Shown piece by piece: positions 1 to 60,751 of a DNA stretch of 60,751 nucleotides. The DNA is from an uncultured Eubacteriales bacterium (GTDB lineage Bacteria > Bacillota > Clostridia > Christensenellales > CAG-138). The stretch's first letter is position 1; the number at the start of each line of letters is the position of its first letter. The stretch covers positions 1 through 60,751 of the forward strand of contig CACWJZ010000003.1 in the NCBI GenBank assembly GCA_902761365.1, written 5' to 3'. The position numbers were made by a program, and so were the translations under genes. Under the pieces are notes generated by a model. The model was given only the letters and a program-made list of their open reading frames with translations. It did no database searches and was not told where the DNA came from.

Positions 1-618
1 GCCCGCTGACCCCAGAAAATCGAGCAGCACGTTGACAAACGCTTCCGTGCGCAACCCGCCACCGGCGGTCAGCTCTCCCAAAACATCCAGCGTGAAGGAG
101 GCGCCGTCGCTATCCAACAGCCTTGCTTCGTAGAGCTGCGGACGGATGTTTTGGGGCACCATGGCCCCGCTCTTCGTCCGCTTCTGTACCATAAGTTCTT
201 CGCTTTGCAGCAGCTTGTCGAGGGCGCTGCTCACCTCCGCTGCCGTACAGGCCTTCTCAGGCCGCACCCACAGGGTGTACCGGGCGGCAGCGAGATGCCC
301 GGTCAGGGTGCTGAGATTTTCCGGCGCTTCCATGGTATGGGACACGGCCATGCCCTCGGGCAGCACCTCATTGAGACGCGCCTCGAAATCGGCGGGGGTG
401 ATGTCCCCCTCGAGGCGCACGTCGAACCACTCCCGCTCGCTCTCGAACCCCGTGGACAGGGCTCCGGCAAAGGCCATGAGGGGGTGGGGGTTGAAGCCCT
501 GGGAGTAGAGAAGGGGCATGTCCGCCCGGCGGAGCGAGCGCTGGAGCGTCCGCTGCATGTCCAGGTGGCTGAGATACGCCGCCCGGCCCGTTTCATGCAA
601 AGCAGCGATAATCCGCAT
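1..618 (-). CDS. TIGR03936 / DUF2344 radical SAM-linked protein (3' end off window)
   Basis: Partial gene; 206 codons are visible and the frame is still open at the window edge. The N-terminus reads MRIIAALHETGRAAYLSHLD and is followed by RRADMPLLYSQGFNPHP, the hallmark of the DUF2344 family that accompanies the TIGR03960 radical SAM protein in Clostridia. The start lies inside the end of that upstream gene (26-base overlap), so the two are translationally coupled. The family has no proven biochemical role; genome context in Clostridia places it just before ribonuclease G and ribosomal protein L21, which would lie to the left. The identification rests on motif and neighbour together. Confidence 0.88.
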   Translation of the reverse strand, partial: MRIIAALHETGRAAYLSHLDMQRTLQRSLRRADMPLLYSQGFNPHPLMAFAGALSTGFESEREWFDVRLEGDITPADFEARLNEVLPEGMAVSHTMEAPENLSTLTGHLAAARYTLWVRPEKACTAAEVSSALDKLLQSEELMVQKRTKSGAMVPQNIRPQLYEARLLDSDGASFTLDVLGELTAGGGLRTEAFVNVLLDFLGSAG

Positions 619-2407
619 AGGCCCTCCCAAAGCATCCGTTGCAGCCCTGGCGGCAATCCTTGGTGGTCTGGGCCGCCATGGCCTTTTCATACTCCCGCTT
701 CAAATAGTCCTCCGTGACCACCACGTCCACGTGGCTCCAGGGCAGGGGCTCGTCCAACGCCCGCTGCCGATGAGCGTACTCCGCCACCGTGAGGCCGCAT
801 TCCGTGAACGCCTCCTGCCAGGCGTCGGGCTTGAAATGCTCGCTCCAGGAGTCGAAGCGGCAGCCCTTCTCGTGGGCCTTCAGGAGCACGTCGCCCAGCC
901 GCCGATCCCCCCGGGAGAAGGCGGCCTCCAGCACGGACAGGAAGCTGGGATGGTAGTGGAGCTCCCCGCCCCGGACGCCCTTCATGGCGCCCACCAGCAG
1001 CCGCTGCTTCCGCCGGATCTCCTCGGGCTCGTCCTGGGCGCACCACTCGAAGGCGGTGTGGGGCTTGGGGACGAAGGTGGACACGCTGACCGTGAGCCTG
1101 AGGCCCTTGCCCCGCTTCTCCTTGGGCATGCTGTAAAACTGGCGGGACACCTTCCTGGCCAGCTCCGCGATGCCCAGCACGTCCTCGTCCGTCTCCGTGG
1201 GGAGGCCGATCATGAAGTAGAGCTTCACCCCGGTCCAGCCGGACTCGAAGGCGTCGGCGCAGGCCCGCAAAAGGTCCTCCTCGGTCACGTTCTTGTTGAT
1301 CACGTCCCGCATGCGCTGGGTCCCCGCCTCGGGCGCGAAGGTCAATCCCGCCTTGCGGACGGACTGCATCTTGTCGAGCTCGTCCTTAAGAAGGGAGTCG
1401 ATCCGCAAACTGGGCAGGGCCACGGACACCCGCTTCCTCTCCATGCGGTCCATGATCTCGGGCAGCAGGTCGTGGAGCCGGGAGTAGTCGCCGGTGGACA
1501 GGCTCAAGAGCGAGATCTCATCGTATCCCGTGCAGCCCACCAGCTGCTCCGCCTGTCGCAACAAGGTCTTCTCGGACCGCTCCCGCACGGGCCGGTAGAT
1601 GTACCCGGCCTGGCAGAACCGGCAGCCCCGGGTGCAGCCCCGCATGACCTCCAACGCCACCCGGTCGTGGACGATCTGCCCCACGAAGGGCGCGGCGTCC
1701 AGATTTCGGAGGATGCGCCTCGTCACCTTCTCGGGGGCCTTGTCGGTGAGTCGATGCAGGGCTTTGAAGCCGTTCTCGTCGTACTCCGCCTCGTAGAAGC
1801 TGGGCACGTAGACCCCGGGGATGGCGGCCAACCGCTCCAGCAGCTGACGCTTGCTTTCCCCCGCGGCCCGGGAAGCCCGATAGGCGTTCACCAACTCCGG
1901 CTCCGCCTCCTCCCCGTCGCCGATGACGATGGCGTCGAAGAAGGGGGCGATGGGCTCCGGATTCACGGCGCAGGGGCCGCCCGCCACGATGAGGGGGCAG
2001 CCTTCCTCCCTGTCCCGGCTCAAAAAGGGGATGTTCGAGAGCTCCAGCATGGTCAGGATGTTGCTGTAGCACATCTCGTACAGCAGGGAAAAGCCCACGA
2101 TGTCGAAGCTCTTGAGGGGGCTCCGGGTCTCCAGGGTGAACAGTGCCTCCCCCGTCTCCCGCAGGGCCTGCTCCATGTCCGACCAGGGGGCGAAGCACCG
2201 CTCGCAGCGCACCCCGTCCATACCGTTCAGCACATGGTAGAGGATGCGGGACCCCAGGTGGGACATGCCGATCTCGTACACGTCAGGGAAGCACAGGGCA
2301 AAGCGAAGATCCGCCTGGGCCTTCACCTGCATGTTGTATTCACCGCCGATGTACCGGGCGGGCTTCTCCACCCGGGAGAGGATGAGATCGAACACTTCGT
2401 CAGTCAT
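593..2407 (-). CDS. TIGR03960 family B12-binding-domain/radical SAM protein
   Basis: A 604-residue protein. The N-terminal third resembles a cobalamin-binding Rossmann-like domain (CFPDVYEIGMSHLGSRILY near residues 39-57; VAGGPCAVNPEP near 141-152). The radical SAM core carries the 4Fe-4S cluster motif CTRGCRFC with cysteines at about residues 258, 262 and 265, followed by QAGYIYRPVRERS. Length is normal for TIGR03960. The substrate is unknown. The gene sits between a SpoIVFB-like protease (upstream, 116-base gap) and DUF2344 (downstream, overlapping), the usual clostridial order. The last residues, GCNGCFGRAYADY, hold an extra CxxC pair. Confidence 0.93.
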   Translation of the reverse strand: MTDEVFDLILSRVEKPARYIGGEYNMQVKAQADLRFALCFPDVYEIGMSHLGSRILYHVLNGMDGVRCERCFAPWSDMEQALRETGEALFTLETRSPLKSFDIVGFSLLYEMCYSNILTMLELSNIPFLSRDREEGCPLIVAGGPCAVNPEPIAPFFDAIVIGDGEEAEPELVNAYRASRAAGESKRQLLERLAAIPGVYVPSFYEAEYDENGFKALHRLTDKAPEKVTRRILRNLDAAPFVGQIVHDRVALEVMRGCTRGCRFCQAGYIYRPVRERSEKTLLRQAEQLVGCTGYDEISLLSLSTGDYSRLHDLLPEIMDRMERKRVSVALPSLRIDSLLKDELDKMQSVRKAGLTFAPEAGTQRMRDVINKNVTEEDLLRACADAFESGWTGVKLYFMIGLPTETDEDVLGIAELARKVSRQFYSMPKEKRGKGLRLTVSVSTFVPKPHTAFEWCAQDEPEEIRRKQRLLVGAMKGVRGGELHYHPSFLSVLEAAFSRGDRRLGDVLLKAHEKGCRFDSWSEHFKPDAWQEAFTECGLTVAEYAHRQRALDEPLPWSHVDVVVTEDYLKREYEKAMAAQTTKDCRQGCNGCFGRAYADYRCFA

Positions 2408-2523
2408 GGGTCACGTCTTGCTTTCCTGCCTGTATTTTTGCCCGTTTTCCCGCGTTTTTTAGACTCACGCATACAAAAACGCAGTTTACAACGTCCATAC
2501 TATACCACATCCTCCTTCCCCGG

Positions 2524-3396
2524 TCAAACAGAAAAAACGAGCTCCCGCAAGGTAATATTTTCCCCTCGCCGCAACAGCCCCTGGAGCAGGGCCCCTTCGT
2601 CCAGGGTGCCGATCATCCTCCCCTCCCCATCCACCACGCGGATGAGGGTGTACCGGCCCCGGCGCAGGGCCCGCAAAGCCTCCCCCGCGGTCCGATCCCC
2701 CAGGAGCGCCGCCTCCCGGACCTCCACGGGCCGCCCCGCCCGCAGGGAGGCTTGCCGGTCGATCAGCTCCTCTAAGGCCCGGTCCTCCCCCCAGATGGCC
2801 CGAATACCGGAAAACAGCAGGAAGCCCGCGAAGAGCAGGGCGCTCTCACTGCCGACGCCGAGGAAAGCCCCGTAGACCCCCAGAGCCAGGAGCGCCCCGC
2901 CCAGCAGAAGGCCCGTCCAAGCCGTACACCGCCGGGCCCGCCTCGCCCCCAGGGGCCGGGCCAGCAGGGCGGAAAGGGCCCGCCCTCCGTCCAACGGCTC
3001 CGCGGGCAGCAGGTTCACCGCACTCAGGGTCAGGTTCATGAGGAAGAAGGGCTCCATGACCCCGCCCGTCTGGGGGACGAGCCGCAACAGCAGCAGGCTC
3101 ATGCCCGCCGCCGCCAGGCCGCAGAGGGGGCCCGCCAGGGTCACGGGCAAGCTCCCCCGGCCACCGGTCCCCCCCTCCACGCTGAGGGCCGCCCCGAAGG
3201 GCCACAGCTCCAGGGACCGGACCCGATGCCCCAGGCCCCGGGCGGTGAGCAGATGCCCCAGCTCGTGCAGCAGCAGGGCCAGCAGGCCCAGGCCCACCCG
3301 CCGGGGGCCTTCGGCCACCGTCAAAAAAAGGACGGCGGGGAGCACCGTCCAGTGGGCCCATATTTCCGTCTCGCCCAGGAGCAGCAGCCGCTTCAT
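2524..3396 (-). CDS. spoIVFB: M50 family site-2 metalloprotease, SpoIVFB-like, with C-terminal CBS domain
   Basis: A 290-residue polytopic membrane protein. The zinc-binding HELGH motif lies at residues 44-48 within a hydrophobic segment, and the third zinc ligand is expected in LDGGR (Asp at about 136), both in the order typical of intramembrane M50 proteases. The final 90 or so residues resemble a CBS domain. SpoIVFB cleaves pro-sigma-K during sporulation in Bacillus, and CBS-bearing M50 enzymes respond to nucleotides; both are family knowledge. The gene overlaps the upstream SpoIVFA/M23-like gene by four bases (ATGA), which supports the assignment because the two proteins work as a complex in Bacillus. 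A general M50 housekeeping protease remains possible. Confidence 0.85.
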   Translation of the reverse strand: MKRLLLLGETEIWAHWTVLPAVLFLTVAEGPRRVGLGLLALLLHELGHLLTARGLGHRVRSLELWPFGAALSVEGGTGGRGSLPVTLAGPLCGLAAAGMSLLLLRLVPQTGGVMEPFFLMNLTLSAVNLLPAEPLDGGRALSALLARPLGARRARRCTAWTGLLLGGALLALGVYGAFLGVGSESALLFAGFLLFSGIRAIWGEDRALEELIDRQASLRAGRPVEVREAALLGDRTAGEALRALRRGRYTLIRVVDGEGRMIGTLDEGALLQGLLRRGENITLRELVFSV

Positions 3397-4067
3397 GCCT
3401 GTTTCTGCACCGTCAACGACACGTAGGCCCGGGGGTCCTGGGGCGCGCCCTTCTCCGACACGGAAAGATACACCCGCCGCCCCACGGGCACCGTGCCCAG
3501 CAGCTGGCCCGCGGCCACGGGCTGCCCGGCTTTCACGCTGACCTCCTCGAGGCCGTAGTACACCGCGTCGATGTCCCCGGCGGAGCGGACGCGCACGTAT
3601 TTGCCCCAGTCCTCGTCCTCGCCCAGGTTGAAGACCTGGCCCCCGCAGCAGCAGCTCACCTGGGTGTTCAGGGCCGAGAAGCCCACCACGCTGTCCTCCC
3701 GGAGCAGGCTTATCTCATCGGACTGGACCGGCGGCGCCCACTTCACCCGCTGCACGTCCGCGTTCTGGGCCGGGGCCGCCGTGGCCGCCCCCCTGGTCTC
3801 CACAAAGTACAGGGCCCCTAAATTCTCCTCCCGGGCCGTGGGCTGGGGCTGCGCCTCCGCCGCGAAGACCTGCCGCTGCCGGTCGGTCCCTGTGCCGCCC
3901 AGCTCCAACACCAGAGCGACGAGCAGCACGCCCAGGCATAGGCTGATCTTGGCCATCATGCTGCCCGCGCGCACCGCCACCTTCTCCCCCGGCTCCTGCA
4001 CCGTGAACCGGCCGCAGGGCCCCGCGTTCCGCTGCCGCTCGGTCACCTTCATCTCACTAAAATCCAT
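3393..4067 (-). CDS. SpoIVFA-like / degenerate M23 peptidase-domain membrane protein
   Basis: 224 residues from the ATG at 4067, which is preceded by a strong AGGAGG eight bases upstream; a longer open frame to 4142 lacks such a site. One membrane segment (MMAKISLCLGVLLVALVLEL) follows a cytoplasmic N-terminus of about 35 residues, so the C-terminal domain would face outside or the intermembrane space. The C-terminal half (CCCGGQVFNLGEDEDWGKYVRVRS, then AGDIDAVYYGLEEVSVKAGQ) resembles a lysostaphin/M23 fold, but I do not see the HxxxD and HxH zinc ligands, as in SpoIVFA and SpoIIQ-type scaffold proteins. It is translationally coupled to the M50 protease. Confidence 0.75.
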   Translation of the reverse strand: MDFSEMKVTERQRNAGPCGRFTVQEPGEKVAVRAGSMMAKISLCLGVLLVALVLELGGTGTDRQRQVFAAEAQPQPTAREENLGALYFVETRGAATAAPAQNADVQRVKWAPPVQSDEISLLREDSVVGFSALNTQVSCCCGGQVFNLGEDEDWGKYVRVRSAGDIDAVYYGLEEVSVKAGQPVAAGQLLGTVPVGRRVYLSVSEKGAPQDPRAYVSLTVQKQA

Positions 4068-4169
4068 GGTCGCCTCCTGATCGCGTTTTGTTCCAAAATA
4101 CGCGCAGAGAGGACAGGATATGACGAAAACGGGCTGTCTCAATTACGAAGCATGTTTTCTGTTCTATCC

Positions 4170-4375
4170 TGTCATCCCGACCGAGGGAGCTATGCAATAA
4201 AAAAAGCATACCCAAAGACTTAGCGACCGAGCGGAGGGACCTCTGAGCGGTGCTGGATGTGGCGAGATACTTATCCCAGCCACAAGTTTTTGCGTTCAGA
4301 GATCCCTCCGCTCGGTCGCTCATGCCGCTATTTGGGCATGTTTCTTACGTTTTCGCTTCCTCGGTCGGGATGACA
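4170..4375. repeat. 206-bp nested inverted-repeat element (MITE- or REP-like)
   Basis: The ends 4170-4190 and 4355-4375 are inverted copies of each other matching at 20 of 21 bases (one arm reads TGTCATCCCGACCGAGG at its start). Inside, 4222-4246 and 4296-4320 form a second inverted pair matching at 24 of 25. The whole could fold as one long hairpin. A half copy lies at 7624-7703. It fills most of the 341-base gene-free gap between the SpoIVFA-like gene and hutH. No transposase is encoded and no clear target duplication was seen. Confidence 0.8.
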
Positions 4376-4408
4376 AGTGTGTTTGCTGAAAACCCAGACT
4401 TATGTTAA

Positions 4409-5959
4409 TCAGTGGAACTCCGGCAGCATCCGGGCCGCCAGTTTCTCGATCTTCCCGGAGCGGATGAGCTCGTTCATGGCGGTGACATCCACCCGAAGCT
4501 CGTGGTCGTCCTCGCAGAAGGGGACCACCTGACGGACCAGGTCATAGATCTCCCTGTGGACCGGGGAGAGCCGGTCGGAGATGCCGCGAAGGTCGATGCC
4601 CTGGACCGCGGCCATGAGCTCGAAGGCCAGGACGGAGTAGAGGTTCTTCACAATGGTCCGGCACTTGCGGGCCGCGGTGGTGCCCATGCTCACGTGGTCC
4701 TCCTGGTTGGCGGAGGAAGGGATGCTGTCCACGGAAGCGGGGTGGGCGTGGACCTTGTTTTCGGAGACGATGGACGCCGCCGAATACTGGCAGATCATAT
4801 AGCCGGAGTTGAGGCCGCCGTGGGGGGTCAAGAAGGCGGGCAGGCCGTTACTAAGGGTGGGATTCACCATGCGTTCGAGGCGCCGCTCGGAGATGGAGCA
4901 GAGCTCCGCCGCCGCGATGCCCAGGAAGTCCATGACCAACGCCACAGGCTCCCCATGGAAGTTGCCGCCGGAGATGACGCTCTCGTCCTCGGGGAACAGG
5001 ATGGGGTTGTCGGTGACGGAGTTCATCTCGATCTCCAGGACGCTCCTGACGTAAGCGATGGAATCCCGGACGGCCCCGTGGACCTGAGGGATGCAGCGGA
5101 TGGCGTAGGCGTCCTGGACCCGCAGGTCCTTCGATGCCTCCGCCGTGGGGCTGTTCTCAAGGAGCAGCCGGATGTTCTTCGCCACCAGGCTCTGGCCCCG
5201 CTGGGGCCGGAGGGCGTGGATGCGCGGATCGAAGGCGGAGGTGAGGGCGGTGAGGGCCTCCATGGTCATGGAGGCGGTGATGTCGGCGAGCTTCGCCCCC
5301 CGGTCCAGGTCGTACCACACCAGAGAGCCGATGGCGGTCATGCACTGGGTACCGTTGATGAGGGCCAGGCCCTCCTTGGCCAAAAGGTGATAGGTGGGGA
5401 TGCCGGCCCTACGCATGGCCTCGGCCCCGGGCAGCCGCTCCCCCTCATACCAGGCTTCGCCCCGGCCGATGAGCACCAGAGCCATGTGAGCAAGGGGCGC
5501 CAAATCGCCGGAGGCTCCCAAGGACCCCTGCCGGGGCACCACGGGCGTCACGTCCTTGTTGAGCATGGCGATGAGGCACTCGATCAGCTCCCGCCGGATG
5601 CCGGAGTTGCCTCTCACCAGGGCATTGGCCCTGAGGAGCATCATGGCCCGGACGATCTCCCGGCCGAAGGGCGTGCCTGTGGCCACGCAGTGGCTCAAGA
5701 TCAGGTTCTCCTGAAGCTGGGCGCTCTGTTCGTGGCCCACGTTCACCTTGGAGAATTCACCGAAGCCTGTGGAGATGCCGTAGACCCGCCGGTCCTCCGA
5801 AACGATCCGATCCACCAGGGCTCGGGCCCGATCGATGGCCGCATAGCAGCTTTCGCTGAGCCGCACCGGGGCGTTATAGCGAGCCACCGAAACCACCTTT
5901 TCGATGGTCAGGCTCTCTCCATCCAGAATGACCGGGGCAAGGGAACGGTCCGCATCCAT
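4409..5959 (-). CDS. hutH: Histidine ammonia-lyase
   Basis: Deaminates L-histidine to trans-urocanate, the first step of histidine degradation, in the cytoplasm. The protein is 516 residues from the ATG at 5959; a TTG six bases earlier is also open, but a GGAGG sits ten bases before the ATG and only four before the TTG. The catalytic MIO-forming triad Ala-Ser-Gly lies in GSLGASGDLAPLAHM at about residues 149-151, with YGISTGFGEFSKV and QDAYAIRCIPQVHGA also matching the family. Length is normal. No other hut gene (hutU, hutI, ftcD) is in the window, so the gene stands alone here. A good sigma-70 promoter precedes it. Confidence 0.95.
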   Translation of the reverse strand: MDADRSLAPVILDGESLTIEKVVSVARYNAPVRLSESCYAAIDRARALVDRIVSEDRRVYGISTGFGEFSKVNVGHEQSAQLQENLILSHCVATGTPFGREIVRAMMLLRANALVRGNSGIRRELIECLIAMLNKDVTPVVPRQGSLGASGDLAPLAHMALVLIGRGEAWYEGERLPGAEAMRRAGIPTYHLLAKEGLALINGTQCMTAIGSLVWYDLDRGAKLADITASMTMEALTALTSAFDPRIHALRPQRGQSLVAKNIRLLLENSPTAEASKDLRVQDAYAIRCIPQVHGAVRDSIAYVRSVLEIEMNSVTDNPILFPEDESVISGGNFHGEPVALVMDFLGIAAAELCSISERRLERMVNPTLSNGLPAFLTPHGGLNSGYMICQYSAASIVSENKVHAHPASVDSIPSSANQEDHVSMGTTAARKCRTIVKNLYSVLAFELMAAVQGIDLRGISDRLSPVHREIYDLVRQVVPFCEDDHELRVDVTAMNELIRSGKIEKLAARMLPEFH

Positions 5960-6000
5960 AGCCAAAGATACCTCCGCAACGATAGTTTTCTCTATGGATC

Positions 6001-6029
6001 ATAGTACCATTCCTGCGGAGGCAAGTCAA
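6001..6029 (-). promoter_or_regulatory. sigma-70 type promoter of hutH
   Basis: On the minus strand, TTGACT (6029-6024), a 17-base spacer and TACTAT (6006-6001) lie about 45 bases before the hutH start. Spacing is ideal and both boxes are near consensus. Confidence 0.75.
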
Positions 6030-6072
6030 TTTGTCGGAAAGAATATACACTTTACATAAGGGGGCCGTTTTT

Positions 6073-6116
6073 TCTCTCTGCGCCTCCGGCACACAGGGCG
6101 CAGCCCTGCAGAGAGA
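6073..6116. repeat. Hairpin with 9-base arms
   Basis: TCTCTCTGC (6073-6081) is complementary to GCAGAGAGA (6108-6116). It lies between the hutH promoter and a CTTTGTC microsatellite, downstream of the DUF3267 gene on the minus strand. It may serve as a transcription end for that gene, but no clear T tract follows. Confidence 0.45.
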
Positions 6117-6119
6117 GAG

Positions 6120-6185
6120 TCTTTGTCCTCGTCTTTGTCTTTTTCTTTGTCCTTGTCTTTTTCTTTGTCCTTGTCTTTGTCTTCT
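6120..6185. repeat. Degenerate CTTTGTC/CTTTTT microsatellite
   Basis: About 66 bases made of repeated TCTTTGTC, CCTTGTC and TTTTTC units, strongly strand-biased (no A on the plus strand between 6121 and 6185). It lies outside the predicted genes, just past the stop of the DUF3267 gene. On the minus strand it reads as GACAAAGACAAGG-type units that would encode Asp-Lys repeats if translated, but no start or ribosome binding site supports this. Confidence 0.7.
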
Positions 6186-6224
6186 GTAGGTATCTATGCG
6201 TTTCTACAAGGCTTCTATCAGAGA

Positions 6225-6794
6225 TCAGAGCCGATCGAAGACGGCCATCTTCACGCCCGTGTCCTGGCAGAGGATGGCGTCGGACTCCTTACGGAGGCGG
6301 TGGAACACGTAGAAGTCCCCCGCCGCGCCAGAAAGGTTGAAGAGCTGCCAGACGTAGGGCACCCACCGCCAATTCACGGGAAGCAGGAACAGAAGGAGCA
6401 GGAAAAATACGCCCCAGAACACCACGGGCGCCGCGGCGATGATGAGGTAGTCCCGCTTGTTGAAATAGCAATCGCTCCCGGCGTAGGCATAGACCAGGGT
6501 AAAGCCGTAGTTGGCCTTTTTGCCGGAGAAGCGGCGGATGCACACCCCGTGGACCAGCTCGTGGAGGGGGATGTAGGCGATCATGCCCAGGACCATGGCG
6601 AGCGTCTGCCGGGGCAGGCCCTCGAAGTGCAGCTCCATAAATCCGTACCACATAAGCTGGAAGAACACCGCCAGCAGCAGGAGCATGATGGCGATGCTGA
6701 GGCCGTTGACGATCCAGAACTGCTTCTTATTGTCCTTCAGATCGATGAGATACTTTTGCCCGTAGCCCTCGGGCAGCGTCCAGGTGGATTTCAT
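6225..6794 (-). CDS. DUF3267 family membrane protein (metalloprotease-like)
   Basis: 189 residues with four hydrophobic segments. The sequence YIPLHELVHGVCIRRFSG holds an HExxH-type motif, HELVH, at about residues 78-82, characteristic of DUF3267, a family related to membrane zinc metalloproteases. The function is not known. It is ten bases downstream of the nucleoside phosphorylase gene, so both are likely in one transcript. Calling it a protease is inference from the motif; the substrate cannot be guessed. Confidence 0.8.
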   Translation of the reverse strand: MKSTWTLPEGYGQKYLIDLKDNKKQFWIVNGLSIAIMLLLLAVFFQLMWYGFMELHFEGLPRQTLAMVLGMIAYIPLHELVHGVCIRRFSGKKANYGFTLVYAYAGSDCYFNKRDYLIIAAAPVVFWGVFFLLLLFLLPVNWRWVPYVWQLFNLSGAAGDFYVFHRLRKESDAILCQDTGVKMAVFDRL

Positions 6795-6804
6795 AGTCGT
6801 CTCC

Positions 6805-7554
6805 TTATATGCGCTTGAGGATTTCCAACCCCAGATGGAGCTTGCCCAGGTGGTGGTTGGCGCTCTTGAGGCCTGACGCCTCGTAGCCGCTTTCGTCCAG
6901 CACGTCCCCGGCCTCCAGGAAATCGTAGAGGGTGAGGCCGTAGAAGTCGCAGAGGGCCTCCACCCCGGCGAGCTCCATCTCCACGGCGAGGCAGCCCTCG
7001 GCTCTGCGCCGCTGAACCAGGCCCACGGTTTCCCGGAGCATGGAGTCCGTGGTCCACACCCGGCCCTGGACGTAGGGCGCGCCCAGCTCGTCGAAGATGG
7101 CGGCCAGCCGGTCCGCCGTTTTGATCTTTATATAGTCGGCGGCGGGGGCGTAATAGTAGGAGGCGCCCTCCCCCCGATAGGCTTCGGTGGGGACGATGTA
7201 CCGGCCCCGGGTCCTCTCCCCGTCCAGGCTCCCGCAGGAGCCGAACATGAGGAACCTGGCGGCGCCGGTCTGCCAGTGGGCCTCGTAGCAGGAGCCGGAG
7301 GCGACGGCGGAGCCGATGGCGGACAGGTAGAAGGCCACGGGCTCGTCCGCCGGCCGGAAGCGATAGATGTTCACGTCGCCGGCGCAGGAGCCCAGCCGGC
7401 CGATGACGGCGCAGTCGTAGTGGCTGAGCAGGTACTCGTGGATCTCCTTGGAAAAGAGGATCAGGCACTTGTCCACCAGGTGCTTTTGGGGCCCATAGAA
7501 GGCCTCCAGCTGCACCACCGGCTCCGTCCTGTCGTCGTAGTCGTGTATGATCAT
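6805..7554 (-). CDS. Nucleoside phosphorylase family protein
   Basis: 249 residues from the ATG at 7554, preceded by GGAGGG seven bases upstream; an open frame to 7614 has no such site. FLMFGSCGSLDGERTRG and GCLAVEMELAGVEALCDFYG match the phosphate and ribose-binding segments of the purine nucleoside/uridine phosphorylase superfamily, which splits nucleosides into base and (deoxy)ribose 1-phosphate. The N-terminal 60 residues are divergent from PNP and UdpP, so the exact substrate is uncertain. It precedes the DUF3267 gene in the same orientation. A ribokinase lies 6 kb away but is not in the same operon. Confidence 0.82.
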   Translation of the reverse strand: MIIHDYDDRTEPVVQLEAFYGPQKHLVDKCLILFSKEIHEYLLSHYDCAVIGRLGSCAGDVNIYRFRPADEPVAFYLSAIGSAVASGSCYEAHWQTGAARFLMFGSCGSLDGERTRGRYIVPTEAYRGEGASYYYAPAADYIKIKTADRLAAIFDELGAPYVQGRVWTTDSMLRETVGLVQRRRAEGCLAVEMELAGVEALCDFYGLTLYDFLEAGDVLDESGYEASGLKSANHHLGKLHLGLEILKRI

Positions 7555-7623
7555 GCCCTTTCCCTCCATTCGACCTGTTAGAAGATTTATACCACGGAAC
7601 AGCGCCGTGCGCAAGCCGTTGTG

Positions 7624-7703
7624 TTCAGAGATCCTTTCGCTCGGTCGCTCATGCCGTATATGGGGATCGTTTCTCCCGTGTTCGCTTCCTCGGTCAGGAT
7701 GAC
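7624..7703. repeat. Half copy of the 4.2-kb inverted-repeat element
   Basis: 80 bases closely matching the right half of the element at 4170-4375, including the internal arm (TCGCTCGGTCGCTCATGCC) and the terminal arm (GCTTCCTCGGTCAGGATGAC). The left half is missing, so this copy is a remnant or a solo end. It lies in the divergent gap between the phosphorylase gene and the FecCD operon. Confidence 0.75.
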
Positions 7704-7752
7704 GCAGGGGGAGACGGGAAAGCCTGACAAGCCCCTTTTTGGCTGAAAGGGC

Positions 7753-7781
7753 TGGACAAAGGCGGCGGAGCGGCGTATACT
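7753..7781 (+). promoter_or_regulatory. sigma-70 type promoter of the FecCD operon
   Basis: TGGACA (7753-7758), a spacer of 17 bases and TATACT (7776-7781) lie 49 bases before the permease start. A 24-bp palindrome follows directly downstream. Confidence 0.75.
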
Positions 7782-7790
7782 GTAAGCAAG

Positions 7791-7814
7791 CGTTATCTTT
7801 ACGTAAAAATAACG
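7791..7814. promoter_or_regulatory. 24-bp palindromic operator candidate
   Basis: The palindrome has arms CGTTAT and ATAACG around a TTTACGTAAA core, with one mismatched pair out of twelve. It lies ten bases after the -10 box, at about the transcription start, where a repressor would block the promoter. Given the operon's likely metal-chelate role, a metal- or chelate-sensing repressor is plausible; no regulator gene is adjacent. Confidence 0.6.
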
Positions 7815-7829
7815 GAAGGGAGGACGACC

Positions 7830-8864
7830 ATGGGAAGCGAGAAACGAGCCCGCCGGGCGCTGCTCATCCTGGGCCTGGTGCTCCTATTCCTGTTCCTCCT
7901 CTCCTTCTCCCTGGGCCGATACGGGGTGCCGCCCCTCACCGTGGTGAAGATACTGGCCGCCCGGTTCGTGGAGCTGTTCGCGGGAAAGGGGGCCCTGCAG
8001 AGGACCTGGACGGAGCAGATGGAGATCGCCGTGGTGAACATCCGCCTGCCCCGGATCGTCATGGCCTGCCTGGTGGGCTGCGCCCTCTCCGCGGCGGGGG
8101 CCGCCTTTCAGGGGGTGTTCCACAACCCCATGGCCTCCCCGGACATCCTGGGGGCCTCCAGCGGGGCCGCCTTCGGGGCCGCCCTGGCCATATTGCTGGG
8201 GGCGTCCGCCCGGGGGATAACCCTGTCCGCCTTCGGCTTCGGCATCATCACTGTGGGCCTCGTGATGCTCGTCGCCCGGCGGGCGCCGGGGGCCCGGCTC
8301 ATCAACCTCATTTTAGCGGGCATCATGCTCTCCTCCCTCTTTAGCGCCGGCACCTCCTATATCAAGCTGGTGGCCGACCCCAGCAACCAGCTGCCTCAGA
8401 TCACCTACTGGCTCATGGGTTCCCTGTCCGGCACCCGGCTCGGGGACATTCCCCTGGCCTTTTTGCCCATGGCGGTGGGCCTCGTGCCCCTGTTTTTGCT
8501 CCGCTGGCAGCTGAATCTGCTGAGCCTGGGCGAAAGCGAAGCCAAGGCCCTGGGCGTGAACACGGGCCGGGTGCGGCTCATCCTGCTCCTTTCCGCCACC
8601 CTCGTCACCGCCGCCAGCGTGTCCTTCTCGGGCATGATCGGCTGGGTGGGCCTGGTGGTGCCCCACCTGTGCCGAAAGGTTTTGGGGAGCGATCACAGGT
8701 ATCTCATGCCCGGGAGCTTCCTCTGCGGGGCCGCCTTTCTGCTGCTGGTGGACGACGTGTCCCGGAACCTCCTGCCCGTGGAGATCCCCATCGGCATCTT
8801 GACCGCCCTGGTGGGCGCGCCCTTCTTCCTCTATCTTATCACCCGGAAGGAGGAAAAGCTGTGA
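7830..8864 (+). CDS. FecCD family ABC transporter permease (metal-chelate uptake)
   Basis: 344 residues with multiple hydrophobic segments, of FecCD/BtuC length. Diagnostic stretches are LLGASARGITLSAFGFG, GESEAKALGVNTGRVR, and GMIGWVGLVVPHLCRKVLGSDHR, the last being the conserved FecCD loop that meets the ATPase. It forms the membrane pore for siderophore, haem or corrinoid uptake. It opens an operon with an ATPase, a methyltransferase, a binding protein and a P-loop NTPase. A GGGAGG ribosome binding site precedes the ATG, and the stop overlaps the start of the ATPase gene. Confidence 0.93.
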   Translation: MGSEKRARRALLILGLVLLFLFLLSFSLGRYGVPPLTVVKILAARFVELFAGKGALQRTWTEQMEIAVVNIRLPRIVMACLVGCALSAAGAAFQGVFHNPMASPDILGASSGAAFGAALAILLGASARGITLSAFGFGIITVGLVMLVARRAPGARLINLILAGIMLSSLFSAGTSYIKLVADPSNQLPQITYWLMGSLSGTRLGDIPLAFLPMAVGLVPLFLLRWQLNLLSLGESEAKALGVNTGRVRLILLLSATLVTAASVSFSGMIGWVGLVVPHLCRKVLGSDHRYLMPGSFLCGAAFLLLVDDVSRNLLPVEIPIGILTALVGAPFFLYLITRKEEKL

Positions 8865-9631
8865 GTCTGACCGTCGAAAATCTGAGCTTCAGCTACGGCA
8901 GGCACGCCGTGCTCCAGGGGGTCTCCTTCGCCGCCCAGGCCGGGGAGCTGCTGGCCATTTTGGGCCCCAACGGCGTGGGCAAGACCACCCTCTTCAAGTG
9001 CGTCATGGGCCTTGCGCGTCGGTACACGGGCACCATCCGCGCCGACGGCGTGGACCTGGCCGCCCTCAGTCCCCGGGAACGGGCCCATCGGGTGGCCGCC
9101 ATCCCCCAGGCCCATCCCCTGTCCTTCCGGTACAGCGCCTTCGATATGGTCCTCATGGGCACCAGCCACGGCCTCTCGCCCTTCGCCGTCCCCGGGGAGA
9201 GGGAGAAGACGGCCGCACGAGACGCCATGGCGCGGGTGAACATCGCCCCTCTTGCGGACCGGCCCTTCGACCACCTGTCCGGCGGCGAGCAGCAGCTGGT
9301 GTTCATCGCCCGGGCCCTGTGCCAGCAGGCGAAGATCCTGCTGATGGACGAGCCCACGGCCAGCCTGGACTACGGGAACCGGCTCCTGGTGCTGGGCGTC
9401 GCCCGGGACCTCAGCCGGGCCGGGTACACGGTCCTTTTGTCCACCCATGACCCCCAGCACGCCCTGTGGTACGCGGATCGGGCCCTGGCGCTGCACGAAG
9501 GAAAGGTGTTGGCCCAAGGCGCGACCCGGGAGGTGGTCGTTCCTGACGTGCTGCAGCAACTCTACGGGCGGCCATTCGCTCTCCTGGAGACGGAGCAGGG
9601 CCCGGTGCTGGTGCCGAAGGAGGGGAACTGA
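8861..9631 (+). CDS. ABC transporter ATP-binding protein (FecE/BtuD type)
   Basis: 256 residues from the GTG at 8861, which overlaps the permease stop (GTGA) and follows AAGGAGG. Walker A GPNGVGKTT is at residues 35-43, the signature is LSGGEQQ, and Walker B is ILLMDEPTASLD, followed by the switch His in LSTHDPQHAL. It powers the FecCD permease at the inner face of the membrane. The last coding base overlaps the start of the methyltransferase (TGATG), so translation is coupled along the operon. The open frame can be read further upstream to 8669, but that segment overlaps the permease in another frame and is not family-like. Confidence 0.93.
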   Translation: MSLTVENLSFSYGRHAVLQGVSFAAQAGELLAILGPNGVGKTTLFKCVMGLARRYTGTIRADGVDLAALSPRERAHRVAAIPQAHPLSFRYSAFDMVLMGTSHGLSPFAVPGEREKTAARDAMARVNIAPLADRPFDHLSGGEQQLVFIARALCQQAKILLMDEPTASLDYGNRLLVLGVARDLSRAGYTVLLSTHDPQHALWYADRALALHEGKVLAQGATREVVVPDVLQQLYGRPFALLETEQGPVLVPKEGN

Positions 9632-10362
9632 TGTTCACCTGGACGGAGGAAAGCGCCGCCTTCTGGGCGGACAGCGCCGCATACACGAAAAGTTACGACC
9701 TTTTGGCGGAGAAGGCGGCGGCCCACCTGACCTCCGGCTGTACCCTCTTTGAGGGCGGCTGCGGCCTGGGGCATCTGTCGTTGGCCCTGGCGAAGCGGGG
9801 CTATGCCGTCACCGCCATGGACCTCTCCCCCCTGCCCCTGTGGTATCTCCGGGAGAGCGCGGAACGGGAGGTTGTATCGCTGACCGTTCGGCAGGGGGAC
9901 GCCTTTGCCCTGCCCCCAGCGGCGGTCTGGGACAGCGCCGTGTTCTGTTTCTTCGGCGGGGTCGATGAGATCCTCCGTTGGGCTCAGCTCCACTGCCGGG
10001 ACAGGCTTATTGTATTCAAAAAGAACTGGAGCACCCACCGCTTCACCCGAGATTCGGCGGCCATCCGCAAGTTCACCTATCCGCTGACGGTGGCGGCGCT
10101 CCGTCGCCGGGGCGTGCCCTTTTCCACCGAGGTCTTCGATGCGGACATGGGCCAGCCCTTCCGGAGCCTTTCGGACGCGGTCCGCTTCTTCCGGCTCTAC
10201 GACCCCGCAGGGGCCATGACCGAAGGGGAGGTCCGCGCCCGGCTCACCGAGACCGGGGACGCCGTCTTCCCCTACTACCTGAGCGCCATCCGGCCCGTGG
10301 GCATGATCGTCATCCGGGCCGAGGACATACATCAGCTGCCTATCCTGAAGGAGGAAACCTGA
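9631..10362 (+). CDS. Class I SAM-dependent methyltransferase in a metal-chelate ABC operon
   Basis: 243 residues. The SAM-binding motif I is TLFEGGCGLGHLSLALAKRG with motif II acidic residue in VTAMDLS, followed by VRQGDAFALPP. The acceptor substrate is unknown. It is wedged between the ATPase and binding-protein genes with overlapping or one-base spacing, so its dose is tied to the transporter. A role in modifying the imported or exported ligand, or in detoxifying a metal or metalloid, is inference only. The C-terminal half (KKNWSTHRFTRDSAAIRKFT) is not one I recognise from a named subfamily. Confidence 0.85.
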   Translation: MFTWTEESAAFWADSAAYTKSYDLLAEKAAAHLTSGCTLFEGGCGLGHLSLALAKRGYAVTAMDLSPLPLWYLRESAEREVVSLTVRQGDAFALPPAAVWDSAVFCFFGGVDEILRWAQLHCRDRLIVFKKNWSTHRFTRDSAAIRKFTYPLTVAALRRRGVPFSTEVFDADMGQPFRSLSDAVRFFRLYDPAGAMTEGEVRARLTETGDAVFPYYLSAIRPVGMIVIRAEDIHQLPILKEET

Positions 10363-10363
10363 C

Positions 10364-11437
10364 ATGAAGAAAACCCTTTCCCTGCTGCTAATACTGCTGA
10401 TGCTCTGCTGCCTGTGCCCGGCGGCCCTGGCCGAGGCCCCCGCCACCCGGACCTTCACCGACTCGGTGGGCCGGACGGTGGAGCTTCCGGTGGACCTCGG
10501 CAAGGTGGCCGTCAGCGGGCCCCTGGCACAGATCGTCCTCTTCGCCCTGTGCCCCGACAAGCTGGCGGGCATCGCCAGCGCCTGGGACAAAACGGCGGAG
10601 CAATACCTCAAAACCGAATACTATGATCTGCCCGTCCTGGGCCAGCTCTACGGCGGCAAGGGCGAGCTGAATTTAGAGACCCTGCTCGCCAGCGGGGCTC
10701 AGGCGGTCATCGACGTGGGCGAGCCCAAGAAGACCATCGTGGAGGACCTGGACGCCCTGCAGGCGCAGACCGGCATCCCCTTCGTCCACATCACCGCCAC
10801 CACCTCCGGGATGGGCGACGCCTACAGAAAGCTGGGCGAGCTGCTTAACATGCCCCAGGAAGCGGAGGCCCTGGCCGCCTACTGCGATAGGGTCTACGCC
10901 CGGACGGTGGAGATCGCCGCGTCCGTGGAGAAGAGGAACCTGCTGTACATCACCGGGGACCAGGGCCTGAACGTCATCGCCCGGGGGAGCTACCACGGGG
11001 AGATCATCGACCTTTTATGCAACAACCTGGCCGTGGTGGAGAGCCCGTCCAGCAAGGGCACGGGCAACGAGGTGGACATGGAGCAGATCTTGCTTTGGAA
11101 TCCGGACGTGATCCTCTTCGCCCCCGGCAGCATCTATGCCGACGTAGCGGACCGCCCCGAGTGGCAGGCCATCACCGCCATCCAAACCGGCGAATTCTAT
11201 GAGGTGCCCTTCGGTCCCTACAACTGGATGGGCTTCCCGCCCTCGGTCCAGCGGTACCTGGGCATGATGTGGATGGCGCAGCTCCTGTACCCCGATGTGG
11301 CTCAGTACGACCTCTACGGGGCGGTGCTGGAATACTTCCAGCTGTTCTACCACTGCGGCATCACCTTCGAGCAGTACGACGCCCTCATGGCCAACTCCAT
11401 CTGGGCCCAGATGGGCGGCGTGGCCCCCGCGGCCTGA
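10364..11437 (+). CDS. FepB/BtuF-type ABC substrate-binding protein
   Basis: 357 residues. The N-terminus MKKTLSLLLILLMLCC leads to a signal peptide ending near AALAEA; there are cysteines in the hydrophobic core but no clean lipobox. TRTFTDSVGRTVELPVD, then PLAQIVLFALCPDKLAGIASAW and later GTGNEVDMEQILLWNPDVIL match the periplasmic-binding-protein-like II (class III) family for iron-siderophore, haem or corrinoid ligands. It delivers ligand to the FecCD permease encoded three genes earlier. Start one base after the methyltransferase stop, with GAGGAAAC as ribosome binding site. Confidence 0.9.
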   Translation: MKKTLSLLLILLMLCCLCPAALAEAPATRTFTDSVGRTVELPVDLGKVAVSGPLAQIVLFALCPDKLAGIASAWDKTAEQYLKTEYYDLPVLGQLYGGKGELNLETLLASGAQAVIDVGEPKKTIVEDLDALQAQTGIPFVHITATTSGMGDAYRKLGELLNMPQEAEALAAYCDRVYARTVEIAASVEKRNLLYITGDQGLNVIARGSYHGEIIDLLCNNLAVVESPSSKGTGNEVDMEQILLWNPDVILFAPGSIYADVADRPEWQAITAIQTGEFYEVPFGPYNWMGFPPSVQRYLGMMWMAQLLYPDVAQYDLYGAVLEYFQLFYHCGITFEQYDALMANSIWAQMGGVAPAA

Positions 11438-11441
11438 AGCC

Positions 11442-11975
11442 ATGGCAGAGAAGCGCCACATCCTCCTATCCGGCGAGCGGGGCGTGGGCAAGAGCACGCT
11501 GATCGAACGGCTGCTGTCCGCCTCGACCCTGCCCCGCTATGGGTTCATCACCAAGATGCGCCCCGCCGGACCGGACGGGTTCCACCCCGTCTATATCCAC
11601 CCCGCCGGGCAGCCCCCCCACGAGCGGGTCTATGCGGATGCCAACTGCATCGGCACCTGCGACAGGCGGACCCACCGGCCCAACCTGGACGCCTTCAACA
11701 CCCTGGGGGTGCAGTATATCCGGGAAGCCCGGCCCGGCGGCATCCTCATCATGGACGAGCTGGGGTTCTTTGAATCGAAAGCGGATCGGTTCACCGCCGC
11801 GGTCCTGGAGGCGCTGGCGGGGGACATCCCCGTGCTCGCCGCCGTGAAGAGCCGCACGGACGTGCCCTTTCTAAATGCGGTCCGGGCCGCGCCTAAGGCG
11901 GAGGTGTTTTCCATCACCCCCGAGAACCGGGACGAGCTCTATCGGCTGCTTTTGCCTCGAATGGAAGCGCTGTAA
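11442..11975 (+). CDS. Nucleoside-triphosphatase, THEP1/NTPase_1 family
   Basis: 177 residues from the ATG at 11442, four bases after the binding-protein stop; a longer frame to 11295 overlaps that gene and is not family-like. Walker A GERGVGKST is at residues 10-18 and a Walker B with following glutamate is ILIMDELGFFES. The THEP1 family hydrolyses NTPs in vitro, with unknown cell role. As last gene of the metal-chelate operon it may act as a metallochaperone-like or regulatory GTPase/ATPase, but that is inference from context. A GC hairpin at 11995-12024 lies downstream. Confidence 0.85.
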   Translation: MAEKRHILLSGERGVGKSTLIERLLSASTLPRYGFITKMRPAGPDGFHPVYIHPAGQPPHERVYADANCIGTCDRRTHRPNLDAFNTLGVQYIREARPGGILIMDELGFFESKADRFTAAVLEALAGDIPVLAAVKSRTDVPFLNAVRAAPKAEVFSITPENRDELYRLLLPRMEAL

Positions 11976-11994
11976 TCATATATCCCACAACCCA

Positions 11995-12024
11995 AGCGGG
12001 ACTGTCTTGCGCGGCGGTCCCGCT
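11995..12024 (+). terminator. Hairpin at the end of the FecCD operon
   Basis: AGCGGGAC (11995-12002) pairs with GTCCCGCT (12017-12024). It ends the upstream operon by position but lacks a T tract and overlaps the promoter of the MFS gene, so it may instead affect that promoter. Confidence 0.45.
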
Positions 12025-12035
12025 CATGCTATACT
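12007..12035 (+). promoter_or_regulatory. Promoter of the MFS gene, probably giving a leaderless transcript
   Basis: TTGCGC (12007-12012), 17 bases, TATACT (12030-12035). Only six bases separate the -10 box from the ATG at 12042, so transcription would begin at or next to the start codon. No Shine-Dalgarno is visible before that ATG. Confidence 0.6.
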
Positions 12036-12041
12036 GCCGCC

Positions 12042-13292
12042 ATGGAACGAACGTCGAAGCAAAACTTGCCCTCCCTGTGGACCAGGGACTTCACCATCAT
12101 CACCATCGGCAGCGTCATCTCCATGTTCGGCAATGCCCTGGCGGGCTTTGCCATCAGCGTATTCGTGCTGGACTACACCGACAAGCCCTTCTACTATGCG
12201 GTGTTCGTGTTCCTCTACACCCTGCCCCAGCTGACGGCACCGCTCATCGCCGGACCCCTCATGGATCGGTTCAGCCGCCGCAGGACTATCTACAGTCTGG
12301 ACTTTCTCTCGGCGGGGCTGTACCTGCTGATTGCCCTCATTCTATATCTTGGGGAGCTGCCCTTCTGGCTGCTGGCGATGCTGACCCTCGTCATCGGCAC
12401 GGTGAACAGCACCTATCAGGTGGCCTATCAAAGCTTCTATCCCCTGCTCATCAGCGAGGGCAACTTCTCCCGGGCCTATTCCATCTCCGGCACGCTGGAA
12501 ACCTTCAGCGCCGTCATGGTTCCCGTCAGTTTGTTCCTCTACAAGCGCTTCGGCCTGATGCCCCTGCTGGTGGGGAACGGGCTGTGCTTCCTGGCGGCAG
12601 CCCTGTGTGAAATGCGCATCTCCGATGTGGAGAAGGAGAAGGGCCTGGGCATCGAGGGTGCCTACTCCCTGTCCGCCTATTGGGCCGACGCCAAGGAGGG
12701 CGTGCGGTATCTGTGGGGGGAGCGGGGTTTGTGCCTCATCGCCCTCTACTTCATATTCTCAGCCTTTGCGGGCGGCGCCGAGGGCGTCATCGTGCTGCCC
12801 TACTTCAAGGGCGCCTTTGAAAACGGGGAATGGATCTATATGACCGTCATGGTCTTCTCGGTCCTGGGCCGGGCTATGGGTGGGCTGCTGCAATACCGAA
12901 TCAAATACCCCGCCGCCATCAAGTATGCTCTGGCCCTGGGGATCTACTGCACCATCAACGTGCTGGAAGGCGGCTACCTGTTTTTGCCCCTGAACGGCAT
13001 GCGGATCTGCTGCTTCCTCATCGGCATTTTGGGCGTCACCTCCTACACCATCCGCTCCTCCGCCACCCAGTCCTATGTGCCCCACGAAAAGAAGGGCCGG
13101 TTCAACGGGGCCTTTCTCATGCTGACCACCACCGGCTCCCTGCTGGGTGAAGCGCTGGCGGGGGCATGCACCGCGTTTATGCCCATGCGTACAATCCTGG
13201 CTGTCTTCATGGGGGTCACCCTCCTGGCCGGGATCGTCATCATCGGCGGCGGGAAGCGGCATGTAAAGCCTTTGTATAATAGAGAAGCTTGA
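12042..13292 (+). CDS. MFS transporter
   Basis: 416 residues with about twelve hydrophobic segments. The loop after the second segment, AGPLMDRFSRRRTIY, is the MFS motif A in the form seen in MFS_3/enterobactin-exporter-like and macrolide-efflux-like proteins. These are proton-coupled exporters; the substrate here is unknown. The start at 12042 has no ribosome binding site and a promoter immediately before it. It follows the metal-chelate operon in the same direction, and export of a related ligand is possible but unproven. Ends at a strong terminator. Confidence 0.88.
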   Translation: MERTSKQNLPSLWTRDFTIITIGSVISMFGNALAGFAISVFVLDYTDKPFYYAVFVFLYTLPQLTAPLIAGPLMDRFSRRRTIYSLDFLSAGLYLLIALILYLGELPFWLLAMLTLVIGTVNSTYQVAYQSFYPLLISEGNFSRAYSISGTLETFSAVMVPVSLFLYKRFGLMPLLVGNGLCFLAAALCEMRISDVEKEKGLGIEGAYSLSAYWADAKEGVRYLWGERGLCLIALYFIFSAFAGGAEGVIVLPYFKGAFENGEWIYMTVMVFSVLGRAMGGLLQYRIKYPAAIKYALALGIYCTINVLEGGYLFLPLNGMRICCFLIGILGVTSYTIRSSATQSYVPHEKKGRFNGAFLMLTTTGSLLGEALAGACTAFMPMRTILAVFMGVTLLAGIVIIGGGKRHVKPLYNREA

Positions 13293-13297
13293 TTTTT

Positions 13298-13385
13298 CGC
13301 CGCTTTTTCTTTTCAGTGAAAAGAAAAAGCGGCGGAAAAAGAAAAGCTTAAGAAGAATTATTGTAATTCTCGCTTAAGCTTTTTA
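13298..13385 (+). terminator. Double hairpin terminator after the MFS gene
   Basis: First hairpin: 17-base arms at 13298-13314 and 13318-13334, carrying CTTTTTCTTTTC. Second hairpin: arms containing AAAAGCTTAAG (13342-13352) and CTTAAGCTTTT (13374-13384) with a T tract after. The second fits a Rho-independent terminator. Hairpins of the first kind recur at 15886, 26407 and 26518 and look like a repeat family. Confidence 0.7.
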
Positions 13386-13425
13386 TCTTCTTAAAGTTCT
13401 TTGGCTGCACCTTTCTTTCAAGAAA

Positions 13426-13529
13426 GGGTGCGAAGCTGAGCGCTGCCTGTGGCAGATACAGCGAGGCACAGCACGGGCAAAACAACGAGAAACCAAACAA
13501 AGTGCAGGTTTCGACTATGTTTTGCACCC
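13426..13529 (-). repeat. 104-bp dispersed repeat, copy 1 (inverted relative to copy 2)
   Basis: Read on the minus strand this segment matches 30632-30735: both begin GGGxGCAAAACATAGTCG, contain TTGTTTTGCCCGTGCTG and GCCTCGCTG, and end in GCAGCGCTC then CGCACC. Only the stretch of about 30 bases in the middle differs. It encodes nothing evident and carries its own partial inverted repeat (GCAAAACA / TGTTTTGC). Confidence 0.75.
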
Positions 13530-13539
13530 GGTCAGTGCT

Positions 13540-14418
13540 TTATTTGATTCCTTTCAAAAAATCCTCCACTTCCCTTCTGATCGGTATGGAAGGCGCGGCG
13601 CCTTGCTTTTGGACGGCCAGGGCCGAGGCCGCGGACGCGAGGCGCAGGGCGTCGGCATAGGGAAGGTTTTCGGCCAGGGCGGCGGCGTAGTAACCCAGGA
13701 AGCAGTCCCCGGCGGCGGTGGTGTCCACGGCCTTGACCGGGAAGGCGGGCTGGAAGAGGCGCTCCGACCCGGTCCAGAGGGTCGCGCCCCGGCTGCCCTG
13801 GGTCAGTAAAATCTTTTGGCGGGGGTACGCGGCCCGCAGGGCGTCCATGTCCCCACCGAGGGCCCGGCCCTCGCCCTCGTTGACGATCAGCGTGTCGAGC
13901 AGGTGCAGCGGCAGCTCCTTCACCGCCGCCTCCATGGGCGCGGGGTTGAAGAGGACGCGCAAGCCCTTCTCCGCGGCTCGGCGGATGATGGCGTCCAGGC
14001 CATTGATCTCGTTCTGCAGCAGCAGGATGTCGCCCGCGTCCACCTTGGCGAGGGCAGCCTCCACGGTCTCGGGGCTCACGGCCCGGTTCGCCCCGCCCAG
14101 GATGATGATGGAGTTCTCCCCCTGGGGATTGACCTCGATGATGGCGTGGCCCGTGGGCACGTCCACCCGGCTGACCGCCGACACGTCCGCCCCGGCGTCC
14201 CGCAAAAGGTCCAGGAGCATGTCCCCGTCCGCGCCCACCGCGCCGCCGTGGAAGACCTGCGCCCCGGCCCGGGCCGCGGCCACGGTCTGGTTGAGGCCCT
14301 TGCCGCCGGCGAACACGTCCCGGCGCGTTGCCAGCAGGGTCTCCCCCGCCGCCACGAAATGGGGCACCGCGTACACATAGTCCAGGTTCAGCGAACCGAT
14401 GTTCAAGATCTTCGCCAT
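13540..14418 (-). CDS. rbsK: Ribokinase (PfkB family)
   Basis: 292 residues. The PfkB signatures are present: GGKGLNQTVAAARAG near residues 38-52 and DTTAAGDCFLGYYAAAL near 230-246, with the anion-hole and catalytic Asp in AAGD. GENSIIILGGANRAV is typical of ribokinase rather than fructokinase. It phosphorylates D-ribose to ribose 5-phosphate in the cytoplasm. The gene stands alone, with no ribose transporter or RbsD nearby. Start chosen at the ATG at 14418 before KILNIGSLNLDYVY; a CAGGAGGACGCT ribosome binding site precedes it. Confidence 0.87.
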   Translation of the reverse strand: MAKILNIGSLNLDYVYAVPHFVAAGETLLATRRDVFAGGKGLNQTVAAARAGAQVFHGGAVGADGDMLLDLLRDAGADVSAVSRVDVPTGHAIIEVNPQGENSIIILGGANRAVSPETVEAALAKVDAGDILLLQNEINGLDAIIRRAAEKGLRVLFNPAPMEAAVKELPLHLLDTLIVNEGEGRALGGDMDALRAAYPRQKILLTQGSRGATLWTGSERLFQPAFPVKAVDTTAAGDCFLGYYAAALAENLPYADALRLASAASALAVQKQGAAPSIPIRREVEDFLKGIK

Positions 14419-14551
14419 AGCGTCCTCCTGTAAAACGTCTTATAAGCACTCTGTCCGGCTATAAACCCTTTCTCATCGCCACGGGCCAGGCAAAGCGCGG
14501 TGTAGCCGCGCGCACTCAACCAGCGCAGGAAGAACGCGCGGCTTCTATTAT

Positions 14552-14687
14552 GTGAGATTCAGCGACATGCGCGGTGAATCTCACTCCTCGCAGGGCCCGC
14601 CGCCCGGTACGCCGCAGGCGTATAGGCGGACTCTGAGAGCGCAGCGAAGGCGGAGCCTCAGGCTGACGAATCCGAAGGGTTCGTCAG
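14552..14687. repeat. Two hairpins in the gap before the P-loop/CYTH gene end
   Basis: GTGAGATTC (14552-14560) pairs with GAATCTCAC (14576-14584), and CTGACGAA (14663-14670) pairs with TTCGTCAG (14680-14687). They lie in a 275-base gap between the stop of the P-loop/CYTH gene and the start of ribokinase, both on the minus strand. The second is seven bases after the upstream stop and may be a weak terminator; neither has a T tract. Confidence 0.45.
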
Positions 14688-14693
14688 TCTGAA

Positions 14694-15803
14694 TCACAGG
14701 CGGGCCATCTCGTGGTTGTCATACGCGGGATTGTCCGTCACTTCACGAATGACGTGCAGGTTCTCGGGGATATGGACCTCCGCGTCGGGATCGGAGAGCT
14801 CGACCTGGAGCATGGCCACGTCCTTCCAGGTGGGGTACAGGTCCACCTCGAAGGACTGCACGTCGTCCACCAGGCAGTACCGGGTCTTGCGGATGGGCCG
14901 GCAGGCGGGGTCCGCCTCCATGAGCAGGCTGAAGTATTCCTCCTGGCTGAGCCGCTCCTCCACCTCCATGCGGCCGCCGTCGGGGGCGTCCCGCTGGGTG
15001 GTCTTGTAGTAGATATAGCTGCCGCCGGTGCCTCGCATGCAGATGCGGCGCTCCTCGTCCCGGTAGGGGGTGAGATAGGTTTGGATGATCTCCACCCGCT
15101 GGCAGTTGGGGTTGTTGTTGAGCCAGTTGAGGTCCGGGTACTTGATGAGATACCGCCGGGCGTGCTCCATGGGCTCCGGCTCGCCCAAGGCTGCCATGAC
15201 CTCCTTGAGGAGCCGCAGCATCTTCCCGTTGAAGTCGGTGGAGTTGTCGATGATCCTCAAATGCGGATGCCCCGCCCAGGCCGCCAGGGTCTTCTCGTCC
15301 AGGTCGATGGCCTCCTCGGGGGTCTCTGTGCGGGCGGTGTTGTTGGCGGTGGTGTAGAAGGGCAGGGCCCCCTTGGCCGCCGTCACCAGGTGGAAGACGG
15401 CGTCGTACTTGTCCCGGAAGCTGACCTCGTCCTGCTCCAGCTCCTTGAGGATGGCGGCGAACTCCTCCGGCGTCATGTAGGGCTTGTCGTCCATGGACCC
15501 CCTATCGTGGACGATGACCACGTTGTCGTTGGCCAACGCCTCCGCCGCCCGGCGGTAGAGCCGCTCCCGCTCCAACTGGTAGCGGACCTGGATGCGCTGG
15601 AAGGCGAAGTTGTCCTTGCAGTTGTAGCTGGAGATGCCGCCGTTAGCGAGCTCGGTGAAGGTCTCCGTCAAGAAGATGACTGCGTAGCCCGCGCTGCTGA
15701 GGGCGTTCTGCAGCCAGCTCATGGCCGTGGTCTTGCCGCCGCAGGGGCCGCCGGTGATGACGATGGTCCGAATCTTCTTATGCCCGTTGGTGGGTGCGCT
15801 CAT
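14694..15803 (-). CDS. P-loop kinase-like / CYTH domain fusion protein
   Basis: 369 residues. The N-terminal 200 residues are an AAA_28-type P-loop domain with Walker A GGPCGGKTT at residues 18-26, a lid-like RGSMDDKPYMTPEEF, and VIVHDRG as probable Walker B. The C-terminal part (QRVEIIQTYLTP from about residue 227, then RRICMRGTGGSYIYYKTTQR, RMEVEERLSQEEYFSLL, and RKTRYCLVDDVQSFEVDLYP) has the alternating charged strands of a CYTH/triphosphate tunnel domain, which binds triphosphates and Mg2+. Plant TTM1/TTM2 proteins have a similar kinase-CYTH order. The substrate is unknown. It is a single-gene unit. Confidence 0.82.
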   Translation of the reverse strand: MSAPTNGHKKIRTIVITGGPCGGKTTAMSWLQNALSSAGYAVIFLTETFTELANGGISSYNCKDNFAFQRIQVRYQLERERLYRRAAEALANDNVVIVHDRGSMDDKPYMTPEEFAAILKELEQDEVSFRDKYDAVFHLVTAAKGALPFYTTANNTARTETPEEAIDLDEKTLAAWAGHPHLRIIDNSTDFNGKMLRLLKEVMAALGEPEPMEHARRYLIKYPDLNWLNNNPNCQRVEIIQTYLTPYRDEERRICMRGTGGSYIYYKTTQRDAPDGGRMEVEERLSQEEYFSLLMEADPACRPIRKTRYCLVDDVQSFEVDLYPTWKDVAMLQVELSDPDAEVHIPENLHVIREVTDNPAYDNHEMARL

Positions 15804-15824
15804 GTTGCCCCTCCTGTCCGTATA

Positions 15825-15841
15825 GGTATAATTAGTATACC
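15825..15841. promoter_or_regulatory. Palindrome before the P-loop/CYTH gene
   Basis: GGTATA and TATACC arms flank a five-base centre, about 22 bases upstream of the gene start. On the minus strand it includes TATACT, a possible -10 box, so it could be an operator overlapping the promoter. Confidence 0.4.
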
Positions 15842-15885
15842 AGACTCAAAGAAAAAAAGCTATAGAAAAAGGAAAGAATACAAAA

Positions 15886-15915
15886 AGCGCCTTTTCTCCG
15901 AAAAGAAAAGGCGCT
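15886..15915 (-). terminator. Rho-independent terminator of the PAP2 gene
   Basis: On the minus strand AGCGCCTTTTCT pairs with GGAGAAAAGGCGCT and is followed by TTTTTG, 12 bases after the PAP2 stop. Confidence 0.8.
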
Positions 15916-15927
15916 GCCAAAGGAACC

Positions 15928-16599
15928 TTATTTCCGTCCCCTCTCGCTATGCTTCCAGAGCTTCAGGAGGCCCTCATAGGCGTTGAGGAGGGCGGCGCTG
16001 AGGAGGAGTCCGCCCAGGATGTCTGTGAACCAATGGACGCCGGAAAGGAGCCGGCCGGCCACGATCAGGGCGAGCATCACGGCGAAGACCACCGTCAGCA
16101 CCAGCTGGAGGTTCTTGTTTTTCCGGACGTACTTCTTAATGAGGCCCAGCCCGCTGCCCAAAATGACGCAGGAGAGCATGGTGTGGGAGCTGGGGAAGGA
16201 GGCCTCGGGGCCCTCGCCGCCGGGTAGGAGCAGGGGCCGGTAGTTGACGATGACCTTCTCAAAGAAGACGTACAGGACCACGGTGACGATGTACAGGCAG
16301 CCCAGCAGCAGGATCTCCTTGTCCACCTTCAGGATGCTGCGCCGATAGATGAGCTGCAGGCCCCCAATGGCCGCGAAGCCCAGGGCGATGAGGATGGCAA
16401 GATACCCCAAAATGTTGGTGAGCTTGTACCAGCCAAGGTGCTCCCCGAACATGTCATGGATGGCAAAGTTGAGCTTGGAGAGGCCGATCTCGGTCCCTTC
16501 CACGCTGGCCACCGGCGCCACATCCACCACCTTCACCAGCAGGATCAACAGCAAAAACAGGCCGAAACACACGGCCGAGGTGATAAACTTTTTCTTCAT
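15928..16599 (-). CDS. PAP2 superfamily membrane phosphatase
   Basis: 223 residues from the ATG at 16599 (MKKKFITSAVCFG), preceded by GGAAAGGAT; the frame is open to 16689 but that part overlaps the GNAT gene. Six hydrophobic segments and the three phosphatase motifs are visible: KVIVNYRP, ASFPSSHTML, and AGRLLSGVHWFTDILGG (Arg, His nucleophile and Asp). Likely hydrolyses a lipid phosphate such as undecaprenyl or phosphatidylglycerol pyrophosphate/phosphate at the outer face of the membrane. The precise substrate cannot be told. Confidence 0.88.
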   Translation of the reverse strand: MKKKFITSAVCFGLFLLLILLVKVVDVAPVASVEGTEIGLSKLNFAIHDMFGEHLGWYKLTNILGYLAILIALGFAAIGGLQLIYRRSILKVDKEILLLGCLYIVTVVLYVFFEKVIVNYRPLLLPGGEGPEASFPSSHTMLSCVILGSGLGLIKKYVRKNKNLQLVLTVVFAVMLALIVAGRLLSGVHWFTDILGGLLLSAALLNAYEGLLKLWKHSERGRK

Positions 16600-16654
16600 A
16601 TAGCATCCTTTCCGGGGCAGACGCCCCCTGTTCAACGTATGCGATTCCTCTATA

Positions 16655-17113
16655 TCATACTCCTTCGCCGCCAAAAGACAAGCCCCCATCTTGCGCCATG
16701 ATGCACCGGGTGGGGCTCACATCCTCGGCCCTGCGAAAGCCCTCCCGCTCGTAGAGGGCGATGGCCCGGGTATTGCCCGTGAAGACGTAGAAATAGACGG
16801 GCTTCCCCAGGGCCAGGCAGCGGCGCAGGATAGAGGTGCCGACACCCCGGTCTCGGAAGGTGGGCAGCACGTAGAGGTCGTCCAGCTCCAGCCGTTCCCC
16901 GTCGGGGGCGAGGCGGTAGTAGGCCGCCACGGTCCCGTCAGCCAAGACCCGGGTGTATTCGCCGATCCGCTTCTCGATCTTCCGCCGGGTCCAGTCCAGG
17001 GCCATGGATAGGTCCAGATCGGGGTCGGTCTCGTACCGTTCGATCAGCTCCCGGGCGAAGGCGAAGATCGCCGGGGCGTCCTCCCCTTTGGCGGGCTCGT
17101 AGCTTAGCTGCAT
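16655..17113 (-). CDS. GNAT family N-acetyltransferase
   Basis: 152 residues with the acetyl-CoA binding segment LYVLPTFRDRGVGTSILRRC (motif A, RDRGVG) near residues 81-100, and a C-terminal ALYEREGFRRAEDVS, both typical of GNAT. The substrate is unknown. It lies upstream of the PAP2 gene with its end at 16655 and the PAP2 start at 16599, so they may be cotranscribed. Confidence 0.85.
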   Translation of the reverse strand: MQLSYEPAKGEDAPAIFAFARELIERYETDPDLDLSMALDWTRRKIEKRIGEYTRVLADGTVAAYYRLAPDGERLELDDLYVLPTFRDRGVGTSILRRCLALGKPVYFYVFTGNTRAIALYEREGFRRAEDVSPTRCIMAQDGGLSFGGEGV

Positions 17114-17256
17114 ATATGCATCCTATTCGCATAATTATTCATCGCATGCAATCCGTTCCGAAGCGAGGTCCGCGGCTGGCCTCCCCCATCGGGGAGCCGT
17201 TCAATAACCGCACACATGCTCTCCTATAACCGGTCGATTCTTGCCTGTGCTCCGAT

Positions 17257-17658
17257 TCATGGCTTCCAAAGGTACAACCCCTCTCCCCCAGCCAACGTCC
17301 TGAGCAGGTCGAGCAACGGTTTGTCGGGATCGTACACCGTGAGATACAGCTCGTCCGGGTCGGAGACGATCATGGCGTCGTCCACCAGGAGGCAGACGTG
17401 CCGCGTTCGAATGGTTTCGGCGATCTCTTCGGGAGGCGGATTTGTTTCGGTTCCCCCATCCAGAGAAAGACACCGATAGCAGTTCAGCTTCAGGACCGTC
17501 TGAACGTGCCTTTCCTTCACGGCTGCCATCCGGGAGGGCTCCAAAAAGTATCGTTCTACAGCGAAATACTGACCCGGGCTGTCCTTTCGTACCTGTTCGG
17601 GCAGGATGTCCAGGACCCAGTATGGCTTTTCCAGCAATTCCTCTATGCTTCTCTCCAC
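17257..17658 (-). CDS. Conserved hypothetical protein
   Basis: 133 residues if started at the GTG at 17658 (VERSIEELLEKPYWVLDILP), which has AGGAG about ten bases upstream; the open frame reaches 17697. No signal peptide or membrane segment is evident. It is Pro, Leu and acidic rich, with PGQYFAVERYFLEP in the first half and a C-terminus ending GGEGLYLWKP. I recall similar unnamed proteins in gut Clostridia but cannot name a domain or function. It is a single gene between GNAT and the sigma-regulator operon, and divergent from the latter. Confidence 0.7.
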   Translation of the reverse strand: MERSIEELLEKPYWVLDILPEQVRKDSPGQYFAVERYFLEPSRMAAVKERHVQTVLKLNCYRCLSLDGGTETNPPPEEIAETIRTRHVCLLVDDAMIVSDPDELYLTVYDPDKPLLDLLRTLAGGEGLYLWKP

Positions 17659-17799
17659 TCTTCCATTGCTCCTGACCACATCGGATATGGCGGCCACGCC
17701 GTCGCTTCACTGAGATGATATTATACCAAATCCATCCGTGGCGCGCAATCCCGCCAGAGGGGAAAGCGACCCATGGTCTCGGCCCTTTTGGAAAAATAG

Positions 17800-17828
17800 T
17801 TGCCACGGGAAAGATTTTATCGTATACT
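17800..17828 (+). promoter_or_regulatory. sigma-70 promoter of the RsbW/STAS-QueT operon
   Basis: TTGCCA (17800-17805), 17 bases, TATACT (17823-17828), leaving an untranslated leader of about 60 bases before the ATG at 17895. Confidence 0.75.
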
Positions 17829-17894
17829 GATATGAAAAGGACAAAATGAATGGCTGTTTTGCGTAAGGCAACGGCAGGAAAGGAAAGTGCACCT

Positions 17895-18509
17895 ATGAAA
17901 ACGGATGTGATCGAAATCAGCCCCGCGGGCGAAGGCATGGCGGAAGCGCTGAAGGAGACGGAACGGGCAGCATCGTATCGGGGGTTGACGCCCAAGGAGA
18001 GCCTGCGGCTGCGGCTGCTGGCGGAGGAAATGATGGGGATGCTGCGGACCATCGTGGGCGAGGAGCGGTCCCGCTTCTGGGTGGAGGCGGAGGGCAAGGC
18101 CTTCTCCCTGCACCTGAGCACGGGCGCGCGCATGAACGCCGATCTTCGGGAGGAGCTGTTGAAGACCGCCACCTCCGGCAAGAACGCCGCCGTGAAGGGC
18201 TTCATGGCCCGGGTCCGGGACATCTTCACGCAGCTGAGCGAGCCGGACAGCAGCACCGCCTCCCCCGCGGACTACGGCTTCTCCTATGTGGACGTGTCTA
18301 GCTTCGACGCCTCCATGGGCGTTACCACCCACGGCATGCTCTACGGCTGGTCCATGAGGGAGTATCGCAGCGCGGTGGAGGAGCATCGGGCGGAAGCGCC
18401 CGAGCAGTGGGACGAGCTGGAGAAATCCATCACGGCCCGCCTTGCCGACGAAGTGAAGATATTCATCCGCGGCAACGCCGTGGAGATGGTCATTGAAAAA
18501 GCGTTTTGA
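17895..18509 (+). CDS. Anti-sigma factor-like ATP-binding protein (RsbW/HATPase type)
   Basis: 204 residues from the ATG at 17895 (MKTDVIEISPAGEGM), with GGAAAGG upstream. LTPKESLRLRLLAEEMMGML resembles the N-box helix of HATPase_c kinases such as RsbW and SpoIIAB, in which the conserved Glu activates water; the Asn of the box is not clear. A central segment (RVRDIFTQLSEPDSSTAS) is not one I know. The directly following gene encodes a STAS domain antagonist, the normal partner of these kinases, which is the strongest support. No sigma factor gene is adjacent. Confidence 0.72.
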   Translation: MKTDVIEISPAGEGMAEALKETERAASYRGLTPKESLRLRLLAEEMMGMLRTIVGEERSRFWVEAEGKAFSLHLSTGARMNADLREELLKTATSGKNAAVKGFMARVRDIFTQLSEPDSSTASPADYGFSYVDVSSFDASMGVTTHGMLYGWSMREYRSAVEEHRAEAPEQWDELEKSITARLADEVKIFIRGNAVEMVIEKAF

Positions 18510-18523
18510 AAGGAGATACGGAT

Positions 18524-18820
18524 ATGAACATCGAACAGAAGAAGAACGGTACCGCCCTGACCCTGGCTTTGGAGGGTCGTCTGGACACCATGACCGCGCC
18601 CCAGCTGGAGGCGGAGCTCAAGAGCGCCCTGCCCGGCGTCGAGGCGCTGACCTTTGATTTTGAAAAGCTGGAATATATCTCCTCCGCCGGCCTTCGAGTG
18701 CTGCTGTCCGCCCAGAAGACCATGAACAAGCAGGGAACCATGAAGGTCACCCGCGCCAACGAGATGATCCTGGAGATCTTTGAGGTCACCGGTTTCTCCG
18801 ATATTTTGACCATCGAATGA
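18524..18820 (+). CDS. STAS domain anti-sigma factor antagonist
   Basis: 98 residues from the ATG at 18524, preceded by AAGGAGAT; the frame is open from 18506. LTLALEGRLDTMTAPQLEAE and FDFEKLEYISSAGLRVLLSA are the classic STAS strands and helix, and the serine pair in ISSAGLR is at the site phosphorylated in SpoIIAA/RsbV. In a partner-switch model the RsbW-like kinase phosphorylates it. Its end overlaps the start of queT by four bases. Confidence 0.92.
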   Translation: MNIEQKKNGTALTLALEGRLDTMTAPQLEAELKSALPGVEALTFDFEKLEYISSAGLRVLLSAQKTMNKQGTMKVTRANEMILEIFEVTGFSDILTIE

Positions 18821-19335
18821 CCATGCAGAACAGACGGGCCTCCATCCTTAAGCTGACCCAGGGCGCGGCCATCGCCGCCCTGTACGTGGTGCTGACGCTG
18901 ATCTTCGCCCCCATTTCCTTTGGGGAGATGCAGGTGCGCATCTCGGAAGCTTTGACCATTCTGCCCCTGTTCACCCCGGCAGCCATCCCCGGCCTGTTCG
19001 TGGGCTGCATCCTGGCGAACCTGCTGGGCGGCGCCATCGTCTGGGACGTGGTCTTCGGGAGTTTGGCCACCCTGATCGGCGCTGTGGGCGGGTATCTGCT
19101 GCGGAAGAACCGGTGGCTGGTGCCCCTGCCCACGGTCCTTGCCAACGGCATCATCGTGCCCTTCGTGCTACGATATGGCTACCAGGTGCCCCTCCCCATC
19201 CCGCTCATGATGGTCTATGTGGTCGTAGGCGAGATCATCAGCTGCTACGGCCTGGGGGAGCTGCTGTGCTCCGTGCTGCTGCGGCACCGGCACATCTTCG
19301 GGCCCCGTAAGGCCGAAGGCCAAAGCGACAAATAA
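18817..19335 (+). CDS. queT: QueT family queuosine-precursor transporter (ECF S component)
   Basis: 172 residues with five or six hydrophobic segments. IFAPISFGEMQVRISEALTILPLFTPAAIPG, given here in its diagnostic core FGEMQVRISEALTILP, is the QueT signature, followed by GCILANLLGGAIVWDVVFGS. QueT imports preQ0/preQ1-type precursors with ECF energising subunits, which are not in this window. Its first ATG overlaps the STAS stop; another ATG six bases on is equally possible. No preQ1 riboswitch can sit directly before it, since the STAS gene abuts. Confidence 0.87.
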   Translation: MTMQNRRASILKLTQGAAIAALYVVLTLIFAPISFGEMQVRISEALTILPLFTPAAIPGLFVGCILANLLGGAIVWDVVFGSLATLIGAVGGYLLRKNRWLVPLPTVLANGIIVPFVLRYGYQVPLPIPLMMVYVVVGEIISCYGLGELLCSVLLRHRHIFGPRKAEGQSDK

Positions 19336-19356
19336 GCGGTTGAAGGGAGATCCGTC

Positions 19357-20007
19357 ATGGGCAGAAAAGCCGTGCCGACCGACGCCAGCGGGTTCGTGCT
19401 GCTGAGCGACTTCGTGCCCCACATCGTGCAGGAGATCCGCTACTACTCCACCTACAACTTCATCGGGGAGCGCATCGACGGCTACGAGGAGCCCGTCGCC
19501 CTGCTGACGCGGGAGGCGGCCCGGGCCCTGAAGGCCGTCAGCAACGAGATGATCGTCCAGGGCTACCGGCTGAAGGTGTTCGACGCCTACCGGCCCATGG
19601 CGGCGGTGAAACAGTTCATCCTCTGGGGCATCGAGGACACGGACATCCGCATGAAGCCTTACTTCTACCCAGACCTTCCCAAACAGGAGCTCTTTTCCCG
19701 AGGCTATATCGCCAAGCGATCCAGCCACAGCCGGGGCAGCGCCGTCGATCTGACCCTTCTCGATATGAGCACGGGCAAGGAGCTGGACATGGGCAGCCCC
19801 TTCGACCTGTTCAGCCCCCTCAGCCACCCGGACTGCCCGGACGTTACCGAGGAGCAGCACGATAACCGGATGCGCCTGCAGCGGGCCATGGTCCGCAACG
19901 GCTTCGCGCCCATCGACTGCGAGTGGTGGCACTTTGCTTTGGCGGACGAGCCCTACCCCGAGACTTTTTTCGAGTTCCCTGTCTCCGCCGGGGTTTTGAG
20001 AGGATAA
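19357..20007 (+). CDS. D-alanyl-D-alanine dipeptidase, VanX/DdpX-like (M15D)
   Basis: 216 residues without an obvious signal peptide. The zinc and catalytic residues of VanX are present in order: FDAYRPMAAVKQFI (substrate Arg), SSHSRGSAVDLTLLDM (His and Asp zinc ligands) and CEWWHFAL (catalytic Glu and third zinc His). Such enzymes cleave D-Ala-D-Ala dipeptide, either for peptidoglycan turnover or, with VanA/VanH, for glycopeptide resistance. No vanHA partner is in the window, so turnover or recycling is more likely. A GAAGGGAGAT ribosome binding site precedes the ATG. Confidence 0.88.
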   Translation: MGRKAVPTDASGFVLLSDFVPHIVQEIRYYSTYNFIGERIDGYEEPVALLTREAARALKAVSNEMIVQGYRLKVFDAYRPMAAVKQFILWGIEDTDIRMKPYFYPDLPKQELFSRGYIAKRSSHSRGSAVDLTLLDMSTGKELDMGSPFDLFSPLSHPDCPDVTEEQHDNRMRLQRAMVRNGFAPIDCEWWHFALADEPYPETFFEFPVSAGVLRG

Positions 20008-20008
20008 C

Positions 20009-20875
20009 ATGAAAAAGCGGTTCTTTATCCTGCTGATATGCCTCGTGCTCTGCTGTCAGAGCGTGGCAAGCAGCGTCACCCCCCTCGCACGGGAGGCGCG
20101 CGCCGACGCCTCCGCCATAGCGGGGCCCACCGCCGCACCGACGGACACCCCTGCCCCGGCACCCAGCTATACGCCCGCGCCGGAACCCACGGACACGCCG
20201 GAGGCTACAGACGCCCCGGAACCTACAGCCACTCCGGAACCTACGCCGGACCCTGCTCGGCCCATGGTGGCCCTGACCTTCGACGACGGGCCCCACCCTC
20301 TCAAGACGGCACCCCTCCTGGACCTGCTGGAACAGTACCATATCAAAGCCACCTTCTACGTGTTGGGCACCTCCCTCACTGAGGAGACCAGCCCCCTGTT
20401 GCAGCGCATGGTGGATCAGGGCTGCGAGATCGGCATCCACGGTCTGACCCACGGCAAGATCGACCATTTGATCCCCACCTCCCTGACGAAGAAGCTGCTG
20501 GATATGAGCGCCATGATCTCGGAGCGGGTCGAGGGCGGGTATACGCCCCGGACCATGCGGCCCCCCGGCGGCCACCTGAGCCAGACCGTGAAGAAAGTGA
20601 CCCGCGAGCTGGGCATCTCCATCGTCCTGTGGTCCGTGGACACCAAAGATTGGAAGAACAACCTGGACACGGTGCTGAAGATTCTGCGGAGCAAAACTCG
20701 GGACGGCTCCATCATCCTGTGCCACGACAAGGGCAGCGGGACCCAGCAGGCCCTGGAGATCTTCATCCCCGAACTGTTGGCGCAGGGCTACGATTTCGTG
20801 ACCGTCAGCGAGCTCCTCAGCCGCCACGGCACCCCCGCCGAGCCCGGTGCCGTCTACCTCTGCATGGACCCATAG
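20009..20875 (+). CDS. Secreted polysaccharide deacetylase (CE4, NodB domain)
   Basis: 288 residues. A signal peptide (MKKRFFILLICLVLCCQSVA) is followed by a linker of about 45 residues rich in Pro, Thr, Ala and Glu, then a NodB domain starting VALTFDDGPHPLKTAPLLDL (Asp-Asp catalytic and metal site). Zinc-binding HGLTHGKID, MRPPGGHLSQTV and LWSVDTKDWK complete the CE4 motifs, and a catalytic His lies in IILCHDKGSG. Likely removes acetyl groups from peptidoglycan or another cell-wall glycan. It starts one base after the VanX-like gene stop and ends at a shared terminator. Confidence 0.92.
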   Translation: MKKRFFILLICLVLCCQSVASSVTPLAREARADASAIAGPTAAPTDTPAPAPSYTPAPEPTDTPEATDAPEPTATPEPTPDPARPMVALTFDDGPHPLKTAPLLDLLEQYHIKATFYVLGTSLTEETSPLLQRMVDQGCEIGIHGLTHGKIDHLIPTSLTKKLLDMSAMISERVEGGYTPRTMRPPGGHLSQTVKKVTRELGISIVLWSVDTKDWKNNLDTVLKILRSKTRDGSIILCHDKGSGTQQALEIFIPELLAQGYDFVTVSELLSRHGTPAEPGAVYLCMDP

Positions 20876-20914
20876 GGTGAGCAGTCGTCTCGCTCTCAAC
20901 CGTTTTTTTACAGA

Positions 20915-20944
20915 AAAGGGACACCGCACAAACGGTGTCCCTTT
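20915..20944. terminator. Convergent terminator between the deacetylase and trkH
   Basis: Perfect 12-base arms (AAAGGGACACCG at 20915-20926 and its complement at 20933-20944) with T/A tracts on the sides serving both strands. Confidence 0.85.
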
Positions 20945-20958
20945 GGTATATGCGTTTA

Positions 20959-22413
20959 TCAGCCGTTGCTGCGCCAGGCCCGGGGGGAGAACAAAAGCAG
21001 CATGGGGAAGATCTCCAACCGCCCGAAGAGCATGTCCAGGGACAGGATGATCTTGGAGAAGTCCGAAAAGGCCGAGTAGTTGCCCACCGGACCCACCATG
21101 TTGAGACCGGGGCCGATGTTGCTGATGCAGGCGATGACGCTGGTCACGGTGGTGACGCCGTCGAAGTTGTCCAATGACACGATGAGGGCGGAGATGAACA
21201 GGATGAAGAAGTACGCCAGGGCGAACACGTGGACGCCCCGGACGGTGGAATCCTCCACCATCTTCTTGTTGAGCCGGACGATGTGCACGCTCCGGGGCCG
21301 GAGCATGGTGGCGATCTGGTTCTTCAGGCTCTTGGTGAGGATCAGGATGCGGCTCACCTTCATGCCGCCGCCGGTGCTGCCCGCGGAGGCGCCCATGAAC
21401 ATGAGGAGCACCAAGATCCACTTGGAGAGCTCCGGCCAAAGATTGAAGTCCACCGTGGAGAAGCCTGTGGTGGTAATGATGGAACAGACGGTGAAGAACA
21501 CGTGATGAACGGCCTCCCCCAGGCTGGGGAACAGCTTGCGGGTGTTGAGGACCAGGATCACCAGCACCGCCAGGATGATGCCCACGTACCAGTGGAGCTC
21601 CTCGTCCTTCAGGGCGCGCCTCGTTTGCCGGGTGAGGATCAGGTAGTACACGGAGAAATTGACGCCAAAGGCCATCATGGCGAAGGACAGGACGGTCTGG
21701 GTGTAGTGGCCGTAGGCCGCGATGCCCGCGTTCTTGATGGCGAAGCCGCCGGTGCCCGCCGCGCCCACGGCGTTGCAGAAGCTGTCGAAGGCCGGATCGC
21801 CCCCCAGGACCAGCAGCAGGAAGGTGAGAAGGGTGATGCCGAAGTAGATGGCGTAGAGGACCCGGGTGGTCTTGCGCATGGTGGGGGACACCTTGCCCAC
21901 GTCCGGGCCCGGGCTCTCCGCCCTGAGCAGGTGCATGCTTTCGCCGCTGCCCTTACTGAGGGGGATGATGGCCAGGACGAACACCAGCACGCCCATGCCG
22001 CCGATCCAGTGGGTGAAGCTGCGCCAGAAGAGCAAGCCTCGGCACAGGCCCTCGATGTTGGTGAGGATGCTGGCCCCCGTGGTGGTGAAGCCCGATGCGG
22101 TCTCGAAGACGGCGTCCACGTAACGGGGGATCTGGCCGGAGATGGTGAAGGGCATGGCGCCGAAGAGGGACATGAGCACCCAGCTCAACCCCACGATCAC
22201 GAAGCCCTCCCGGGCTTGCATGCTGTGGTCCCCCCGCTGGCCGATGAACAGCAGCAGGGAGGACACCGCCAGCAGCGCCAGTATGGTGATCAAAAACCCG
22301 TTCACCGCACCCCAGGATCTATCCACCATGGCGATGACGAGGGCGGGGAGCATCAATATGGCTTCCCACCGGAGGATATGGCCGATGAAATATCGGACGG
22401 CCCGGCCGTTCAT
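20959..22413 (-). CDS. trkH: TrkH family potassium uptake protein
   Basis: 484 residues from the ATG at 22413, which overlaps the trkA stop by four bases (ATGA); the frame extends further upstream inside trkA but is not family-like there. Four pore-loop repeats are visible as TASGFTTTGAS, GAAGTGGFAIKNAG, ITTTGFSTVDF and ISNIGPGLNMVGP, where the Gly residues line the K+ filter, and the loop GASAGSTGGGMKV is the TrkH gating loop. It forms the K+ channel that works with the TrkA RCK protein encoded just upstream. Confidence 0.94.
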   Translation of the reverse strand: MNGRAVRYFIGHILRWEAILMLPALVIAMVDRSWGAVNGFLITILALLAVSSLLLFIGQRGDHSMQAREGFVIVGLSWVLMSLFGAMPFTISGQIPRYVDAVFETASGFTTTGASILTNIEGLCRGLLFWRSFTHWIGGMGVLVFVLAIIPLSKGSGESMHLLRAESPGPDVGKVSPTMRKTTRVLYAIYFGITLLTFLLLVLGGDPAFDSFCNAVGAAGTGGFAIKNAGIAAYGHYTQTVLSFAMMAFGVNFSVYYLILTRQTRRALKDEELHWYVGIILAVLVILVLNTRKLFPSLGEAVHHVFFTVCSIITTTGFSTVDFNLWPELSKWILVLLMFMGASAGSTGGGMKVSRILILTKSLKNQIATMLRPRSVHIVRLNKKMVEDSTVRGVHVFALAYFFILFISALIVSLDNFDGVTTVTSVIACISNIGPGLNMVGPVGNYSAFSDFSKIILSLDMLFGRLEIFPMLLLFSPRAWRSNG

Positions 22414-23786
22414 ACGCTGCCTCCGGGGAACACGTCCTTGAGCTCGGAGATGGTCACGTCCCGGGGGGCCACGATCACCACCCGGTCCTCCGGGAGCAGG
22501 CAATCGTTGCCGCTGGGGATGATGAGCTGCCGGTTTCGGGCGATGGCCGCCACCAGAGTGTTCTTCCGCTTGCGGGCCTGGAGGGCCTTGAAGGGGATGT
22601 CACAGTAGTTGGCTCCGGCGGGGACCACGAACTCCATGGCCTCCACCCGCCCGTCCATGAATCGGCTCAGGGCCAGCATGGACTGGCCGGACCGGCTGCC
22701 CATGGCCCGCACGTAACGAACGATCTCGTTGGCGGTCAACAGCTTGGGGGAGACGATGGTGTCGATACCCGCGTTGGTGTAGACCTCCAAATGCTCGGTC
22801 CGATCGATCTTGGTGACGGTCTTGGGCACCTTCAGGTAGTTGGCGAACATGGAGATGGTCAGATTCTCCTCGTCGAAGCCCGTGAGGGCCAGCACGGCGT
22901 CCGTGTCCTTCACGCCCTCGGAGAGCAGCACCTCCTGCAGCGACCCGTTGCCGCAGATGATGGTGGCGTCGGGCAGCAGCTCCGTGAGCTTTCGGCACTT
23001 CTGCTCGTCGTTGTCGATGATGGTGACCCGGACCTTGTTCCGAAGGAGCAGCCGGGCCACATGGATGGCGATGCGGCTGCCGCCCACGATCATGACCTTG
23101 CGGATGCTGGGGGTTGAGAGCTTCAGGTCGTTCATGAACCGGACCAGGCCCGAGGCCTCGGCGGTGATGGAGATGCGGTCGTTCCCCTGGAGGACGAAGT
23201 TGCCGTCGGGGATGGTGACCTCCCCCTGGCGCTCCACGGCGCAGATCAGGGCCTTCTCGTCGGTGAGGCGCCTGAGATCCATGAGCTTGAGCCCGTCCAG
23301 GCTGCTGCCGGGGGCCACCTTCAGCTCCACCAGCTCTGCCTTGTCCCGCAGGAAGGTCTCCCGCTTCAGGAAAGCCGGGAACCGGAGGATGCGGAAGATC
23401 TCGCGGGCGCAGGTGAGCTCCGGGTTGATGGAGAGGGAGATATGGAACTCGTCCTTCAGGAGCCTGAGGTCGCTGTCGTACTCAGGGTTGCGGACCCGGG
23501 CGATGGTGTTGCGGGTGCCCAGCTTGCGGGCCACCATGCAGCTCAGCAGGTTGATCTCGTCCCCGTCGGTGCAGGCGATGAGCAGGTCAGCTTTGGCGGC
23601 GCCCGCCTCCTCCAGCACGGAACCGGCGGCGCCGTTGCCGCAGAGGGTGGCCACGTCCAAGGTCTCCTGGAGCTTCTTGAGCACCTCCGGGTCGCTGTCG
23701 ATGATGACGATGTCGTGGCCTTCGGCGCACAGCTGGGACGCGAGGGTGGTCCCCACCTTGCCCTGGCCGACCACAATGATGAACAT
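22410..23786 (-). CDS. trkA: TrkA, Trk potassium uptake NAD-binding RCK protein
   Basis: 458 residues from the ATG at 23786 (MFIIVVGQGKVGTTLASQLC). Two Rossmann RCK_N domains, starting VVGQGKVGTT and MIVGGSRIAIHVARLL, each with a following RCK_C half, give the duplicated TrkA form. It binds NAD(H)/ATP and gates TrkH at the inner face of the membrane. The ribosome binding site is weak (GGGGG). A promoter lies about 33 bases upstream, divergent from the dehydrogenase promoter. Confidence 0.94.
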   Translation of the reverse strand: MFIIVVGQGKVGTTLASQLCAEGHDIVIIDSDPEVLKKLQETLDVATLCGNGAAGSVLEEAGAAKADLLIACTDGDEINLLSCMVARKLGTRNTIARVRNPEYDSDLRLLKDEFHISLSINPELTCAREIFRILRFPAFLKRETFLRDKAELVELKVAPGSSLDGLKLMDLRRLTDEKALICAVERQGEVTIPDGNFVLQGNDRISITAEASGLVRFMNDLKLSTPSIRKVMIVGGSRIAIHVARLLLRNKVRVTIIDNDEQKCRKLTELLPDATIICGNGSLQEVLLSEGVKDTDAVLALTGFDEENLTISMFANYLKVPKTVTKIDRTEHLEVYTNAGIDTIVSPKLLTANEIVRYVRAMGSRSGQSMLALSRFMDGRVEAMEFVVPAGANYCDIPFKALQARKRKNTLVAAIARNRQLIIPSGNDCLLPEDRVVIVAPRDVTISELKDVFPGGSV

Positions 23787-23818
23787 ATCTATGCCCCCAT
23801 ATCGAAAGATTATCGGAT

Positions 23819-23847
23819 ATTGTACCATGTTTCGGTTCTTTTGGCAA
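23819..23847 (-). promoter_or_regulatory. Promoter of trkA-trkH
   Basis: Minus strand TTGCCA (23847-23842), 17 bases, TACAAT (23824-23819). Confidence 0.75.
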
Positions 23848-23878
23848 CGATGCATTTTACCGTTCAAGGAATGTTCAT

Positions 23879-23907
23879 TTGACGGCCCCGGGGGACGGGG
23901 CTACAAT
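23879..23907 (+). promoter_or_regulatory. Promoter of the D-2-hydroxyacid dehydrogenase gene
   Basis: TTGACG (23879-23884), 17 bases, TACAAT (23902-23907). The spacer is itself a palindrome, GCCCCG-GGGGA-CGGGGC (23885-23901), which could be a repressor site. Confidence 0.75.
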
Positions 23908-23944
23908 TTATAAGAAAAAGAATGCAAAAAAGGAAGAAACTGTC

Positions 23945-24892
23945 ATGCAGATCGTGGTCCTGGACGCAAAGACCCTGAAGGTGGAGGAGCTGGATCTGGC
24001 CCCCTGGCGGGCCTTGGGCACCCTGTCCCTCTATGATCGGACCGACCTCCTGCTCACCGCCCAGCGGCTTCGGGGAGCGGACGTGGTGCTGACCAACAAG
24101 GTTCGGCTCACGGCGGACGTGCTGAAGGGCGCTGTCGCTCTGAAGATGATCGGGGTCCTGGCTACGGGCTACGACGTGGTGGACACGAAGGCCGCCCGGG
24201 CCTTAGGCATCCCCGTGTGCAACGTGCCCGGGTACGCCACCGGGTCCGTTACCGAGAGCGTGTTCGGCTTCCTGCTGGAGATGACGCGCCACACCGCCCA
24301 AAGCACCCTGCGCATCCGCCAGGGGGCCTGGACCGCCTGCCCCGAGTTCTGCTGGTGGGAGAAGACGCCCCTGGCCCTGGAGGGCCGGACCCTGGGCGTC
24401 ATCGGCTGCGGGGCCATCGGGTCCCGGGTGGCGGCGGTGGGCCGGGCCTTCGGCATGCGGGTGCTGGGGTATGCCCGGCACCGCCATCCCGACTTCCCCG
24501 GGACGCAGGTGTCGTTGGACAGATTGTTGCAGGAATCGGACGCGGTGACGCTCCACTGCCCCGCCACGGCGGAGAACGCCGGGTTCGTGAACGCGGAGAC
24601 CATCGCGAAGATGAAGGACGGGGCCCTGCTCATCAACACCGCCCGGGGGTCCCTGGTGAACGAGGGGGACGTGGCCGCGGCCCTCACGTCCGGAAAGCTG
24701 GCCGGCTACGGGGCGGACGTGGTCAGCCAGGAGCCCATCGACGTGCATAACCCCCTTTTGAAAGCCCCCAACTGCTATCTCACGGGCCACTCTGCCTGGG
24801 CCACCGTGGAGGCCCGCCAGCGGATCGTGGACGTGACCGCCGAGAGCATACGGGGAATGCTCCAGGGCAATCCCGTGAACGTTGTGAATTGA
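23945..24892 (+). CDS. D-2-hydroxyacid dehydrogenase (glycerate/hydroxypyruvate type)
   Basis: 315 residues from the ATG at 23945, with AAGGAAG upstream. The NAD-binding glycine motif is IGCGAIGSRVAAVGRAFG, and the family helix and loop are CPATAENAGFVNAETIAKM and NTARGSLVNEGDVAAAL; the catalytic His would be in LTGHSAWAT. NAD(P)H-dependent reduction of hydroxypyruvate to D-glycerate is likely because the next genes encode glycerate 2-kinase and a GntP permease, but those are convergent and separately transcribed. Other 2-oxoacid substrates are possible. Confidence 0.88.
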   Translation: MQIVVLDAKTLKVEELDLAPWRALGTLSLYDRTDLLLTAQRLRGADVVLTNKVRLTADVLKGAVALKMIGVLATGYDVVDTKAARALGIPVCNVPGYATGSVTESVFGFLLEMTRHTAQSTLRIRQGAWTACPEFCWWEKTPLALEGRTLGVIGCGAIGSRVAAVGRAFGMRVLGYARHRHPDFPGTQVSLDRLLQESDAVTLHCPATAENAGFVNAETIAKMKDGALLINTARGSLVNEGDVAAALTSGKLAGYGADVVSQEPIDVHNPLLKAPNCYLTGHSAWATVEARQRIVDVTAESIRGMLQGNPVNVVN

Positions 24893-25099
24893 GTCCGAAG
24901 GCCTCTATCCTTCTTCAGCAAGGAAATCCGGGCAAACAGGACAGGATCTGGTTCCCTTTTATGTTTTGTTCCGTGCGGAGCGCGATCGTTTGTACTGACG
25001 CAGCATGGGCATCACGGTCTTAATCAGGGATAAGGATCGAGCCCCCGCAGCCAGGGGAAAAGGACCTGTCGATCGATAGATATAGTTTTAGCAACAACA

Positions 25100-25131
25100 A
25101 AAACAGCGGGGAGTCAGTGTCCCGCTGTTTT
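25100..25131. terminator. Convergent terminator between dehydrogenase and glycerate kinase
   Basis: AAAACAGCGGG (25100-25110) pairs perfectly with CCCGCTGTTTT (25121-25131). T tracts follow on both strands. The 207 bases between the dehydrogenase stop and this hairpin hold nothing I recognise. Confidence 0.85.
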
Positions 25132-25150
25132 GTCGATTTGCAGGATCTTG

Positions 25151-26386
25151 CTACCGCCGCAGCAGCGCCACGGCCACGTCGTTCACGTTGGTGCCGGTGG
25201 GGCCGGTCATGATGAGGCCGCCCATCTTCTGGAGGGCATGGTAGGCGTCGTTGTCCTGGAGCACGTCGTCGATGACGACGCCCTTCGTGAGCAGCTCCGC
25301 CGCGGTCTCATAGTCGCAGTAGCCGCCCGCCGCGTCGGTGGGGCCGTCGGTGCCGTCGCTGCCCACGGAGAAGACCGCCGCCCCGGGAAGGCCGGCGATG
25401 CCCGCCGCCGCGCTGAGGGCCAGCTCCTGGTTCCGGCCGCCCAGGCCCTTGCCGATGAGCTTCACCACGGTCTCGCCGCCGGCGATGAACGCTAAGGACA
25501 GGCCGTCGTCCCGGTGGGTCTTGAGAATGGACGCAAGGAAGCTCCCCGCCTCCCGGGCCTGGCAGCAGAGCTGGTCGGTGAGCAGGATGGGCGTGTAGCC
25601 CAGGGCCTCCGCGGTTTTGGCCGCCGCGGCGCACAGCTCCCGCACGCTGCCGTTGATCTGGGAGCGGACGTTGGTCAGGGACTTGGGGGTCTCCACGGTG
25701 AGCAGGTTCCGCGCGGCGTCGCTCATCTTGAGATCGTACTTCTTGGCGATGCGCTGGGCGTCCTCCGCGGTGGAGGAGTCGGGGCAGGCGGGACCGGAGG
25801 CGATCATGTCCAGGGGGTCGCCCAGGATGTCGGAGAGGATCACGGCCTCCACCCGAGCCGGCCAACAGAGCTGGGCGAACCGGCCGCCCTTCACCTGGGA
25901 GAGGCGCTTGCGGATGGTGTTGATCTCAGTGATGTCCGCCCCGCAAGCGAGGAGCTGGCCCGTGATGTCCTGGAGCTCCTCCGGAGCCACCAGGGGCTTT
26001 TCGAACAGGGCGCTGCCGCCACCGGACAGGAGGAAGAGCACCGTGTCCCTCTCGGAAAGGTCGCTGACCAGGTCCAAGGCGGCCTGGGTGCCCTTGAAGG
26101 AGTTCTCGTCGGGCACGGGGTGGCCCGCCTCAAAGCAGTCGAAGTTGGCGATGGGGCCCATGACGTGGTCGTACTTGGTGACCACCACGCCCTTTTCGAT
26201 GCGGCTGCCCATCACGTCGGACGCGGCCTTAGCCATCTGCCAGGCGGCCTTGCCCGCCGCCACCAGCAGCACCCGGCCGGGGAAGGTCATCTGCTTCAGG
26301 GCCCGCTGCACGGCGGCGTCCGGCTGCACGGCGGCGATGGCCTCCTTGACGATCAGATCCGCGTGGGAACGCAAGAGTTTATCCAT
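25151..26386 (-). CDS. Glycerate 2-kinase (MOFRL/GckA type)
   Basis: 411 residues from the ATG at 26386, preceded by an AAAGGAGGT ribosome binding site. VLLVAAGKAAWQMAKAA, FLLSGGGSALFEKPLV and LSDILGDPLDMIASGP are the GckA/TtuD signatures, and GGRNQELALSAAAGIAG with SVGSDGTDGPTDAAGG is the C-terminal MOFRL domain. It phosphorylates D-glycerate to 2-phosphoglycerate, feeding glycolysis. Read from the same strand as the GntP permease, 191 bases downstream of it, so they probably share a promoter. Confidence 0.93.
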   Translation of the reverse strand: MDKLLRSHADLIVKEAIAAVQPDAAVQRALKQMTFPGRVLLVAAGKAAWQMAKAASDVMGSRIEKGVVVTKYDHVMGPIANFDCFEAGHPVPDENSFKGTQAALDLVSDLSERDTVLFLLSGGGSALFEKPLVAPEELQDITGQLLACGADITEINTIRKRLSQVKGGRFAQLCWPARVEAVILSDILGDPLDMIASGPACPDSSTAEDAQRIAKKYDLKMSDAARNLLTVETPKSLTNVRSQINGSVRELCAAAAKTAEALGYTPILLTDQLCCQAREAGSFLASILKTHRDDGLSLAFIAGGETVVKLIGKGLGGRNQELALSAAAGIAGLPGAAVFSVGSDGTDGPTDAAGGYCDYETAAELLTKGVVIDDVLQDNDAYHALQKMGGLIMTGPTGTNVNDVAVALLRR

Positions 26387-26406
26387 AGGGTACCTCCTTT
26401 GTTTTT

Positions 26407-26441
26407 GCCCCTTTTTCTTTTCGGTGAAAAGGAAAAGGGGC
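26407..26441. repeat. Hairpin of the CTTTTTCTTTTC family (gap between gntP and glycerate kinase)
   Basis: GCCCCTTTTTCTTTTC (26407-26422) faces GAAAAGGAAAAGGGGC (26426-26441), with one internal mismatch. Together with 26518-26554 it fills much of the 191-base gap. It may tune how much transcript continues from permease to kinase. Confidence 0.6.
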
Positions 26442-26517
26442 ACGAAAAAGAAAAGCTAAAATGATGATGTTGAACAGTATCGCAAAAGGGATCCCCTTCT
26501 TGCGCTTCTCTTTTGGG

Positions 26518-26554
26518 GCGACTTTTTTCCTTCTGCCTGAAGAGAAAAAGTCGC
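26518..26554. repeat. Second hairpin downstream of the GntP gene
   Basis: GCGACTTTTT (26518-26527) pairs with AAAAAGTCGC (26545-26554), 23 bases past the GntP stop. Confidence 0.6.
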
Positions 26555-26577
26555 TCTCAAAGAAACGGGATCGTGTT

Positions 26578-27936
26578 TTAGAAGATCAGGTTCAGGATGA
26601 AGATCTCCACCATGGACGCAAGGCCGATGACCAGCGTCATAAGGGTCTGGGTCTTGTAGCCCTGCTCCGGCGTCATGTCGCCGAAGTTGGTGACCACCCA
26701 GAAGTAGGAGTCGTTGGCGTGGGACACGGTCATGGCACCGGCGCCGATGGCCATGACCACCAGGGAGATCTCCACCGGCGTGGTGAAGCCCAGGATGCCC
26801 AGCAGTGGCGCCACGATGCCCGCCGTGGTGGTGATGGCCACCGTGGAGGAACCCTGCGCGCTCTTGAGGATGGCGGCCAGCAGGAACGGGAAGAAGATGC
26901 CCATGGTCTGCAGGACGTTGGCATGCTCGGTGATGAAGTTCACCATATCGGAGGAGGAGATGACCTTGCCCAGGACGCCGCCGGCAGCGGTGACGAAGAG
27001 GATGGGGCCCACAGTCTTCAGGGTGTCGTTGGTCAGGTTGTAGAAGTCAGCCTTCTTGCCCGCGGAGAACAGCTGGATGATGGCCAGCACAGCGCCCACG
27101 GCAAGGGCCATGATGGGGGTGCCCAGGAAGGTGCACAAATCGGCGACGGTGCCGGTCCACTTGGCCATGGCCGCGATGGAAGAGAGGGCCATGAGCAGGA
27201 TGGGCACGATCAGGGGGGCGATGGCGTTGAAGCCGCCGGGAAGCTGACCGAACTCGGCCTTCAACTCCTCATAGGTCTTGACCACTTCGCCCTTGTCGGT
27301 GATCTCGTCCGCGCTCTTGATCTTCTTGCCGATGATCTTGGCGTAGACGAGGCCGGCGATCAGGGGCAGGATGGAGCAGAGGACGCCCATGCCGATGACC
27401 AGCAGGAGCGACTCGCCCACACCCAGGGTCTGGGCCGCGGCGATGGGGCCCGGCGTGGGGGGAATGAACACGTGGGCGATGTAGAGGCCGCAGGACAGGC
27501 ACACGGTCATGGTGACGCTGGAGGTGCCGGTGCGCTTCACCAGGGCCTTGCGGATGGGGTTCAGGATGACGAAGCCGGAGTCGCAGAACACGGGGATGGA
27601 GACCACCCAGCCCATGAGCTCGATGGCCAGCTCCGGATGCTTCTCACCCACCAGGGAGATGACCATGTCGGCGAGCTTCAGGGCCGCGCCGGTCTTCTCC
27701 AGGACCGCGCCGATGAAGGCGCCCAGGATGATGACGATACCGATGGAAGAGAAGGTGCCCGAGAAGCCCGCGCCGATGACGCCGGGGATACTGGTGAGGG
27801 GGATGCCGGCCAGGATGGCCAGCACCAGGGAGATGCCCATGATCGCCAGGAAGGGATGGACCTTCAGCTTGGAGATCAGCAGGATCATGGCCACGATGGC
27901 CACCACAAAGGCGATGATCAATGCTACGCCTGTCAT
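26578..27936 (-). CDS. GntP family permease (gluconate/glycerate:H+ symporter)
   Basis: 452 residues, about 12 hydrophobic segments. HVFIPPTPGPIAAAQTLGV and the C-terminal AIGAGAMTVSHANDSYFWVVTNF are GntP family hallmarks, the latter with the conserved SHxNDSxFW. GntP proteins take up gluconate and related hydroxyacids with protons. Because the downstream gene is glycerate 2-kinase, D-glycerate is the likely substrate (inference). It starts the transcript from a consensus promoter that contains a palindrome. Confidence 0.92.
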   Translation of the reverse strand: MTGVALIIAFVVAIVAMILLISKLKVHPFLAIMGISLVLAILAGIPLTSIPGVIGAGFSGTFSSIGIVIILGAFIGAVLEKTGAALKLADMVISLVGEKHPELAIELMGWVVSIPVFCDSGFVILNPIRKALVKRTGTSSVTMTVCLSCGLYIAHVFIPPTPGPIAAAQTLGVGESLLLVIGMGVLCSILPLIAGLVYAKIIGKKIKSADEITDKGEVVKTYEELKAEFGQLPGGFNAIAPLIVPILLMALSSIAAMAKWTGTVADLCTFLGTPIMALAVGAVLAIIQLFSAGKKADFYNLTNDTLKTVGPILFVTAAGGVLGKVISSSDMVNFITEHANVLQTMGIFFPFLLAAILKSAQGSSTVAITTTAGIVAPLLGILGFTTPVEISLVVMAIGAGAMTVSHANDSYFWVVTNFGDMTPEQGYKTQTLMTLVIGLASMVEIFILNLIF

Positions 27937-27984
27937 AAAAGAATCGTTCCTCCTTGCTTTTTTTGTGCCCTACGGCACGGTTTG

Positions 27985-28013
27985 ATTGTACAAATACTTG
28001 TACTTTTTGTCAA
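27985..28013 (-). promoter_or_regulatory. Promoter with internal operator for gntP-glycerate kinase
   Basis: Minus strand TTGACA (28013-28008), 17 bases, TACAAT (27990-27985), a near-perfect sigma-70 promoter. Within it, GTACAA and TTGTAC arms around ATAC (27988-28003) form a perfect palindrome, suited to a GntR-, LacI- or DeoR-type repressor. No regulator gene is adjacent. Confidence 0.75.
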
Positions 28014-28294
28014 TCGTTTTCCCGCCGCACAATGGAAAAATGGTGCTCGCCGTCCCGGAGCGGGATCTCGGTAATGTCCGCGTGGGCGATGTGGATATGG
28101 GGCTGGCTCTTGAGCGCCACATAGAATCGCCTCAGGTCGGAAACCGCCCCCTGGACCTCCAGCTCCACCCGGCCGTCGGGCAGGTTCCTTACCCAGCCGG
28201 TGAGATCGAAGTCCCGGCACAGGTACAGGGCCGTGTACCGAAGGCCCACGTGCTGGACGGCGCCTGAAAGATACAGGTGCCAGCGGCATTTCAT
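28010..28294 (-). CDS. acyP: Acylphosphatase
   Basis: 94 residues from the ATG at 28294 (MKCRWHLYLSGAVQHVGLRY). The family signatures are present with the catalytic Arg in GAVQHVGLRYTALYL and the catalytic Asn in LTGWVRNLPDGRVELEVQG. It hydrolyses carboxyl-phosphate bonds in small cytoplasmic molecules. The Gly usual after VQ (VQGVGFR) is His here, a minor variation. Its stop lies next to the -35 box of the gntP promoter. An upstream hairpin (28324) lies between it and the HAD remnant. Confidence 0.85.
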   Translation of the reverse strand: MKCRWHLYLSGAVQHVGLRYTALYLCRDFDLTGWVRNLPDGRVELEVQGAVSDLRRFYVALKSQPHIHIAHADITEIPLRDGEHHFSIVRREND

Positions 28295-28323
28295 TTTGGA
28301 CGAAGTCGATCCCATAAAAGGAA

Positions 28324-28346
28324 GGGGACGCGGCATACGCGTCCCC
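28324..28346. terminator. Hairpin upstream of acylphosphatase
   Basis: GGGGACGCG (28324-28332) pairs with CGCGTCCCC (28338-28346). The plus strand continues with GATTTTG, the minus with TTCCTTTTATG. It separates the GH13/HAD-remnant transcript from acyP. Confidence 0.55.
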
Positions 28347-28442
28347 TGATTTTGTTTGCAGAGCGTTCTCGTCGCTCATAAGATCGTGGATGATCTTCTC
28401 CCGGACCACAGAAACCGTGGTCTCCCGGACCTTCTGCCGCAG

Positions 28443-28511
28443 GGGCGGCACGTTGCTGCCTGCAGGGGTCAATGTGCCGTCGATGTCCAGAAAGATCAGC
28501 TTGCGATCCAT
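28443..28511 (-). pseudogene. N-terminal remnant of a HAD (Cof-type) phosphatase
   Basis: The ATG at 28511 begins KLIFLDIDGTLTPAGSNVPP, the catalytic DxDGTLT motif of HAD phosphatases. After about 23 residues the reading frame continues with sequence (RQKVRETTVSVVREKIIHDL) that does not resemble the family, and no cap or later HAD motif follows before acyP. Thus only the first motif survives. An internal deletion of the rest is the simplest explanation. The open frame itself continues to 27933 through acyP in another frame. Confidence 0.55.
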
Positions 28512-28523
28512 AGTCGAACCCTC

Positions 28524-30374
28524 CTATTTATACTCGTGCAGGAGCCAGGCAAAGCCCCCCGCCGGCAGGACCACCGCCCCGGCGTCCCGGGGGCAGCTTG
28601 CCACGAGGTCGGTATAGTCCTCCATCTCCCGCAGCCAGGCGGTCTGCTTCTCCCGGGAGAAGTTGAAGACGGCCAGCAGCTTTTGGCCCCGATAGTACCG
28701 GCCCACGCCGATGACGGCGTCGTTGCCGGTGTCCAACAGCCAGGTGTCCGCTTCGTCGTCGAAGACCGGATAGTGAGCCCGCAGGGCCTCCATCCGATGG
28801 ATGGCGGAGAAGAGCTGGCCCGCCACGGTGGCCGTGTCCGCGCGCTGCTCGGCCAGGGCCCAGTCCATGTCGCCCCGGTGCAGATACCGGCTGTCCTCCC
28901 ACTTCAGGGGGTCCTTGTGGTAGTCGTAGTCGTTCTCCCGGCCCACCTCGTCGCCGCTGTAGAGGACGGGCACGCCGCTCAGGGTGAACATGAAGGCGTG
29001 GAGCATCTCGTCCAGGCGCACGGCTTTATCGAGGGCCGCCTGGTCCCCCGCCTTGCGGGCCGACTCGATGCCGCAGAGGCTGGCGGTGGTGCCGCAGAGC
29101 CGGGCGTCCATGAGCCGGGGATCGTCGTTGTAAAGCTCGCCCCGGGCGGTGCTGCCGGGGAAGAAGCCCGTCAGGTAGTCGTTCAAGAACCGCTTGTGGG
29201 GCACCTCCTCCTGGCCGAACTGGCGGAGGTAGCCATAGTCGAGGCCCCAGCCGATGTCGTCATGGCAGCGCAGGTAGTTGAGGAAGGTGTACTCCTTGGG
29301 GAGCGCGAACACCTGCCGCATCTGGTGCTGGAGGAGCCGCACGTCCCCCGTGGCCACGGTGTGCCAGAGGGTGGCCATGGTGGTCACGTTGTAGAGCATG
29401 TGGCACTCAGGCCGGTCCACGGAGCCGAAGTAGGGCACCACCTTGCTGGGCTCCATGACCACCTCGCCGAGAAGGAGCGTGCCGGGGCAGACGATCTCGC
29501 ACACTATCCGCATCATGCGGACCAGGGTGTGGACCTGGGGCAAATTCCGGCAGCTGGTCCCCAGGGCCTTCCAGATGTAGGGCACGGCGTCCAGCCGCAC
29601 CACGTCCACCCCGTGGTTGCACAGGTTCAGCATGTTGTCCGTCATGTCCTGGAACACGGCGGGGTTGGCATAGTTGAGATCCCACTGGTAGGGGTAGAAG
29701 GTGGTCATGACCACCTTTTTCGCCGCCTCGCACCAGGTGAAGTTGCCGGGGGCCGTGGTGGGGAACACCTGGGGCACGGTCTGCTCATAGGCGTTGGGGA
29801 TGTCCCAGCCCTCGTAGAAGAAGTACCGGTCCTGATACGCCTTCTCCCCCGCCCGGGCCCGTTTGGCCCACTCGTGATCCTCGCTGGTGTGGTTCATGAC
29901 GAAGTCCAGACACACGGCGATGCCCCGCTCGTGGCAGTCCTCGGCCAGGGCATAGAGGTCCTCCATGGTGCCCAGCTCCGGCTGGACCTTGCGAAAGTCG
30001 CTGACGGCGTAGCCCCCGTCGCTGCGGCCCTTGGGGCTCTCTAAGAGGGGCATCAGGTGCAGGTAGTTGACGCCGCAGTCTTCGATGTAATCGAGCTTCT
30101 CCCGGACGCCCTGCAGCGTCCCGGCGAAGGCGTTCACGTACATGAGCATGCCGACGAGATCATGGCCCTTGTACCAGTCGGGATGGGCTTCCCGGGCCCG
30201 GTCCATGAGCTTCAGACTCTCGGGGCGGGCCGAATAGGCGTCGTAGAGCATGTCCGTGAACCGGTCGAAAGCGGCCATATCGTTGTGATACAGCTCCCGG
30301 TACAGCCGCTCCAGCTCCGCCTCCTGGCGGGCGAAGCGGTCATAGAACTCCAGCTTCCATTTCATCTTGTTCAT
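28524..30374 (-). CDS. GH13 alpha-amylase family protein, amylosucrase-like
   Basis: 616 residues from the ATG at 30374, with GGAGG about ten bases upstream. The barrel motifs are in order: CLDFVMNHTSEDHEWA (region I), GVDVVRLDAVPYIWKALG (nucleophile Asp in RLD), LLLGEVVMEPSK (acid/base Glu) and YLRCHDDIGWGLDYG (third Asp). An N-terminal helical domain of about 100 residues and YRRD-type insertions fit GH13 subfamily 4 (amylosucrase, sucrose hydrolase or phosphorylase-like). It transfers or hydrolyses glucosyl units from sucrose or a related glucan. No signal peptide, so cytoplasmic. It is alone in its transcript, 12 bases before the HAD remnant. Confidence 0.88.
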   Translation of the reverse strand: MNKMKWKLEFYDRFARQEAELERLYRELYHNDMAAFDRFTDMLYDAYSARPESLKLMDRAREAHPDWYKGHDLVGMLMYVNAFAGTLQGVREKLDYIEDCGVNYLHLMPLLESPKGRSDGGYAVSDFRKVQPELGTMEDLYALAEDCHERGIAVCLDFVMNHTSEDHEWAKRARAGEKAYQDRYFFYEGWDIPNAYEQTVPQVFPTTAPGNFTWCEAAKKVVMTTFYPYQWDLNYANPAVFQDMTDNMLNLCNHGVDVVRLDAVPYIWKALGTSCRNLPQVHTLVRMMRIVCEIVCPGTLLLGEVVMEPSKVVPYFGSVDRPECHMLYNVTTMATLWHTVATGDVRLLQHQMRQVFALPKEYTFLNYLRCHDDIGWGLDYGYLRQFGQEEVPHKRFLNDYLTGFFPGSTARGELYNDDPRLMDARLCGTTASLCGIESARKAGDQAALDKAVRLDEMLHAFMFTLSGVPVLYSGDEVGRENDYDYHKDPLKWEDSRYLHRGDMDWALAEQRADTATVAGQLFSAIHRMEALRAHYPVFDDEADTWLLDTGNDAVIGVGRYYRGQKLLAVFNFSREKQTAWLREMEDYTDLVASCPRDAGAVVLPAGGFAWLLHEYK

Positions 30375-30507
30375 GGGGGACGTTCCTCCGTGTTTATTTG
30401 TCATGCGGATTGGGAAAAGAGGAAATCAGTCTTTTGTATCATTATACCTGCTCCCGAGAAAAAAGCAAATGAAACTTGAGTTTAAGTCGAGCGCGTAAAG
30501 TCTGCGA

Positions 30508-30627
30508 CAGCCGTCGGGTGTTGCCCTCGGGTTGTAGGTCAGATCCAACATATAAAGAAAGGAAAAAGACCGCCGATGGCGGTCTCTTTCTTTTGGCTCC
30601 CCAGGTAGGGCTCGAACCTACAACCCT
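30508..30627 (-). repeat. 120-bp direct repeat, copy A (tRNA-Asn 3' tail, terminator, unknown arm)
   Basis: Nearly identical to 30742-30861. Read on the minus strand: a 34-base tRNA-Asn 3' end (30627-30594) ending CCTGGGGAGCCA, then a GACCGCC/GGCGGTC terminator (30584-30568) with T-rich tail, then a segment ending in CCTACAACCCGAGGGCAAC. GGGTTGTAGGT at one end and ACCTACAACCC at the other are inverted. No protein is supported here, though a frame is open. Confidence 0.75.
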
Positions 30628-30631
30628 AAAC

Positions 30632-30735
30632 GGGGGCAAAACATAGTCGATAACCGCTCGCTGGGCGGTTTTCTCCTTGTTTTGCCCGTGCTGCGCCTCG
30701 CTGCTTCTGCCACCGGCAGCGCTCGGCTCCGCACC
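30632..30735 (+). repeat. 104-bp dispersed repeat, copy 2
   Basis: The plus strand matches the minus strand of 13426-13529 (GCAAAACATAGTCG, TTGTTTTGCCCGTGCTG, GCCTCGCTG, GCAGCGCTC, CGCACC). It sits exactly between the two 120-bp direct repeats. Confidence 0.75.
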
Positions 30736-30741
30736 AGTTAA

Positions 30742-30861
30742 CAGCCGTCGGCTGTTGCCCTCGGGTTGTAGGTCAGATCCAACATATAAAGAAAGGAAAA
30801 AGACCGCCGATGGCGGTCTTTTTCCTTTGGCTCCCCAGGTAGGGCTCGAACCTACAACCCT
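30742..30861 (-). repeat. 120-bp direct repeat, copy B
   Basis: Second copy, in the same orientation as copy A and of the same length, with a terminator at 30818-30802. Here the tRNA-Asn homology continues further, to 30872. Confidence 0.75.
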
Positions 30862-30872
30862 TCGGTTAACAG
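30828..30872 (-). other. Displaced 3' half of tRNA-Asn(GTT), probable attachment-site scar
   Basis: On the minus strand it starts in the anticodon loop with CTGTTAACC (anticodon GTT), then GAAGGGTTGTAGGTTCGAGC and CCTACCTGGGGAGCCA, so it includes the variable loop, T arm, acceptor strand and encoded CCA. Nothing upstream (30873 onward) resembles the D arm or 5' acceptor strand. A 45-base piece beginning in the anticodon loop and followed by the tRNA terminator is what integration of a tyrosine-recombinase element leaves at its far end. In this orientation the element would lie to the right. No integrase gene is visible. Confidence 0.6.
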
Positions 30873-30943
30873 TTGTCAAAATCAAAGCATTGAAAACAAC
30901 GATGAAGTCTGAAAAAATGCCTGCTTATTAGGATTTTTCGAGC

Positions 30944-31229
30944 ATACAGTACATAATGCAATGGACTGATTGGACCAAATAATACAGTAAAACGGGCCCA
31001 AAATACAGTAAGAAATACAGTAAATTAAATTGCACTATTGTATGGACACATTTTGCTGGGAACCACAGAGCTTATACCTTTCGAATGCGGAAGTCGCACC
31101 GCGACGCTCCCTTGCCCAGGGTCCCCGTCCGCTCAAACCGTATCCCCGGCAGGTTCCCGTAGATACGTTCGTCGTTTTCGCAGAATACTTTGGTCAGCTC
31201 CGGACAGCCCAACTCTGACAGATACAGTA
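30944..31229 (+). repeat. Five ATACAGTA octamers
   Basis: ATACAGTA occurs at 30944, 30982, 31003, 31015 and 31222; two copies extend to ATACAGTAAAAC (30982 and 31222). They lie around the ATCH remnant in an AT-rich stretch without genes. Iteron or integrase arm-site function is possible but not shown. Confidence 0.5.
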
Positions 31230-31237
31230 AAACAATC
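31072..31237 (-). pseudogene. C-terminal remnant of an ATCH-like hydrolase gene
   Basis: The minus strand encodes YLSELGCPELTKVFCENDE, then IYGNLPGIRFERTGTLGKGA, then SRCDFRIRKV and a TAA stop. The ELGCPELTKVFCxND and LPGIxFxRTxTLGxGxxxCDF pattern is the C-terminus of the L-2-amino-thiazoline-4-carboxylic acid hydrolase family. An in-frame TAG at 31240 and the absence of any upstream family sequence show that only about 55 codons remain. Three intact ATCH-like genes lie at 48-55 kb. Confidence 0.75.
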
Positions 31238-31324
31238 TATGCTTTACTGCTTTAAAAACGGACATAGTATAGCAGCGGCATATGGACGGAATCCGGTCAT
31301 GATATAACGACAAACATATTAAAA

Positions 31325-31356
31325 GGCGAAGAAGCGGGGAAACATGCTTCTTCGCC
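31325..31356 (-). terminator. Terminator of the cobalamin-riboswitch operon
   Basis: GGCGAAGAAGC (31325-31335) pairs perfectly with GCTTCTTCGCC (31346-31356); the minus strand continues TTTTAAT. Confidence 0.8.
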
Positions 31357-31438
31357 CATACCCCGGGGATGTTTCTGGCAAGACCCGGGGCCTATCTGTC
31401 GGAAACGGGCAGAGGAAATAACCACCCGTTCCGATCAG

Positions 31439-31480
31439 CTCTTTGCCCTGCAGAAATCTCCCCACCGGCAGGGCAAAGAG
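31439..31480 (-). terminator. Hairpin just after the 101-residue hypothetical gene
   Basis: CTCTTTGCCCTGC (31439-31451) pairs with GCAGGGCAAAGAG (31468-31480), seven bases past the stop at 31487. No T tract, so it may be an RNA-stabilising hairpin before the stronger terminator at 31325. Confidence 0.6.
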
Positions 31481-31486
31481 TAAGAA

Positions 31487-31792
31487 TCATTCTTCCATTT
31501 CATCCCAGGGCTGATATACGCAGTATGCAGGAGACATCTCTCCCAGGTACAGCCATACGTTTTCGCCCATGTCGATGTGTTGGCCGAAATAGAGATCGGG
31601 GATGAACAGCTTTACACTGGACCGTCGGCCGCCCTTGAGAATGACTCCCTCCTTCACGGGGGATCGCCGAAAGCGTTCGACCGCATCCTGTAGGTCCGCG
31701 ATCATCAGGTCACCTGCCAGCTGGGGGATGAGCTGATCCTCTGGACCGTACACCACATTTTCCTCATTCTGGAGAAAGTTCAGCGTCAGCAT
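31487..31792 (-). CDS. Hypothetical protein, last gene of the B12-riboswitch operon
   Basis: 101 residues, acidic at the C-terminus (YQPWDEMEE). No signal peptide or membrane segment. I do not recognise the family. LNFLQNEENVVYGPEDQLIP opens the protein and FIPDLYFGQHIDMGENVWLY forms the middle. It begins 16 bases after the cbiK stop with GGGAGGTGCGATCC as ribosome binding site, so it is translated with the cobalt-related operon; a role there is inference only. Confidence 0.65.
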   Translation of the reverse strand: MLTLNFLQNEENVVYGPEDQLIPQLAGDLMIADLQDAVERFRRSPVKEGVILKGGRRSSVKLFIPDLYFGQHIDMGENVWLYLGEMSPAYCVYQPWDEMEE

Positions 31793-31808
31793 ACGGATCG
31801 CACCTCCC

Positions 31809-32603
31809 TCACGCTTTCATGGTCTCGGCGCAGTGACCCATGATCATCCAGCGGATAGCGGGGCGCTCGCCCAGACCCCGCAGTACGCAGACCGTGTCAT
31901 AGCCGGTCCGTTTGAAGATCCTCTTCCAAGAGTTTTCATCATCCCCCGCCATATCATGAGCAGCATGGTCGCCCGCCACGATCATCAGCGGTAGCAGCAC
32001 CACCCGGTGAAAGCTCCTCTGCTGCACGTCACGAAGCACATCCTCCACGGTGGGCGTGGATTCCACCGTGCCGATAAAGATATTTCGATGACCTTCGGCG
32101 CGTAACTTTTCCTGCAGACGGGCGTAGCAGCAGTTGGCTTCATGATCCGTGCCGTGCCCCATATAGACCAAAGCTGTGTCGGGAGGGACCATGGCGGCGT
32201 CGGCAGCGAATACCGTTTCGATCATGGCTTCCATATCGTGGTCGTCGGACAGCAGCGCCCGGCCAATCTTCAAGCTTTGGAACCGGTCCACGTAGGCACG
32301 AACGATCTCGACCATCTTATCGTATTCCCCGCCGTTCATCACATGGGTGGGTTGGACGACCACCTGCTGCACGCCGTCCCGGACCAGGCGCTCCATAGCT
32401 TCGGAAACGCTGTCGATGTGGATACCGTCCCGCGCCCGGAGCTTCTTCAGGATCATGCCGCTGGTAAAGGCCCGACGCACCTCATATTCCGGGAACGCCT
32501 CAGCCAGGGCCTTCTCGATGGCGGTGATGTTCTTCTCCAGGGCGTCGGCAAAGCTGGTGCCGAAGGACACGACCAATAGTACAGGCTTTTTCATGATGCT
32601 CAT
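31809..32603 (-). CDS. cbiK: Sirohydrochlorin cobaltochelatase
   Basis: 264 residues. LLVVSFGTSFADALEKNITA opens the type II chelatase fold. The metal-binding His residues are in YMGHGTDHEANCCYARL and MIVAGDHAAHDMAGDDENSW, both characteristic of CbiK. It inserts Co2+ into sirohydrochlorin in anaerobic B12 synthesis; some family members handle Ni2+ or Fe2+. No signal peptide, so cytoplasmic. No other cbi gene is in the window, and it is controlled with a FecCD-type importer by a cobalamin riboswitch. First ATG chosen because GGAGG lies five bases before it. Confidence 0.93.
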   Translation of the reverse strand: MSIMKKPVLLVVSFGTSFADALEKNITAIEKALAEAFPEYEVRRAFTSGMILKKLRARDGIHIDSVSEAMERLVRDGVQQVVVQPTHVMNGGEYDKMVEIVRAYVDRFQSLKIGRALLSDDHDMEAMIETVFAADAAMVPPDTALVYMGHGTDHEANCCYARLQEKLRAEGHRNIFIGTVESTPTVEDVLRDVQQRSFHRVVLLPLMIVAGDHAAHDMAGDDENSWKRIFKRTGYDTVCVLRGLGERPAIRWMIMGHCAETMKA

Positions 32604-32621
32604 TTTTCCTCCAAAACTCGT

Positions 32622-33587
32622 TTATTGATGGGTTCCATCGCGGTGTTCCGGATATAGGAGCGCTTCCAGGTTTTGATATGCCTCTCCCCAACGGCTGTTG
32701 GGCTTCATATGGTACAGGCGTTTGTCCATATAGTGTATCCGCCCGCCTTTTACGGCGGACAGGCCCGCCCAGGCGGAATCCTGCACGAATTCAGCTTCCA
32801 GCCGTCTTTGGGCTTCCGTAGTGTCGCCCTGGAACACCACGAAGATCCGGTCAGGGTCCTCCATGATGATCCTCTCCAGGCTCAGGCTGTCCGCAAGCCC
32901 GGACTCATCGGCGATGTTGATGCATCCAAGGTCCCTGAGCATGGCGCCGAGAACGGAACCCTGGGAGCTTTTCGCGTGGATGTCCACCGTGGATGCGCGA
33001 AGGATCAATATTCGCTGCGGACCGGATGCTCGTACCGCTTCAGCGGCAGCCCGTTTTGCGCTTTCGATCTCTTTCCTTAGGCTAAGACCATATGTTTCAT
33101 AGAAATCGGCCCTGCCCGTGATCCCGGTCAGGGTAGAAAGCATGGCTAAGTATTCCTCAAAACATTCCACGCTGAAGAACAGGACCGGCAGGTGCATCCG
33201 CTCAAAGGATTCCGCCAGCTCCACGTGGGCCTTCGTGTTGGCGCTGGCGATAACGAAATCGGGCCCCGACTGGATCAGCAGTTCCAGGTTGATCCCGTTA
33301 TACGGGCCAAGGTCCACCGTGCCCTCCGGCAGCGCAAGATCATAGTCCTCCCATGCGTCATGGACTGTAGCGGCGACCTCTCCTCCGGCAAGCAGCCAGC
33401 AATCGGCAAAGCTCGCCAGCAGGACCGCAGCCCGCAGCTTTCCTTTAGGTATCGCCACCGATCGATTCAGATCATCCGTCACGATCAGCGTCTCTTCCGA
33501 CTTTGGCGCAGCAGGTGCGCCGTCAGGCAAGCACAGGAAGCAGGCCAAAATCAGGATCAAAATCGATTTGAAACAGGTTGATCCCAT
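32622..33587 (-). CDS. FepB/BtuF-type substrate-binding protein, second of the operon
   Basis: 321 residues with a signal peptide (FKSILILILACFLCLPDG). ETLIVTDDLNRSVAIPKGKL, WEDYDLALPEGTVDLGPYNG and INLELLIQSGPDFVIASANT match class III binding proteins for metal chelates or corrinoids. A Cys in LILACFLC is not a clear lipobox. It is the second binding protein of the same operon (the other is at 35850-37001), so the two may bring different ligands to one permease, or one may scavenge. Starts three bases after the CGGC gene stop. Confidence 0.87.
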   Translation of the reverse strand: MGSTCFKSILILILACFLCLPDGAPAAPKSEETLIVTDDLNRSVAIPKGKLRAAVLLASFADCWLLAGGEVAATVHDAWEDYDLALPEGTVDLGPYNGINLELLIQSGPDFVIASANTKAHVELAESFERMHLPVLFFSVECFEEYLAMLSTLTGITGRADFYETYGLSLRKEIESAKRAAAEAVRASGPQRILILRASTVDIHAKSSQGSVLGAMLRDLGCINIADESGLADSLSLERIIMEDPDRIFVVFQGDTTEAQRRLEAEFVQDSAWAGLSAVKGGRIHYMDKRLYHMKPNSRWGEAYQNLEALLYPEHRDGTHQ

Positions 33588-33590
33588 GGG

Positions 33591-33923
33591 TCAGTGCGTT
33601 CCGCGAACGATCTTTACCCCACGCGATCCAAGGTAGTTCGCGGCGGCCGTGATGATCTCACATTCCTCATTCGTTTCCCGCTTACGGGTACAGACGCCCA
33701 GGTGGCAAACCTCTGCCCCTTCCTCCACGATCCGGTCCAGCTTCTCCCGAAAGCCTTCGTCTATGCCCGCTGCGCAGCCGTTACACCGGCCCATGGCAAC
33801 CAATTCCAGTGGCTCCGTCCCATACTGCGCGAAATGACGGCTCCTGCTGTTGAAAGCGTGCAGACAGGCCGCGCCGGCGCAGACGTCGTTGGCCGCTAAG
33901 CAGTTGAGAATGGCTATTTTCAT
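33591..33923 (-). CDS. CGGC domain-containing protein
   Basis: 110 residues. ILNCLAANDVCAGAACLHAF at the N-terminus and the core CNGCAAGIDEGFREKLDRIV, then AEVCHLGVCT, place it in the CGGC family (PF08821), whose invariant cysteines suggest metal or redox chemistry. At least six cysteines are present. In this operon it lies between ATPase and binding-protein genes, consistent with a role in metal (possibly cobalt) handling. Starts nine bases after the ATPase stop. Confidence 0.82.
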   Translation of the reverse strand: MKIAILNCLAANDVCAGAACLHAFNSRSRHFAQYGTEPLELVAMGRCNGCAAGIDEGFREKLDRIVEEGAEVCHLGVCTRKRETNEECEIITAAANYLGSRGVKIVRGTH

Positions 33924-33932
33924 AATCGCTCC

Positions 33933-34700
33933 TTACATCCTCGAAAAAAACGTCACGTTGAGCTTGTTGCTCCTGGCGTCTCGGACCACGGAACAATCCA
34001 CCTCGTATACGTCCCGGATCAACTGCTCCGTGATCACTTCCTCCGTGGGACCGTGGGCCACGATCCGGCCGTCCTTCAAAACGTACACATAGGTGCAGTA
34101 CATGAGGGTCAGGTTGAGGTCGTGCAGGGCGGCCAGGACGCCCACGCCCAGGGATTTGACCACGTCCATGATCTGGATCTGGTACTTGATGTCCAGGTGG
34201 TTCGTGGGCTCATCAAGGATCAGCATCTCCACCTGCTGAGCCAGGGCTCTAGCAAGGATGATGCGCTGTTTCTCGCCGCCGGAAAGGGTCAGAAAGCTCC
34301 TGTCCCGAAACGAGAGCATATCCACCCGACGCAGCGCCTCCTCAGCGATCCGGTAATCCTCCTCCGTGTCCCTGTCCAAGGCGCGTTTATGGGGAGAACG
34401 GCCCATGAGCACCATCTCCATGGCGGTGAAATCAAAGCTAAGGTTGTTGAACTGGCTGACCACGCCCATGCGCCGGGCGCTTTCCCGGTAGGTCATGGTC
34501 TTCATATCCTCACCGTCCATGAGGATCACGCCGCTTGCTGGCTTCAGGACCCGATAGATGCTTTTGAGCAGTGTGGTTTTGCCGCTGCCGTTAGGCCCGA
34601 GAAGCCCCACGAATGCCTTCTCCCGGACCTTCAGCGACACATCCTTGACGATATCTTTGCGGGACAGGGTGACGGTCACGTCTCTGACCTCAATGTTCAT
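33933..34700 (-). CDS. ABC transporter ATP-binding protein (FecE/BtuD type)
   Basis: 255 residues from the ATG at 34700, overlapping the permease stop by four bases. Walker A is GPNGSGKTT near residues 35-43, the signature is LSGGEKQRI and Walker B is MLILDEPTNHLDI, followed by HDLNLTL (switch His). It energises the FecCD permease encoded upstream. A longer frame to 35009 lies in the permease gene and is not family-like. Confidence 0.93.
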   Translation of the reverse strand: MNIEVRDVTVTLSRKDIVKDVSLKVREKAFVGLLGPNGSGKTTLLKSIYRVLKPASGVILMDGEDMKTMTYRESARRMGVVSQFNNLSFDFTAMEMVLMGRSPHKRALDRDTEEDYRIAEEALRRVDMLSFRDRSFLTLSGGEKQRIILARALAQQVEMLILDEPTNHLDIKYQIQIMDVVKSLGVGVLAALHDLNLTLMYCTYVYVLKDGRIVAHGPTEEVITEQLIRDVYEVDCSVVRDARSNKLNVTFFSRM

Positions 34701-35785
34701 CGTTCGCCACCCCCGAACCCGTATGATTTTTTGACCATCATATAGACAAAGATGGGCGCGCCGATGGCGGAGGTGATGACGCCCAGAGGGATCTCTGTGT
34801 TTTTGAGGACGATCCTCGCCAGCACATCCGCCCATATGAGGAAAATGCCCCCCGAAAGGGAAGCGAGCGGCAGCAGAAAACGATGATCCGACCCTGCGAA
34901 CCCTCGCACGATATGGGGGATCATCAGGCCCACGAACCCCACGATGCCGCAGGTGCATACGGCCACGGCGGACAAGAGGGAGGTGACCACCATATAGATC
35001 CGGCGCCATCGGGTCAGATCCACGCCCAGGGTGATCGCCGCCTCTTCGCCTACCAACAGTGTGTTGAGGTTACGCATCTGGGTCAGGAAGAACAGCACGC
35101 CGATCCCCATGCACGCACCGGGCAGAAGAAGCTTCGGCCAACGGGCGGAGACCATGCTGCCCAAGAGCCAATAGGTGACGGACTTCATGTTTTCGGCATC
35201 CTTGCCGATATAGATCATCATGTTGGTAAAGGCGGAGCAGAGGCTCCCCACCACGCAGCCGGCCAGCACCAACTTGGCGCTGGTCACCCTGCCGCCGCCC
35301 ATGTGGGACAGAATCATCACAAGGCTCATGGCTCCAAGGGCTCCAAAGAAAGCCCAAAAAGCCGTGCTCATGGTGGCCAACACCCCGGTGAACACCGAGG
35401 CGGCGCCGATCATGATGGAGAATGTCGCGCCTAAGGATGCCCCCGAAGAGATGCCCAGGATATAGGGATCGGCCAGGGGGTTCTGCACCGTGGCCTGCAT
35501 GACGACGCCGCACATAGCCAGCAGTATCCCGATGATGGCGCCCATCATGACCCGCGGCATTCTGAGGTTCCACACGATCTCATAGATAGTCCCGGAGGAA
35601 AGGAAAGCTTTGTCACCCAATTCGATATGGGTGACGTTATACAGCACGATTCGGTACACATCAGCCAGGGAGACCTTGACCGCGCCGATGGTGACGGCGG
35701 CCAGGATCGACAGGACCAATGCGCCGATGAAGACGATGATGGCGGTCCCCAGAAGGGCGTGTTTTGGATTGAGATTCTTTTTCAA
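34697..35785 (-). CDS. FecCD/BtuC family ABC transporter permease
   Basis: 362 residues. LRMPRVMMGAIIGILLAMCG, VQNPLADPYILGISSGASLG and GIVGFVGLMIPHIVRGFAGS are the FecCD hallmarks, with GEEAAITLGVDLTRWRR before the last. About ten membrane segments. The cobalamin riboswitch upstream of the operon suggests a corrinoid, cobalt chelate or tetrapyrrole ligand. It starts 64 bases after the lipoprotein stop, with a weak GGGGA-type site. Confidence 0.93.
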   Translation of the reverse strand: MKKNLNPKHALLGTAIIVFIGALVLSILAAVTIGAVKVSLADVYRIVLYNVTHIELGDKAFLSSGTIYEIVWNLRMPRVMMGAIIGILLAMCGVVMQATVQNPLADPYILGISSGASLGATFSIMIGAASVFTGVLATMSTAFWAFFGALGAMSLVMILSHMGGGRVTSAKLVLAGCVVGSLCSAFTNMMIYIGKDAENMKSVTYWLLGSMVSARWPKLLLPGACMGIGVLFFLTQMRNLNTLLVGEEAAITLGVDLTRWRRIYMVVTSLLSAVAVCTCGIVGFVGLMIPHIVRGFAGSDHRFLLPLASLSGGIFLIWADVLARIVLKNTEIPLGVITSAIGAPIFVYMMVKKSYGFGGGER

Positions 35786-35849
35786 AGGATTATCCCCATG
35801 GAATAGATCGGAGCAGCCGGGTGTTGTCCCGACTGCTCCCAGTTTGGTT

Positions 35850-37001
35850 TCACTCGTACATGAAACTGAACATGGCTTCCACCGAGGGCACCATCCGGAT
35901 GCCGCCGCCGTAGACGTCGGTCAGGTTGATGGCCATGACCTTGCCGTTCTTCACAGCGGGAACCTCGGCCAGGGCCGCTTCATCCATGACGGAGGCGATG
36001 GCCTTGGCTTTTGATTCCTCGGGCGTGATGCCCTCCTCGTCCATATAGTCCACGATGATGGCGTCGGGGTTGATGTTGACGATATCCTCCACGGACAGGT
36101 CGCCGCCGTCGGGCAGGGCGTAAGTGGCGCCGGCGGCCACTACTAGGGCGCCGGTCAGGGTCTTCTCGCCCCAGCAGTAGAAGGTGCCGCCGTAGGGCTC
36201 GATGATGATGGCTCTGTAGGGGGCCTCCAGAGTGCCCACCTTCTCGGCGATCCTGGCCATAAGGGCACGGGTCTCCTCGATATAGGCGTTTGTCTTCTCC
36301 TCGATGTTGAAGATCTTGCCGATGTCCGCGATATCCGCCAGCACCGCTTCGAGATCCCGCACGGGCGCGGTGTTGTTGGAGCAGCGCAGGATCATGGTGC
36401 CCACGCCCATCTTATGCCACTCGGACACATCTCCCAGTTGGTCCTCGGCAAAAGCGCTGCGCCAGCCGAAGATGAAGTCGGGCTCCAAAGCAAGCACGGT
36501 CTCCTTGGCGGGATAGCCCTTTACCGTCAGCTCCTTGCCGGCAGCTTTCAGCGCTTCATACTGGGGCTTGAGATCGTCCCGGATCTCTCCGTCGAGGTAG
36601 GCGGTGCCCACGATGTACTCGTCGAGGCCGAAGTAGAGCAGCAGCTCAGTCTGGGTCTGGTTGGTGCAGACGACCCGCTGGGGGCACTTTTCAAAGGTGA
36701 CCTCTACCTCTTCCTTGGCATAGTTGTAGGTGGAGATGGTGACGGGATAGTGCGCCTCGACCTGTTCCTCTGCCGGGGCAGCCTCTTCCTTGGGCTCTTC
36801 GGTAGCGGCAGGCTTCTCCTCAGTCTTGACTGGTTCTGCGGGCTTCTCGGCTGTCTCGGCAGGCTTTTCGGCAGGAGCGGCGGCTTCGGTCTTGGCGGGC
36901 GCTGCCGCTTCGGTAGCGGCAGGCTTCGTGCAGGCAACGAGCAGCAGCATCACTTGGAGCGCGACGAGAGCGAGGGCGATCCATTTCAGGGTCTTTTTCA
37001 T
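35850..37001 (-). CDS. Lipoprotein substrate-binding protein of a B12-regulated FecCD importer
   Basis: 383 residues from the ATG at 37001. A lipoprotein signal (VALQVMLLLVACTKPAAT, lipobox LVAC) leads into a low-complexity linker of about 60 residues rich in Ala, Glu, Lys and Pro. The mature domain has FEKCPQRVVCTNQTQTELLL and LALEPDFIFGWRSAFAE, typical of class III binding proteins. The long Ala/Glu/Lys linker is likely a cell-wall spacer. First gene after the cobalamin riboswitch and its terminator. Ligand by context is a corrinoid or cobalt complex, not proven. Confidence 0.9.
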   Translation of the reverse strand: MKKTLKWIALALVALQVMLLLVACTKPAATEAAAPAKTEAAAPAEKPAETAEKPAEPVKTEEKPAATEEPKEEAAPAEEQVEAHYPVTISTYNYAKEEVEVTFEKCPQRVVCTNQTQTELLLYFGLDEYIVGTAYLDGEIRDDLKPQYEALKAAGKELTVKGYPAKETVLALEPDFIFGWRSAFAEDQLGDVSEWHKMGVGTMILRCSNNTAPVRDLEAVLADIADIGKIFNIEEKTNAYIEETRALMARIAEKVGTLEAPYRAIIIEPYGGTFYCWGEKTLTGALVVAAGATYALPDGGDLSVEDIVNINPDAIIVDYMDEEGITPEESKAKAIASVMDEAALAEVPAVKNGKVMAINLTDVYGGGIRMVPSVEAMFSFMYE

Positions 37002-37033
37002 GTTTTTCTTCCTCTCTTCTTTCTTTTTTACAA

Positions 37034-37064
37034 CAAAAAAGCGCGCACCAAAACAGAGCGCGCG
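37034..37064 (-). terminator. Riboswitch-controlled Rho-independent terminator
   Basis: On the minus strand GCGCGC (within 37064-37057) pairs with GCGCGC (37046-37041), followed by TTTTTTG (37040-37034). It lies between the cobalamin aptamer and the first gene, where ligand binding would favour it. Confidence 0.82.
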
Positions 37065-37109
37065 TAACCAAATCATTCGACGGTATGGCGTAAGCAACTC
37101 CAGTTTCGG

Positions 37110-37240
37110 CAGAGTACTTCACACACCATGGGGATGTATCTGACTTATCCGCTCAAAGGATGGTTTCCCTCGGCGGCTTCACAGTGACCGACTCGCGGAG
37201 CATTTCACTCCATTCCAGAGCCCCAGGATGCCTTTGTTGT
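37110..37240 (-). ncRNA. Cobalamin riboswitch
   Basis: On the minus strand the conserved order is present: GGCATCCTGGGG, GGAGTGAAATGCTCC, then the core GGTCACTGTGAAGCCGCCGA, GGGAAACC, and AGTCAGATACATCC near the end. The last pairs back with the 5' part as in the aptamer's closing helix. The boundaries are approximate. A promoter precedes it and a terminator follows, so adenosyl- or another cobalamin would repress the importer/cbiK operon by early termination. The subtype cannot be fixed by eye. Confidence 0.85.
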
Positions 37241-37247
37241 TGTAATA

Positions 37248-37277
37248 ATCATATACTGTACATGTTGTTCCTGTCAA
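37248..37277 (-). promoter_or_regulatory. Promoter of the cobalamin-riboswitch operon
   Basis: Minus strand TTGACA (37277-37272), 18 bases, TATGAT (37253-37248), just ahead of the aptamer. Confidence 0.65.
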
Positions 37278-37392
37278 GAATTAAGCGGACGAAAAATGAC
37301 GTTTTTCCAAGGTATTCGTCTTTTGGTCACCGCGCTGTGCGCGACAAAAGGCCGCGAAGCGACACGCGGCGCCAAAGTCAACCTGAATGCCC

Positions 37393-39123
37393 TTATGCGA
37401 TCGACCAGGTCTGGCTCTCGGTCTGCAGCCTGACCATCTGGGCGAACTGGCCGTTTTGGATCATGAGCTCCCGGGAGGTGCCCTGCTCGGCCACCTTTCC
37501 GTCACTTAGAACGACGATCTTGTCCGCCGCCTCCACGGTGCGCATGCGGTGGGCGATGACCAGCACGGTCTTGCCCTGAAGGAGACGGGACAGGGCCCCC
37601 TGGACCTTCGTCTCGTTCTCCACATCCAACGATGCGGTGGCTTCGTCCAGCAGGATGATGGGCGCGTTCTTCAGGAGCGCCCGGGCGATGGAGATCCGCT
37701 GACGCTCGCCGCCGGAGAGCTCGCTGCCGTTTTCGCCGATGATAGCAGCGTATCCCTGGGGCAGCTTCAGCGCGAACTCATCGCAGTTGGCCAGCCTTGC
37801 GGCCGCCAGGACCTCGTCGTCCGTGGCGTCCTTTTTGCCGACGCGGATGTTCTCCAGGATGCTGTTGTTGAACAGCGTCACGTCCTGAAACACGATGGAG
37901 AACGCGCCGAGCAGCGTTTCGGGATCGTTTTTTGAAATGTCCTGTCCGCCGATCGTGATCCGGCCCCGGGTGACGTCCCAGAACCGGGCGGCCAGACGGG
38001 AGACGGTGGTCTTACCACCGCCCGAAGGGCCCACAAGGGCCGTTACCTCGCCCTGCTTGGCGGTGAAGGTCACGTCTTCCAGCACCGTTTTATCCTGCTC
38101 ATAGGAGAAGCCGACGTTCTCAAAGCGGATATCGTATCCCTTCGGATGGAAGTCTGTCGTTCCGGTCTGGGCCGGATGCTCCGCAATCTCGTTCATCCGC
38201 TCCACAGGGACGGTCAGCAGGTTCAGCATGCCGAGGTTGATGAGGTTCCCGCTCATGGGTTCATACAGGCGGGAGGCCACCAGCAGGAAGGAGAAGAACT
38301 CCATCACGTTCAGCCGCCCCTGCAGAAGCATGGCGCTGCCCACCACGGCGACGGTGCCGACGCCGATCTTCAGTATCAGCTGGGCCGAAACGATGAACGC
38401 AGCCTGACCCAGCTCCGCGCCGATGGCTTTCTTCTCCACATCGTCGATCTTCTCCTCCAGTTCAGACAGATACGCTCCCTCCGCGTTGCAGCTCTTCAGA
38501 TCGCGGGATACCTCGATGAACTCCTGCACGGCGTCGTTCAGCCGCACCTTGGATCTCGACTGACGGCGAATGAAATGGGCCTGTACTTTTTTCGACGCCG
38601 CCACGATGAGGATGGCGACGGGGATCGGCCACACCGCTGCCAGGGCCATCTGCCATTTGTAAAAGAAAAGCCCTACTGCGATCAGCGACGTGGAGATCAG
38701 GCTCCCGTAGAACTGCGGGATCTGGTGGGAGGAGGCGTGCTCCAAGGTCTCGGCATCCGCCATGATGGTATTCGTCAGGTCCGCCAGATCCTTTTTCCCG
38801 AAGAAAGACAGGGGGAGCTTTCGCAGTTTTTCCGCCAGGGAGATGCGGCGTTTCCCGGACTCAACGTAGGTTGCAAAGAAGGTGGCGTTGTACTGCCAGT
38901 AGTTCGGAAGACAGATCAGCACCAGGCAAAATGCCGCAAAAAGCAGATAGTAAACCCATCGTCCGGCGGCTGTGCCTGAGAGAAACGCCCCGGTGAATGC
39001 GAACAGCAGCCATACGGGCGTCATCAGGGCGATATTCGAGACGGTCACCGCCGCGATCGCTTTGAGCATATCCGCCGCGCCCTTTTCCGTCAGCGCGAAC
39101 CGCTTCATCAAATACTTCTTCAT
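37393..39123 (-). CDS. ABC half-transporter (TM-NBD), second of a pair
   Basis: 576 residues: six membrane segments in the first 300 residues, then an NBD with Walker A VGPSGGGKTT, Q-loop FQDVTLF, signature LSGGERQR, and Walker B IILLDEATASLD. Exporter-fold (type IV) architecture; such pairs include multidrug exporters and also YbtPQ-type importers of siderophores. It begins four bases inside the end of its partner (39120-40913), so they form a heterodimer. The first gene of the operon is an MptD-like ECF S component. Confidence 0.92.
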   Translation of the reverse strand: MKKYLMKRFALTEKGAADMLKAIAAVTVSNIALMTPVWLLFAFTGAFLSGTAAGRWVYYLLFAAFCLVLICLPNYWQYNATFFATYVESGKRRISLAEKLRKLPLSFFGKKDLADLTNTIMADAETLEHASSHQIPQFYGSLISTSLIAVGLFFYKWQMALAAVWPIPVAILIVAASKKVQAHFIRRQSRSKVRLNDAVQEFIEVSRDLKSCNAEGAYLSELEEKIDDVEKKAIGAELGQAAFIVSAQLILKIGVGTVAVVGSAMLLQGRLNVMEFFSFLLVASRLYEPMSGNLINLGMLNLLTVPVERMNEIAEHPAQTGTTDFHPKGYDIRFENVGFSYEQDKTVLEDVTFTAKQGEVTALVGPSGGGKTTVSRLAARFWDVTRGRITIGGQDISKNDPETLLGAFSIVFQDVTLFNNSILENIRVGKKDATDDEVLAAARLANCDEFALKLPQGYAAIIGENGSELSGGERQRISIARALLKNAPIILLDEATASLDVENETKVQGALSRLLQGKTVLVIAHRMRTVEAADKIVVLSDGKVAEQGTSRELMIQNGQFAQMVRLQTESQTWSIA

Positions 39124-40913
39124 ACCGCTTCACCCACCTTCCAGTTGACTGCCTTTTGATATTCCGCCCACATATCTGCATAAAGACCATTCTTTTCCAG
39201 CAGCTCGTCATGCTTCCCCTGCTCCTCCACCCGGCCGTCCTGCAGCACGTAGATACGGTCGGCGTTGCGGATCGTGGAGAGACGGTGTGCGATCATAATC
39301 ACCGTCCGCCCTTTGGCCATCTCCTGGAAAGCCAGCTGGACCTGCGCCTCACATTCCGGGTCTGCGAAGGCGCTGGCTTCGTCCAGGATCACCACGTCGG
39401 CATCCTTCAGCATGGCGCGGGCGATGGCGATGCGCTGCTGTTCGCCGCCCGAGAGGTACGTCCCCCGAGCGCCCAGCTCCGTGTCGATCCCCTTCGGCAG
39501 GCGGGAAACGATATCCATGCACTGGGCCTTTTTCAGGACTTCCAGCATCTCGTCCTTTGTAGCGTCCGGCTTCGCGATACGCAGATTATCGGCGATAGAG
39601 CGCTTGAGCAGGCGGCTGTCCTGGAAGACATAGGCCACATGCCGCATCAGCTCCTCCTTGGAGATCTGGCGCACGTCCACGCCGCCTATGAGGACCTGGC
39701 CCTCCTGCGGGTCGAAGAAACGAGAGATCAGTCCCGCCGCCGTGGTTTTGCCGCTGCCGGACGGGCCGACGATGGCAACGATCTCATTTCGTTCCGCTTT
39801 CAGAGAGAGGTGGGACACCGCTGCCGGAGCGTCGGCCGCGTAGCGGTAGGTCACGTCCCTCAGTTCCACGGTCGCGCCGCTGGGTTCCCGCCCGTGCTCC
39901 GCCTCCGGCAGGGGCTGCAGGCCGAGGATCATGTCCATCCTGGCCACAGCATCCTTGACCTTCATGTCGTTCTCGCTCATAAACATCACTTTGGACATGG
40001 CGGTGGCGATGGCCGGGGTGAAGATGACGTAGAACAGGAAGTTCAGCAGGATGTCCGCCCGATAATTACCGCCGCGGATCAGAAACAGGGTCACGCCGAG
40101 AATACAAACGAAGGCGCTGTTGATCAGCACGGTGTACCCCACCATGGACTTGCGCATCATCCGGGTATAATGCATGCAGAATCCGCAGTAATCGTCGATG
40201 GAGGCTTTGAACCGGTGGAAGGAGAAAACGGTCTGCCCGAAGGTCTTGACCACCGGAACGCCCCGCACATATTCGACCGCCTCGTTGCTCATGCGCTCGA
40301 GCGCGTTCTGGTACTGCCGCATATCCTCCTGCATGGCCGGGCCCGCCATGCGCATCATGACGGCAAAGCTGAGAGCGATAGGGATCAGGCAGGCGACGCC
40401 GTAGCGCCAATCATACAGGAACAGCATGACCAGCATACAAATCGGCATGGCGATGGCGCCCGCCATATCCGGCAGGTTGTGGGCCAGCAGCGTTTCCGTG
40501 GAACCGGTCACCTCCGTCACGATCCGGCGCACCTTGCCGGAGCCCATTTCATCCGCAAAGTCGATGGGCAGGCGGGCAATATGGCGCATCAGCGTCTTTC
40601 TCATATTGGCGGCCGTGCGGAACGCGCTGCCGTGAGAGCAGACCAGCGCGGCCACGTACACGAGCCAGGCCAGCACCGCGAACAGCACAGCCATCCACCC
40701 GTTGCGGACGATCCCTGTGGCCTGAGAAAAGTCCGGCTGCACATCCAGCACTTCCCGGATGATCCGCCACAGGCACACGAAGGGCAGCAGGGCCAGCACG
40801 CTGCTCAGGGCAGACAGGATCAGCGAGAGATACGTCAGCGTCCGGTAGCGGCCTGCATATTCCATCAGGCGGCCGAAGGCCGACGGTGATCTGTTTTGCT
40901 TTTTCTCTTTCAT
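39120..40913 (-). CDS. ABC half-transporter (TM-NBD), first of a pair
   Basis: 597 residues from the ATG at 40913 (MKEKKQNRSPSAFGRLMEYA), which overlaps the stop of the S-component gene; the open frame continues upstream but out of family. Walker A is VGPSGSGKTT, signature LSGGEQQR, and the segment after Walker B reads VVILDEASAFADPE, where the usual LDEATSALD is altered but the catalytic Glu is kept. Exporter-type fold. Partner of 37393-39123. Confidence 0.92.
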   Translation of the reverse strand: MKEKKQNRSPSAFGRLMEYAGRYRTLTYLSLILSALSSVLALLPFVCLWRIIREVLDVQPDFSQATGIVRNGWMAVLFAVLAWLVYVAALVCSHGSAFRTAANMRKTLMRHIARLPIDFADEMGSGKVRRIVTEVTGSTETLLAHNLPDMAGAIAMPICMLVMLFLYDWRYGVACLIPIALSFAVMMRMAGPAMQEDMRQYQNALERMSNEAVEYVRGVPVVKTFGQTVFSFHRFKASIDDYCGFCMHYTRMMRKSMVGYTVLINSAFVCILGVTLFLIRGGNYRADILLNFLFYVIFTPAIATAMSKVMFMSENDMKVKDAVARMDMILGLQPLPEAEHGREPSGATVELRDVTYRYAADAPAAVSHLSLKAERNEIVAIVGPSGSGKTTAAGLISRFFDPQEGQVLIGGVDVRQISKEELMRHVAYVFQDSRLLKRSIADNLRIAKPDATKDEMLEVLKKAQCMDIVSRLPKGIDTELGARGTYLSGGEQQRIAIARAMLKDADVVILDEASAFADPECEAQVQLAFQEMAKGRTVIMIAHRLSTIRNADRIYVLQDGRVEEQGKHDELLEKNGLYADMWAEYQKAVNWKVGEAV

Positions 40914-41503
40914 TTCAAGTCCCTCTTTCTTTTCGTAAGGATCGCCGCCTGTTTTTTCATGACCCTTTCGGCGATCCGCATCCCAATGATGGCGGCCGGG
41001 ACCGTCAGGATCAGCGCGACGATCAGAGCCGGGATGTTCTCGATCACGGTCACCATCTTGTCCGCATAGCCTGTCGGCATCTCCTCCACCGCCGCCGCCA
41101 GAGAGCCTTCCGTGTCCGTCCACCAATGGGCGGTGTATGTGAAAAAGGAAAAGGCAAAGGGGATGAAACTGCGGCGAACGCTCTGCAACGTGTCATAGCC
41201 GTTCAGTTTTCTGACGAACTCCGCTATGGCAGCAAGGCCGATGAGACCGACGAGCAGCGCCAGGTTGCCCTCGCCCGCAATCGACCCAACGATCAGCACG
41301 AAGCCGTTCAGGATCACCGCCGCGCCAAAGCATGGCACGTTTGCCGCCGTATACAGGTAGACAAAGCTGAACAGGAACGGCAACAGTGCCCCGATATATG
41401 CATAACAGGCCGGATGGATCGCCCCGCTCGAGGAACCGAGAATGAACAGAAGGAGATACGCCACGCATGCGATCAGGATGCGTCCAACAGGTAGTTTTTT
41501 CAT
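40910..41503 (-). CDS. MptD/Trep_Strep family putative ECF transporter S component
   Basis: 197 residues from the second ATG (41503), seven bases from an AAGGGG site. Five to six hydrophobic segments with a polar stretch in the middle (FVRKLNGYDTLQSVRRSF) and a charged C-terminus. SSGAIHPACYAYIGALLPFL and NGFVLIVGSIAGEGN match the Trep_Strep/MptD membrane family, found with ABC pairs in Firmicutes and called an ECF S component by similarity. EcfT and EcfA are absent from this operon. It opens the operon behind a perfect palindrome. Confidence 0.8.
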   Translation of the reverse strand: MKKLPVGRILIACVAYLLLFILGSSSGAIHPACYAYIGALLPFLFSFVYLYTAANVPCFGAAVILNGFVLIVGSIAGEGNLALLVGLIGLAAIAEFVRKLNGYDTLQSVRRSFIPFAFSFFTYTAHWWTDTEGSLAAAVEEMPTGYADKMVTVIENIPALIVALILTVPAAIIGMRIAERVMKKQAAILTKRKRDLK

Positions 41504-41533
41504 ACACATGCCCCTTTCTTTTTGTTTGTCGCC

Positions 41534-41557
41534 TTGTGTTAGCAGTTGCTAACACAA
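41534..41557. promoter_or_regulatory. 24-bp palindrome, operator of the ECF/ABC operon
   Basis: Perfect 11-base arms (TTGTGTTAGCA and TGCTAACACAA) separated by two bases, 31 bases upstream of the S-component start. On the minus strand a TTTACA lies just before it with weak -10 bases within it, so it overlaps the likely promoter. The form suits a TetR-type repressor; no regulator gene is in the window beside it. Confidence 0.75.
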
Positions 41558-41570
41558 CCGTTTGTAAAAT

Positions 41571-41588
41571 GCCTCGTTCATACGAGGC
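41571..41588 (-). terminator. Short hairpin after the KPR-like gene
   Basis: GCCTCG (41571-41576) pairs with CGAGGC (41583-41588); minus strand continues ATTTTAC. It separates the 24-gene run from the ECF/ABC operon, but is short and may let some transcription through. Confidence 0.5.
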
Positions 41589-41609
41589 TTTAATCAGACC
41601 TATTCTCCG

Positions 41610-42581
41610 TTACGAGGTGTACGTGTTTCGTATTTCTTCCCAGGAGGGTATCATTCTGTACAGCTCATCAAAATGCGGCATTGGGAAGTCCGGCTTCCGC
41701 GCTCTCAATCTCTGAAACGCCTTGTCCAGATCCTCCATTTCCTGCGGAGCGTGACGACAGTGCTCAGTCGTGCAAAGGGCTCCGAGCCGGGTCCGCGACA
41801 TCCAGTAAATGACCAGCTTCACAAGTTGATTAGAAATGCCTGGTTCCAGGTTTTTCTCATCCCCTACCGGACGGACCGGATACCCCAGCGCCATCAGAAG
41901 ATGATAGGCGTCGCCCACCGCGTCCAGCAGAAGCTCTCTTTCCTCTTTTGTGGACTTCGTGAGATCACACCCGGTTTTGTAGCATAAGTAAACGACCGGC
42001 AGGATGAACGCCGCGTGATATTTCAGCCAGGCGTCCATATCGTCGCAATACGAAACCGACATCCTGCTGCCCGCAAAGAGGCGCTTCAGCAGAGTCTTTT
42101 CTGCGGCAGTCAACTCTGCGTGAGCTTTTCCGATGGTTAATTTGCCATCCCCGGTATGCACAGTGGTCAGCTTCCCGTTCTCACGTGTCCCGGCAGTCGA
42201 GCCAAAGCCGAACAGCACTTCTTTCGGAGAGGCTGCCGCTCGCAGGATCCGTCTCTCCATCTCTGAAACGGACAGGTTGTTGCCTACCAGCACCACGATC
42301 GAACTGTTTACAGCCGCCAGATCCTCCAATATCCGTTCCATCTGTCGGTATTGCATCACGGCAAACGCGATATCATACCGCTGCCCATCCGGCTTTTCCA
42401 AAACGCGGGGATGATCCGTCGTATCTTTCTTCTGTATGTAATGCCGGATGCGCAGACCGTCCTCCTCAAGCGCTTCTTTCCATGCTCCGCGGGCGATCAC
42501 GGTGACGTCGTTTCCACTGATCGTGAGCGCATGCACGAGCTGTCCGCCGATCACGCCGGCTCCATATACCAGCACCTTCAT
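41610..42581 (-). CDS. Ketopantoate reductase (PanE/ApbA)-like oxidoreductase
   Basis: 323 residues. The NADP-binding glycine motif is VYGAGVIGGQLVHALT at the N-terminus, and FGFGSTAG and AWLKYHAAFILPVVYL match the PanE fold, the latter containing the catalytic Lys. The Asn that follows the Lys four residues later in PanE is Ala here, and the pathway context is not pantothenate. An NADP-dependent reduction of an unknown keto acid within the cassette is the best guess. Last gene of the run, 55 bases after the previous stop. Confidence 0.8.
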   Translation of the reverse strand: MKVLVYGAGVIGGQLVHALTISGNDVTVIARGAWKEALEEDGLRIRHYIQKKDTTDHPRVLEKPDGQRYDIAFAVMQYRQMERILEDLAAVNSSIVVLVGNNLSVSEMERRILRAAASPKEVLFGFGSTAGTRENGKLTTVHTGDGKLTIGKAHAELTAAEKTLLKRLFAGSRMSVSYCDDMDAWLKYHAAFILPVVYLCYKTGCDLTKSTKEERELLLDAVGDAYHLLMALGYPVRPVGDEKNLEPGISNQLVKLVIYWMSRTRLGALCTTEHCRHAPQEMEDLDKAFQRLRARKPDFPMPHFDELYRMIPSWEEIRNTYTS

Positions 42582-42636
42582 TGTCTGTTCCCCCCATATC
42601 GCATGGCTTCTATTATCTGCTTTGCTATTCCTGCCT

Positions 42637-43131
42637 TCAAGTCAAAAGAATTGCGATCCCTGCGACGATCAGCCCGGCAACGGGGCAAACGAGAAATGTC
42701 CAGCCCAGGGCGTGTTCCGGGATCGCCAGCTTCCAAAGCCATTCCTTCCGCTCCCAGGCTTTGCAATTCTCCGCGCCCTTGATATAGGGTCTTGCCTTCG
42801 GCGGCAACCAGCAATCGAGGATCAAAAAATCGCTGACGCTTACGATCGTCATTTCCAGATACCCGGTCCAGAAAAAGTGCGAAAAGCCAAATACGCCCGC
42901 GAAAACGGCGCTGATAGCCCAATATACGAACAGCAGCAGATACAGCGGATAGAGGATCCGCTTCATCTTCTGAACTTCTTTACTGTCGACGAACGGCGCT
43001 GCCGCTTCCCTGATCTCCTTTGGGAACATGGTGCTGTATGCCTGGGGATACAGCAAAAAGCCCAGCCCCACGACTGCGTTGAAAAGCAGCGCCATGACAG
43101 CTCCGTCCAGGATCGTTCTCGGCCAGTTCAT
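42637..43131 (-). CDS. Small polytopic membrane protein, paralog family 1 (member 1)
   Basis: 164 residues, four hydrophobic segments. VSVSDFLILDCWLPPKARPY followed by IKGAENCKAW carries the shared motif of the family, Asp-x5-Asp-x2-W, a short gap and (P/K)G(T/A)E. Three relatives lie at 43875, 47707 and 48902. Function unknown, and I know no named domain. Its start overlaps the DUF6796-like gene by four bases, so they are co-translated. Confidence 0.8.
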   Translation of the reverse strand: MNWPRTILDGAVMALLFNAVVGLGFLLYPQAYSTMFPKEIREAAAPFVDSKEVQKMKRILYPLYLLLFVYWAISAVFAGVFGFSHFFWTGYLEMTIVSVSDFLILDCWLPPKARPYIKGAENCKAWERKEWLWKLAIPEHALGWTFLVCPVAGLIVAGIAILLT

Positions 43132-43859
43132 GCTGTTCTCTCCTCATTTTTCTCTTGCATGGCCTGCAGGACGAGCTTTCTGCCCCCGAGGAACATCAGC
43201 ATCCAGCCGAAGCTCTCAAACCCGGAGACGAAACCGTTGAACGGCCAGGGGATCAGCAGTTCCAGCAGATATCCGATCCCCGCTACGATTAGCGGCGAAG
43301 CCAGTATCCACGCTTTCTTCAGGGCAAACGTCCCTCTAAAGATCAGTGCGATCCAGCCGATCAGGACAGCCAGCTCGAAGGCGAAGAAGGTCGTCCAATA
43401 GGGAACGATCTGTACCATGTAGGAGCGGTTCCATAAATCCGCCGCAAGCTCCGTATTGCCCCCGGAGGCTTCGTAGATCACGTTGAAGGTATGGATCAGC
43501 GTCCCGCATGCCAGGTGGAAGTACAGGAAACACATGACCCCCAGGATCAGCCCGGCGATATAGAGCTTCAGCAGGCGACGATCCCATTTGTCTTTACACC
43601 CTGGGAGCAAAGATTTAAGAAACTCCGCAAAGGGCAGCGCGGCGACGGTATAGCAAGCCGTGCCGATCAGGCCGCCGATGTTGGACAACGCGATCCGCCA
43701 GTCGGCGATGGTCAGCCAGCCGGATGAGATCATTCCCAAGATCGCATAGCTGTCCAAAGGTTCGACGCCCATGCAGTAGTCGCCGATCATAGCCAGCAGC
43801 ATACCCGGAATGATCCAAAGCATTCTCCTGTATGTCTTTCTCAGTTCATCTGTCGTCAC
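43128..43859 (-). CDS. DUF6796-like polytopic membrane protein (member 1 of 3)
   Basis: 243 residues and seven or so hydrophobic segments. The N-terminal MIGDYCMGVEPLDSYA, the central HLACGTLIHTFNVIYEASGG and the C-terminal LIPWPFNGFVSGFESFGWM match two further genes at 56167 and 56850 in placement and motifs. I place it in the DUF6796 family by pattern. Function unknown. It overlaps neighbours on both sides (ATGA with the paralog after it; 14 bases with the frame-shifted gene's stop in the original frame). Confidence 0.8.
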   Translation of the reverse strand: MTTDELRKTYRRMLWIIPGMLLAMIGDYCMGVEPLDSYAILGMISSGWLTIADWRIALSNIGGLIGTACYTVAALPFAEFLKSLLPGCKDKWDRRLLKLYIAGLILGVMCFLYFHLACGTLIHTFNVIYEASGGNTELAADLWNRSYMVQIVPYWTTFFAFELAVLIGWIALIFRGTFALKKAWILASPLIVAGIGYLLELLIPWPFNGFVSGFESFGWMLMFLGGRKLVLQAMQEKNEERTA

Positions 43860-43874
43860 CTTGCATCCATCCTT

Positions 43875-44355
43875 TCAAAACAAGAGCACATCGATCCCGG
43901 CCACGATGGCCGCGCCAAAGAGCCAGATCAGCGTCAGGATGACGCGCTTCTTCAGCACCTGGGGCCAGGTCTGGACGAAGGGGGATGTCCTCCGTACCGG
44001 GAATGATCCAGAAGCGGCTGTGCCCGACCCAGAGCTGGTCGATCACCACCCCGTCGTACCAGTTCATGACTTCCAGAAACAACAGCGCCTGCCAATAGGC
44101 GGGCCAAAATGTGCAGATGCCGTTCCAGAGGCCGACGATCAGCACCAGCGCCGCCGCCATGACCAGAAAGAAGGGGATCATGAATCGCCTCCGCTTTCGG
44201 CTCACTTTTTCCCGGTCCATCAGTCCCAGTGCATACGCCCGTTCCTGCACGGGCTTCGGGTAGAAAAAGAGACCGTTCAGCGGGCTGCTGCCTACGGCGA
44301 TCTTGACCATCAGGGTGAACAAGGCGCAGAACAAAAGGAGCTGCAGCAGGATCAT
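43875..44355 (-). pseudogene. Small polytopic membrane protein, paralog family 1 (member 2), frameshifted
   Basis: The intact frame from 44355 encodes MILLQLLLFCALFTLMVKIA and later NWYDGVVIDQLWVGHSRFWI, IPGTEDIP, then runs into unrelated sequence (LRPDLAPGAEEARH). Dropping one base in the five-C tract at 43980-43984 (minus strand) restores IPFVQTWPQVLKKRVILTLI then WLFGAAIVAGIDVLLF and a stop at 43875, in register with the family. So the gene is either a true pseudogene or a sequencing/assembly indel. Otherwise it is family 1 (see 47707, 42637, 48902). Confidence 0.82.
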
Positions 44356-45269
44356 AGCCCGGTCTCCTCCTTAACCCGGCGGATCATCGTGTCCCAGCCT
44401 TCTTTCGCCTCTCTGCAGATGGAGAAGACGGGATAGCAATGGAACATGCCCGCACCAACGATTATCTCGTAGTCGACGCCGTATCTTTGCATGGCCGCCG
44501 CAAAGGAAGGCGCGCAGGCATAGAGGGTCTCATCGCTGCCGTAGATGAACGTGACCTTTGGGCAATTCGTAAAGTCGCCCCTTTGGAGCCAGATCATGTA
44601 GTCGGGCACGGTGTCGTCCCCGTGCCGCATGATCCCCACGGCGGTCTTCATGTATGCCGCCGGGATCGCCACGTCCTTCTTGTCCAGCTCCAGCATCCGC
44701 TGCCATTCCTCCTCCGTATCCGCACAGGTCCCGGGAGAGATCGCCATGATGTATCCGGGCATGGGCGTATCGCCGTGACCGTCGTTGATGTAGGGCACCA
44801 TACCCAGCGCCAGATTGCCGCCGGAGGAAGTGCCGAGCACGGAGATGTGCTCTGCCTCGTAGTCCCGCAGCATGACACGATAGGTCTCATGGATCATTTC
44901 ATAGGCCCGTGTCAAGGGCCAGTCCGTGCATAGCGGATAATATGGGACAAATACGTCCAGCCCCGTTTCCCTGGCAAAGCGCAGTGCCTTTTTGATGGAA
45001 CCCGGCCGCGGCGCACTGATCATGCCGCCGCCGATGAGGAACAGATCAGCCCTGTCCGTGTTCTCCTTATGGATCAGCTTCAGCACGGGGCAGCCCATCA
45101 CCTCGATACGGCTGATGAGGAAGGCGTCGTCCCGGAGCTTCGGAATGCGGTTTTTCGCGTTCTGTTTCCGCCGGTTTTCCAGCAGCTCCTCCGTGCTCAT
45201 CCCGACCCAGCGCTTTTTGATGTTCGCGGCTTTGACCAGCCCCTTGAGGATCTCATATTTTACAGACAT
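44352..45269 (-). CDS. Alpha/beta hydrolase (HSL-like esterase)
   Basis: 305 residues from the ATG at 45269 (MSVKYEILKGLVKAANIKKR), which follows GGAAGG; a frame is open to 45302. The oxyanion motif is IGGGMISAPRPGS in place of HGGG, and the nucleophile elbow is ISVLGTSSGGNLALGM. Catalytic His may be in GMFHCYPVF. It is an esterase/lipase of the hormone-sensitive-lipase group; cellular substrate unknown. It overlaps the next gene by four bases. Confidence 0.85.
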   Translation of the reverse strand: MSVKYEILKGLVKAANIKKRWVGMSTEELLENRRKQNAKNRIPKLRDDAFLISRIEVMGCPVLKLIHKENTDRADLFLIGGGMISAPRPGSIKKALRFARETGLDVFVPYYPLCTDWPLTRAYEMIHETYRVMLRDYEAEHISVLGTSSGGNLALGMVPYINDGHGDTPMPGYIMAISPGTCADTEEEWQRMLELDKKDVAIPAAYMKTAVGIMRHGDDTVPDYMIWLQRGDFTNCPKVTFIYGSDETLYACAPSFAAAMQRYGVDYEIIVGAGMFHCYPVFSICREAKEGWDTMIRRVKEETGL

Positions 45270-45298
45270 AAGCTTACCTTCCTTGTAAAAACGGGTGT

Positions 45299-45979
45299 TC
45301 AATACGTCAGTATGACCGTATAATCCATCAGCCCGTGCAGCAGCACCGGCAGCCAGATCGTCCCGGACCTCTCCTTGAAAAGCTGGAACAGGCAGCCGCC
45401 GAATACATATCCGAGGAATGTGCCAGTGAATAAAAACCTGAGCAGCACTTTGGCGCTGATCTCGCCCCAGCCCGCATCCGCGAACAAATGCAAGGCGCCG
45501 AAGAGAATGTTCGGCAGCAGATAGCGCAGCGGCCAGGAGGCATGTCGCAGAAACCAGGTGCAGGCGTCACGGATAACGAATTCCTCACCAAATCCGATGA
45601 AGACGAGGTAATAGAACAGGCTCAGCAGGATGGAGGCCTTGTCCGGCTTGACGATCAGGCCATACACGGTAAGCCCCAGGATCGCAGCGATAAGGACCGC
45701 CGCACAGATCCGCTGCCACTTTCCCTGAAGCCTGAAATATAACTCCGACGCAAACTCTTTTTTCAGCGCCAAGGCGAAAAGGATCAGCAGAGCCGCAGGG
45801 ATCAGAAATCCAAACAGGCATTGGCACAAAAAAGCTATCGGCTGCCCGGACGCAAGCCGCACGGAAATTGCCGAGCCGCTTTGAACGCTCCGGTAAACCC
45901 ATACAACGCTGATAAATTCGATCAAGCCGATCGCCAGCACGGCGAGGCACCCGAGCATGGTCTTCGTTTTCTCTTTCAT
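45299..45979 (-). CDS. CPBP family intramembrane metalloprotease
   Basis: 226 residues, about seven hydrophobic segments. Three CPBP motifs are in order: FIGFGEEFVIRDACTWFL (EExxxR), NILFGALHLFADAGWG (FxxxH) and LLHGLMDYTVIL (HxxxD). The family includes the CAAX protease-like Abi proteins and bacteriocin-immunity proteins. In a biosynthetic cassette it could mature or detoxify a peptide or protein, but the substrate is unknown. Ends 29 bases before the esterase start. Confidence 0.88.
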   Translation of the reverse strand: MKEKTKTMLGCLAVLAIGLIEFISVVWVYRSVQSGSAISVRLASGQPIAFLCQCLFGFLIPAALLILFALALKKEFASELYFRLQGKWQRICAAVLIAAILGLTVYGLIVKPDKASILLSLFYYLVFIGFGEEFVIRDACTWFLRHASWPLRYLLPNILFGALHLFADAGWGEISAKVLLRFLFTGTFLGYVFGGCLFQLFKERSGTIWLPVLLHGLMDYTVILTY

Positions 45980-45997
45980 GCTTTTTCTTCGCTTTTT

Positions 45998-46780
45998 TCA
46001 GCTCTCATATCCCATGCATTGGTCGATCATGTCCATCACCGGTTTTTTCCAGGTCTCGTCATAGAGCCAGACCTCGTGCTTCATGTCGAACTCGTGGATG
46101 TCAGGGTCGCGAAAATGCCGGCGGTAGCGTTTGCCGTATTTCTCGCCCATTTTCAATGCGTAGACGATATGCACCTTCGTCCCGTCCACATGGATATAGT
46201 CGTCCAGCGGCGTAACGTAGTCTGAATAAAACTGGCGGCTGATGGTCTTTGGATGGAGCGTCTTCATGTTGTCTATGAAAGCGTTGGCGAATTCCAACGA
46301 GCCATCCCCATCCCCGAGCGCGCCTTTCTTCTGCAGGTTCGCTTTGAGCTTTGCCCGTTTCTTTTCACTGGTGCAGGCGCCCGAGAGCATGGGGCCGACG
46401 ATGGCGGTCAGCAGCCGTGCGGTCAGCTTCCCGCCCTGATCCAGGTCGGAGGAACCGATGAAGCCGTGGTCGATGTGGATGCGCCTGCGCTGGATCAGCA
46501 GACCTACAAAGCTTCCGCCGAGGGAGGAGCCGTAGGCGCCGTCCACACAGCCGCCGTGTTTTTCGAGGATATAGGCCTCGATCTTTGCCGTGACGGTGAG
46601 CATATCGGTAAAAACCACCTGGGGATCGCCCTCGAAGCCGTCGTAATTGACGGCAATGACATGGTACTTTTCCGCCAGCTCATCCGCCACGTTTTTGAAA
46701 TTCAGCTGCCAGGTGCAGGCCGTGCCCGGCAGGAGCAACAGCGTCTTGCCGTCCGGCCTCCCAAACTCCGAAAACTGCAT
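45998..46780 (-). CDS. Alpha/beta hydrolase, cassette member
   Basis: 260 residues. The nucleophile elbow is CVDGAYGSSLGGSFVGLLIQ (GxSxGG), after LLLPGTACTWQLNFKNVADE (oxyanion region) and VIAVNYDGFEG. It is most like 46884-47666, which has the same length and GAYGVSMGG elbow, so the two are paralogs. Both would act on an unknown ester, amide or lactone. No signal peptide. Starts 103 bases after the paralog's stop. Confidence 0.83.
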   Translation of the reverse strand: MQFSEFGRPDGKTLLLLPGTACTWQLNFKNVADELAEKYHVIAVNYDGFEGDPQVVFTDMLTVTAKIEAYILEKHGGCVDGAYGSSLGGSFVGLLIQRRRIHIDHGFIGSSDLDQGGKLTARLLTAIVGPMLSGACTSEKKRAKLKANLQKKGALGDGDGSLEFANAFIDNMKTLHPKTISRQFYSDYVTPLDDYIHVDGTKVHIVYALKMGEKYGKRYRRHFRDPDIHEFDMKHEVWLYDETWKKPVMDMIDQCMGYES

Positions 46781-46883
46781 TCTAAGCGTCCTCCTTCCTT
46801 CGGCTTACGAGGAAGCCATGTTCGTCTGTTATGAGTTCATACTGTGCGCAGTCTTTGACGATGCAGCGTTCATCTCAGCGTTT

Positions 46884-47666
46884 CTACGCCTGTTCCGCTT
46901 CCATGAACCTCTTGACTTCCGAGAAGAACCTGGCCGGGAACATCAGCACCAGCTCCGCATGTGCCAGGCCTTTGAACTCCTTCGGAGTTGTCTGCGGATA
47001 GATCCTCCTGGTGTAGGCAAGGTCGTTCTTCCTTGCCTTCTTCTCCTCTTCCCCGTACCAGTACTCGATCTTTGTGTTGATCTTTGGGACCGGGTCCGGC
47101 ATGGAATAGTTGTTCGTGGACCAGAACACGTTATAGATCGTCTTGGAGGAGAAGTGGTCCCTCTCGAACGCAAGGATCCGCCTGTAGTGCTCTTCCGGGT
47201 CTTCCCCCTTGGGCGTCCAGCGCTCCGGTGGCATGGCCGCTTTCATGATCCAGTAATTCTTCGTTGCGAGAGAGATCGTAACCCAGTCCCACAAGGCGAT
47301 CAATCGGCAGATGATCTTCGGGTAATGGTACGGCGTGATCCCGGCGTCGATGATGGCCTTATCCACAGGGATATCCTGCGTGGCAAGGAAGCGGATCACG
47401 CTGGCGCCGCCCATGGAAACACCGTAGGCACCATCAAGACGCCGCACCCCGTGTTTTCTTAAGAACGCAGCCGCGTCTTCCACGTTTTTTTCTATCGAGA
47501 TGAAAGTCGTGCCCTGCTCATCGTGCCCGTCGGCAATAAACAGGTACACATGATAGTCCCGGGCAAGCTCCTTAGCGGAAGCCTCGAAGACCCACCAAGG
47601 CTCGGCGGCGCACTGAAACATGGCGAAGGTCTTTTCCTGTTCCGTGCCGAATTCATACACTCTCAT
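46884..47666 (-). CDS. Alpha/beta hydrolase, cassette member (paralog of 45998-46780)
   Basis: 260 residues. The elbow LDGAYGVSMGGASVIRFLAT gives the Ser nucleophile; DYHVYLFIADGHDEQGTTFI precedes it. A possible His is in AHAELVLMFPARFF. Substrate unknown. Clear similarity with the neighbour at 45998 indicates local duplication. Starts 40 bases after the small membrane protein stop. Confidence 0.83.
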   Translation of the reverse strand: MRVYEFGTEQEKTFAMFQCAAEPWWVFEASAKELARDYHVYLFIADGHDEQGTTFISIEKNVEDAAAFLRKHGVRRLDGAYGVSMGGASVIRFLATQDIPVDKAIIDAGITPYHYPKIICRLIALWDWVTISLATKNYWIMKAAMPPERWTPKGEDPEEHYRRILAFERDHFSSKTIYNVFWSTNNYSMPDPVPKINTKIEYWYGEEEKKARKNDLAYTRRIYPQTTPKEFKGLAHAELVLMFPARFFSEVKRFMEAEQA

Positions 47667-47706
47667 AGATCCAACGCTCTTTTCTGCCTCTGCTATTACG
47701 GTCTGT

Positions 47707-48198
47707 TTATCTGATGATCAGGCACATGATTCCGGAAAGCGCAGCCGATATGAATGCCATTCCGGCCGTTCCCATGATCCATTTTCTCTTTTTGTCTGTG
47801 GCTCCAATATAGGGCTTCAGATCTTCTGTCCCCGGGATGTCCCATGCCTTTGTGTGTCCGACCCAGTACCCGTCGATCAGAAACCGGTCAATGAGATTCA
47901 TGATCGACAGTATGACGAGCATCTGCCAGAAGCCCTGAAAGAAGCCTTTCGCGCCGTTGATCCCATAAACACATACCAGGACGTAAATCAGATACCCGGG
48001 TACGCAAAGCCCTTTGAACAAAAGGCTCCTCTTTCGGATCTCATCGGAAGAAGTCAATCCAAGTTTTACTGTGCGGGTCTGTACTGCCTCGCTGTACAGA
48101 TGGACCATCCCGACCGCCCCATGGCGTATGCCGATCGCGCAGACGAGATACAGAAGGAAGCCCAGTCCCAGCCCTTCAAACAACAGCTTTACCGCCAT
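47707..48198 (-). CDS. Small polytopic membrane protein, paralog family 1 (member 3)
   Basis: 163 residues, four hydrophobic segments. NLIDRFLIDGYWVGHTKAWD then IPGTEDLKPYIGAT is the best-preserved copy of the family motif (D-x5-D-x2-W, PGTED). AVGMVHLYSEAVQTRTVKLG, like GLFFYPKPVQERAYALG in the frameshifted paralog at 43875, marks the region after segment one. Function unknown. It overlaps the ATCH-like gene by ten bases. Confidence 0.82.
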   Translation of the reverse strand: MAVKLLFEGLGLGFLLYLVCAIGIRHGAVGMVHLYSEAVQTRTVKLGLTSSDEIRKRSLLFKGLCVPGYLIYVLVCVYGINGAKGFFQGFWQMLVILSIMNLIDRFLIDGYWVGHTKAWDIPGTEDLKPYIGATDKKRKWIMGTAGMAFISAALSGIMCLIIR

Positions 48199-48905
48199 AC
48201 TCGATCCCCCTTACGCCGGCTGACCAAAAATCCGTCTTCATCCGTGACGGTCGTATACTCCGAGGCGACGGGATCATGATTTCCCACCACCAGGTAATCG
48301 CAGCGGTCGCTGTTGCCGCAGGTTCCGCAGCGGATCAGCGTCCCATGTATCCTGGAAATGCCGAAGAAATCGCTGTTGCATAACAAGGGCAGAACGGAAA
48401 GGAGGTTATGGCTTTTCGCAAACTCCGCATTCGGGCATTGCGTGAAGGAATACCGTGCGGCATGATGCTCTTTGTCATATGGTTCGTCCACATTGATGAA
48501 GCCGGCAGGATACTTGGCGGCGTCTCTTCTGTCGCGGTCGCCGCTTCTGCGAAACACCTTATCGATCAGCCACATATCAAAAGAACGGTTCAGATCGAAC
48601 ACCTTTCCGAGCTTGATAAACGGCTCCATAAAGAGCTTCTGTACGAAATCCTGCAGTTCCGCCTGAGGCGGACGATCCGGCAGCGAGGGAATCAATGAGA
48701 AGATCAGCAGTCCGCCGTAGATCGCATAGGCATGTCCGTTCTTTTTTCCGCCGTAATCCGGCAGATCGTTCAAATACGCAGCATAGTCGGCCTCTGTCTT
48801 TCTCCAGATATCGTCGGCCTGCTCATTTCCGTAGCGTTCTTTGAGCCAGGCTTTGACTTTGCCACAATACGGAAGCTCGTCGATGATCAGGTGGTTTTGG
48901 ATCAT
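48189..48905 (-). CDS. ATCH-like hydrolase 1 (L-2-amino-thiazoline-4-carboxylic acid hydrolase family)
   Basis: 238 residues from the ATG at 48905, which overlaps the stop of the upstream membrane protein gene by four bases; the open frame continues far upstream but is off-family. ARYSFTQCPNAEFAKSHNLL, LPLLCNSDFFGISRIHGT and RCGTCGNSDRCDYLVVGNHD form the ATCH C-terminal pattern with conserved Cys and Asp. The family hydrolyses the thiazoline ring of L-ATC to S-carbamoyl-cysteine in Pseudomonas; whether this protein does so is unknown. Two further copies lie at 53627 and 54283. Confidence 0.8.
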   Translation of the reverse strand: MIQNHLIIDELPYCGKVKAWLKERYGNEQADDIWRKTEADYAAYLNDLPDYGGKKNGHAYAIYGGLLIFSLIPSLPDRPPQAELQDFVQKLFMEPFIKLGKVFDLNRSFDMWLIDKVFRRSGDRDRRDAAKYPAGFINVDEPYDKEHHAARYSFTQCPNAEFAKSHNLLSVLPLLCNSDFFGISRIHGTLIRCGTCGNSDRCDYLVVGNHDPVASEYTTVTDEDGFLVSRRKGDRVWR

Positions 48906-49405
48906 AGCTTCCCTCCGATCCACAAGGAAAGGAACGCCATCAAGGCCGCGACAAAGGGAAAAACGGCGAGGCGGATCAGCTGCTCCTTCCGGTTGAAGCC
49001 GAAGGAACGATACCCGGCGCAGCCCTCCGTCTCCGGATAGTAACGCTGGAAGAAGTGCGATTTCGTCAGCAGCAGCCAGTCCAGGCACACGACGTCGAAG
49101 GCCTTCCAGAGATACAGCATCACAGCGAAGCGGAGGAACAGCTGCCAGAAGGTGAAGCCGCTCAGTACCCCGTTCCAGCCGCCGTGTACGAAAGCGCCGA
49201 CCATCAAAACGAGACTCAGGATCGCCAGCAGCCAGCCCATGGCATGTGCGCCGGGAAAGCGCTCCGGATGGTCCACGGCGGCGGCCTGGATGTCCTTGGG
49301 CGCGGTGGTAAAGAACCGTCTGTCCTGGATCAGCGCCACGGCGGCGTAGAGCAACAGGCATACGGCCAATATGAAGATAAGGGTCAAAATCAGCGTCAGC
49401 AACAT
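48902..49405 (-). CDS. Small polytopic membrane protein, paralog family 1 (member 4)
   Basis: 167 residues from the ATG at 49405 (MLLTLILTLIFILAVCLLLY), with a GTGAGG upstream; the frame is open to 49444. Four or five hydrophobic segments. WKAFDVVCLDWLLLTKSHFF then QRYYPETEGCAGYRSF is the family motif in its most diverged form (PETEG for PGTED). It comes seven bases before the methyltransferase stop and overlaps ATCH 1. Function unknown. Confidence 0.8.
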   Translation of the reverse strand: MLLTLILTLIFILAVCLLLYAAVALIQDRRFFTTAPKDIQAAAVDHPERFPGAHAMGWLLAILSLVLMVGAFVHGGWNGVLSGFTFWQLFLRFAVMLYLWKAFDVVCLDWLLLTKSHFFQRYYPETEGCAGYRSFGFNRKEQLIRLAVFPFVAALMAFLSLWIGGKL

Positions 49406-49412
49406 TTTGGCC

Positions 49413-50198
49413 TCACTTTCTGCCCACCAGCAGGGCGGAACCATACAGCTCCATCCAGATCGCTTCCCGTTTGGTGATCCAGGTGCCGTCCGCGGTATCG
49501 ATCAGACGGACGTCCTCGTAACCCATATCCTTCAGCTTTCGGACGAAAGCTTCCATGTCACCGTATTTGGATTTCGAGAAGATGTCGTGGAGAACGAAGA
49601 CGCCGCCCTTCTTCAGCACCCGCAGGGTCTCCAATAGATACTCTTGCCGATGGCCGGGGATGTTGTGGTAGACGTAGTTGCTCACCACGGCGTCGAAGCT
49701 CTCGTCAGGGAAGTCGAGATGCACGGCGTCGCCCCTTAGGAAGGACACGTTTTTCACCCCCTCCACCCGGGCATTTCGCTCGCACATAGGCTTGTTGAAG
49801 GAGGCGTACTCCTTGCCCCAGCGGTCCACTCCCACGAAGGTCGCGGCGGGGTTCCGCTTGGCGCAGGCAATGGTCAGCGCGCCGCTGCCGCAGCCCACGT
49901 CCAGGCCTTTGCCGCCATCGGGAAGATGCACATATTCCGCAACGCCTTCGATGATCTGTTTGGACATCTGCCGCTTGCCGTCGTAGGAAAAGGCGCGGTA
50001 CAGCAGAATCATCCAGACTGTGATACCCAGCCCGATGACCGTCAGGACCAGGAACACGACCGACAGCACGGTCTTCCATGTGCCGGAGACCATGCCCGTC
50101 AGCCCGAACAGGACGAACAGCATGAAAAACAGCCCGGTCAGACCCGCCGCCGTCCGGATCATACCCTTCGGCATCCAGTTTTTGTAATCCGGCTTCAT
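49413..50198 (-). CDS. Membrane-anchored class I SAM methyltransferase
   Basis: 261 residues. Two hydrophobic segments near the N-terminus (LTGLFFMLFVLFGLTGMVSG and the next) precede a Rossmann domain with motif I GLDVGCGSGALTIACAK, VGVDRWG, then LRGDAVHLDFPDESFDAVVS. It is like UbiE/Methyltransf_11 enzymes but with a membrane anchor. The methyl acceptor is unknown; a lipophilic substrate would fit the anchor. Overlaps the MBL-fold gene by four bases. Confidence 0.87.
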   Translation of the reverse strand: MKPDYKNWMPKGMIRTAAGLTGLFFMLFVLFGLTGMVSGTWKTVLSVVFLVLTVIGLGITVWMILLYRAFSYDGKRQMSKQIIEGVAEYVHLPDGGKGLDVGCGSGALTIACAKRNPAATFVGVDRWGKEYASFNKPMCERNARVEGVKNVSFLRGDAVHLDFPDESFDAVVSNYVYHNIPGHRQEYLLETLRVLKKGGVFVLHDIFSKSKYGDMEAFVRKLKDMGYEDVRLIDTADGTWITKREAIWMELYGSALLVGRK

Positions 50199-51061
50199 CT
50201 CGTCTTCACCTTTCCGAGGAGCATCGTCCTTGCGCTCTCCTCCGTATCGTCGTCCTCCTCATAGCCGTCGTAGGTTGCGGTCGGATCGACATATTTCTTT
50301 GTAAACGGTTTGCACAGCTCCGTCCGATGGGCGAAGGCGAAATCAAGGTCGTCCGTCCAGCCGGTGTGGCCCGTGATGATCTTCAGAGGTCCGTTCCTGG
50401 CACGGAGATTCTTCTCCAGCTGCTCCAGGGATTTCACCGAAAGCTTGTTGTCCTCGGCCAGGGTGGCGATAAAGCTGTAGCCGCCGTCCGCGCCGAACCA
50501 GATGGTGTCGCCGGTGAACAGGTATTCGTCGTCGACGAGGTAGACCATGTGCCCCCAAGTGTGGCCGGGGACCAGCAGGCACTCGATGCGAATGCCATCG
50601 ATGTCCAGCACCTGGCCGTTTTTCAACAGCTCCCGTTTATTGTTGGTTTTGACCATGGGCAGCTTATACAGGCCATGGAACACCTTCCGCCGTGTCTCGC
50701 CGGTGAGATACCGGTTTTCGATCTCGCCGATATAGACCGTGGCGTCCCGGAACAGCTGTTCGCTGTCCGTCTCCAAAGCACCCACATGGTCCGTGTCCTG
50801 GTGGGTGATCAGGATGTGCCGGATAGCCGCCGGGTCGATGTCCAGCCAGCCCATCTTCTCCCGGAGCCGGGCGTAGTTGTACCCGGCGTCGATCATGATG
50901 GTGGCTCCGTTCTTCGTATAGAAGAAGATGTTGGCCACCCACTCCCGTACGCAGACCACACGCTCGTCGATGCGGCCCGTGTTCAGGGGTTTGAAGATGG
51001 CTTTGCCGCGAAACAGGGCGCTCATGGACTTCTTCTGATGCTCCGAATCCTTTCTTGCCAT
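50195..51061 (-). CDS. Metallo-beta-lactamase fold hydrolase
   Basis: 288 residues. The metal-site loop is HILITHQDTDHVGALE: the usual HxHxDH reads HxDxDH here. VPGHTWGHMVYLVDDEYLFT with GDTIW, and IITGHTGWTDD supply further ligands. Cytoplasmic, with possible thioester, lactone or phosphodiester hydrolase role. The HxDxDH variant suggests an altered metal site or a different metal. Flanked by two methyltransferases, one overlapping. Confidence 0.87.
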   Translation of the reverse strand: MARKDSEHQKKSMSALFRGKAIFKPLNTGRIDERVVCVREWVANIFFYTKNGATIMIDAGYNYARLREKMGWLDIDPAAIRHILITHQDTDHVGALETDSEQLFRDATVYIGEIENRYLTGETRRKVFHGLYKLPMVKTNNKRELLKNGQVLDIDGIRIECLLVPGHTWGHMVYLVDDEYLFTGDTIWFGADGGYSFIATLAEDNKLSVKSLEQLEKNLRARNGPLKIITGHTGWTDDLDFAFAHRTELCKPFTKKYVDPTATYDGYEEDDDTEESARTMLLGKVKTR

Positions 51062-51070
51062 ATCCTTCCC

Positions 51071-51751
51071 TCACTTTCTGCAGCGGAAGATGCCCATGCC
51101 CTCCACGGAGCTGACGGTCACGTCCTCGTACATGGATGCAAGGCGCGCCCGGAGGGTCTGTTCCGTCTCAAAGGGCGGGGTAAAGAAGCCTTTGGGCACA
51201 TATAGGTGTTCGATGAACCAGTCCGTACGCCGGCAGCCCTCCTGGATGTAGAAGCAGCCGCAGAAGGTTCCTCCCTTCTTGAGGACGCGGAAGGTCTCCC
51301 GATAGGCCGCATCCTTGTCCGGGAAGGCATGGAAGCCGTTCAGGGAGAGGACGATATCGAAGGTCTCATCGTTGAAGGGCAGGGCCCCCACGTCCCCCTG
51401 CCGGAAGGTCACGTTGTTGAGCCCGGCGGCTTTGGCCCGCTTCTCGGCCGCGGCCATCATATCCGCCGAGTAATCGAGGCAGGTGATCTCTGCGTTGGGC
51501 AGGTCCTTGTAGACCGGCATGGTCAGCACGCCCGTGCCCACAGGCACCTCCAGGAGCTTCCCGGAGAAATCCTCCGGCACGCCGGACAGAGCCCTGGTCA
51601 GGTATTCGAGGTTCTTCTCCCCGTTCATATTCCACACCAGGCGGCAGATGGCCTTGCCCGGCAGGGTGGAATAGGTCATCATCCCGTCATAGAAGGTCGC
51701 GCTACCGCCAAGCTGCTTGTATGCTCCTTTGATCTGTTCCTTTCTTGTCAT
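51071..51751 (-). CDS. Class I SAM-dependent methyltransferase (UbiE/Methyltransf_11 type)
   Basis: 226 residues from the ATG at 51751 (MTRKEQIKGAYKQLGGSATF), nine bases after a GGAG that lies in the end of the upstream gene; another ATG 15 bases earlier overlaps that gene. Motif I is LLEVPVGTGVLTMPVYKDLP, motif II ITCLDYSADMM, and FRQGDVGALPFNDETFDIVL with LNGFHAF the later motifs. Gly-poor motif I (VPVGTG) is typical of some SAM enzymes. Substrate unknown. Confidence 0.87.
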   Translation of the reverse strand: MTRKEQIKGAYKQLGGSATFYDGMMTYSTLPGKAICRLVWNMNGEKNLEYLTRALSGVPEDFSGKLLEVPVGTGVLTMPVYKDLPNAEITCLDYSADMMAAAEKRAKAAGLNNVTFRQGDVGALPFNDETFDIVLSLNGFHAFPDKDAAYRETFRVLKKGGTFCGCFYIQEGCRRTDWFIEHLYVPKGFFTPPFETEQTLRARLASMYEDVTVSSVEGMGIFRCRK

Positions 51752-51755
51752 ATCC

Positions 51756-52589
51756 TCACACTCCAAACTCGATCCTCACGATTTTCATATTCACCAGGCT
51801 ATCGCAAAAACGGATCATCAGCTTATGGAACATCCCCACATCCCTGTAAATATCCCGATAGCCGCGCATATAGCTTTTGGCCGACACAGAGGCAAACCGC
51901 CTGCTGCACGTCTCCACTTCTTTCTCGTTTTCCAGTGAGAAGAAGGCACTAACATCGGTGATCCCGGCTTCTTTGAGCCAGGTCTTCCGCATCAGCTTTG
52001 CACCGCGCTCATTGCAGGAATCGAAAGCCAGGACCGCACCTGGAAAACGCTCTGCCATGGCGGCAAACAAACGCCTGACGTACTCGGTTTTGAAGTAATA
52101 GAACACGCCGGCAGCGAAGAACACTGCCCCGTCTGCAGCGTCGATATTATCCATCCAAGCGAAATCGTTGAGGTCGCATGCGACATTCTTTTCGCGATCT
52201 CCTGCAGAGAGTAATTCATCTCTCACTCGGATCACATCCGGCAGATCTATGTTATATCCCTGGCATTGGCCGTTATCCACCTTGGAAAAGGTATCATCCA
52301 ATCCGCAGCCGAGATTAACTACGGCGGCCTTCGGATGATTCATCAGATAGTCTTCAACCTCGCAACGCAGGTCGTACTGCCGCTGTGCCACCTCCAGCGC
52401 GCCGAATAGGCCTGCCGGAGACTCCATCTTTTTTCGCTTCTCCGCAAAATCATAATCCAACGAATCGCATATACGCTTTGCTTCCGGGTCGGAGAAAAGT
52501 TCCGGAAAGCGCTCGGAACAGATAAGCCGCCCAAAGAGTGGGATCACCAGGGTCTCCTGCACAGTATTGTTCTCGATATGATACTTCAT
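51756..52589 (-). CDS. TcmP/LCMT-type (Ppm1 family) O-methyltransferase
   Basis: 277 residues. VVNLGCGLDDTFSKVDNGQC, YNIDLPDVIRVRDELL and VFFAAGVFYYFKTEYVRRLF are the LCMT/TcmP pattern (Leu-carboxyl methyltransferase fold), a family that O-methylates carboxylates, including polyketide acids. The gene is visibly AT-rich: 51781-51840 has 25 G+C in 60. It starts ten bases after the ZIP stop and ends four bases before the start of the next methyltransferase. Confidence 0.88.
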   Translation of the reverse strand: MKYHIENNTVQETLVIPLFGRLICSERFPELFSDPEAKRICDSLDYDFAEKRKKMESPAGLFGALEVAQRQYDLRCEVEDYLMNHPKAAVVNLGCGLDDTFSKVDNGQCQGYNIDLPDVIRVRDELLSAGDREKNVACDLNDFAWMDNIDAADGAVFFAAGVFYYFKTEYVRRLFAAMAERFPGAVLAFDSCNERGAKLMRKTWLKEAGITDVSAFFSLENEKEVETCSRRFASVSAKSYMRGYRDIYRDVGMFHKLMIRFCDSLVNMKIVRIEFGV

Positions 52590-52599
52590 TCTCTCCCCC

Positions 52600-53379
52600 T
52601 TATCCCAGCGCCACGTCCAGCGCCATCATCAGACTGAAGCCCAGGGCGAAGGCCACCACGCCCACGTTGGAATGTTCCCCCGCCGACATCTCGGGGATCA
52701 GCTCCTCCACCACCACGTAGAGCATAGCTCCCGCCGCGAAGGACAAAAGATAGGGCATGGCCGGGACCACCAGCCCCGCCACGATCACCGTCAGCCCGCT
52801 GAAGACAGGCTCCACCGCCCCGGAGAGAACGCCGAGCCAGAAGGCCTTGGGCTTGCTCTTACCCTCGGCGTACAGGGGCATGGAGATGATGGCCCCCTCG
52901 GGGAAGTTCTGGATGGCGATACCCAAAGCGAGTGCCAGCGCTCCGCCTGCCGTGATGTTGGCCAAGCCGCTGACCAGCCCCGCGTATACCACGCCCACCG
53001 CCATGCCTTCCGGGATGTTGTGGAGGGTCACGGCGAGGACCAGCATGATGGTCCTGGACAGCCTGCTTTTCGGTCCCTCCGCCTGATCGATGCTCCGGTG
53101 CAAATGAGGGATGACATGGTCAAGGAGCAGCAAAAACAGCACGCCCAGCCAGAAACCGATGAAGGCCGGGAGGAAGGCCCACCGTCCCAGGGCGGCGGAC
53201 TGGTCCATGGCGGGCACGATCAGGCTCCAGATGGACGCCGCCACCATGACCCCTGCCGCAAAGCCTGTCAGTGCCCGCTGCACGCCCAGCTTCAGGTCCT
53301 TTTTGAGGAAGAACACGCAGGCCGCGCCAAGGCCCGTGCCCAGGAAGGGGATCAGCAGCCCCCAGAATACCGTGCTCAT
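52600..53379 (-). CDS. ZIP family divalent metal transporter
   Basis: 259 residues, eight hydrophobic segments. TLHNIPEGMAVGVVYAGLVS (HNIPEG of segment four) and LGIAIQNFPEGAIISMPLYA (QNFPEG of segment five) are the ZIP metal-binding pair. GufA-subfamily type. It moves Zn2+ or a related ion into the cytoplasm. Its position inside the cassette, overlapping an HMA protein by four bases, hints that a metal is needed for the pathway or is carried by its product. Confidence 0.92.
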   Translation of the reverse strand: MSTVFWGLLIPFLGTGLGAACVFFLKKDLKLGVQRALTGFAAGVMVAASIWSLIVPAMDQSAALGRWAFLPAFIGFWLGVLFLLLLDHVIPHLHRSIDQAEGPKSRLSRTIMLVLAVTLHNIPEGMAVGVVYAGLVSGLANITAGGALALALGIAIQNFPEGAIISMPLYAEGKSKPKAFWLGVLSGAVEPVFSGLTVIVAGLVVPAMPYLLSFAAGAMLYVVVEELIPEMSAGEHSNVGVVAFALGFSLMMALDVALG

Positions 53380-53630
53380 CTCCAGCCGAACCAGCCTTTC
53401 TTCTCACAGGGGGCGGAGTCCGCGCCCAGGCAGGTGTAACCCGTGGCGTCGATGGCGGCTTTCAGGGCGTCTATGTCTACGGCTTCCTCCGTCAGAAAGG
53501 TCGCCTCCCCCTTGCTCCGGGAGGCGCTGACCTTCTTAGCGAAGGGTACCGCCTTGCGGACAGCCTCACAGATATGGGCTTCGCACATCCCGCACATCAT
53601 GCCCTCGATCTTCAATGTGGTTTTGATCAT
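53376..53630 (-). CDS. Heavy-metal-associated (HMA) domain protein
   Basis: 84 residues from the ATG at 53630, which overlaps the ATCH-2 stop (ATGA); two more codons upstream are possible. TLKIEGMMCGMCEAHICEAV has the HMA CxxC (CGMC), then ATGYTCLGADSAPC with further Cys, ending KKGWFGWR. A soluble metallochaperone of CopZ type for Cu+, Zn2+ or similar. It precedes and overlaps the ZIP gene. Confidence 0.9.
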   Translation of the reverse strand: MIKTTLKIEGMMCGMCEAHICEAVRKAVPFAKKVSASRSKGEATFLTEEAVDIDALKAAIDATGYTCLGADSAPCEKKGWFGWR

Positions 53631-54271
53631 TTGCATCCACCAGCTTTCTTTTTATATCCGCAGTCGCAGTAAGGCCCGCCGCTTGCCAGGGTGTACTCCC
53701 TCACGAAGTTGGAAGCGCCGCCCGCCTCGCTCATGGCGTAATCGAGATGGCACATGGCGGGAACGATCTCATATATGCCCAGCTCCTTCATCAGGGTGCA
53801 GATGCCGCACCGGGAGAACCGGGCCTCGTATCCGCTGCCGTCCGGGTAAGGCAGCAGCTCCATGTTCCAGGAGTAGGGGTTCCTATCGGCAGCCCGCAGC
53901 TTCGCCGTGGCTTCCATGCCCCGGACGTCCTTGGCCGTGAACTTCTGCCGCCCGGCCATGCGGCAGAACGTCCGCATGGGGCCGATCATCATGGCCTTCT
54001 CGTAGTATTCGGTCACCTGCGCCACGGTGGGCTTTCGCGCCATGTTCAGATAGAACGCCGCCAGCAGGGCGCAGTTGACGATGTTCATCTTAAACCGATC
54101 GCCCTTCTCAAAAGTGGGCAGCCCGGCGATGATCGCACGGTATTTGGGTAGGGCCTTCCGTTCAGTCCCTGCCGCTTCCTCTTTGCTGAATCCGAGGACG
54201 GTCACCATTTTCTGCCGGAAAGACCGGTGGAACAGCAGCCACATGCCCATGGGCATCCCAACGTATTTCAT
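53627..54271 (-). CDS. ATCH-like hydrolase 2
   Basis: 214 residues from the ATG at 54271 (MKYVGMPMGMWLLFHRSFRQ), six bases after an AGGGAGG site. ARFSRCGICTLMKELGIYEI then VPAMCHLDYAMSEAGGASNF and REYTLASGGPYCDCGYKKKA match the ATCH C-terminal pattern with Cys and Asp conserved. Its N-terminal half is shorter than ATCH 1. It is 11 bases after the next ATCH-like gene and overlaps the HMA gene. Catalysis on ATC is not shown. Confidence 0.8.
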   Translation of the reverse strand: MKYVGMPMGMWLLFHRSFRQKMVTVLGFSKEEAAGTERKALPKYRAIIAGLPTFEKGDRFKMNIVNCALLAAFYLNMARKPTVAQVTEYYEKAMMIGPMRTFCRMAGRQKFTAKDVRGMEATAKLRAADRNPYSWNMELLPYPDGSGYEARFSRCGICTLMKELGIYEIVPAMCHLDYAMSEAGGASNFVREYTLASGGPYCDCGYKKKAGGCK

Positions 54272-54282
54272 ACCTGCCTCCC

Positions 54283-54915
54283 TCAAACGCTTTTAGTGCG
54301 TTCCCAGCCGTCGCCGGCGTCGGTATCGTGGCGGACGAAATCAAAGTCGCAGCAATCGCCGCCCTGGCACAGGGTCTTGGTGCGAATAAAATCCGTATAG
54401 GGCAGGCTGCCGTAGTTGATGATATCCGCATGGCAGCACATAGCGCCGAGCTTTAAGAGCTCACGTTTCCCAAGGATCTTCGCATAGATACACTCGTTGC
54501 ACTCGAAATGAAAACGGCCCTTAGGATCGTCCTTGTACCAAGTGTAGCGCCACCCATAGCCGGAACCCTTTTTGAAGCCAAAGGGCACGATCTTTTTCAT
54601 AAGCGGCATGAAAAAACTCTTCTTTGCCATCTTCTGCATAGAGGATGGGTCAAGGAACTTCCACATCTCTTCCGAGACGATCCTGTACGCTTCCTCCTCG
54701 GTTTTCCCATGCTGCTGCAGGTTCTCGTACAGCGCGATCGAGGTCAGGATCTGCGCCATGTGTTTATAGTTTCCTTTGTCGCAGTATTCCTTTTCTTCCT
54801 CGATCAGCTCCGCCATGCGGGCATAGATGTCTGTTTGGGTCTGTTTATCCAGCGTCGGAAAGTAATTCCGATAGCGGCTGACCTTCGCAAGGGCTTCCGG
54901 TCTGTATGATTTCAT
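54283..54915 (-). CDS. ATCH-like hydrolase 3
   Basis: 210 residues. FHFECNECIYAKILGKRELL, KLGAMCCHADIINYGSLPYT and FIRTKTLCQGGDCCDFDFVR give the same family C-terminus as at 31072, 48189 and 53627. The N-terminal part (LDKQTQTDIYARMAELIEEE) is helical. Along with 53627 it forms a tandem pair. Start ATG follows GGGATAT. AT-richer than the left half of the window. Confidence 0.82.
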   Translation of the reverse strand: MKSYRPEALAKVSRYRNYFPTLDKQTQTDIYARMAELIEEEKEYCDKGNYKHMAQILTSIALYENLQQHGKTEEEAYRIVSEEMWKFLDPSSMQKMAKKSFFMPLMKKIVPFGFKKGSGYGWRYTWYKDDPKGRFHFECNECIYAKILGKRELLKLGAMCCHADIINYGSLPYTDFIRTKTLCQGGDCCDFDFVRHDTDAGDGWERTKSV

Positions 54916-54925
54916 ATATATCCCT

Positions 54926-55549
54926 TCACTTTCTCGCCAGCACGGTGATCCATGGCTCCGACGGATGATGATCTGTCTGAACCTCGGAGAATCCTGCTGC
55001 CTTCAATACCGATGTGAGTTGTTCCTCGGTATAACACCTCATACCGTCAATAATCTTTTCAAACTTGAGTCCCGTCTCGTCCATGCCGTCGGATTCATTA
55101 CAGATCATGAACGTCCCGCCGGGCTTTAGGACGCGACAGACTTCGGCAAAGCACTTTTCCAACCCCGGCCAGAAATAGACCGTCTCAAATGCGGTGATCA
55201 TATCAAAGGCTTCGTCCGCAAAAGGCAGAGACGCCACGTTGCCCTGCAGGACAGCGCACCTGCCTGCCGCGATAAGGTCCTTGTTGATCTCCTTCGCTTT
55301 CTCTACGGAAACCTCAGAATAGTCCATCGCCGTCAGCTTTGCCTGCGGATACCGTTTCAACAGTTCCGCAGCGTTTCTGCCGCCGCCGCAGCCGAGCTCG
55401 GCAATGCATGTGGCCGTTATCCCGTCAAGATGCAGCATGCCCCAGTCGGCCAGCTTTGCGTGACCTCCGTTCATGGTGCCGACCATCAGCTTCCCAAGAA
55501 ACCCCTGCGGTTTTCGTGTTTGTGATACGAATTTTTGAAACAATCCCAT
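54926..55549 (-). CDS. Class I SAM-dependent methyltransferase
   Basis: 207 residues. Motif I ATCIAELGCGGGRNAAELLK, then KLTAMDYSEVSVEKAKEINK, LQGNVASLPFADEAFDMITA and CRVLKPGGTFMICNESDG are canonical Methyltransf_11 motifs. Substrate unknown. It lies between ATCH 3 and another methyltransferase with gaps of 10 and 15 bases. The N-terminal 30 residues (FQKFVSQTRKPQGFLGKLMV) are basic and may contact a membrane or nucleic acid, which is only a guess. Confidence 0.88.
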   Translation of the reverse strand: MGLFQKFVSQTRKPQGFLGKLMVGTMNGGHAKLADWGMLHLDGITATCIAELGCGGGRNAAELLKRYPQAKLTAMDYSEVSVEKAKEINKDLIAAGRCAVLQGNVASLPFADEAFDMITAFETVYFWPGLEKCFAEVCRVLKPGGTFMICNESDGMDETGLKFEKIIDGMRCYTEEQLTSVLKAAGFSEVQTDHHPSEPWITVLARK

Positions 55550-55564
55550 TTCCGTTCAGCCCTC

Positions 55565-56170
55565 TCAAGCCTTTCTTTCGCATTCCGTGTACATCATGGC
55601 GATCCTGGCCGCCATCTCCCGGCTGAACGTGACACGCCAGCCGTGGCGCTCCAGAAATTCCAGGTACTCCCGGGCTGACCACTGATGCTCGAACCGGACC
55701 CCCGCCAGTCGCAGGATGCCGGACCATATCCGGCTTTTCAGCGTTCCCCTGTGTTCCACGAAGTTGGGCGCAATCAGCATCCCATCGGGCCGCAGCACCC
55801 GGTCGATCTCCCGCAGCACCCGCTCCGGATCAGGGACGATGTGCAGGGCGTTGGCGATCAGCACCGCGTCAAAGGAATCGTCCCCATAGGGCAAGGCCAT
55901 GGCGTCGGCTACCTCGAAGGTGAGGTTGTCGGGGCGATCGCCCTTCTTCGCCTGGGCGATCATGCCGTCGGAATAGTCGGTAGCGATCATCCGCTTTGAC
56001 GCCGGCGCCACGTGTTTGGCCAGCAGCCCAGGCCCCGTGGCAAGCTCCAAAACTTCCTTACCCCGGATCACCTCCGGGATACGTTCATACATGAAGTCGT
56101 ATATCTGCTGATCCGCCTGCATGGCCCGCTTGTAGATGGGCGCATACAGGTCCCAGGTCCGTTTTCTCAT
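55565..56170 (-). CDS. Class I SAM-dependent methyltransferase (UbiE/phosphatidylethanolamine N-MT-like)
   Basis: 201 residues from the ATG at 56170, which overlaps the DUF6796-like stop by four bases. VLELATGPGLLAKHVAPASK is motif I, MIATDYSDGMIAQAKKG motif II, and FEVADAMALPYGDDSFDAVL and ANALHIVPDPERVLREIDRV the rest. The pattern resembles UbiE and bacterial phospholipid N-methyltransferases. Substrate unknown. Confidence 0.87.
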   Translation of the reverse strand: MRKRTWDLYAPIYKRAMQADQQIYDFMYERIPEVIRGKEVLELATGPGLLAKHVAPASKRMIATDYSDGMIAQAKKGDRPDNLTFEVADAMALPYGDDSFDAVLIANALHIVPDPERVLREIDRVLRPDGMLIAPNFVEHRGTLKSRIWSGILRLAGVRFEHQWSAREYLEFLERHGWRVTFSREMAARIAMMYTECERKA

Positions 56171-56853
56171 TGGCTGACCCTCCTTGAGGCCAACAGCAGC
56201 CCTCCCATCATCCACAGGTTCCCGATGCTGATCCAACCCGTGGCCAGAGCGTTGGTGAGGCCGAAATCTCCGATCAGCTTCATCAGCGCCGCAAAGAGAA
56301 GGCCGAACAGCACCGAAAACACCCTGCACCGCCTGGGCAGGGGCGTATGGCCCATTCTGAACGCTCTGATCTGGGTGATGGCCGCCAGGAGGAAGAAAAC
56401 AGCGAAGATGATCGTGGCGGGCAGCAGGAACCAGCTGATGAACCGTCCTGTTTCCTGCAACGCCGTGGCGGGGTCATTTGCATAAGAGCGTTTCAGCAGA
56501 TACACCGCCATGCAACAGGGCACGTGGACACCGCAGCCGCCGAAGGCGAGACACCCGATGATCCCGGCGCGGTAAGCGTGGGCGTCCTGCTCGGAATAGG
56601 GCTGTATCATCCGATAGACGGCGAACCAGCACAGACACTCGATAGGGATACCGACAAGTCCCAGCAAAGCCGAAGCAAAGATCCTGCCGTCCGACACGGT
56701 CAGATACCGGCTGAACAGGGCCGGGACCTCCGTCATGGCCGGGTCGGTCACGCCCCAACCCAGGAGCATATCCCCCGCCAGGACCATCAACGAGGCGAAG
56801 ACGCCCATCTTCAGCAGGTGCCGTATCCGCGGCCAGTCCAGCGTTTCGTTCAT
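56167..56853 (-). CDS. DUF6796-like polytopic membrane protein (member 2 of 3)
   Basis: 228 residues, six or seven hydrophobic segments. SLMVLAGDMLLGWGVTD at the N-terminus, GIIGCLAFGGCGVHVPCCMA in the middle and TNALATGWISIGNLWMMGGL at the end align with 43128 and 56850. Cys-rich middle (CGVHVPCC) is notable in a membrane helix. Function unknown. Overlaps both neighbours. Confidence 0.78.
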   Translation of the reverse strand: MNETLDWPRIRHLLKMGVFASLMVLAGDMLLGWGVTDPAMTEVPALFSRYLTVSDGRIFASALLGLVGIPIECLCWFAVYRMIQPYSEQDAHAYRAGIIGCLAFGGCGVHVPCCMAVYLLKRSYANDPATALQETGRFISWFLLPATIIFAVFFLLAAITQIRAFRMGHTPLPRRCRVFSVLFGLLFAALMKLIGDFGLTNALATGWISIGNLWMMGGLLLASRRVSQ

Positions 56854-57593
56854 TCCAATGCCTCCGCGTTTCTCAATTCTCCCGCCTTATCCATCTCCCG
56901 CAGCAGGATCAGGCCAAGGATCAGTACGAGGGCATGGCCGAAGGATTCAGTGCCGTGGTCCAGCTGGTTGACCGGCCAGGGAAGCAAGCCAAGAAGGTTG
57001 CCGACGATCCCCGGCAGGGCCATGGGGTTGCACAGAGTGGCCAGGATCCTTGCCCCTGTGCCTTTCAGCGGAATGATCCGCTTCCAGACCATAAAAATCA
57101 TAACGACCGTCAGCAGCACGTCGCACAGCAGATAGGCGATGAGCATAGGCGCGGCGTTGGCGTAGAATACGCGGTTAGCGATGTCCGCCGCGTTTTGCAT
57201 ATCCCCATAGCTTTGATAGATGTATTTGAAGATCAGCGCCACGGTCATGAACATGGCGTGGACGTAGGCCCAGGCAACTGTCCCTGTGACATAGGCGACA
57301 CGGAACAGCTTCACCCACTTCCGATCTCCTGCTTCTGTGACGCGGATCTTCAGCAGGCCGTACATGCGGTGGAAGCCCATATAGTACAGCAATGTGCCGA
57401 CAAAACCGCAGAGGATACTGGCCACCATGCGCCAGGTGCCCATCTCCAAATAGGCGATTCGCACCATGAAGCCGACGTTCTCCGTGGTCTGTCCCCTGCC
57501 GGTGGCGGCGAACAGAAAGTCGCCGATCACATACAGCAGGCATCCGACGATGCCGACGATCAGCAGCCGCTTCGATCTCTCCTTCTCGTTCAT
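56850..57593 (-). CDS. DUF6796-like polytopic membrane protein (member 3 of 3)
   Basis: 247 residues from the ATG at 57593, overlapping the DUF3793 stop by four bases. CLLYVIGDFLFAATGRGQTT, AWAYVHAMFMTVALIFKYIY and LLPWPVNQLDHGTESFGHAL give the shared family pattern. Function unknown. The three copies bracket the cassette (first gene pair and third-last gene), consistent with their belonging to it. Confidence 0.8.
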   Translation of the reverse strand: MNEKERSKRLLIVGIVGCLLYVIGDFLFAATGRGQTTENVGFMVRIAYLEMGTWRMVASILCGFVGTLLYYMGFHRMYGLLKIRVTEAGDRKWVKLFRVAYVTGTVAWAYVHAMFMTVALIFKYIYQSYGDMQNAADIANRVFYANAAPMLIAYLLCDVLLTVVMIFMVWKRIIPLKGTGARILATLCNPMALPGIVGNLLGLLPWPVNQLDHGTESFGHALVLILGLILLREMDKAGELRNAEALE

Positions 57594-58168
57594 ACCGTTT
57601 CCTCTTTTCTGCACGTCCTGCCGGGCACGGTCAGCCGATCCAACGTCCGCCCATTTTTCCAGGCCCGGTAGTAGGCGTCGATGCACTTTTTGTACCGGGC
57701 GAAGGTCTTTTGCGCCGCATCCGCATCCCCGTATACCTTCCAGAATCCGGTGCACTTGCAGTCCGCTTCCCGGTGTTCCAAAAAGCCGGTCACGTCCTCC
57801 GGCGGATAGCCTAAGAACAGGCCGATCTCGTGGGGGAACTCCTGGCTCTCCTTCAAGCGCTCGATCAGGCAAGCTACGCAGCGGGAGGGTGTCTCGGTGC
57901 AGTATCCCCGCTCCCGCAGCAAGGCGCAGGCGTCGCCGTTCTCGAGATCCTTTTGCAGCCGGGCCGGGCGGTACACGTAGATGAGAGCGCTGTCATCCCC
58001 AAAGCGCAGCGGAATGATCCTGAGGCCCTTGGGGGACAAGACCGTGTTCCAGTGCCGCACGTCCGAGCGCATCTCCTCCTGCGTGCGATAGGAGCAGCGG
58101 AACAGATTCCCGGTCTTGATCCCCGCCAGCGTGGGCGAGCAATGGCGAATGATGGTCTCTTCCGACAT
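57590..58168 (-). CDS. DUF3793 family protein
   Basis: 192 residues, five or so Cys in the C-terminal two-thirds. LAGIKTGNLFRCSYRTQEEM, LSPKGLRIIPLRFGDDSALI and GDACALLRERGYCTETPSRC with LFLGYPPEDVTGFLEHREAD are the DUF3793 pattern common in clostridia, where it often lies near iron or flavodoxin genes. Function unknown. It is the first gene of the 24-gene run; GGAAAGGAG precedes its ATG. It is next to feoB here but separated from it by a hairpin. Confidence 0.85.
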   Translation of the reverse strand: MSEETIIRHCSPTLAGIKTGNLFRCSYRTQEEMRSDVRHWNTVLSPKGLRIIPLRFGDDSALIYVYRPARLQKDLENGDACALLRERGYCTETPSRCVACLIERLKESQEFPHEIGLFLGYPPEDVTGFLEHREADCKCTGFWKVYGDADAAQKTFARYKKCIDAYYRAWKNGRTLDRLTVPGRTCRKEETV

Positions 58169-58191
58169 AGCTGCTCCTTTCCTGTCATATT

Positions 58192-58209
58192 ACTGCACAA
58201 ATAAGCAGT
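58192..58209. promoter_or_regulatory. Inverted repeat upstream of the cassette's first gene
   Basis: ACTGC (58192-58196) and GCAGT (58205-58209) with eight bases between, 24 bases upstream of the DUF3793 start. A candidate operator; short arms make it weak evidence. No clear promoter boxes were identified. Confidence 0.35.
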
Positions 58210-58223
58210 TTTAGTAGAAACAT

Positions 58224-58255
58224 CCCGCAGAGCTATGCGATATGCGCCCTGCGGG
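58224..58255 (-). terminator. Hairpin after the FeoB-associated gene
   Basis: CCCGCAG (58224-58230) pairs with CTGCGGG (58249-58255), 17 bases past the Cys-rich gene stop; a short T stretch follows on the minus strand. It likely ends the feo transcript. Confidence 0.6.
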
Positions 58256-58271
58256 TATGGTGGATCTGATA

Positions 58272-58496
58272 TCAACGGGCGCTTCCGGATATACCGGCGC
58301 CCTTGTCGTTCATGGCGCTACATCCGCCGCAGGCGCTGCATCCTTTGCAGGCGCCGCAGGCGGCGCAGTTCCCCCCGCAGGGGCTCTTGCCTGCTTTCCG
58401 ATCCCGGATCATGCCTCGGATCAGCAGGCCGACGATCAGCGCCAGGGCCGCGATCAACGCGATATCGACAAGGTTGGCGGACAGCCAGTTCAGCAT
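58272..58496 (-). CDS. FeoB-associated Cys-rich membrane protein
   Basis: 74 residues: one N-terminal membrane segment (LVDIALIAALALIVGLLIRG) followed by a basic stretch and a Cys cluster (CGGNCAACGACKGCSACGGC). This is the FeoB_associated family found next to feoB in clostridia, thought to help Fe2+ delivery. Eight Cys in the tail. Lies 85 bases after feoB with a hairpin between. Confidence 0.9.
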   Translation of the reverse strand: MLNWLSANLVDIALIAALALIVGLLIRGMIRDRKAGKSPCGGNCAACGACKGCSACGGCSAMNDKGAGISGSAR

Positions 58497-58521
58497 ACGA
58501 TCACTTCCTTTTCAGGAGGGG

Positions 58522-58565
58522 CAGTGCGGCTGAGCGGAGGGAATCAGCCCTGGCCGCACTGCCAT
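58522..58565 (-). repeat. Hairpin between feoB and the Cys-rich gene
   Basis: GGCAGTGCGGC (58522-58532) pairs perfectly with GCCGCACTGCC (58555-58565). No T tract; may lower downstream expression or protect the feoB mRNA end. Confidence 0.55.
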
Positions 58566-58581
58566 CATGGGATGGGGTGGG

Positions 58582-60751
58582 TTATTGTACAGTCAGTTTC
58601 TGGGATTCCTTGTAGGGCTTGAACAGCTGCCAGCAGAGGAGGCCCAGCAGGATGAGGGCGATGACGAGGCCCACCACGTTCATGCCGCCCGCGAAGAGCC
58701 GGCCCACCTGCCAGACGATGAAGGCCATGACCCAGGCGAAGCCGCACTGATACGCGATGGCAAACCAGGTCCACTTCCGGTTGTTCATCTCCCGCTTGAT
58801 GGCGCCGATGGCCGCGAAGCAGGGGGCGCACAGCAGGTTGAAGATCATGAAGGCGAAGGCCGCCAGCTTCCCGTGACCGCCGGAGAAGGTCTCGAAGTCC
58901 TCCTGGACCTTATCCCAGATCTGGTCGCCGTTCTCTTCCAGCTCTTCCTCGCCCTCCTGATCGTCATAGGCGTAGAGGACGCCGAAGGTACCGACCACGT
59001 CCTCCTTGGCCACGAGCCCGGTGACGCTGGCCACGGTGGGCTTCCAGTCGCCGAAGCCCAGGGGCTTGAAGACCACGGAGACGGGCTGGGCGAAGCGTGC
59101 CAGGATGGAGTCGTCCATGGGCTCCACCTCGTCCTCGGGGATGTTCATGCGCTCCGCCACGGAAGCGATATACTCGTCGGTAGCGATGCTCTCGTCCTCA
59201 TACAGCTCCTCCACCATGCCGAAGTGGCCGTTGACGGAGCCGAAGCCGGACAGGAACCAGATGACGATGGAGGCGAGCACGATGACCGTGCCGGCCCGCT
59301 TGATGAAGGACCAGCCCCGCTCCCAGGTGCCCCGGAGCACGTTGCCCCAGGCGGGCAGATGGTAGGCCGGCAGCTCCATGACGAAGGGCGCCGGGTCGCC
59401 GGCGAACATCTTCGTCTTCTTCAGCATGATGCCGGAGATGACGATGGCCGCGATGCCGATGAAATAGGCGGAAACGGCGATCCAGGTGCTGCCGCCGAAC
59501 AGGGCGCCGGCGATGAGGCCGATGATGGGCATCTTGGCGCCGCAGGGGATGAAGGTGGTGGTCATGATGGTCATGCGGCGATCCCGCTCATTCTCGATGG
59601 TACGGGTCGCCATGACGCCGGGAACGCCGCAGCCCATGCCCACCAGCATGGGGATGAAGCTCTTGCCGGAGAGGCCGAAGCGGCGGAAGATACGGTCCAT
59701 GATGAAGGCGATACGGGCCATGTAGCCGCAGTCCTCTAAGAGGCACAGCATCAAGAACAGGACCAGCATCTGGGGCACGAAGCCCAGCACCGCGCCGACG
59801 CCGGCCAGGATGCCGTCGGAGATGAGGCCGATGAGCCAGGGCGCCGCGCCCCAGCTTTCGAGGAGCGCCCGGGAGCCATCGGTGAGCCAGGCGCCGCCCA
59901 GCACGTCGTTGGCCCAGTCGGTCAGGAAGGTGCCGATGGAGATGCCGCCGTCGCCGATGGGCGCACCCATGGACAGGGCGTAAACCAGGGCCATGACGCC
60001 GACAAAGATGGGCAAGGCCAGGATGCGGTTGGTGACCACCTTGTCGATCTTGTCGGAGACGGACAGCTGCCCCTTCCCCTTCTTCCTATAGATGCCCTTG
60101 AGGGTCTCGCCGATGTAGACATAGCGCTCGTTGGTGATGATGCTCTCCGCGTCGTCGTCCAGCTCCTTCTCGCAGGCGGCGATGTCCTGCTCGATGTGAG
60201 ATTTCACGCTGGCACCCAGGTGCAGGCTCTCCAGCACCTTCTCGTCCCGCTCAAAGAGTTTGATGGCGTACCAGCGCTGCCGTTCCTCAGGAAGATCGTG
60301 GACCGTGACCTCCTCGATGTGGGCGAGGGCATGCTCCACCGGGCCGGAGAAGCTGTGCTGGGGGATGGTCTTGCCGTTTTTCGCGGTCTCGATGGCCGCC
60401 AGGGCCGCATCCTTGATGCCGTCGCCCTTGAGGGCGGAGATCTCCACGATCCGGCAGCCCAGCTGCCGGGAAAGCTCCGCCCAGCTCCGTGAGCTGGGTG
60501 GTGAGGTACAAATTGCGCTCCAGGTTGGTGGCGTCCACGATGTTCAAGATGGCGTCCGGTTTCTCCTCGATGAGGTAATTCCGGGCCACCACCTCCTCCA
60601 GGGTGTAGGGCGACAGGGAGTAGATGCCGGGCAGGTCGGTCAAAATGACCTCCTTGTTGACGATGAGCTTGCCCTCCTTCTTCTCCACGGTGACGCCGGG
60701 CCAGTTGCCTACGAACTGGTTGGAACCGGTCAGCTTGTTGAACAGGGTGGT
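58582..60751 (-). pseudogene. feoB: feoB, frameshifted with G4 segment missing (N-terminus off window)
   Basis: FeoB is the membrane GTPase-linked Fe2+ importer. The visible 5' part encodes [49 protein letters not shown] (G3 DLPG) and [15 protein letters not shown]. There the frame breaks near 60478: the next FeoB residues, [20 protein letters not shown], lie one frame over, and the roughly 23 residues that normally stand between (with the G4 NxxD motif) are absent. The 621-codon remainder (58582-60447) holds the full membrane part, with two Gate regions ([34 protein letters not shown]). A deletion of about 70 bases, not a multiple of three, explains both. Real lesion or assembly error cannot be separated here. 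Confidence 0.82.

What the first reader, a model, noticed from the sequence alone, without database searches (positions are those of the whole stretch)
41610..58168. A 24-gene minus-strand cassette of ATCH-like hydrolases, methyltransferases and paralogous membrane proteins: candidate new biosynthetic system
Seen: from 58168 down to 41610 all genes run one way with overlaps (ATGA) or short gaps, the largest 103 bases. The set is three ATCH-family proteins, five SAM methyltransferases, three alpha/beta hydrolases, a PanE-like reductase, an MBL-fold hydrolase, a CPBP protease, ZIP and HMA metal proteins, DUF3793 and seven membrane proteins in two families. Downstream lie an ECF S component and ABC pair. 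Known: ATCH opens a thiazoline ring, TcmP-type enzymes methylate acids, and exporter-fold ABC pairs can carry siderophores (YbtPQ). Inferred: these genes make, modify, move or degrade a small molecule, perhaps a sulfur- or metal-binding one. I know of no described system with this list. No NRPS, PKS or precursor peptide is visible, so the scaffold source is unknown.
Basis: partly seen in the sequence, partly recalled or inferred. Interest (0 to 1): 0.85.

Follow-up and report, generated by a model that had tools for sequence, protein, structure and literature searches.

The report
Iron-regulated mosaic gene cassette of gut bacteria
A run of 24 genes of unknown purpose in a gut or rumen bacterium looks like part of its iron-starvation response: related genes recur in changing order in many gut microbes behind the same iron-type control site, and probably help the cell obtain iron by processing a small molecule.

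Summary
The 24-gene array is real and the family calls mostly hold. Its molecule is unknown, but the context points to iron. A palindrome, GTTAG-N6-CTAAC, lies between DtxR-type iron repressors and FeoA-FeoA in relatives that lack the cassette. In 80 loci fetched by one cassette protein it occurs 103 times against 0.27 expected (0 for six other spacers and the reversed pattern); 100 copies lie within 1 kb upstream of a cassette or iron-transport gene. The window's only copy precedes the Trep_Strep/ABC operon, after a hairpin that ends the array; the array follows FeoB, and a near relative shows box, FeoA-FeoA-FeoB and cassette genes in one piece. Members recur in Clostridia (including Faecalibacterium prausnitzii) and Erysipelotrichia, mostly on one strand, in shuffled order. 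Against one relative, 19 array genes are under purifying selection while dS runs from 0.02 to 2. The 'ATCH' proteins resemble the H-NOX/V4R/TRAPP ligand-binding fold, so the thiazoline-hydrolase label is weak. Best reading: an iron-starvation cassette acting on an imported iron-binding small molecule. Rivals: biosynthesis of an unknown metallophore, or iron-sparing remodelling. The papers searched do not describe it.

The parts
58582..60688 (-). FeoB, cut by the contig end and interrupted (60287-60688 and 58582-60447 in two frames)
   Evidence: FeoB_N in the first piece; Gate, FeoB_Cyto, FeoB_C in the second; about 68 bases fewer than G003. Contigs C15 and C55 overlap the window end by 41 and 99 exact bases inside FeoB
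58272..58496 (-). FeoB-associated Cys-rich membrane protein
   Evidence: PF12669
57590..58168 (-). g01 DUF3793
   Evidence: PF12672 E 1.1e-57; 17 of 103 boxes in 80 loci have DUF3793 as nearest labelled gene
56850..57593 (-). g02 DUF6796 membrane protein
   Evidence: PF20599
56167..56853 (-). g03 DUF6796 membrane protein
   Evidence: PF20599
55565..56170 (-). g04 SAM methyltransferase
   Evidence: PF08241
54926..55549 (-). g05 SAM methyltransferase
   Evidence: PF08241/PF13649
54283..54915 (-). g06 ATCH-family protein
   Evidence: PF14196
53627..54271 (-). g07 core ATCH-family protein, H-NOX/V4R/TRAPP-like fold
   Evidence: PF14196; AF2 pLDDT 95.8; Foldseek/VIA
53376..53630 (-). g08 HMA metal-binding protein
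   Evidence: PF00403; CxxC conserved
52600..53379 (-). g09 ZIP metal transporter
   Evidence: PF02535
51756..52589 (-). g10 LCM/TcmP-type carboxyl methyltransferase
   Evidence: PF04072 E 2.1e-10
51071..51751 (-). g11 SAM methyltransferase
   Evidence: PF13649; in 36 of 67 loci of >=10 kb
50195..51061 (-). g12 MBL-fold hydrolase
   Evidence: PF00753; H87 D89 D91 H92 H167 D185 H232 conserved (>=95%) in 27 copies
49413..50198 (-). g13 SAM methyltransferase with an N-terminal hydrophobic region
   Evidence: PF08241; membrane region by eye
48902..49405 (-). g14 small membrane protein (mem2 family)
   Evidence: no Pfam; aligned with the family
48189..48905 (-). g15 ATCH-family protein
   Evidence: PF14196 E 1.4e-6
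47707..48198 (-). g16 small membrane protein (mem2 family)
   Evidence: no Pfam; hhalign; AF2 pLDDT 95.7, helical
46884..47666 (-). g17 alpha/beta hydrolase
   Evidence: below Pfam cut-off
46781..46883 (-). remnant of a decayed ATCH gene (C-terminal end only)
   Evidence: translation, compared by eye with the end of g15
45998..46780 (-). g18 alpha/beta hydrolase
   Evidence: below Pfam cut-off
45299..45979 (-). g19 CPBP-family membrane protein
   Evidence: PF02517
44352..45269 (-). g20 Abhydrolase_3
   Evidence: PF07859; S148 D246 H277 conserved (>=95%) in 15 copies, numbered from the 45269 start
43846..44355 (-). g21 small membrane protein (mem2 family), C-terminal part in another frame than in G010
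43128..43859 (-). g22 DUF6796 membrane protein (GTG start)
   Evidence: PF20599
42637..43131 (-). g23 small membrane protein (mem2 family)
   Evidence: no Pfam
41610..42581 (-). g24 PanE/ApbA-like reductase
   Evidence: PF02558
41560..41612 (-). terminator-like hairpin after g24
   Evidence: 7-bp G+C-rich stem then ATTTT; -14.3 kcal/mol, z -3.8; not among the sites listed by the scan
41538..41553 (.). GTTAG-N6-CTAAC palindrome, proposed DtxR-type iron operator
   Evidence: only copy in the window, expected 0.01; no further copy with one mismatch
40910..41509 (-). Trep_Strep (ECF S-type) membrane protein
   Evidence: PF09605
37393..40910 (-). pair of exporter-fold ABC proteins (39120-40910, 37393-39123)
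   Evidence: PF00664+PF00005
33933..37007 (-). SBP, FecCD and ABC ATPase: iron-complex-type importer
   Evidence: PF01497, PF01032; PF00005
31487..33923 (-). CGGC protein, second SBP, CbiK, small ORF
   Evidence: PF08821 and PF06180; PF01497, no family for the small ORF

Best explanation
The array is an iron-starvation cassette. A DtxR-type repressor loaded with Fe(II) should bind GTTAG-N6-CTAAC at the promoter of FeoA-FeoA-FeoB. When iron runs short the repressor leaves, and the Feo genes plus the cassette behind them are transcribed, as is the separate Trep_Strep/ABC/SBP-FecCD operon that starts at 41509. FeoB and ZIP bring in free metal; the ECF/ABC and SBP/FecCD systems bring in an iron complex. 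The cassette enzymes (alpha/beta hydrolases, MBL hydrolase, PanE-like reductase, five methyltransferases) then dismantle or chemically disarm the chelator so that it gives up its iron and does not bind it again. The V4R/H-NOX-like ATCH proteins would bind the ligand or metal. The changing gene set in different strains would match the changing chelators in the gut and rumen. Well supported (about 0.85): a conserved, selected, recombining cassette linked to an iron-type operator and ferrous-iron uptake genes. Inferred: that DtxR binds the box; that box and window array share a transcript (FeoA lies on another contig); any substrate. The dismantling step is my best guess (about 0.4).
For: Box upstream of both the core ATCH operon and FeoA in near relatives. 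Own genome: 6 sites at 5 places in 2.3 Mb - two exporter-fold ABC operons, two DtxR/FeoA regions and a second ATCH-HMA-ZIP-LCM-MT operon. 80 named loci: 103 boxes against 0.27 expected; 50 of 67 loci of >=10 kb and 3 of 13 shorter ones; 100 of 103 within 1 kb upstream of a labelled gene. Spacers of 3, 4, 5, 7, 8 and 9 and the reversed pattern: 0 copies in the same loci. 20 stretches around boxes from 15 relatives without ATCH hits: 12 have FeoA next to the box, 10 a DtxR-type gene; the regulators match Fe_dep_repress and Fe_dep_repr_C. G003 shows box, FeoA, FeoA, FeoB, Cys-rich, DUF3793, DUF6796, ATCH, ATCH, HMA, ZIP in one contig. Cassette homologues on one strand: 432 against 19. dN/dS 0.05-0.25 in 21 pairs, 19 array genes and 2 downstream. 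Catalytic residues conserved in MBL and g20. Transporters nearby.
Against: No expression data under iron limitation. No box lies between FeoB and g24, so iron control of the window array rests on read-through from FeoA, whose contig is ambiguous. The window's FeoB is interrupted, by mutation or by an assembly fault near the contig end. 27 of 80 loci show no exact box, 17 of them 10 kb or longer. In 4 of the 20 box stretches nothing recognised lay beside the box. In F. prausnitzii A2-165 co-expression data an ATCH-named STRING cluster (7 of 14 genes) falls in a different module from a FeoA cluster (PMC9674144). No enzyme was matched to a known siderophore esterase or reductase. ZIP and HMA could mean zinc or another metal. 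Five methyltransferases are many for a purely degradative role.
Confidence: 0.45

Rival explanations
1. Biosynthesis of a metallophore without NRPS, PKS or NIS synthetase: the SAM-dependent enzymes (one or more perhaps transferring an aminocarboxypropyl rather than a methyl group), PanE-like reductase and hydrolases build and tailor a small chelator that the ABC/ECF systems take back up.
For: Iron-type operator; five SAM enzymes and a PanE-like reductase; a gene with a SAM-synthetase N-terminal domain inside the cassette of G010; gene content varies by strain as in diversified natural products.
Against: No recurrent family that looks like a scaffold enzyme or exporter among the 36 families (read by eye, not all profiled). 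No Condensation or IucA/C domain in the 69%-complete genome (both rang in control genomes). The Staph_opine_DH search was negative without a positive control. PKS domains were not searched.
Confidence: 0.27
2. Iron-sparing or envelope remodelling: the membrane proteins, CPBP and methyltransferases change a lipid, quinone or cofactor when iron is short, as flavodoxin replaces ferredoxin.
For: Seven membrane proteins in two families and one methyltransferase with a hydrophobic N-terminus; flavodoxin and a PEMT-like protein in some cassette loci; NCBIfam's nearest models for two methyltransferases include UbiE/MenG types, far below cut-offs.
Against: Membership and order vary so much that a fixed housekeeping pathway is unlikely (132 distinct ordered adjacencies among 341).
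Confidence: 0.13
3. Tetrapyrrole (haem or dietary chlorophyll) handling: the V4R/H-NOX-like proteins bind a porphyrin, hydrolases and methyltransferases edit its side chains, and CbiK nearby moves the metal.
For: H-NOX are among the best fold matches; CbiK and an iron-complex-type importer lie downstream; tolI of the tolyporphin cluster is annotated as ATCH (PMC8401325, passage seen).
Confidence: 0.1
4. Loose accretion: unrelated genes collected behind a strong iron promoter in a recombination-prone spot, with no common pathway.
For: Great variation in order; decayed ATCH pieces; dS from 0.02 to 1.97 within one array; an integrase-bearing element nearby in G010.
Against: The same families return in many record taxa; purifying selection on all genes tested; LCM copies away from the ATCH locus sit behind the box in 6 of 7 cases.
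Confidence: 0.05

Closest known systems
DtxR/IdeR-type ferrous-iron regulons (FeoAB with a divergent DtxR-family gene)
   Same: DtxR-family gene, palindromic operator, FeoA-FeoA-FeoB
   Different: The array of methyltransferases, hydrolases, ATCH and two membrane families is not part of any such regulon that I know or found; the classical DtxR box has another spacing (recalled)
YbtPQ-type siderophore import loci
   Same: Exporter-fold ABC pair near iron-complex SBP/FecCD; AraC gene and FecCD-like matches in the F. prausnitzii locus
   Different: Trep_Strep S component present; no yersiniabactin-type synthesis genes seen
Opine-type metallophores (staphylopine family)
   Same: Small gene set without NRPS, SAM-derived chemistry and a Rossmann dehydrogenase are conceivable here
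   Different: No Staph_opine_DH match (uncontrolled); PanE-like protein instead; no nicotianamine-synthase test made
V4R / H-NOX / TRAPP ligand-binding superfamily
   Same: Fold of g07; Cys and Asp conserved; PF14196 already linked to HNOB and V4R by sequence (PMC5847659, passage)
   Different: ATCH sequences match only PF14196 over cut-off among the families shown; ligand unknown
L-2-amino-thiazoline-4-carboxylate hydrolase (AtcB, name recalled)
   Same: Pfam family name PF14196
   Different: No activity or substrate was tested; no neighbour gene of that pathway was looked for

Membership tests
DtxR-type iron regulon | DtxR-family repressor encoded near the operator | tested here: met
   Fe_dep_repress/Fe_dep_repr_C in L028 and L138, both contigs of this genome; DtxR-type gene beside the box in 10 of 20 relatives' stretches. 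The window itself holds no DtxR gene that I saw.
DtxR-type iron regulon | Operator upstream of ferrous-iron uptake genes | tested here: met
   FeoA beside the box in 12 of 20 stretches
DtxR-type iron regulon | Operator at the window array's own promoter | tested here: inconclusive
   None inside g01-g24; FeoA promoter is on another contig, two candidates, both with box
DtxR-type iron regulon | Iron-dependent binding and derepression | not testable with these tools
   Needs protein and RNA work
Siderophore/metallophore biosynthetic cluster | Scaffold-forming enzyme (NRPS condensation or NIS synthetase) | tested here: not met
   own genome only, 69% complete; both searches rang in control genomes. 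PKS not searched
Siderophore/metallophore biosynthetic cluster | Opine dehydrogenase | tested here: inconclusive
   nothing rang anywhere, controls included
ATC hydrolase (enzyme) | Pfam PF14196 over cut-off | tested here: met
   g06, g07, g15
ATC hydrolase (enzyme) | Thiazoline-ring hydrolase activity | not testable with these tools
   None
H-NOX/V4R/TRAPP fold superfamily | Fold match | tested here: inconclusive
H-NOX/V4R/TRAPP fold superfamily | Haem or zinc site | not tested
   C155, C174, D177 invariant in 90 of 90; R191, T194, G198, C202, D203 in >=90%; geometry not examined

The most novel reading that the evidence does not exclude
Gut and rumen Clostridia, including Faecalibacterium, share a previously undescribed and combinatorially shuffled iron-acquisition chemistry: a freely recombining deck of V4R-like binding proteins, methyltransferases, hydrolases and small membrane proteins under one ferrous-iron operator, which either makes a new class of metallophore without NRPS/NIS enzymes or strips iron from chelators by modifying them.
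Probability: 0.5. Interest if true: 0.88.

Novelty: new variant of a known kind. Interest (0 to 1): 0.72.

Why it matters
Iron competition shapes the gut, yet to my knowledge the strict anaerobes there are usually credited with only Feo and importers. A widespread cassette of enzymes behind their ferrous-iron operator would point to an unknown iron chemistry in major commensals, give testable functions to DUF6796, DUF3793 and ATCH-family proteins, and show an operon evolving by gene-by-gene exchange.

Tried and rejected

Rows dropped and limits of counts: one search dropped matches covering under 40% of a query; one search used only matches of >=40% identity and 50% coverage, and counts presence in the 67 of 80 loci of >=10 kb. 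One search left out L073. In one search five array genes were not tested: g04, g08 and g09 (largely or wholly missing in G010), g15 (split between two fetched stretches) and g21 (frame). My FeoB query (u02) was translated straight through the interrupted gene, so most of it was in a wrong frame; FeoB counts from it are unreliable, and no conclusion rests on them (FeoA, the FeoB2 query and one search were used). Only 80 of 419 relatives found were kept by the tool. The 20 box stretches were chosen by me from the part's list that was printed. The LCM linkage count (20 of 23) rests on matching identities. L166 and L167 proved to be the L123 and L111 loci again, so I count 7 off-locus copies.


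Full report
Observation. The window is one whole contig (60,751 bases) of a 69%-complete genome. Between 58168 and 41610 there are 24 genes on the minus strand with gaps of -14 to +103 bases. The membrane proteins fall into DUF6796 (three) and a family without a Pfam model (four), whose two subfamilies hhalign joins. The array lies between FeoB plus a FeoB-associated Cys-rich protein on one side and Trep_Strep, an exporter-fold ABC pair, SBP, FecCD and an ABC ATPase on the other, followed by CGGC, a second SBP and CbiK. The FeoB reading frame is interrupted: FeoB_N lies in one frame, Gate, FeoB_Cyto and FeoB_C in another, and about 68 bases present in G003 are missing near the contig end. Mutation or assembly fault cannot be told apart.

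Conservation. DUF6796 occurs in 8 and ATCH in 18 of 101 genomes searched, the own genome included. One same-genus genome, G010, carries the array in the same order up to the ABC pair at 79-99% identity per protein, but lacks HMA, ZIP and most of g04. It has extra genes: FeoA and a second FeoB, two more ATCH, an alpha/beta-hydrolase-like and two SRPBCC-like genes (by eye; one weak Polyketide_cyc2 match), a TetR-type gene and a gene with a SAM-synthetase N-terminal domain. Of the 24 array genes 19 could be tested and have dN/dS of 0.07-0.25 (two downstream genes 0.05 and 0.17), but dS runs from 0.023 (g22) to 1.97 (g10) along the array. Genes have therefore been exchanged one by one while staying under selection. 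A second, smaller operon (ATCH-HMA-ZIP-LCM-MT-ATCH) lies on contig C55 of the same genome. It is complete in two further same-genus genomes (G009, G005) and incomplete or split over contigs in two (G004, G002). In L028, L032, L033 and L034 a second DtxR-type gene (43-47% identical to the Feo-linked one) lies divergent from this operon, with one or two boxes between.

Spread. A profile of the core ATCH protein found 419 relatives in named genomes; 80 loci were kept. By record titles they come mostly from rumen and gut Clostridia and Erysipelotrichia (75 of 80 Bacillota), and include an F. prausnitzii isolate and a complete Lachnospiraceae genome. In the 67 loci of at least 10 kb the window's families recur: g11 in 36, g10 in 33, MBL in 26, g05 in 25, HMA in 22, ZIP in 19 and DUF6796 in 19. 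Across the 80 loci 432 matches lie on the core gene's strand and 19 opposite. Order varies: 132 distinct ordered neighbour pairs among 341. Three of the 67 loci hold the core gene alone by this measure. Distances between loci correlate for some gene pairs (g11-g12 0.63) and not for others (g07-g13 0.00, g07-g09 0.05); paralogues may add to the latter.

The operator. Reading upstream regions of the core operon and of FeoA in relatives showed the same palindrome, GTTAG-N6-CTAAC, next to a -10-like sequence (by eye). The window has one copy, 41538-41553, where 0.01 is expected. It lies between a terminator-like hairpin that follows g24 and Trep_Strep. The genome has 6 copies at 5 places: upstream of Trep_Strep/ABC in the window, of a second ABC pair (two copies), at two DtxR/FeoA regions, and of the second ATCH operon. 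Among 101 genomes 80 have at least one copy; there are 266 copies against 120 for the reversed control (summed), so isolated copies in any one genome may be chance. In 20 stretches around boxes from 15 relatives without ATCH hits, FeoA lies beside the box in 12 and a DtxR-type gene in 10; four show nothing recognised beside it. In the 80 cassette loci there are 103 copies in 1.23 Mb where a first-order model expects 0.27, and 0 copies with spacers of 3, 4, 5, 7, 8 or 9 bases or of the reversed pattern. They occur in 50 of 67 long and 3 of 13 short loci, and 100 of 103 lie within 1 kb upstream of a labelled gene, most often DUF3793 (17) and core ATCH (13). Of seven LCM copies outside the ATCH loci, six have the box upstream of the gene or its operon.

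Linking window and box. The contig ends inside FeoB. Contig C15 ends in box-FeoA-FeoA-start of FeoB and overlaps it by 41 exact bases; contig C55, which also carries DtxR-box-FeoA-FeoA, overlaps it by 99. Which one joins is not settled, but both carry the box. G003 shows the arrangement in one piece, from box through FeoA-FeoA-FeoB to DUF3793, DUF6796, two ATCH, HMA and ZIP. No box, even with one mismatch, lies inside g01-g24.

Enzymes. The MBL ligands, the g20 triad, the HMA CxxC and ZIP metal residues (motifs recalled) are conserved in 95% or more of the copies aligned, so active enzymes are likely. The profile searches matched none to a named siderophore enzyme. No Condensation or IucA/C domain was found in the genome, and the opine-dehydrogenase search had no positive control.

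Reading. The iron link is strong. The common pathway is likely. The chemistry is open. I favour uptake and dismantling of an iron chelator, because importers and hydrolases surround or fill the array and no scaffold enzyme or exporter was seen to recur (by eye). Biosynthesis of a new metallophore is the nearest rival. A result against tight co-regulation is the F. prausnitzii A2-165 co-expression table, where an ATCH-named cluster and a FeoA cluster fall in different modules (PMC9674144, section read); the parts that I read do not describe an iron treatment.

Limits. The relatives are mostly metagenome assemblies with binning errors; homologues were called by similarity to window proteins; promoter use was not measured; completeness is 69%. 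Absence from print refers only to the searches listed.

Noticed in passing
window 46781-46883 and 31078-31224 (minus strand): Two C-terminal remnants of decayed ATCH genes, one inside the array and one beyond CbiK: signs of gene turnover.
   Followed up: partly
window 60287-60688 and 58582-60447 (minus strand): FeoB is split over two frames, with about 68 bases fewer than in G003 near the contig end; mutation or assembly fault.
   Followed up: partly
window 43846-44355: g21 reads into another frame near its C-terminus; the G010 copy continues in the family's frame. Mutation or assembly error cannot be told apart.
   Followed up: partly
L023:7013-10653 and L138:3-1765: Integrase (PF00589 in L023) with ParB-, MobC- and excisionase-like genes (by eye) near the cassette in G010, and similar ParB-, MobC- and excisionase-like genes on contig C15 of the window's genome near DtxR/FeoA: a possible mobilizable element as carrier.
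   Followed up: partly
L023:13485-14264: A gene with a SAM-synthetase N-terminal domain stands where most of g04 is missing in G010's cassette.
   Followed up: partly
L026:3300-3400: In G003 g04 and g05 are missing between DUF6796 and ATCH, and only the first codons of g04 seem to remain, joined to g06 (by eye).
   Followed up: no
L089:12834-13094, L071:1236-3326, L099:2-2327: DUF6110 and a P-type ATPase (for L089 and L071; L099 by eye) recur in cassette loci (13 and 11 loci); the metal is unknown.
   Followed up: no
L137:3057-6709: A second exporter-fold ABC pair (by eye) in the window's genome with two boxes directly upstream, next to a glutamine synthetase gene.
   Followed up: partly
L114:4777-4974: Only the C-terminal end of a ZIP gene seems to remain at the head of the F. 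prausnitzii cassette, just before the box at 5106 (by eye).
   Followed up: no
L028:6625-6972, L032:13671-13904, L033:8356-8703, L034:7642-7986: A second DtxR-type gene, 43-47% identical to the Feo-linked one, stands divergent from the core ATCH operon with boxes between: perhaps a dedicated regulator.
   Followed up: partly
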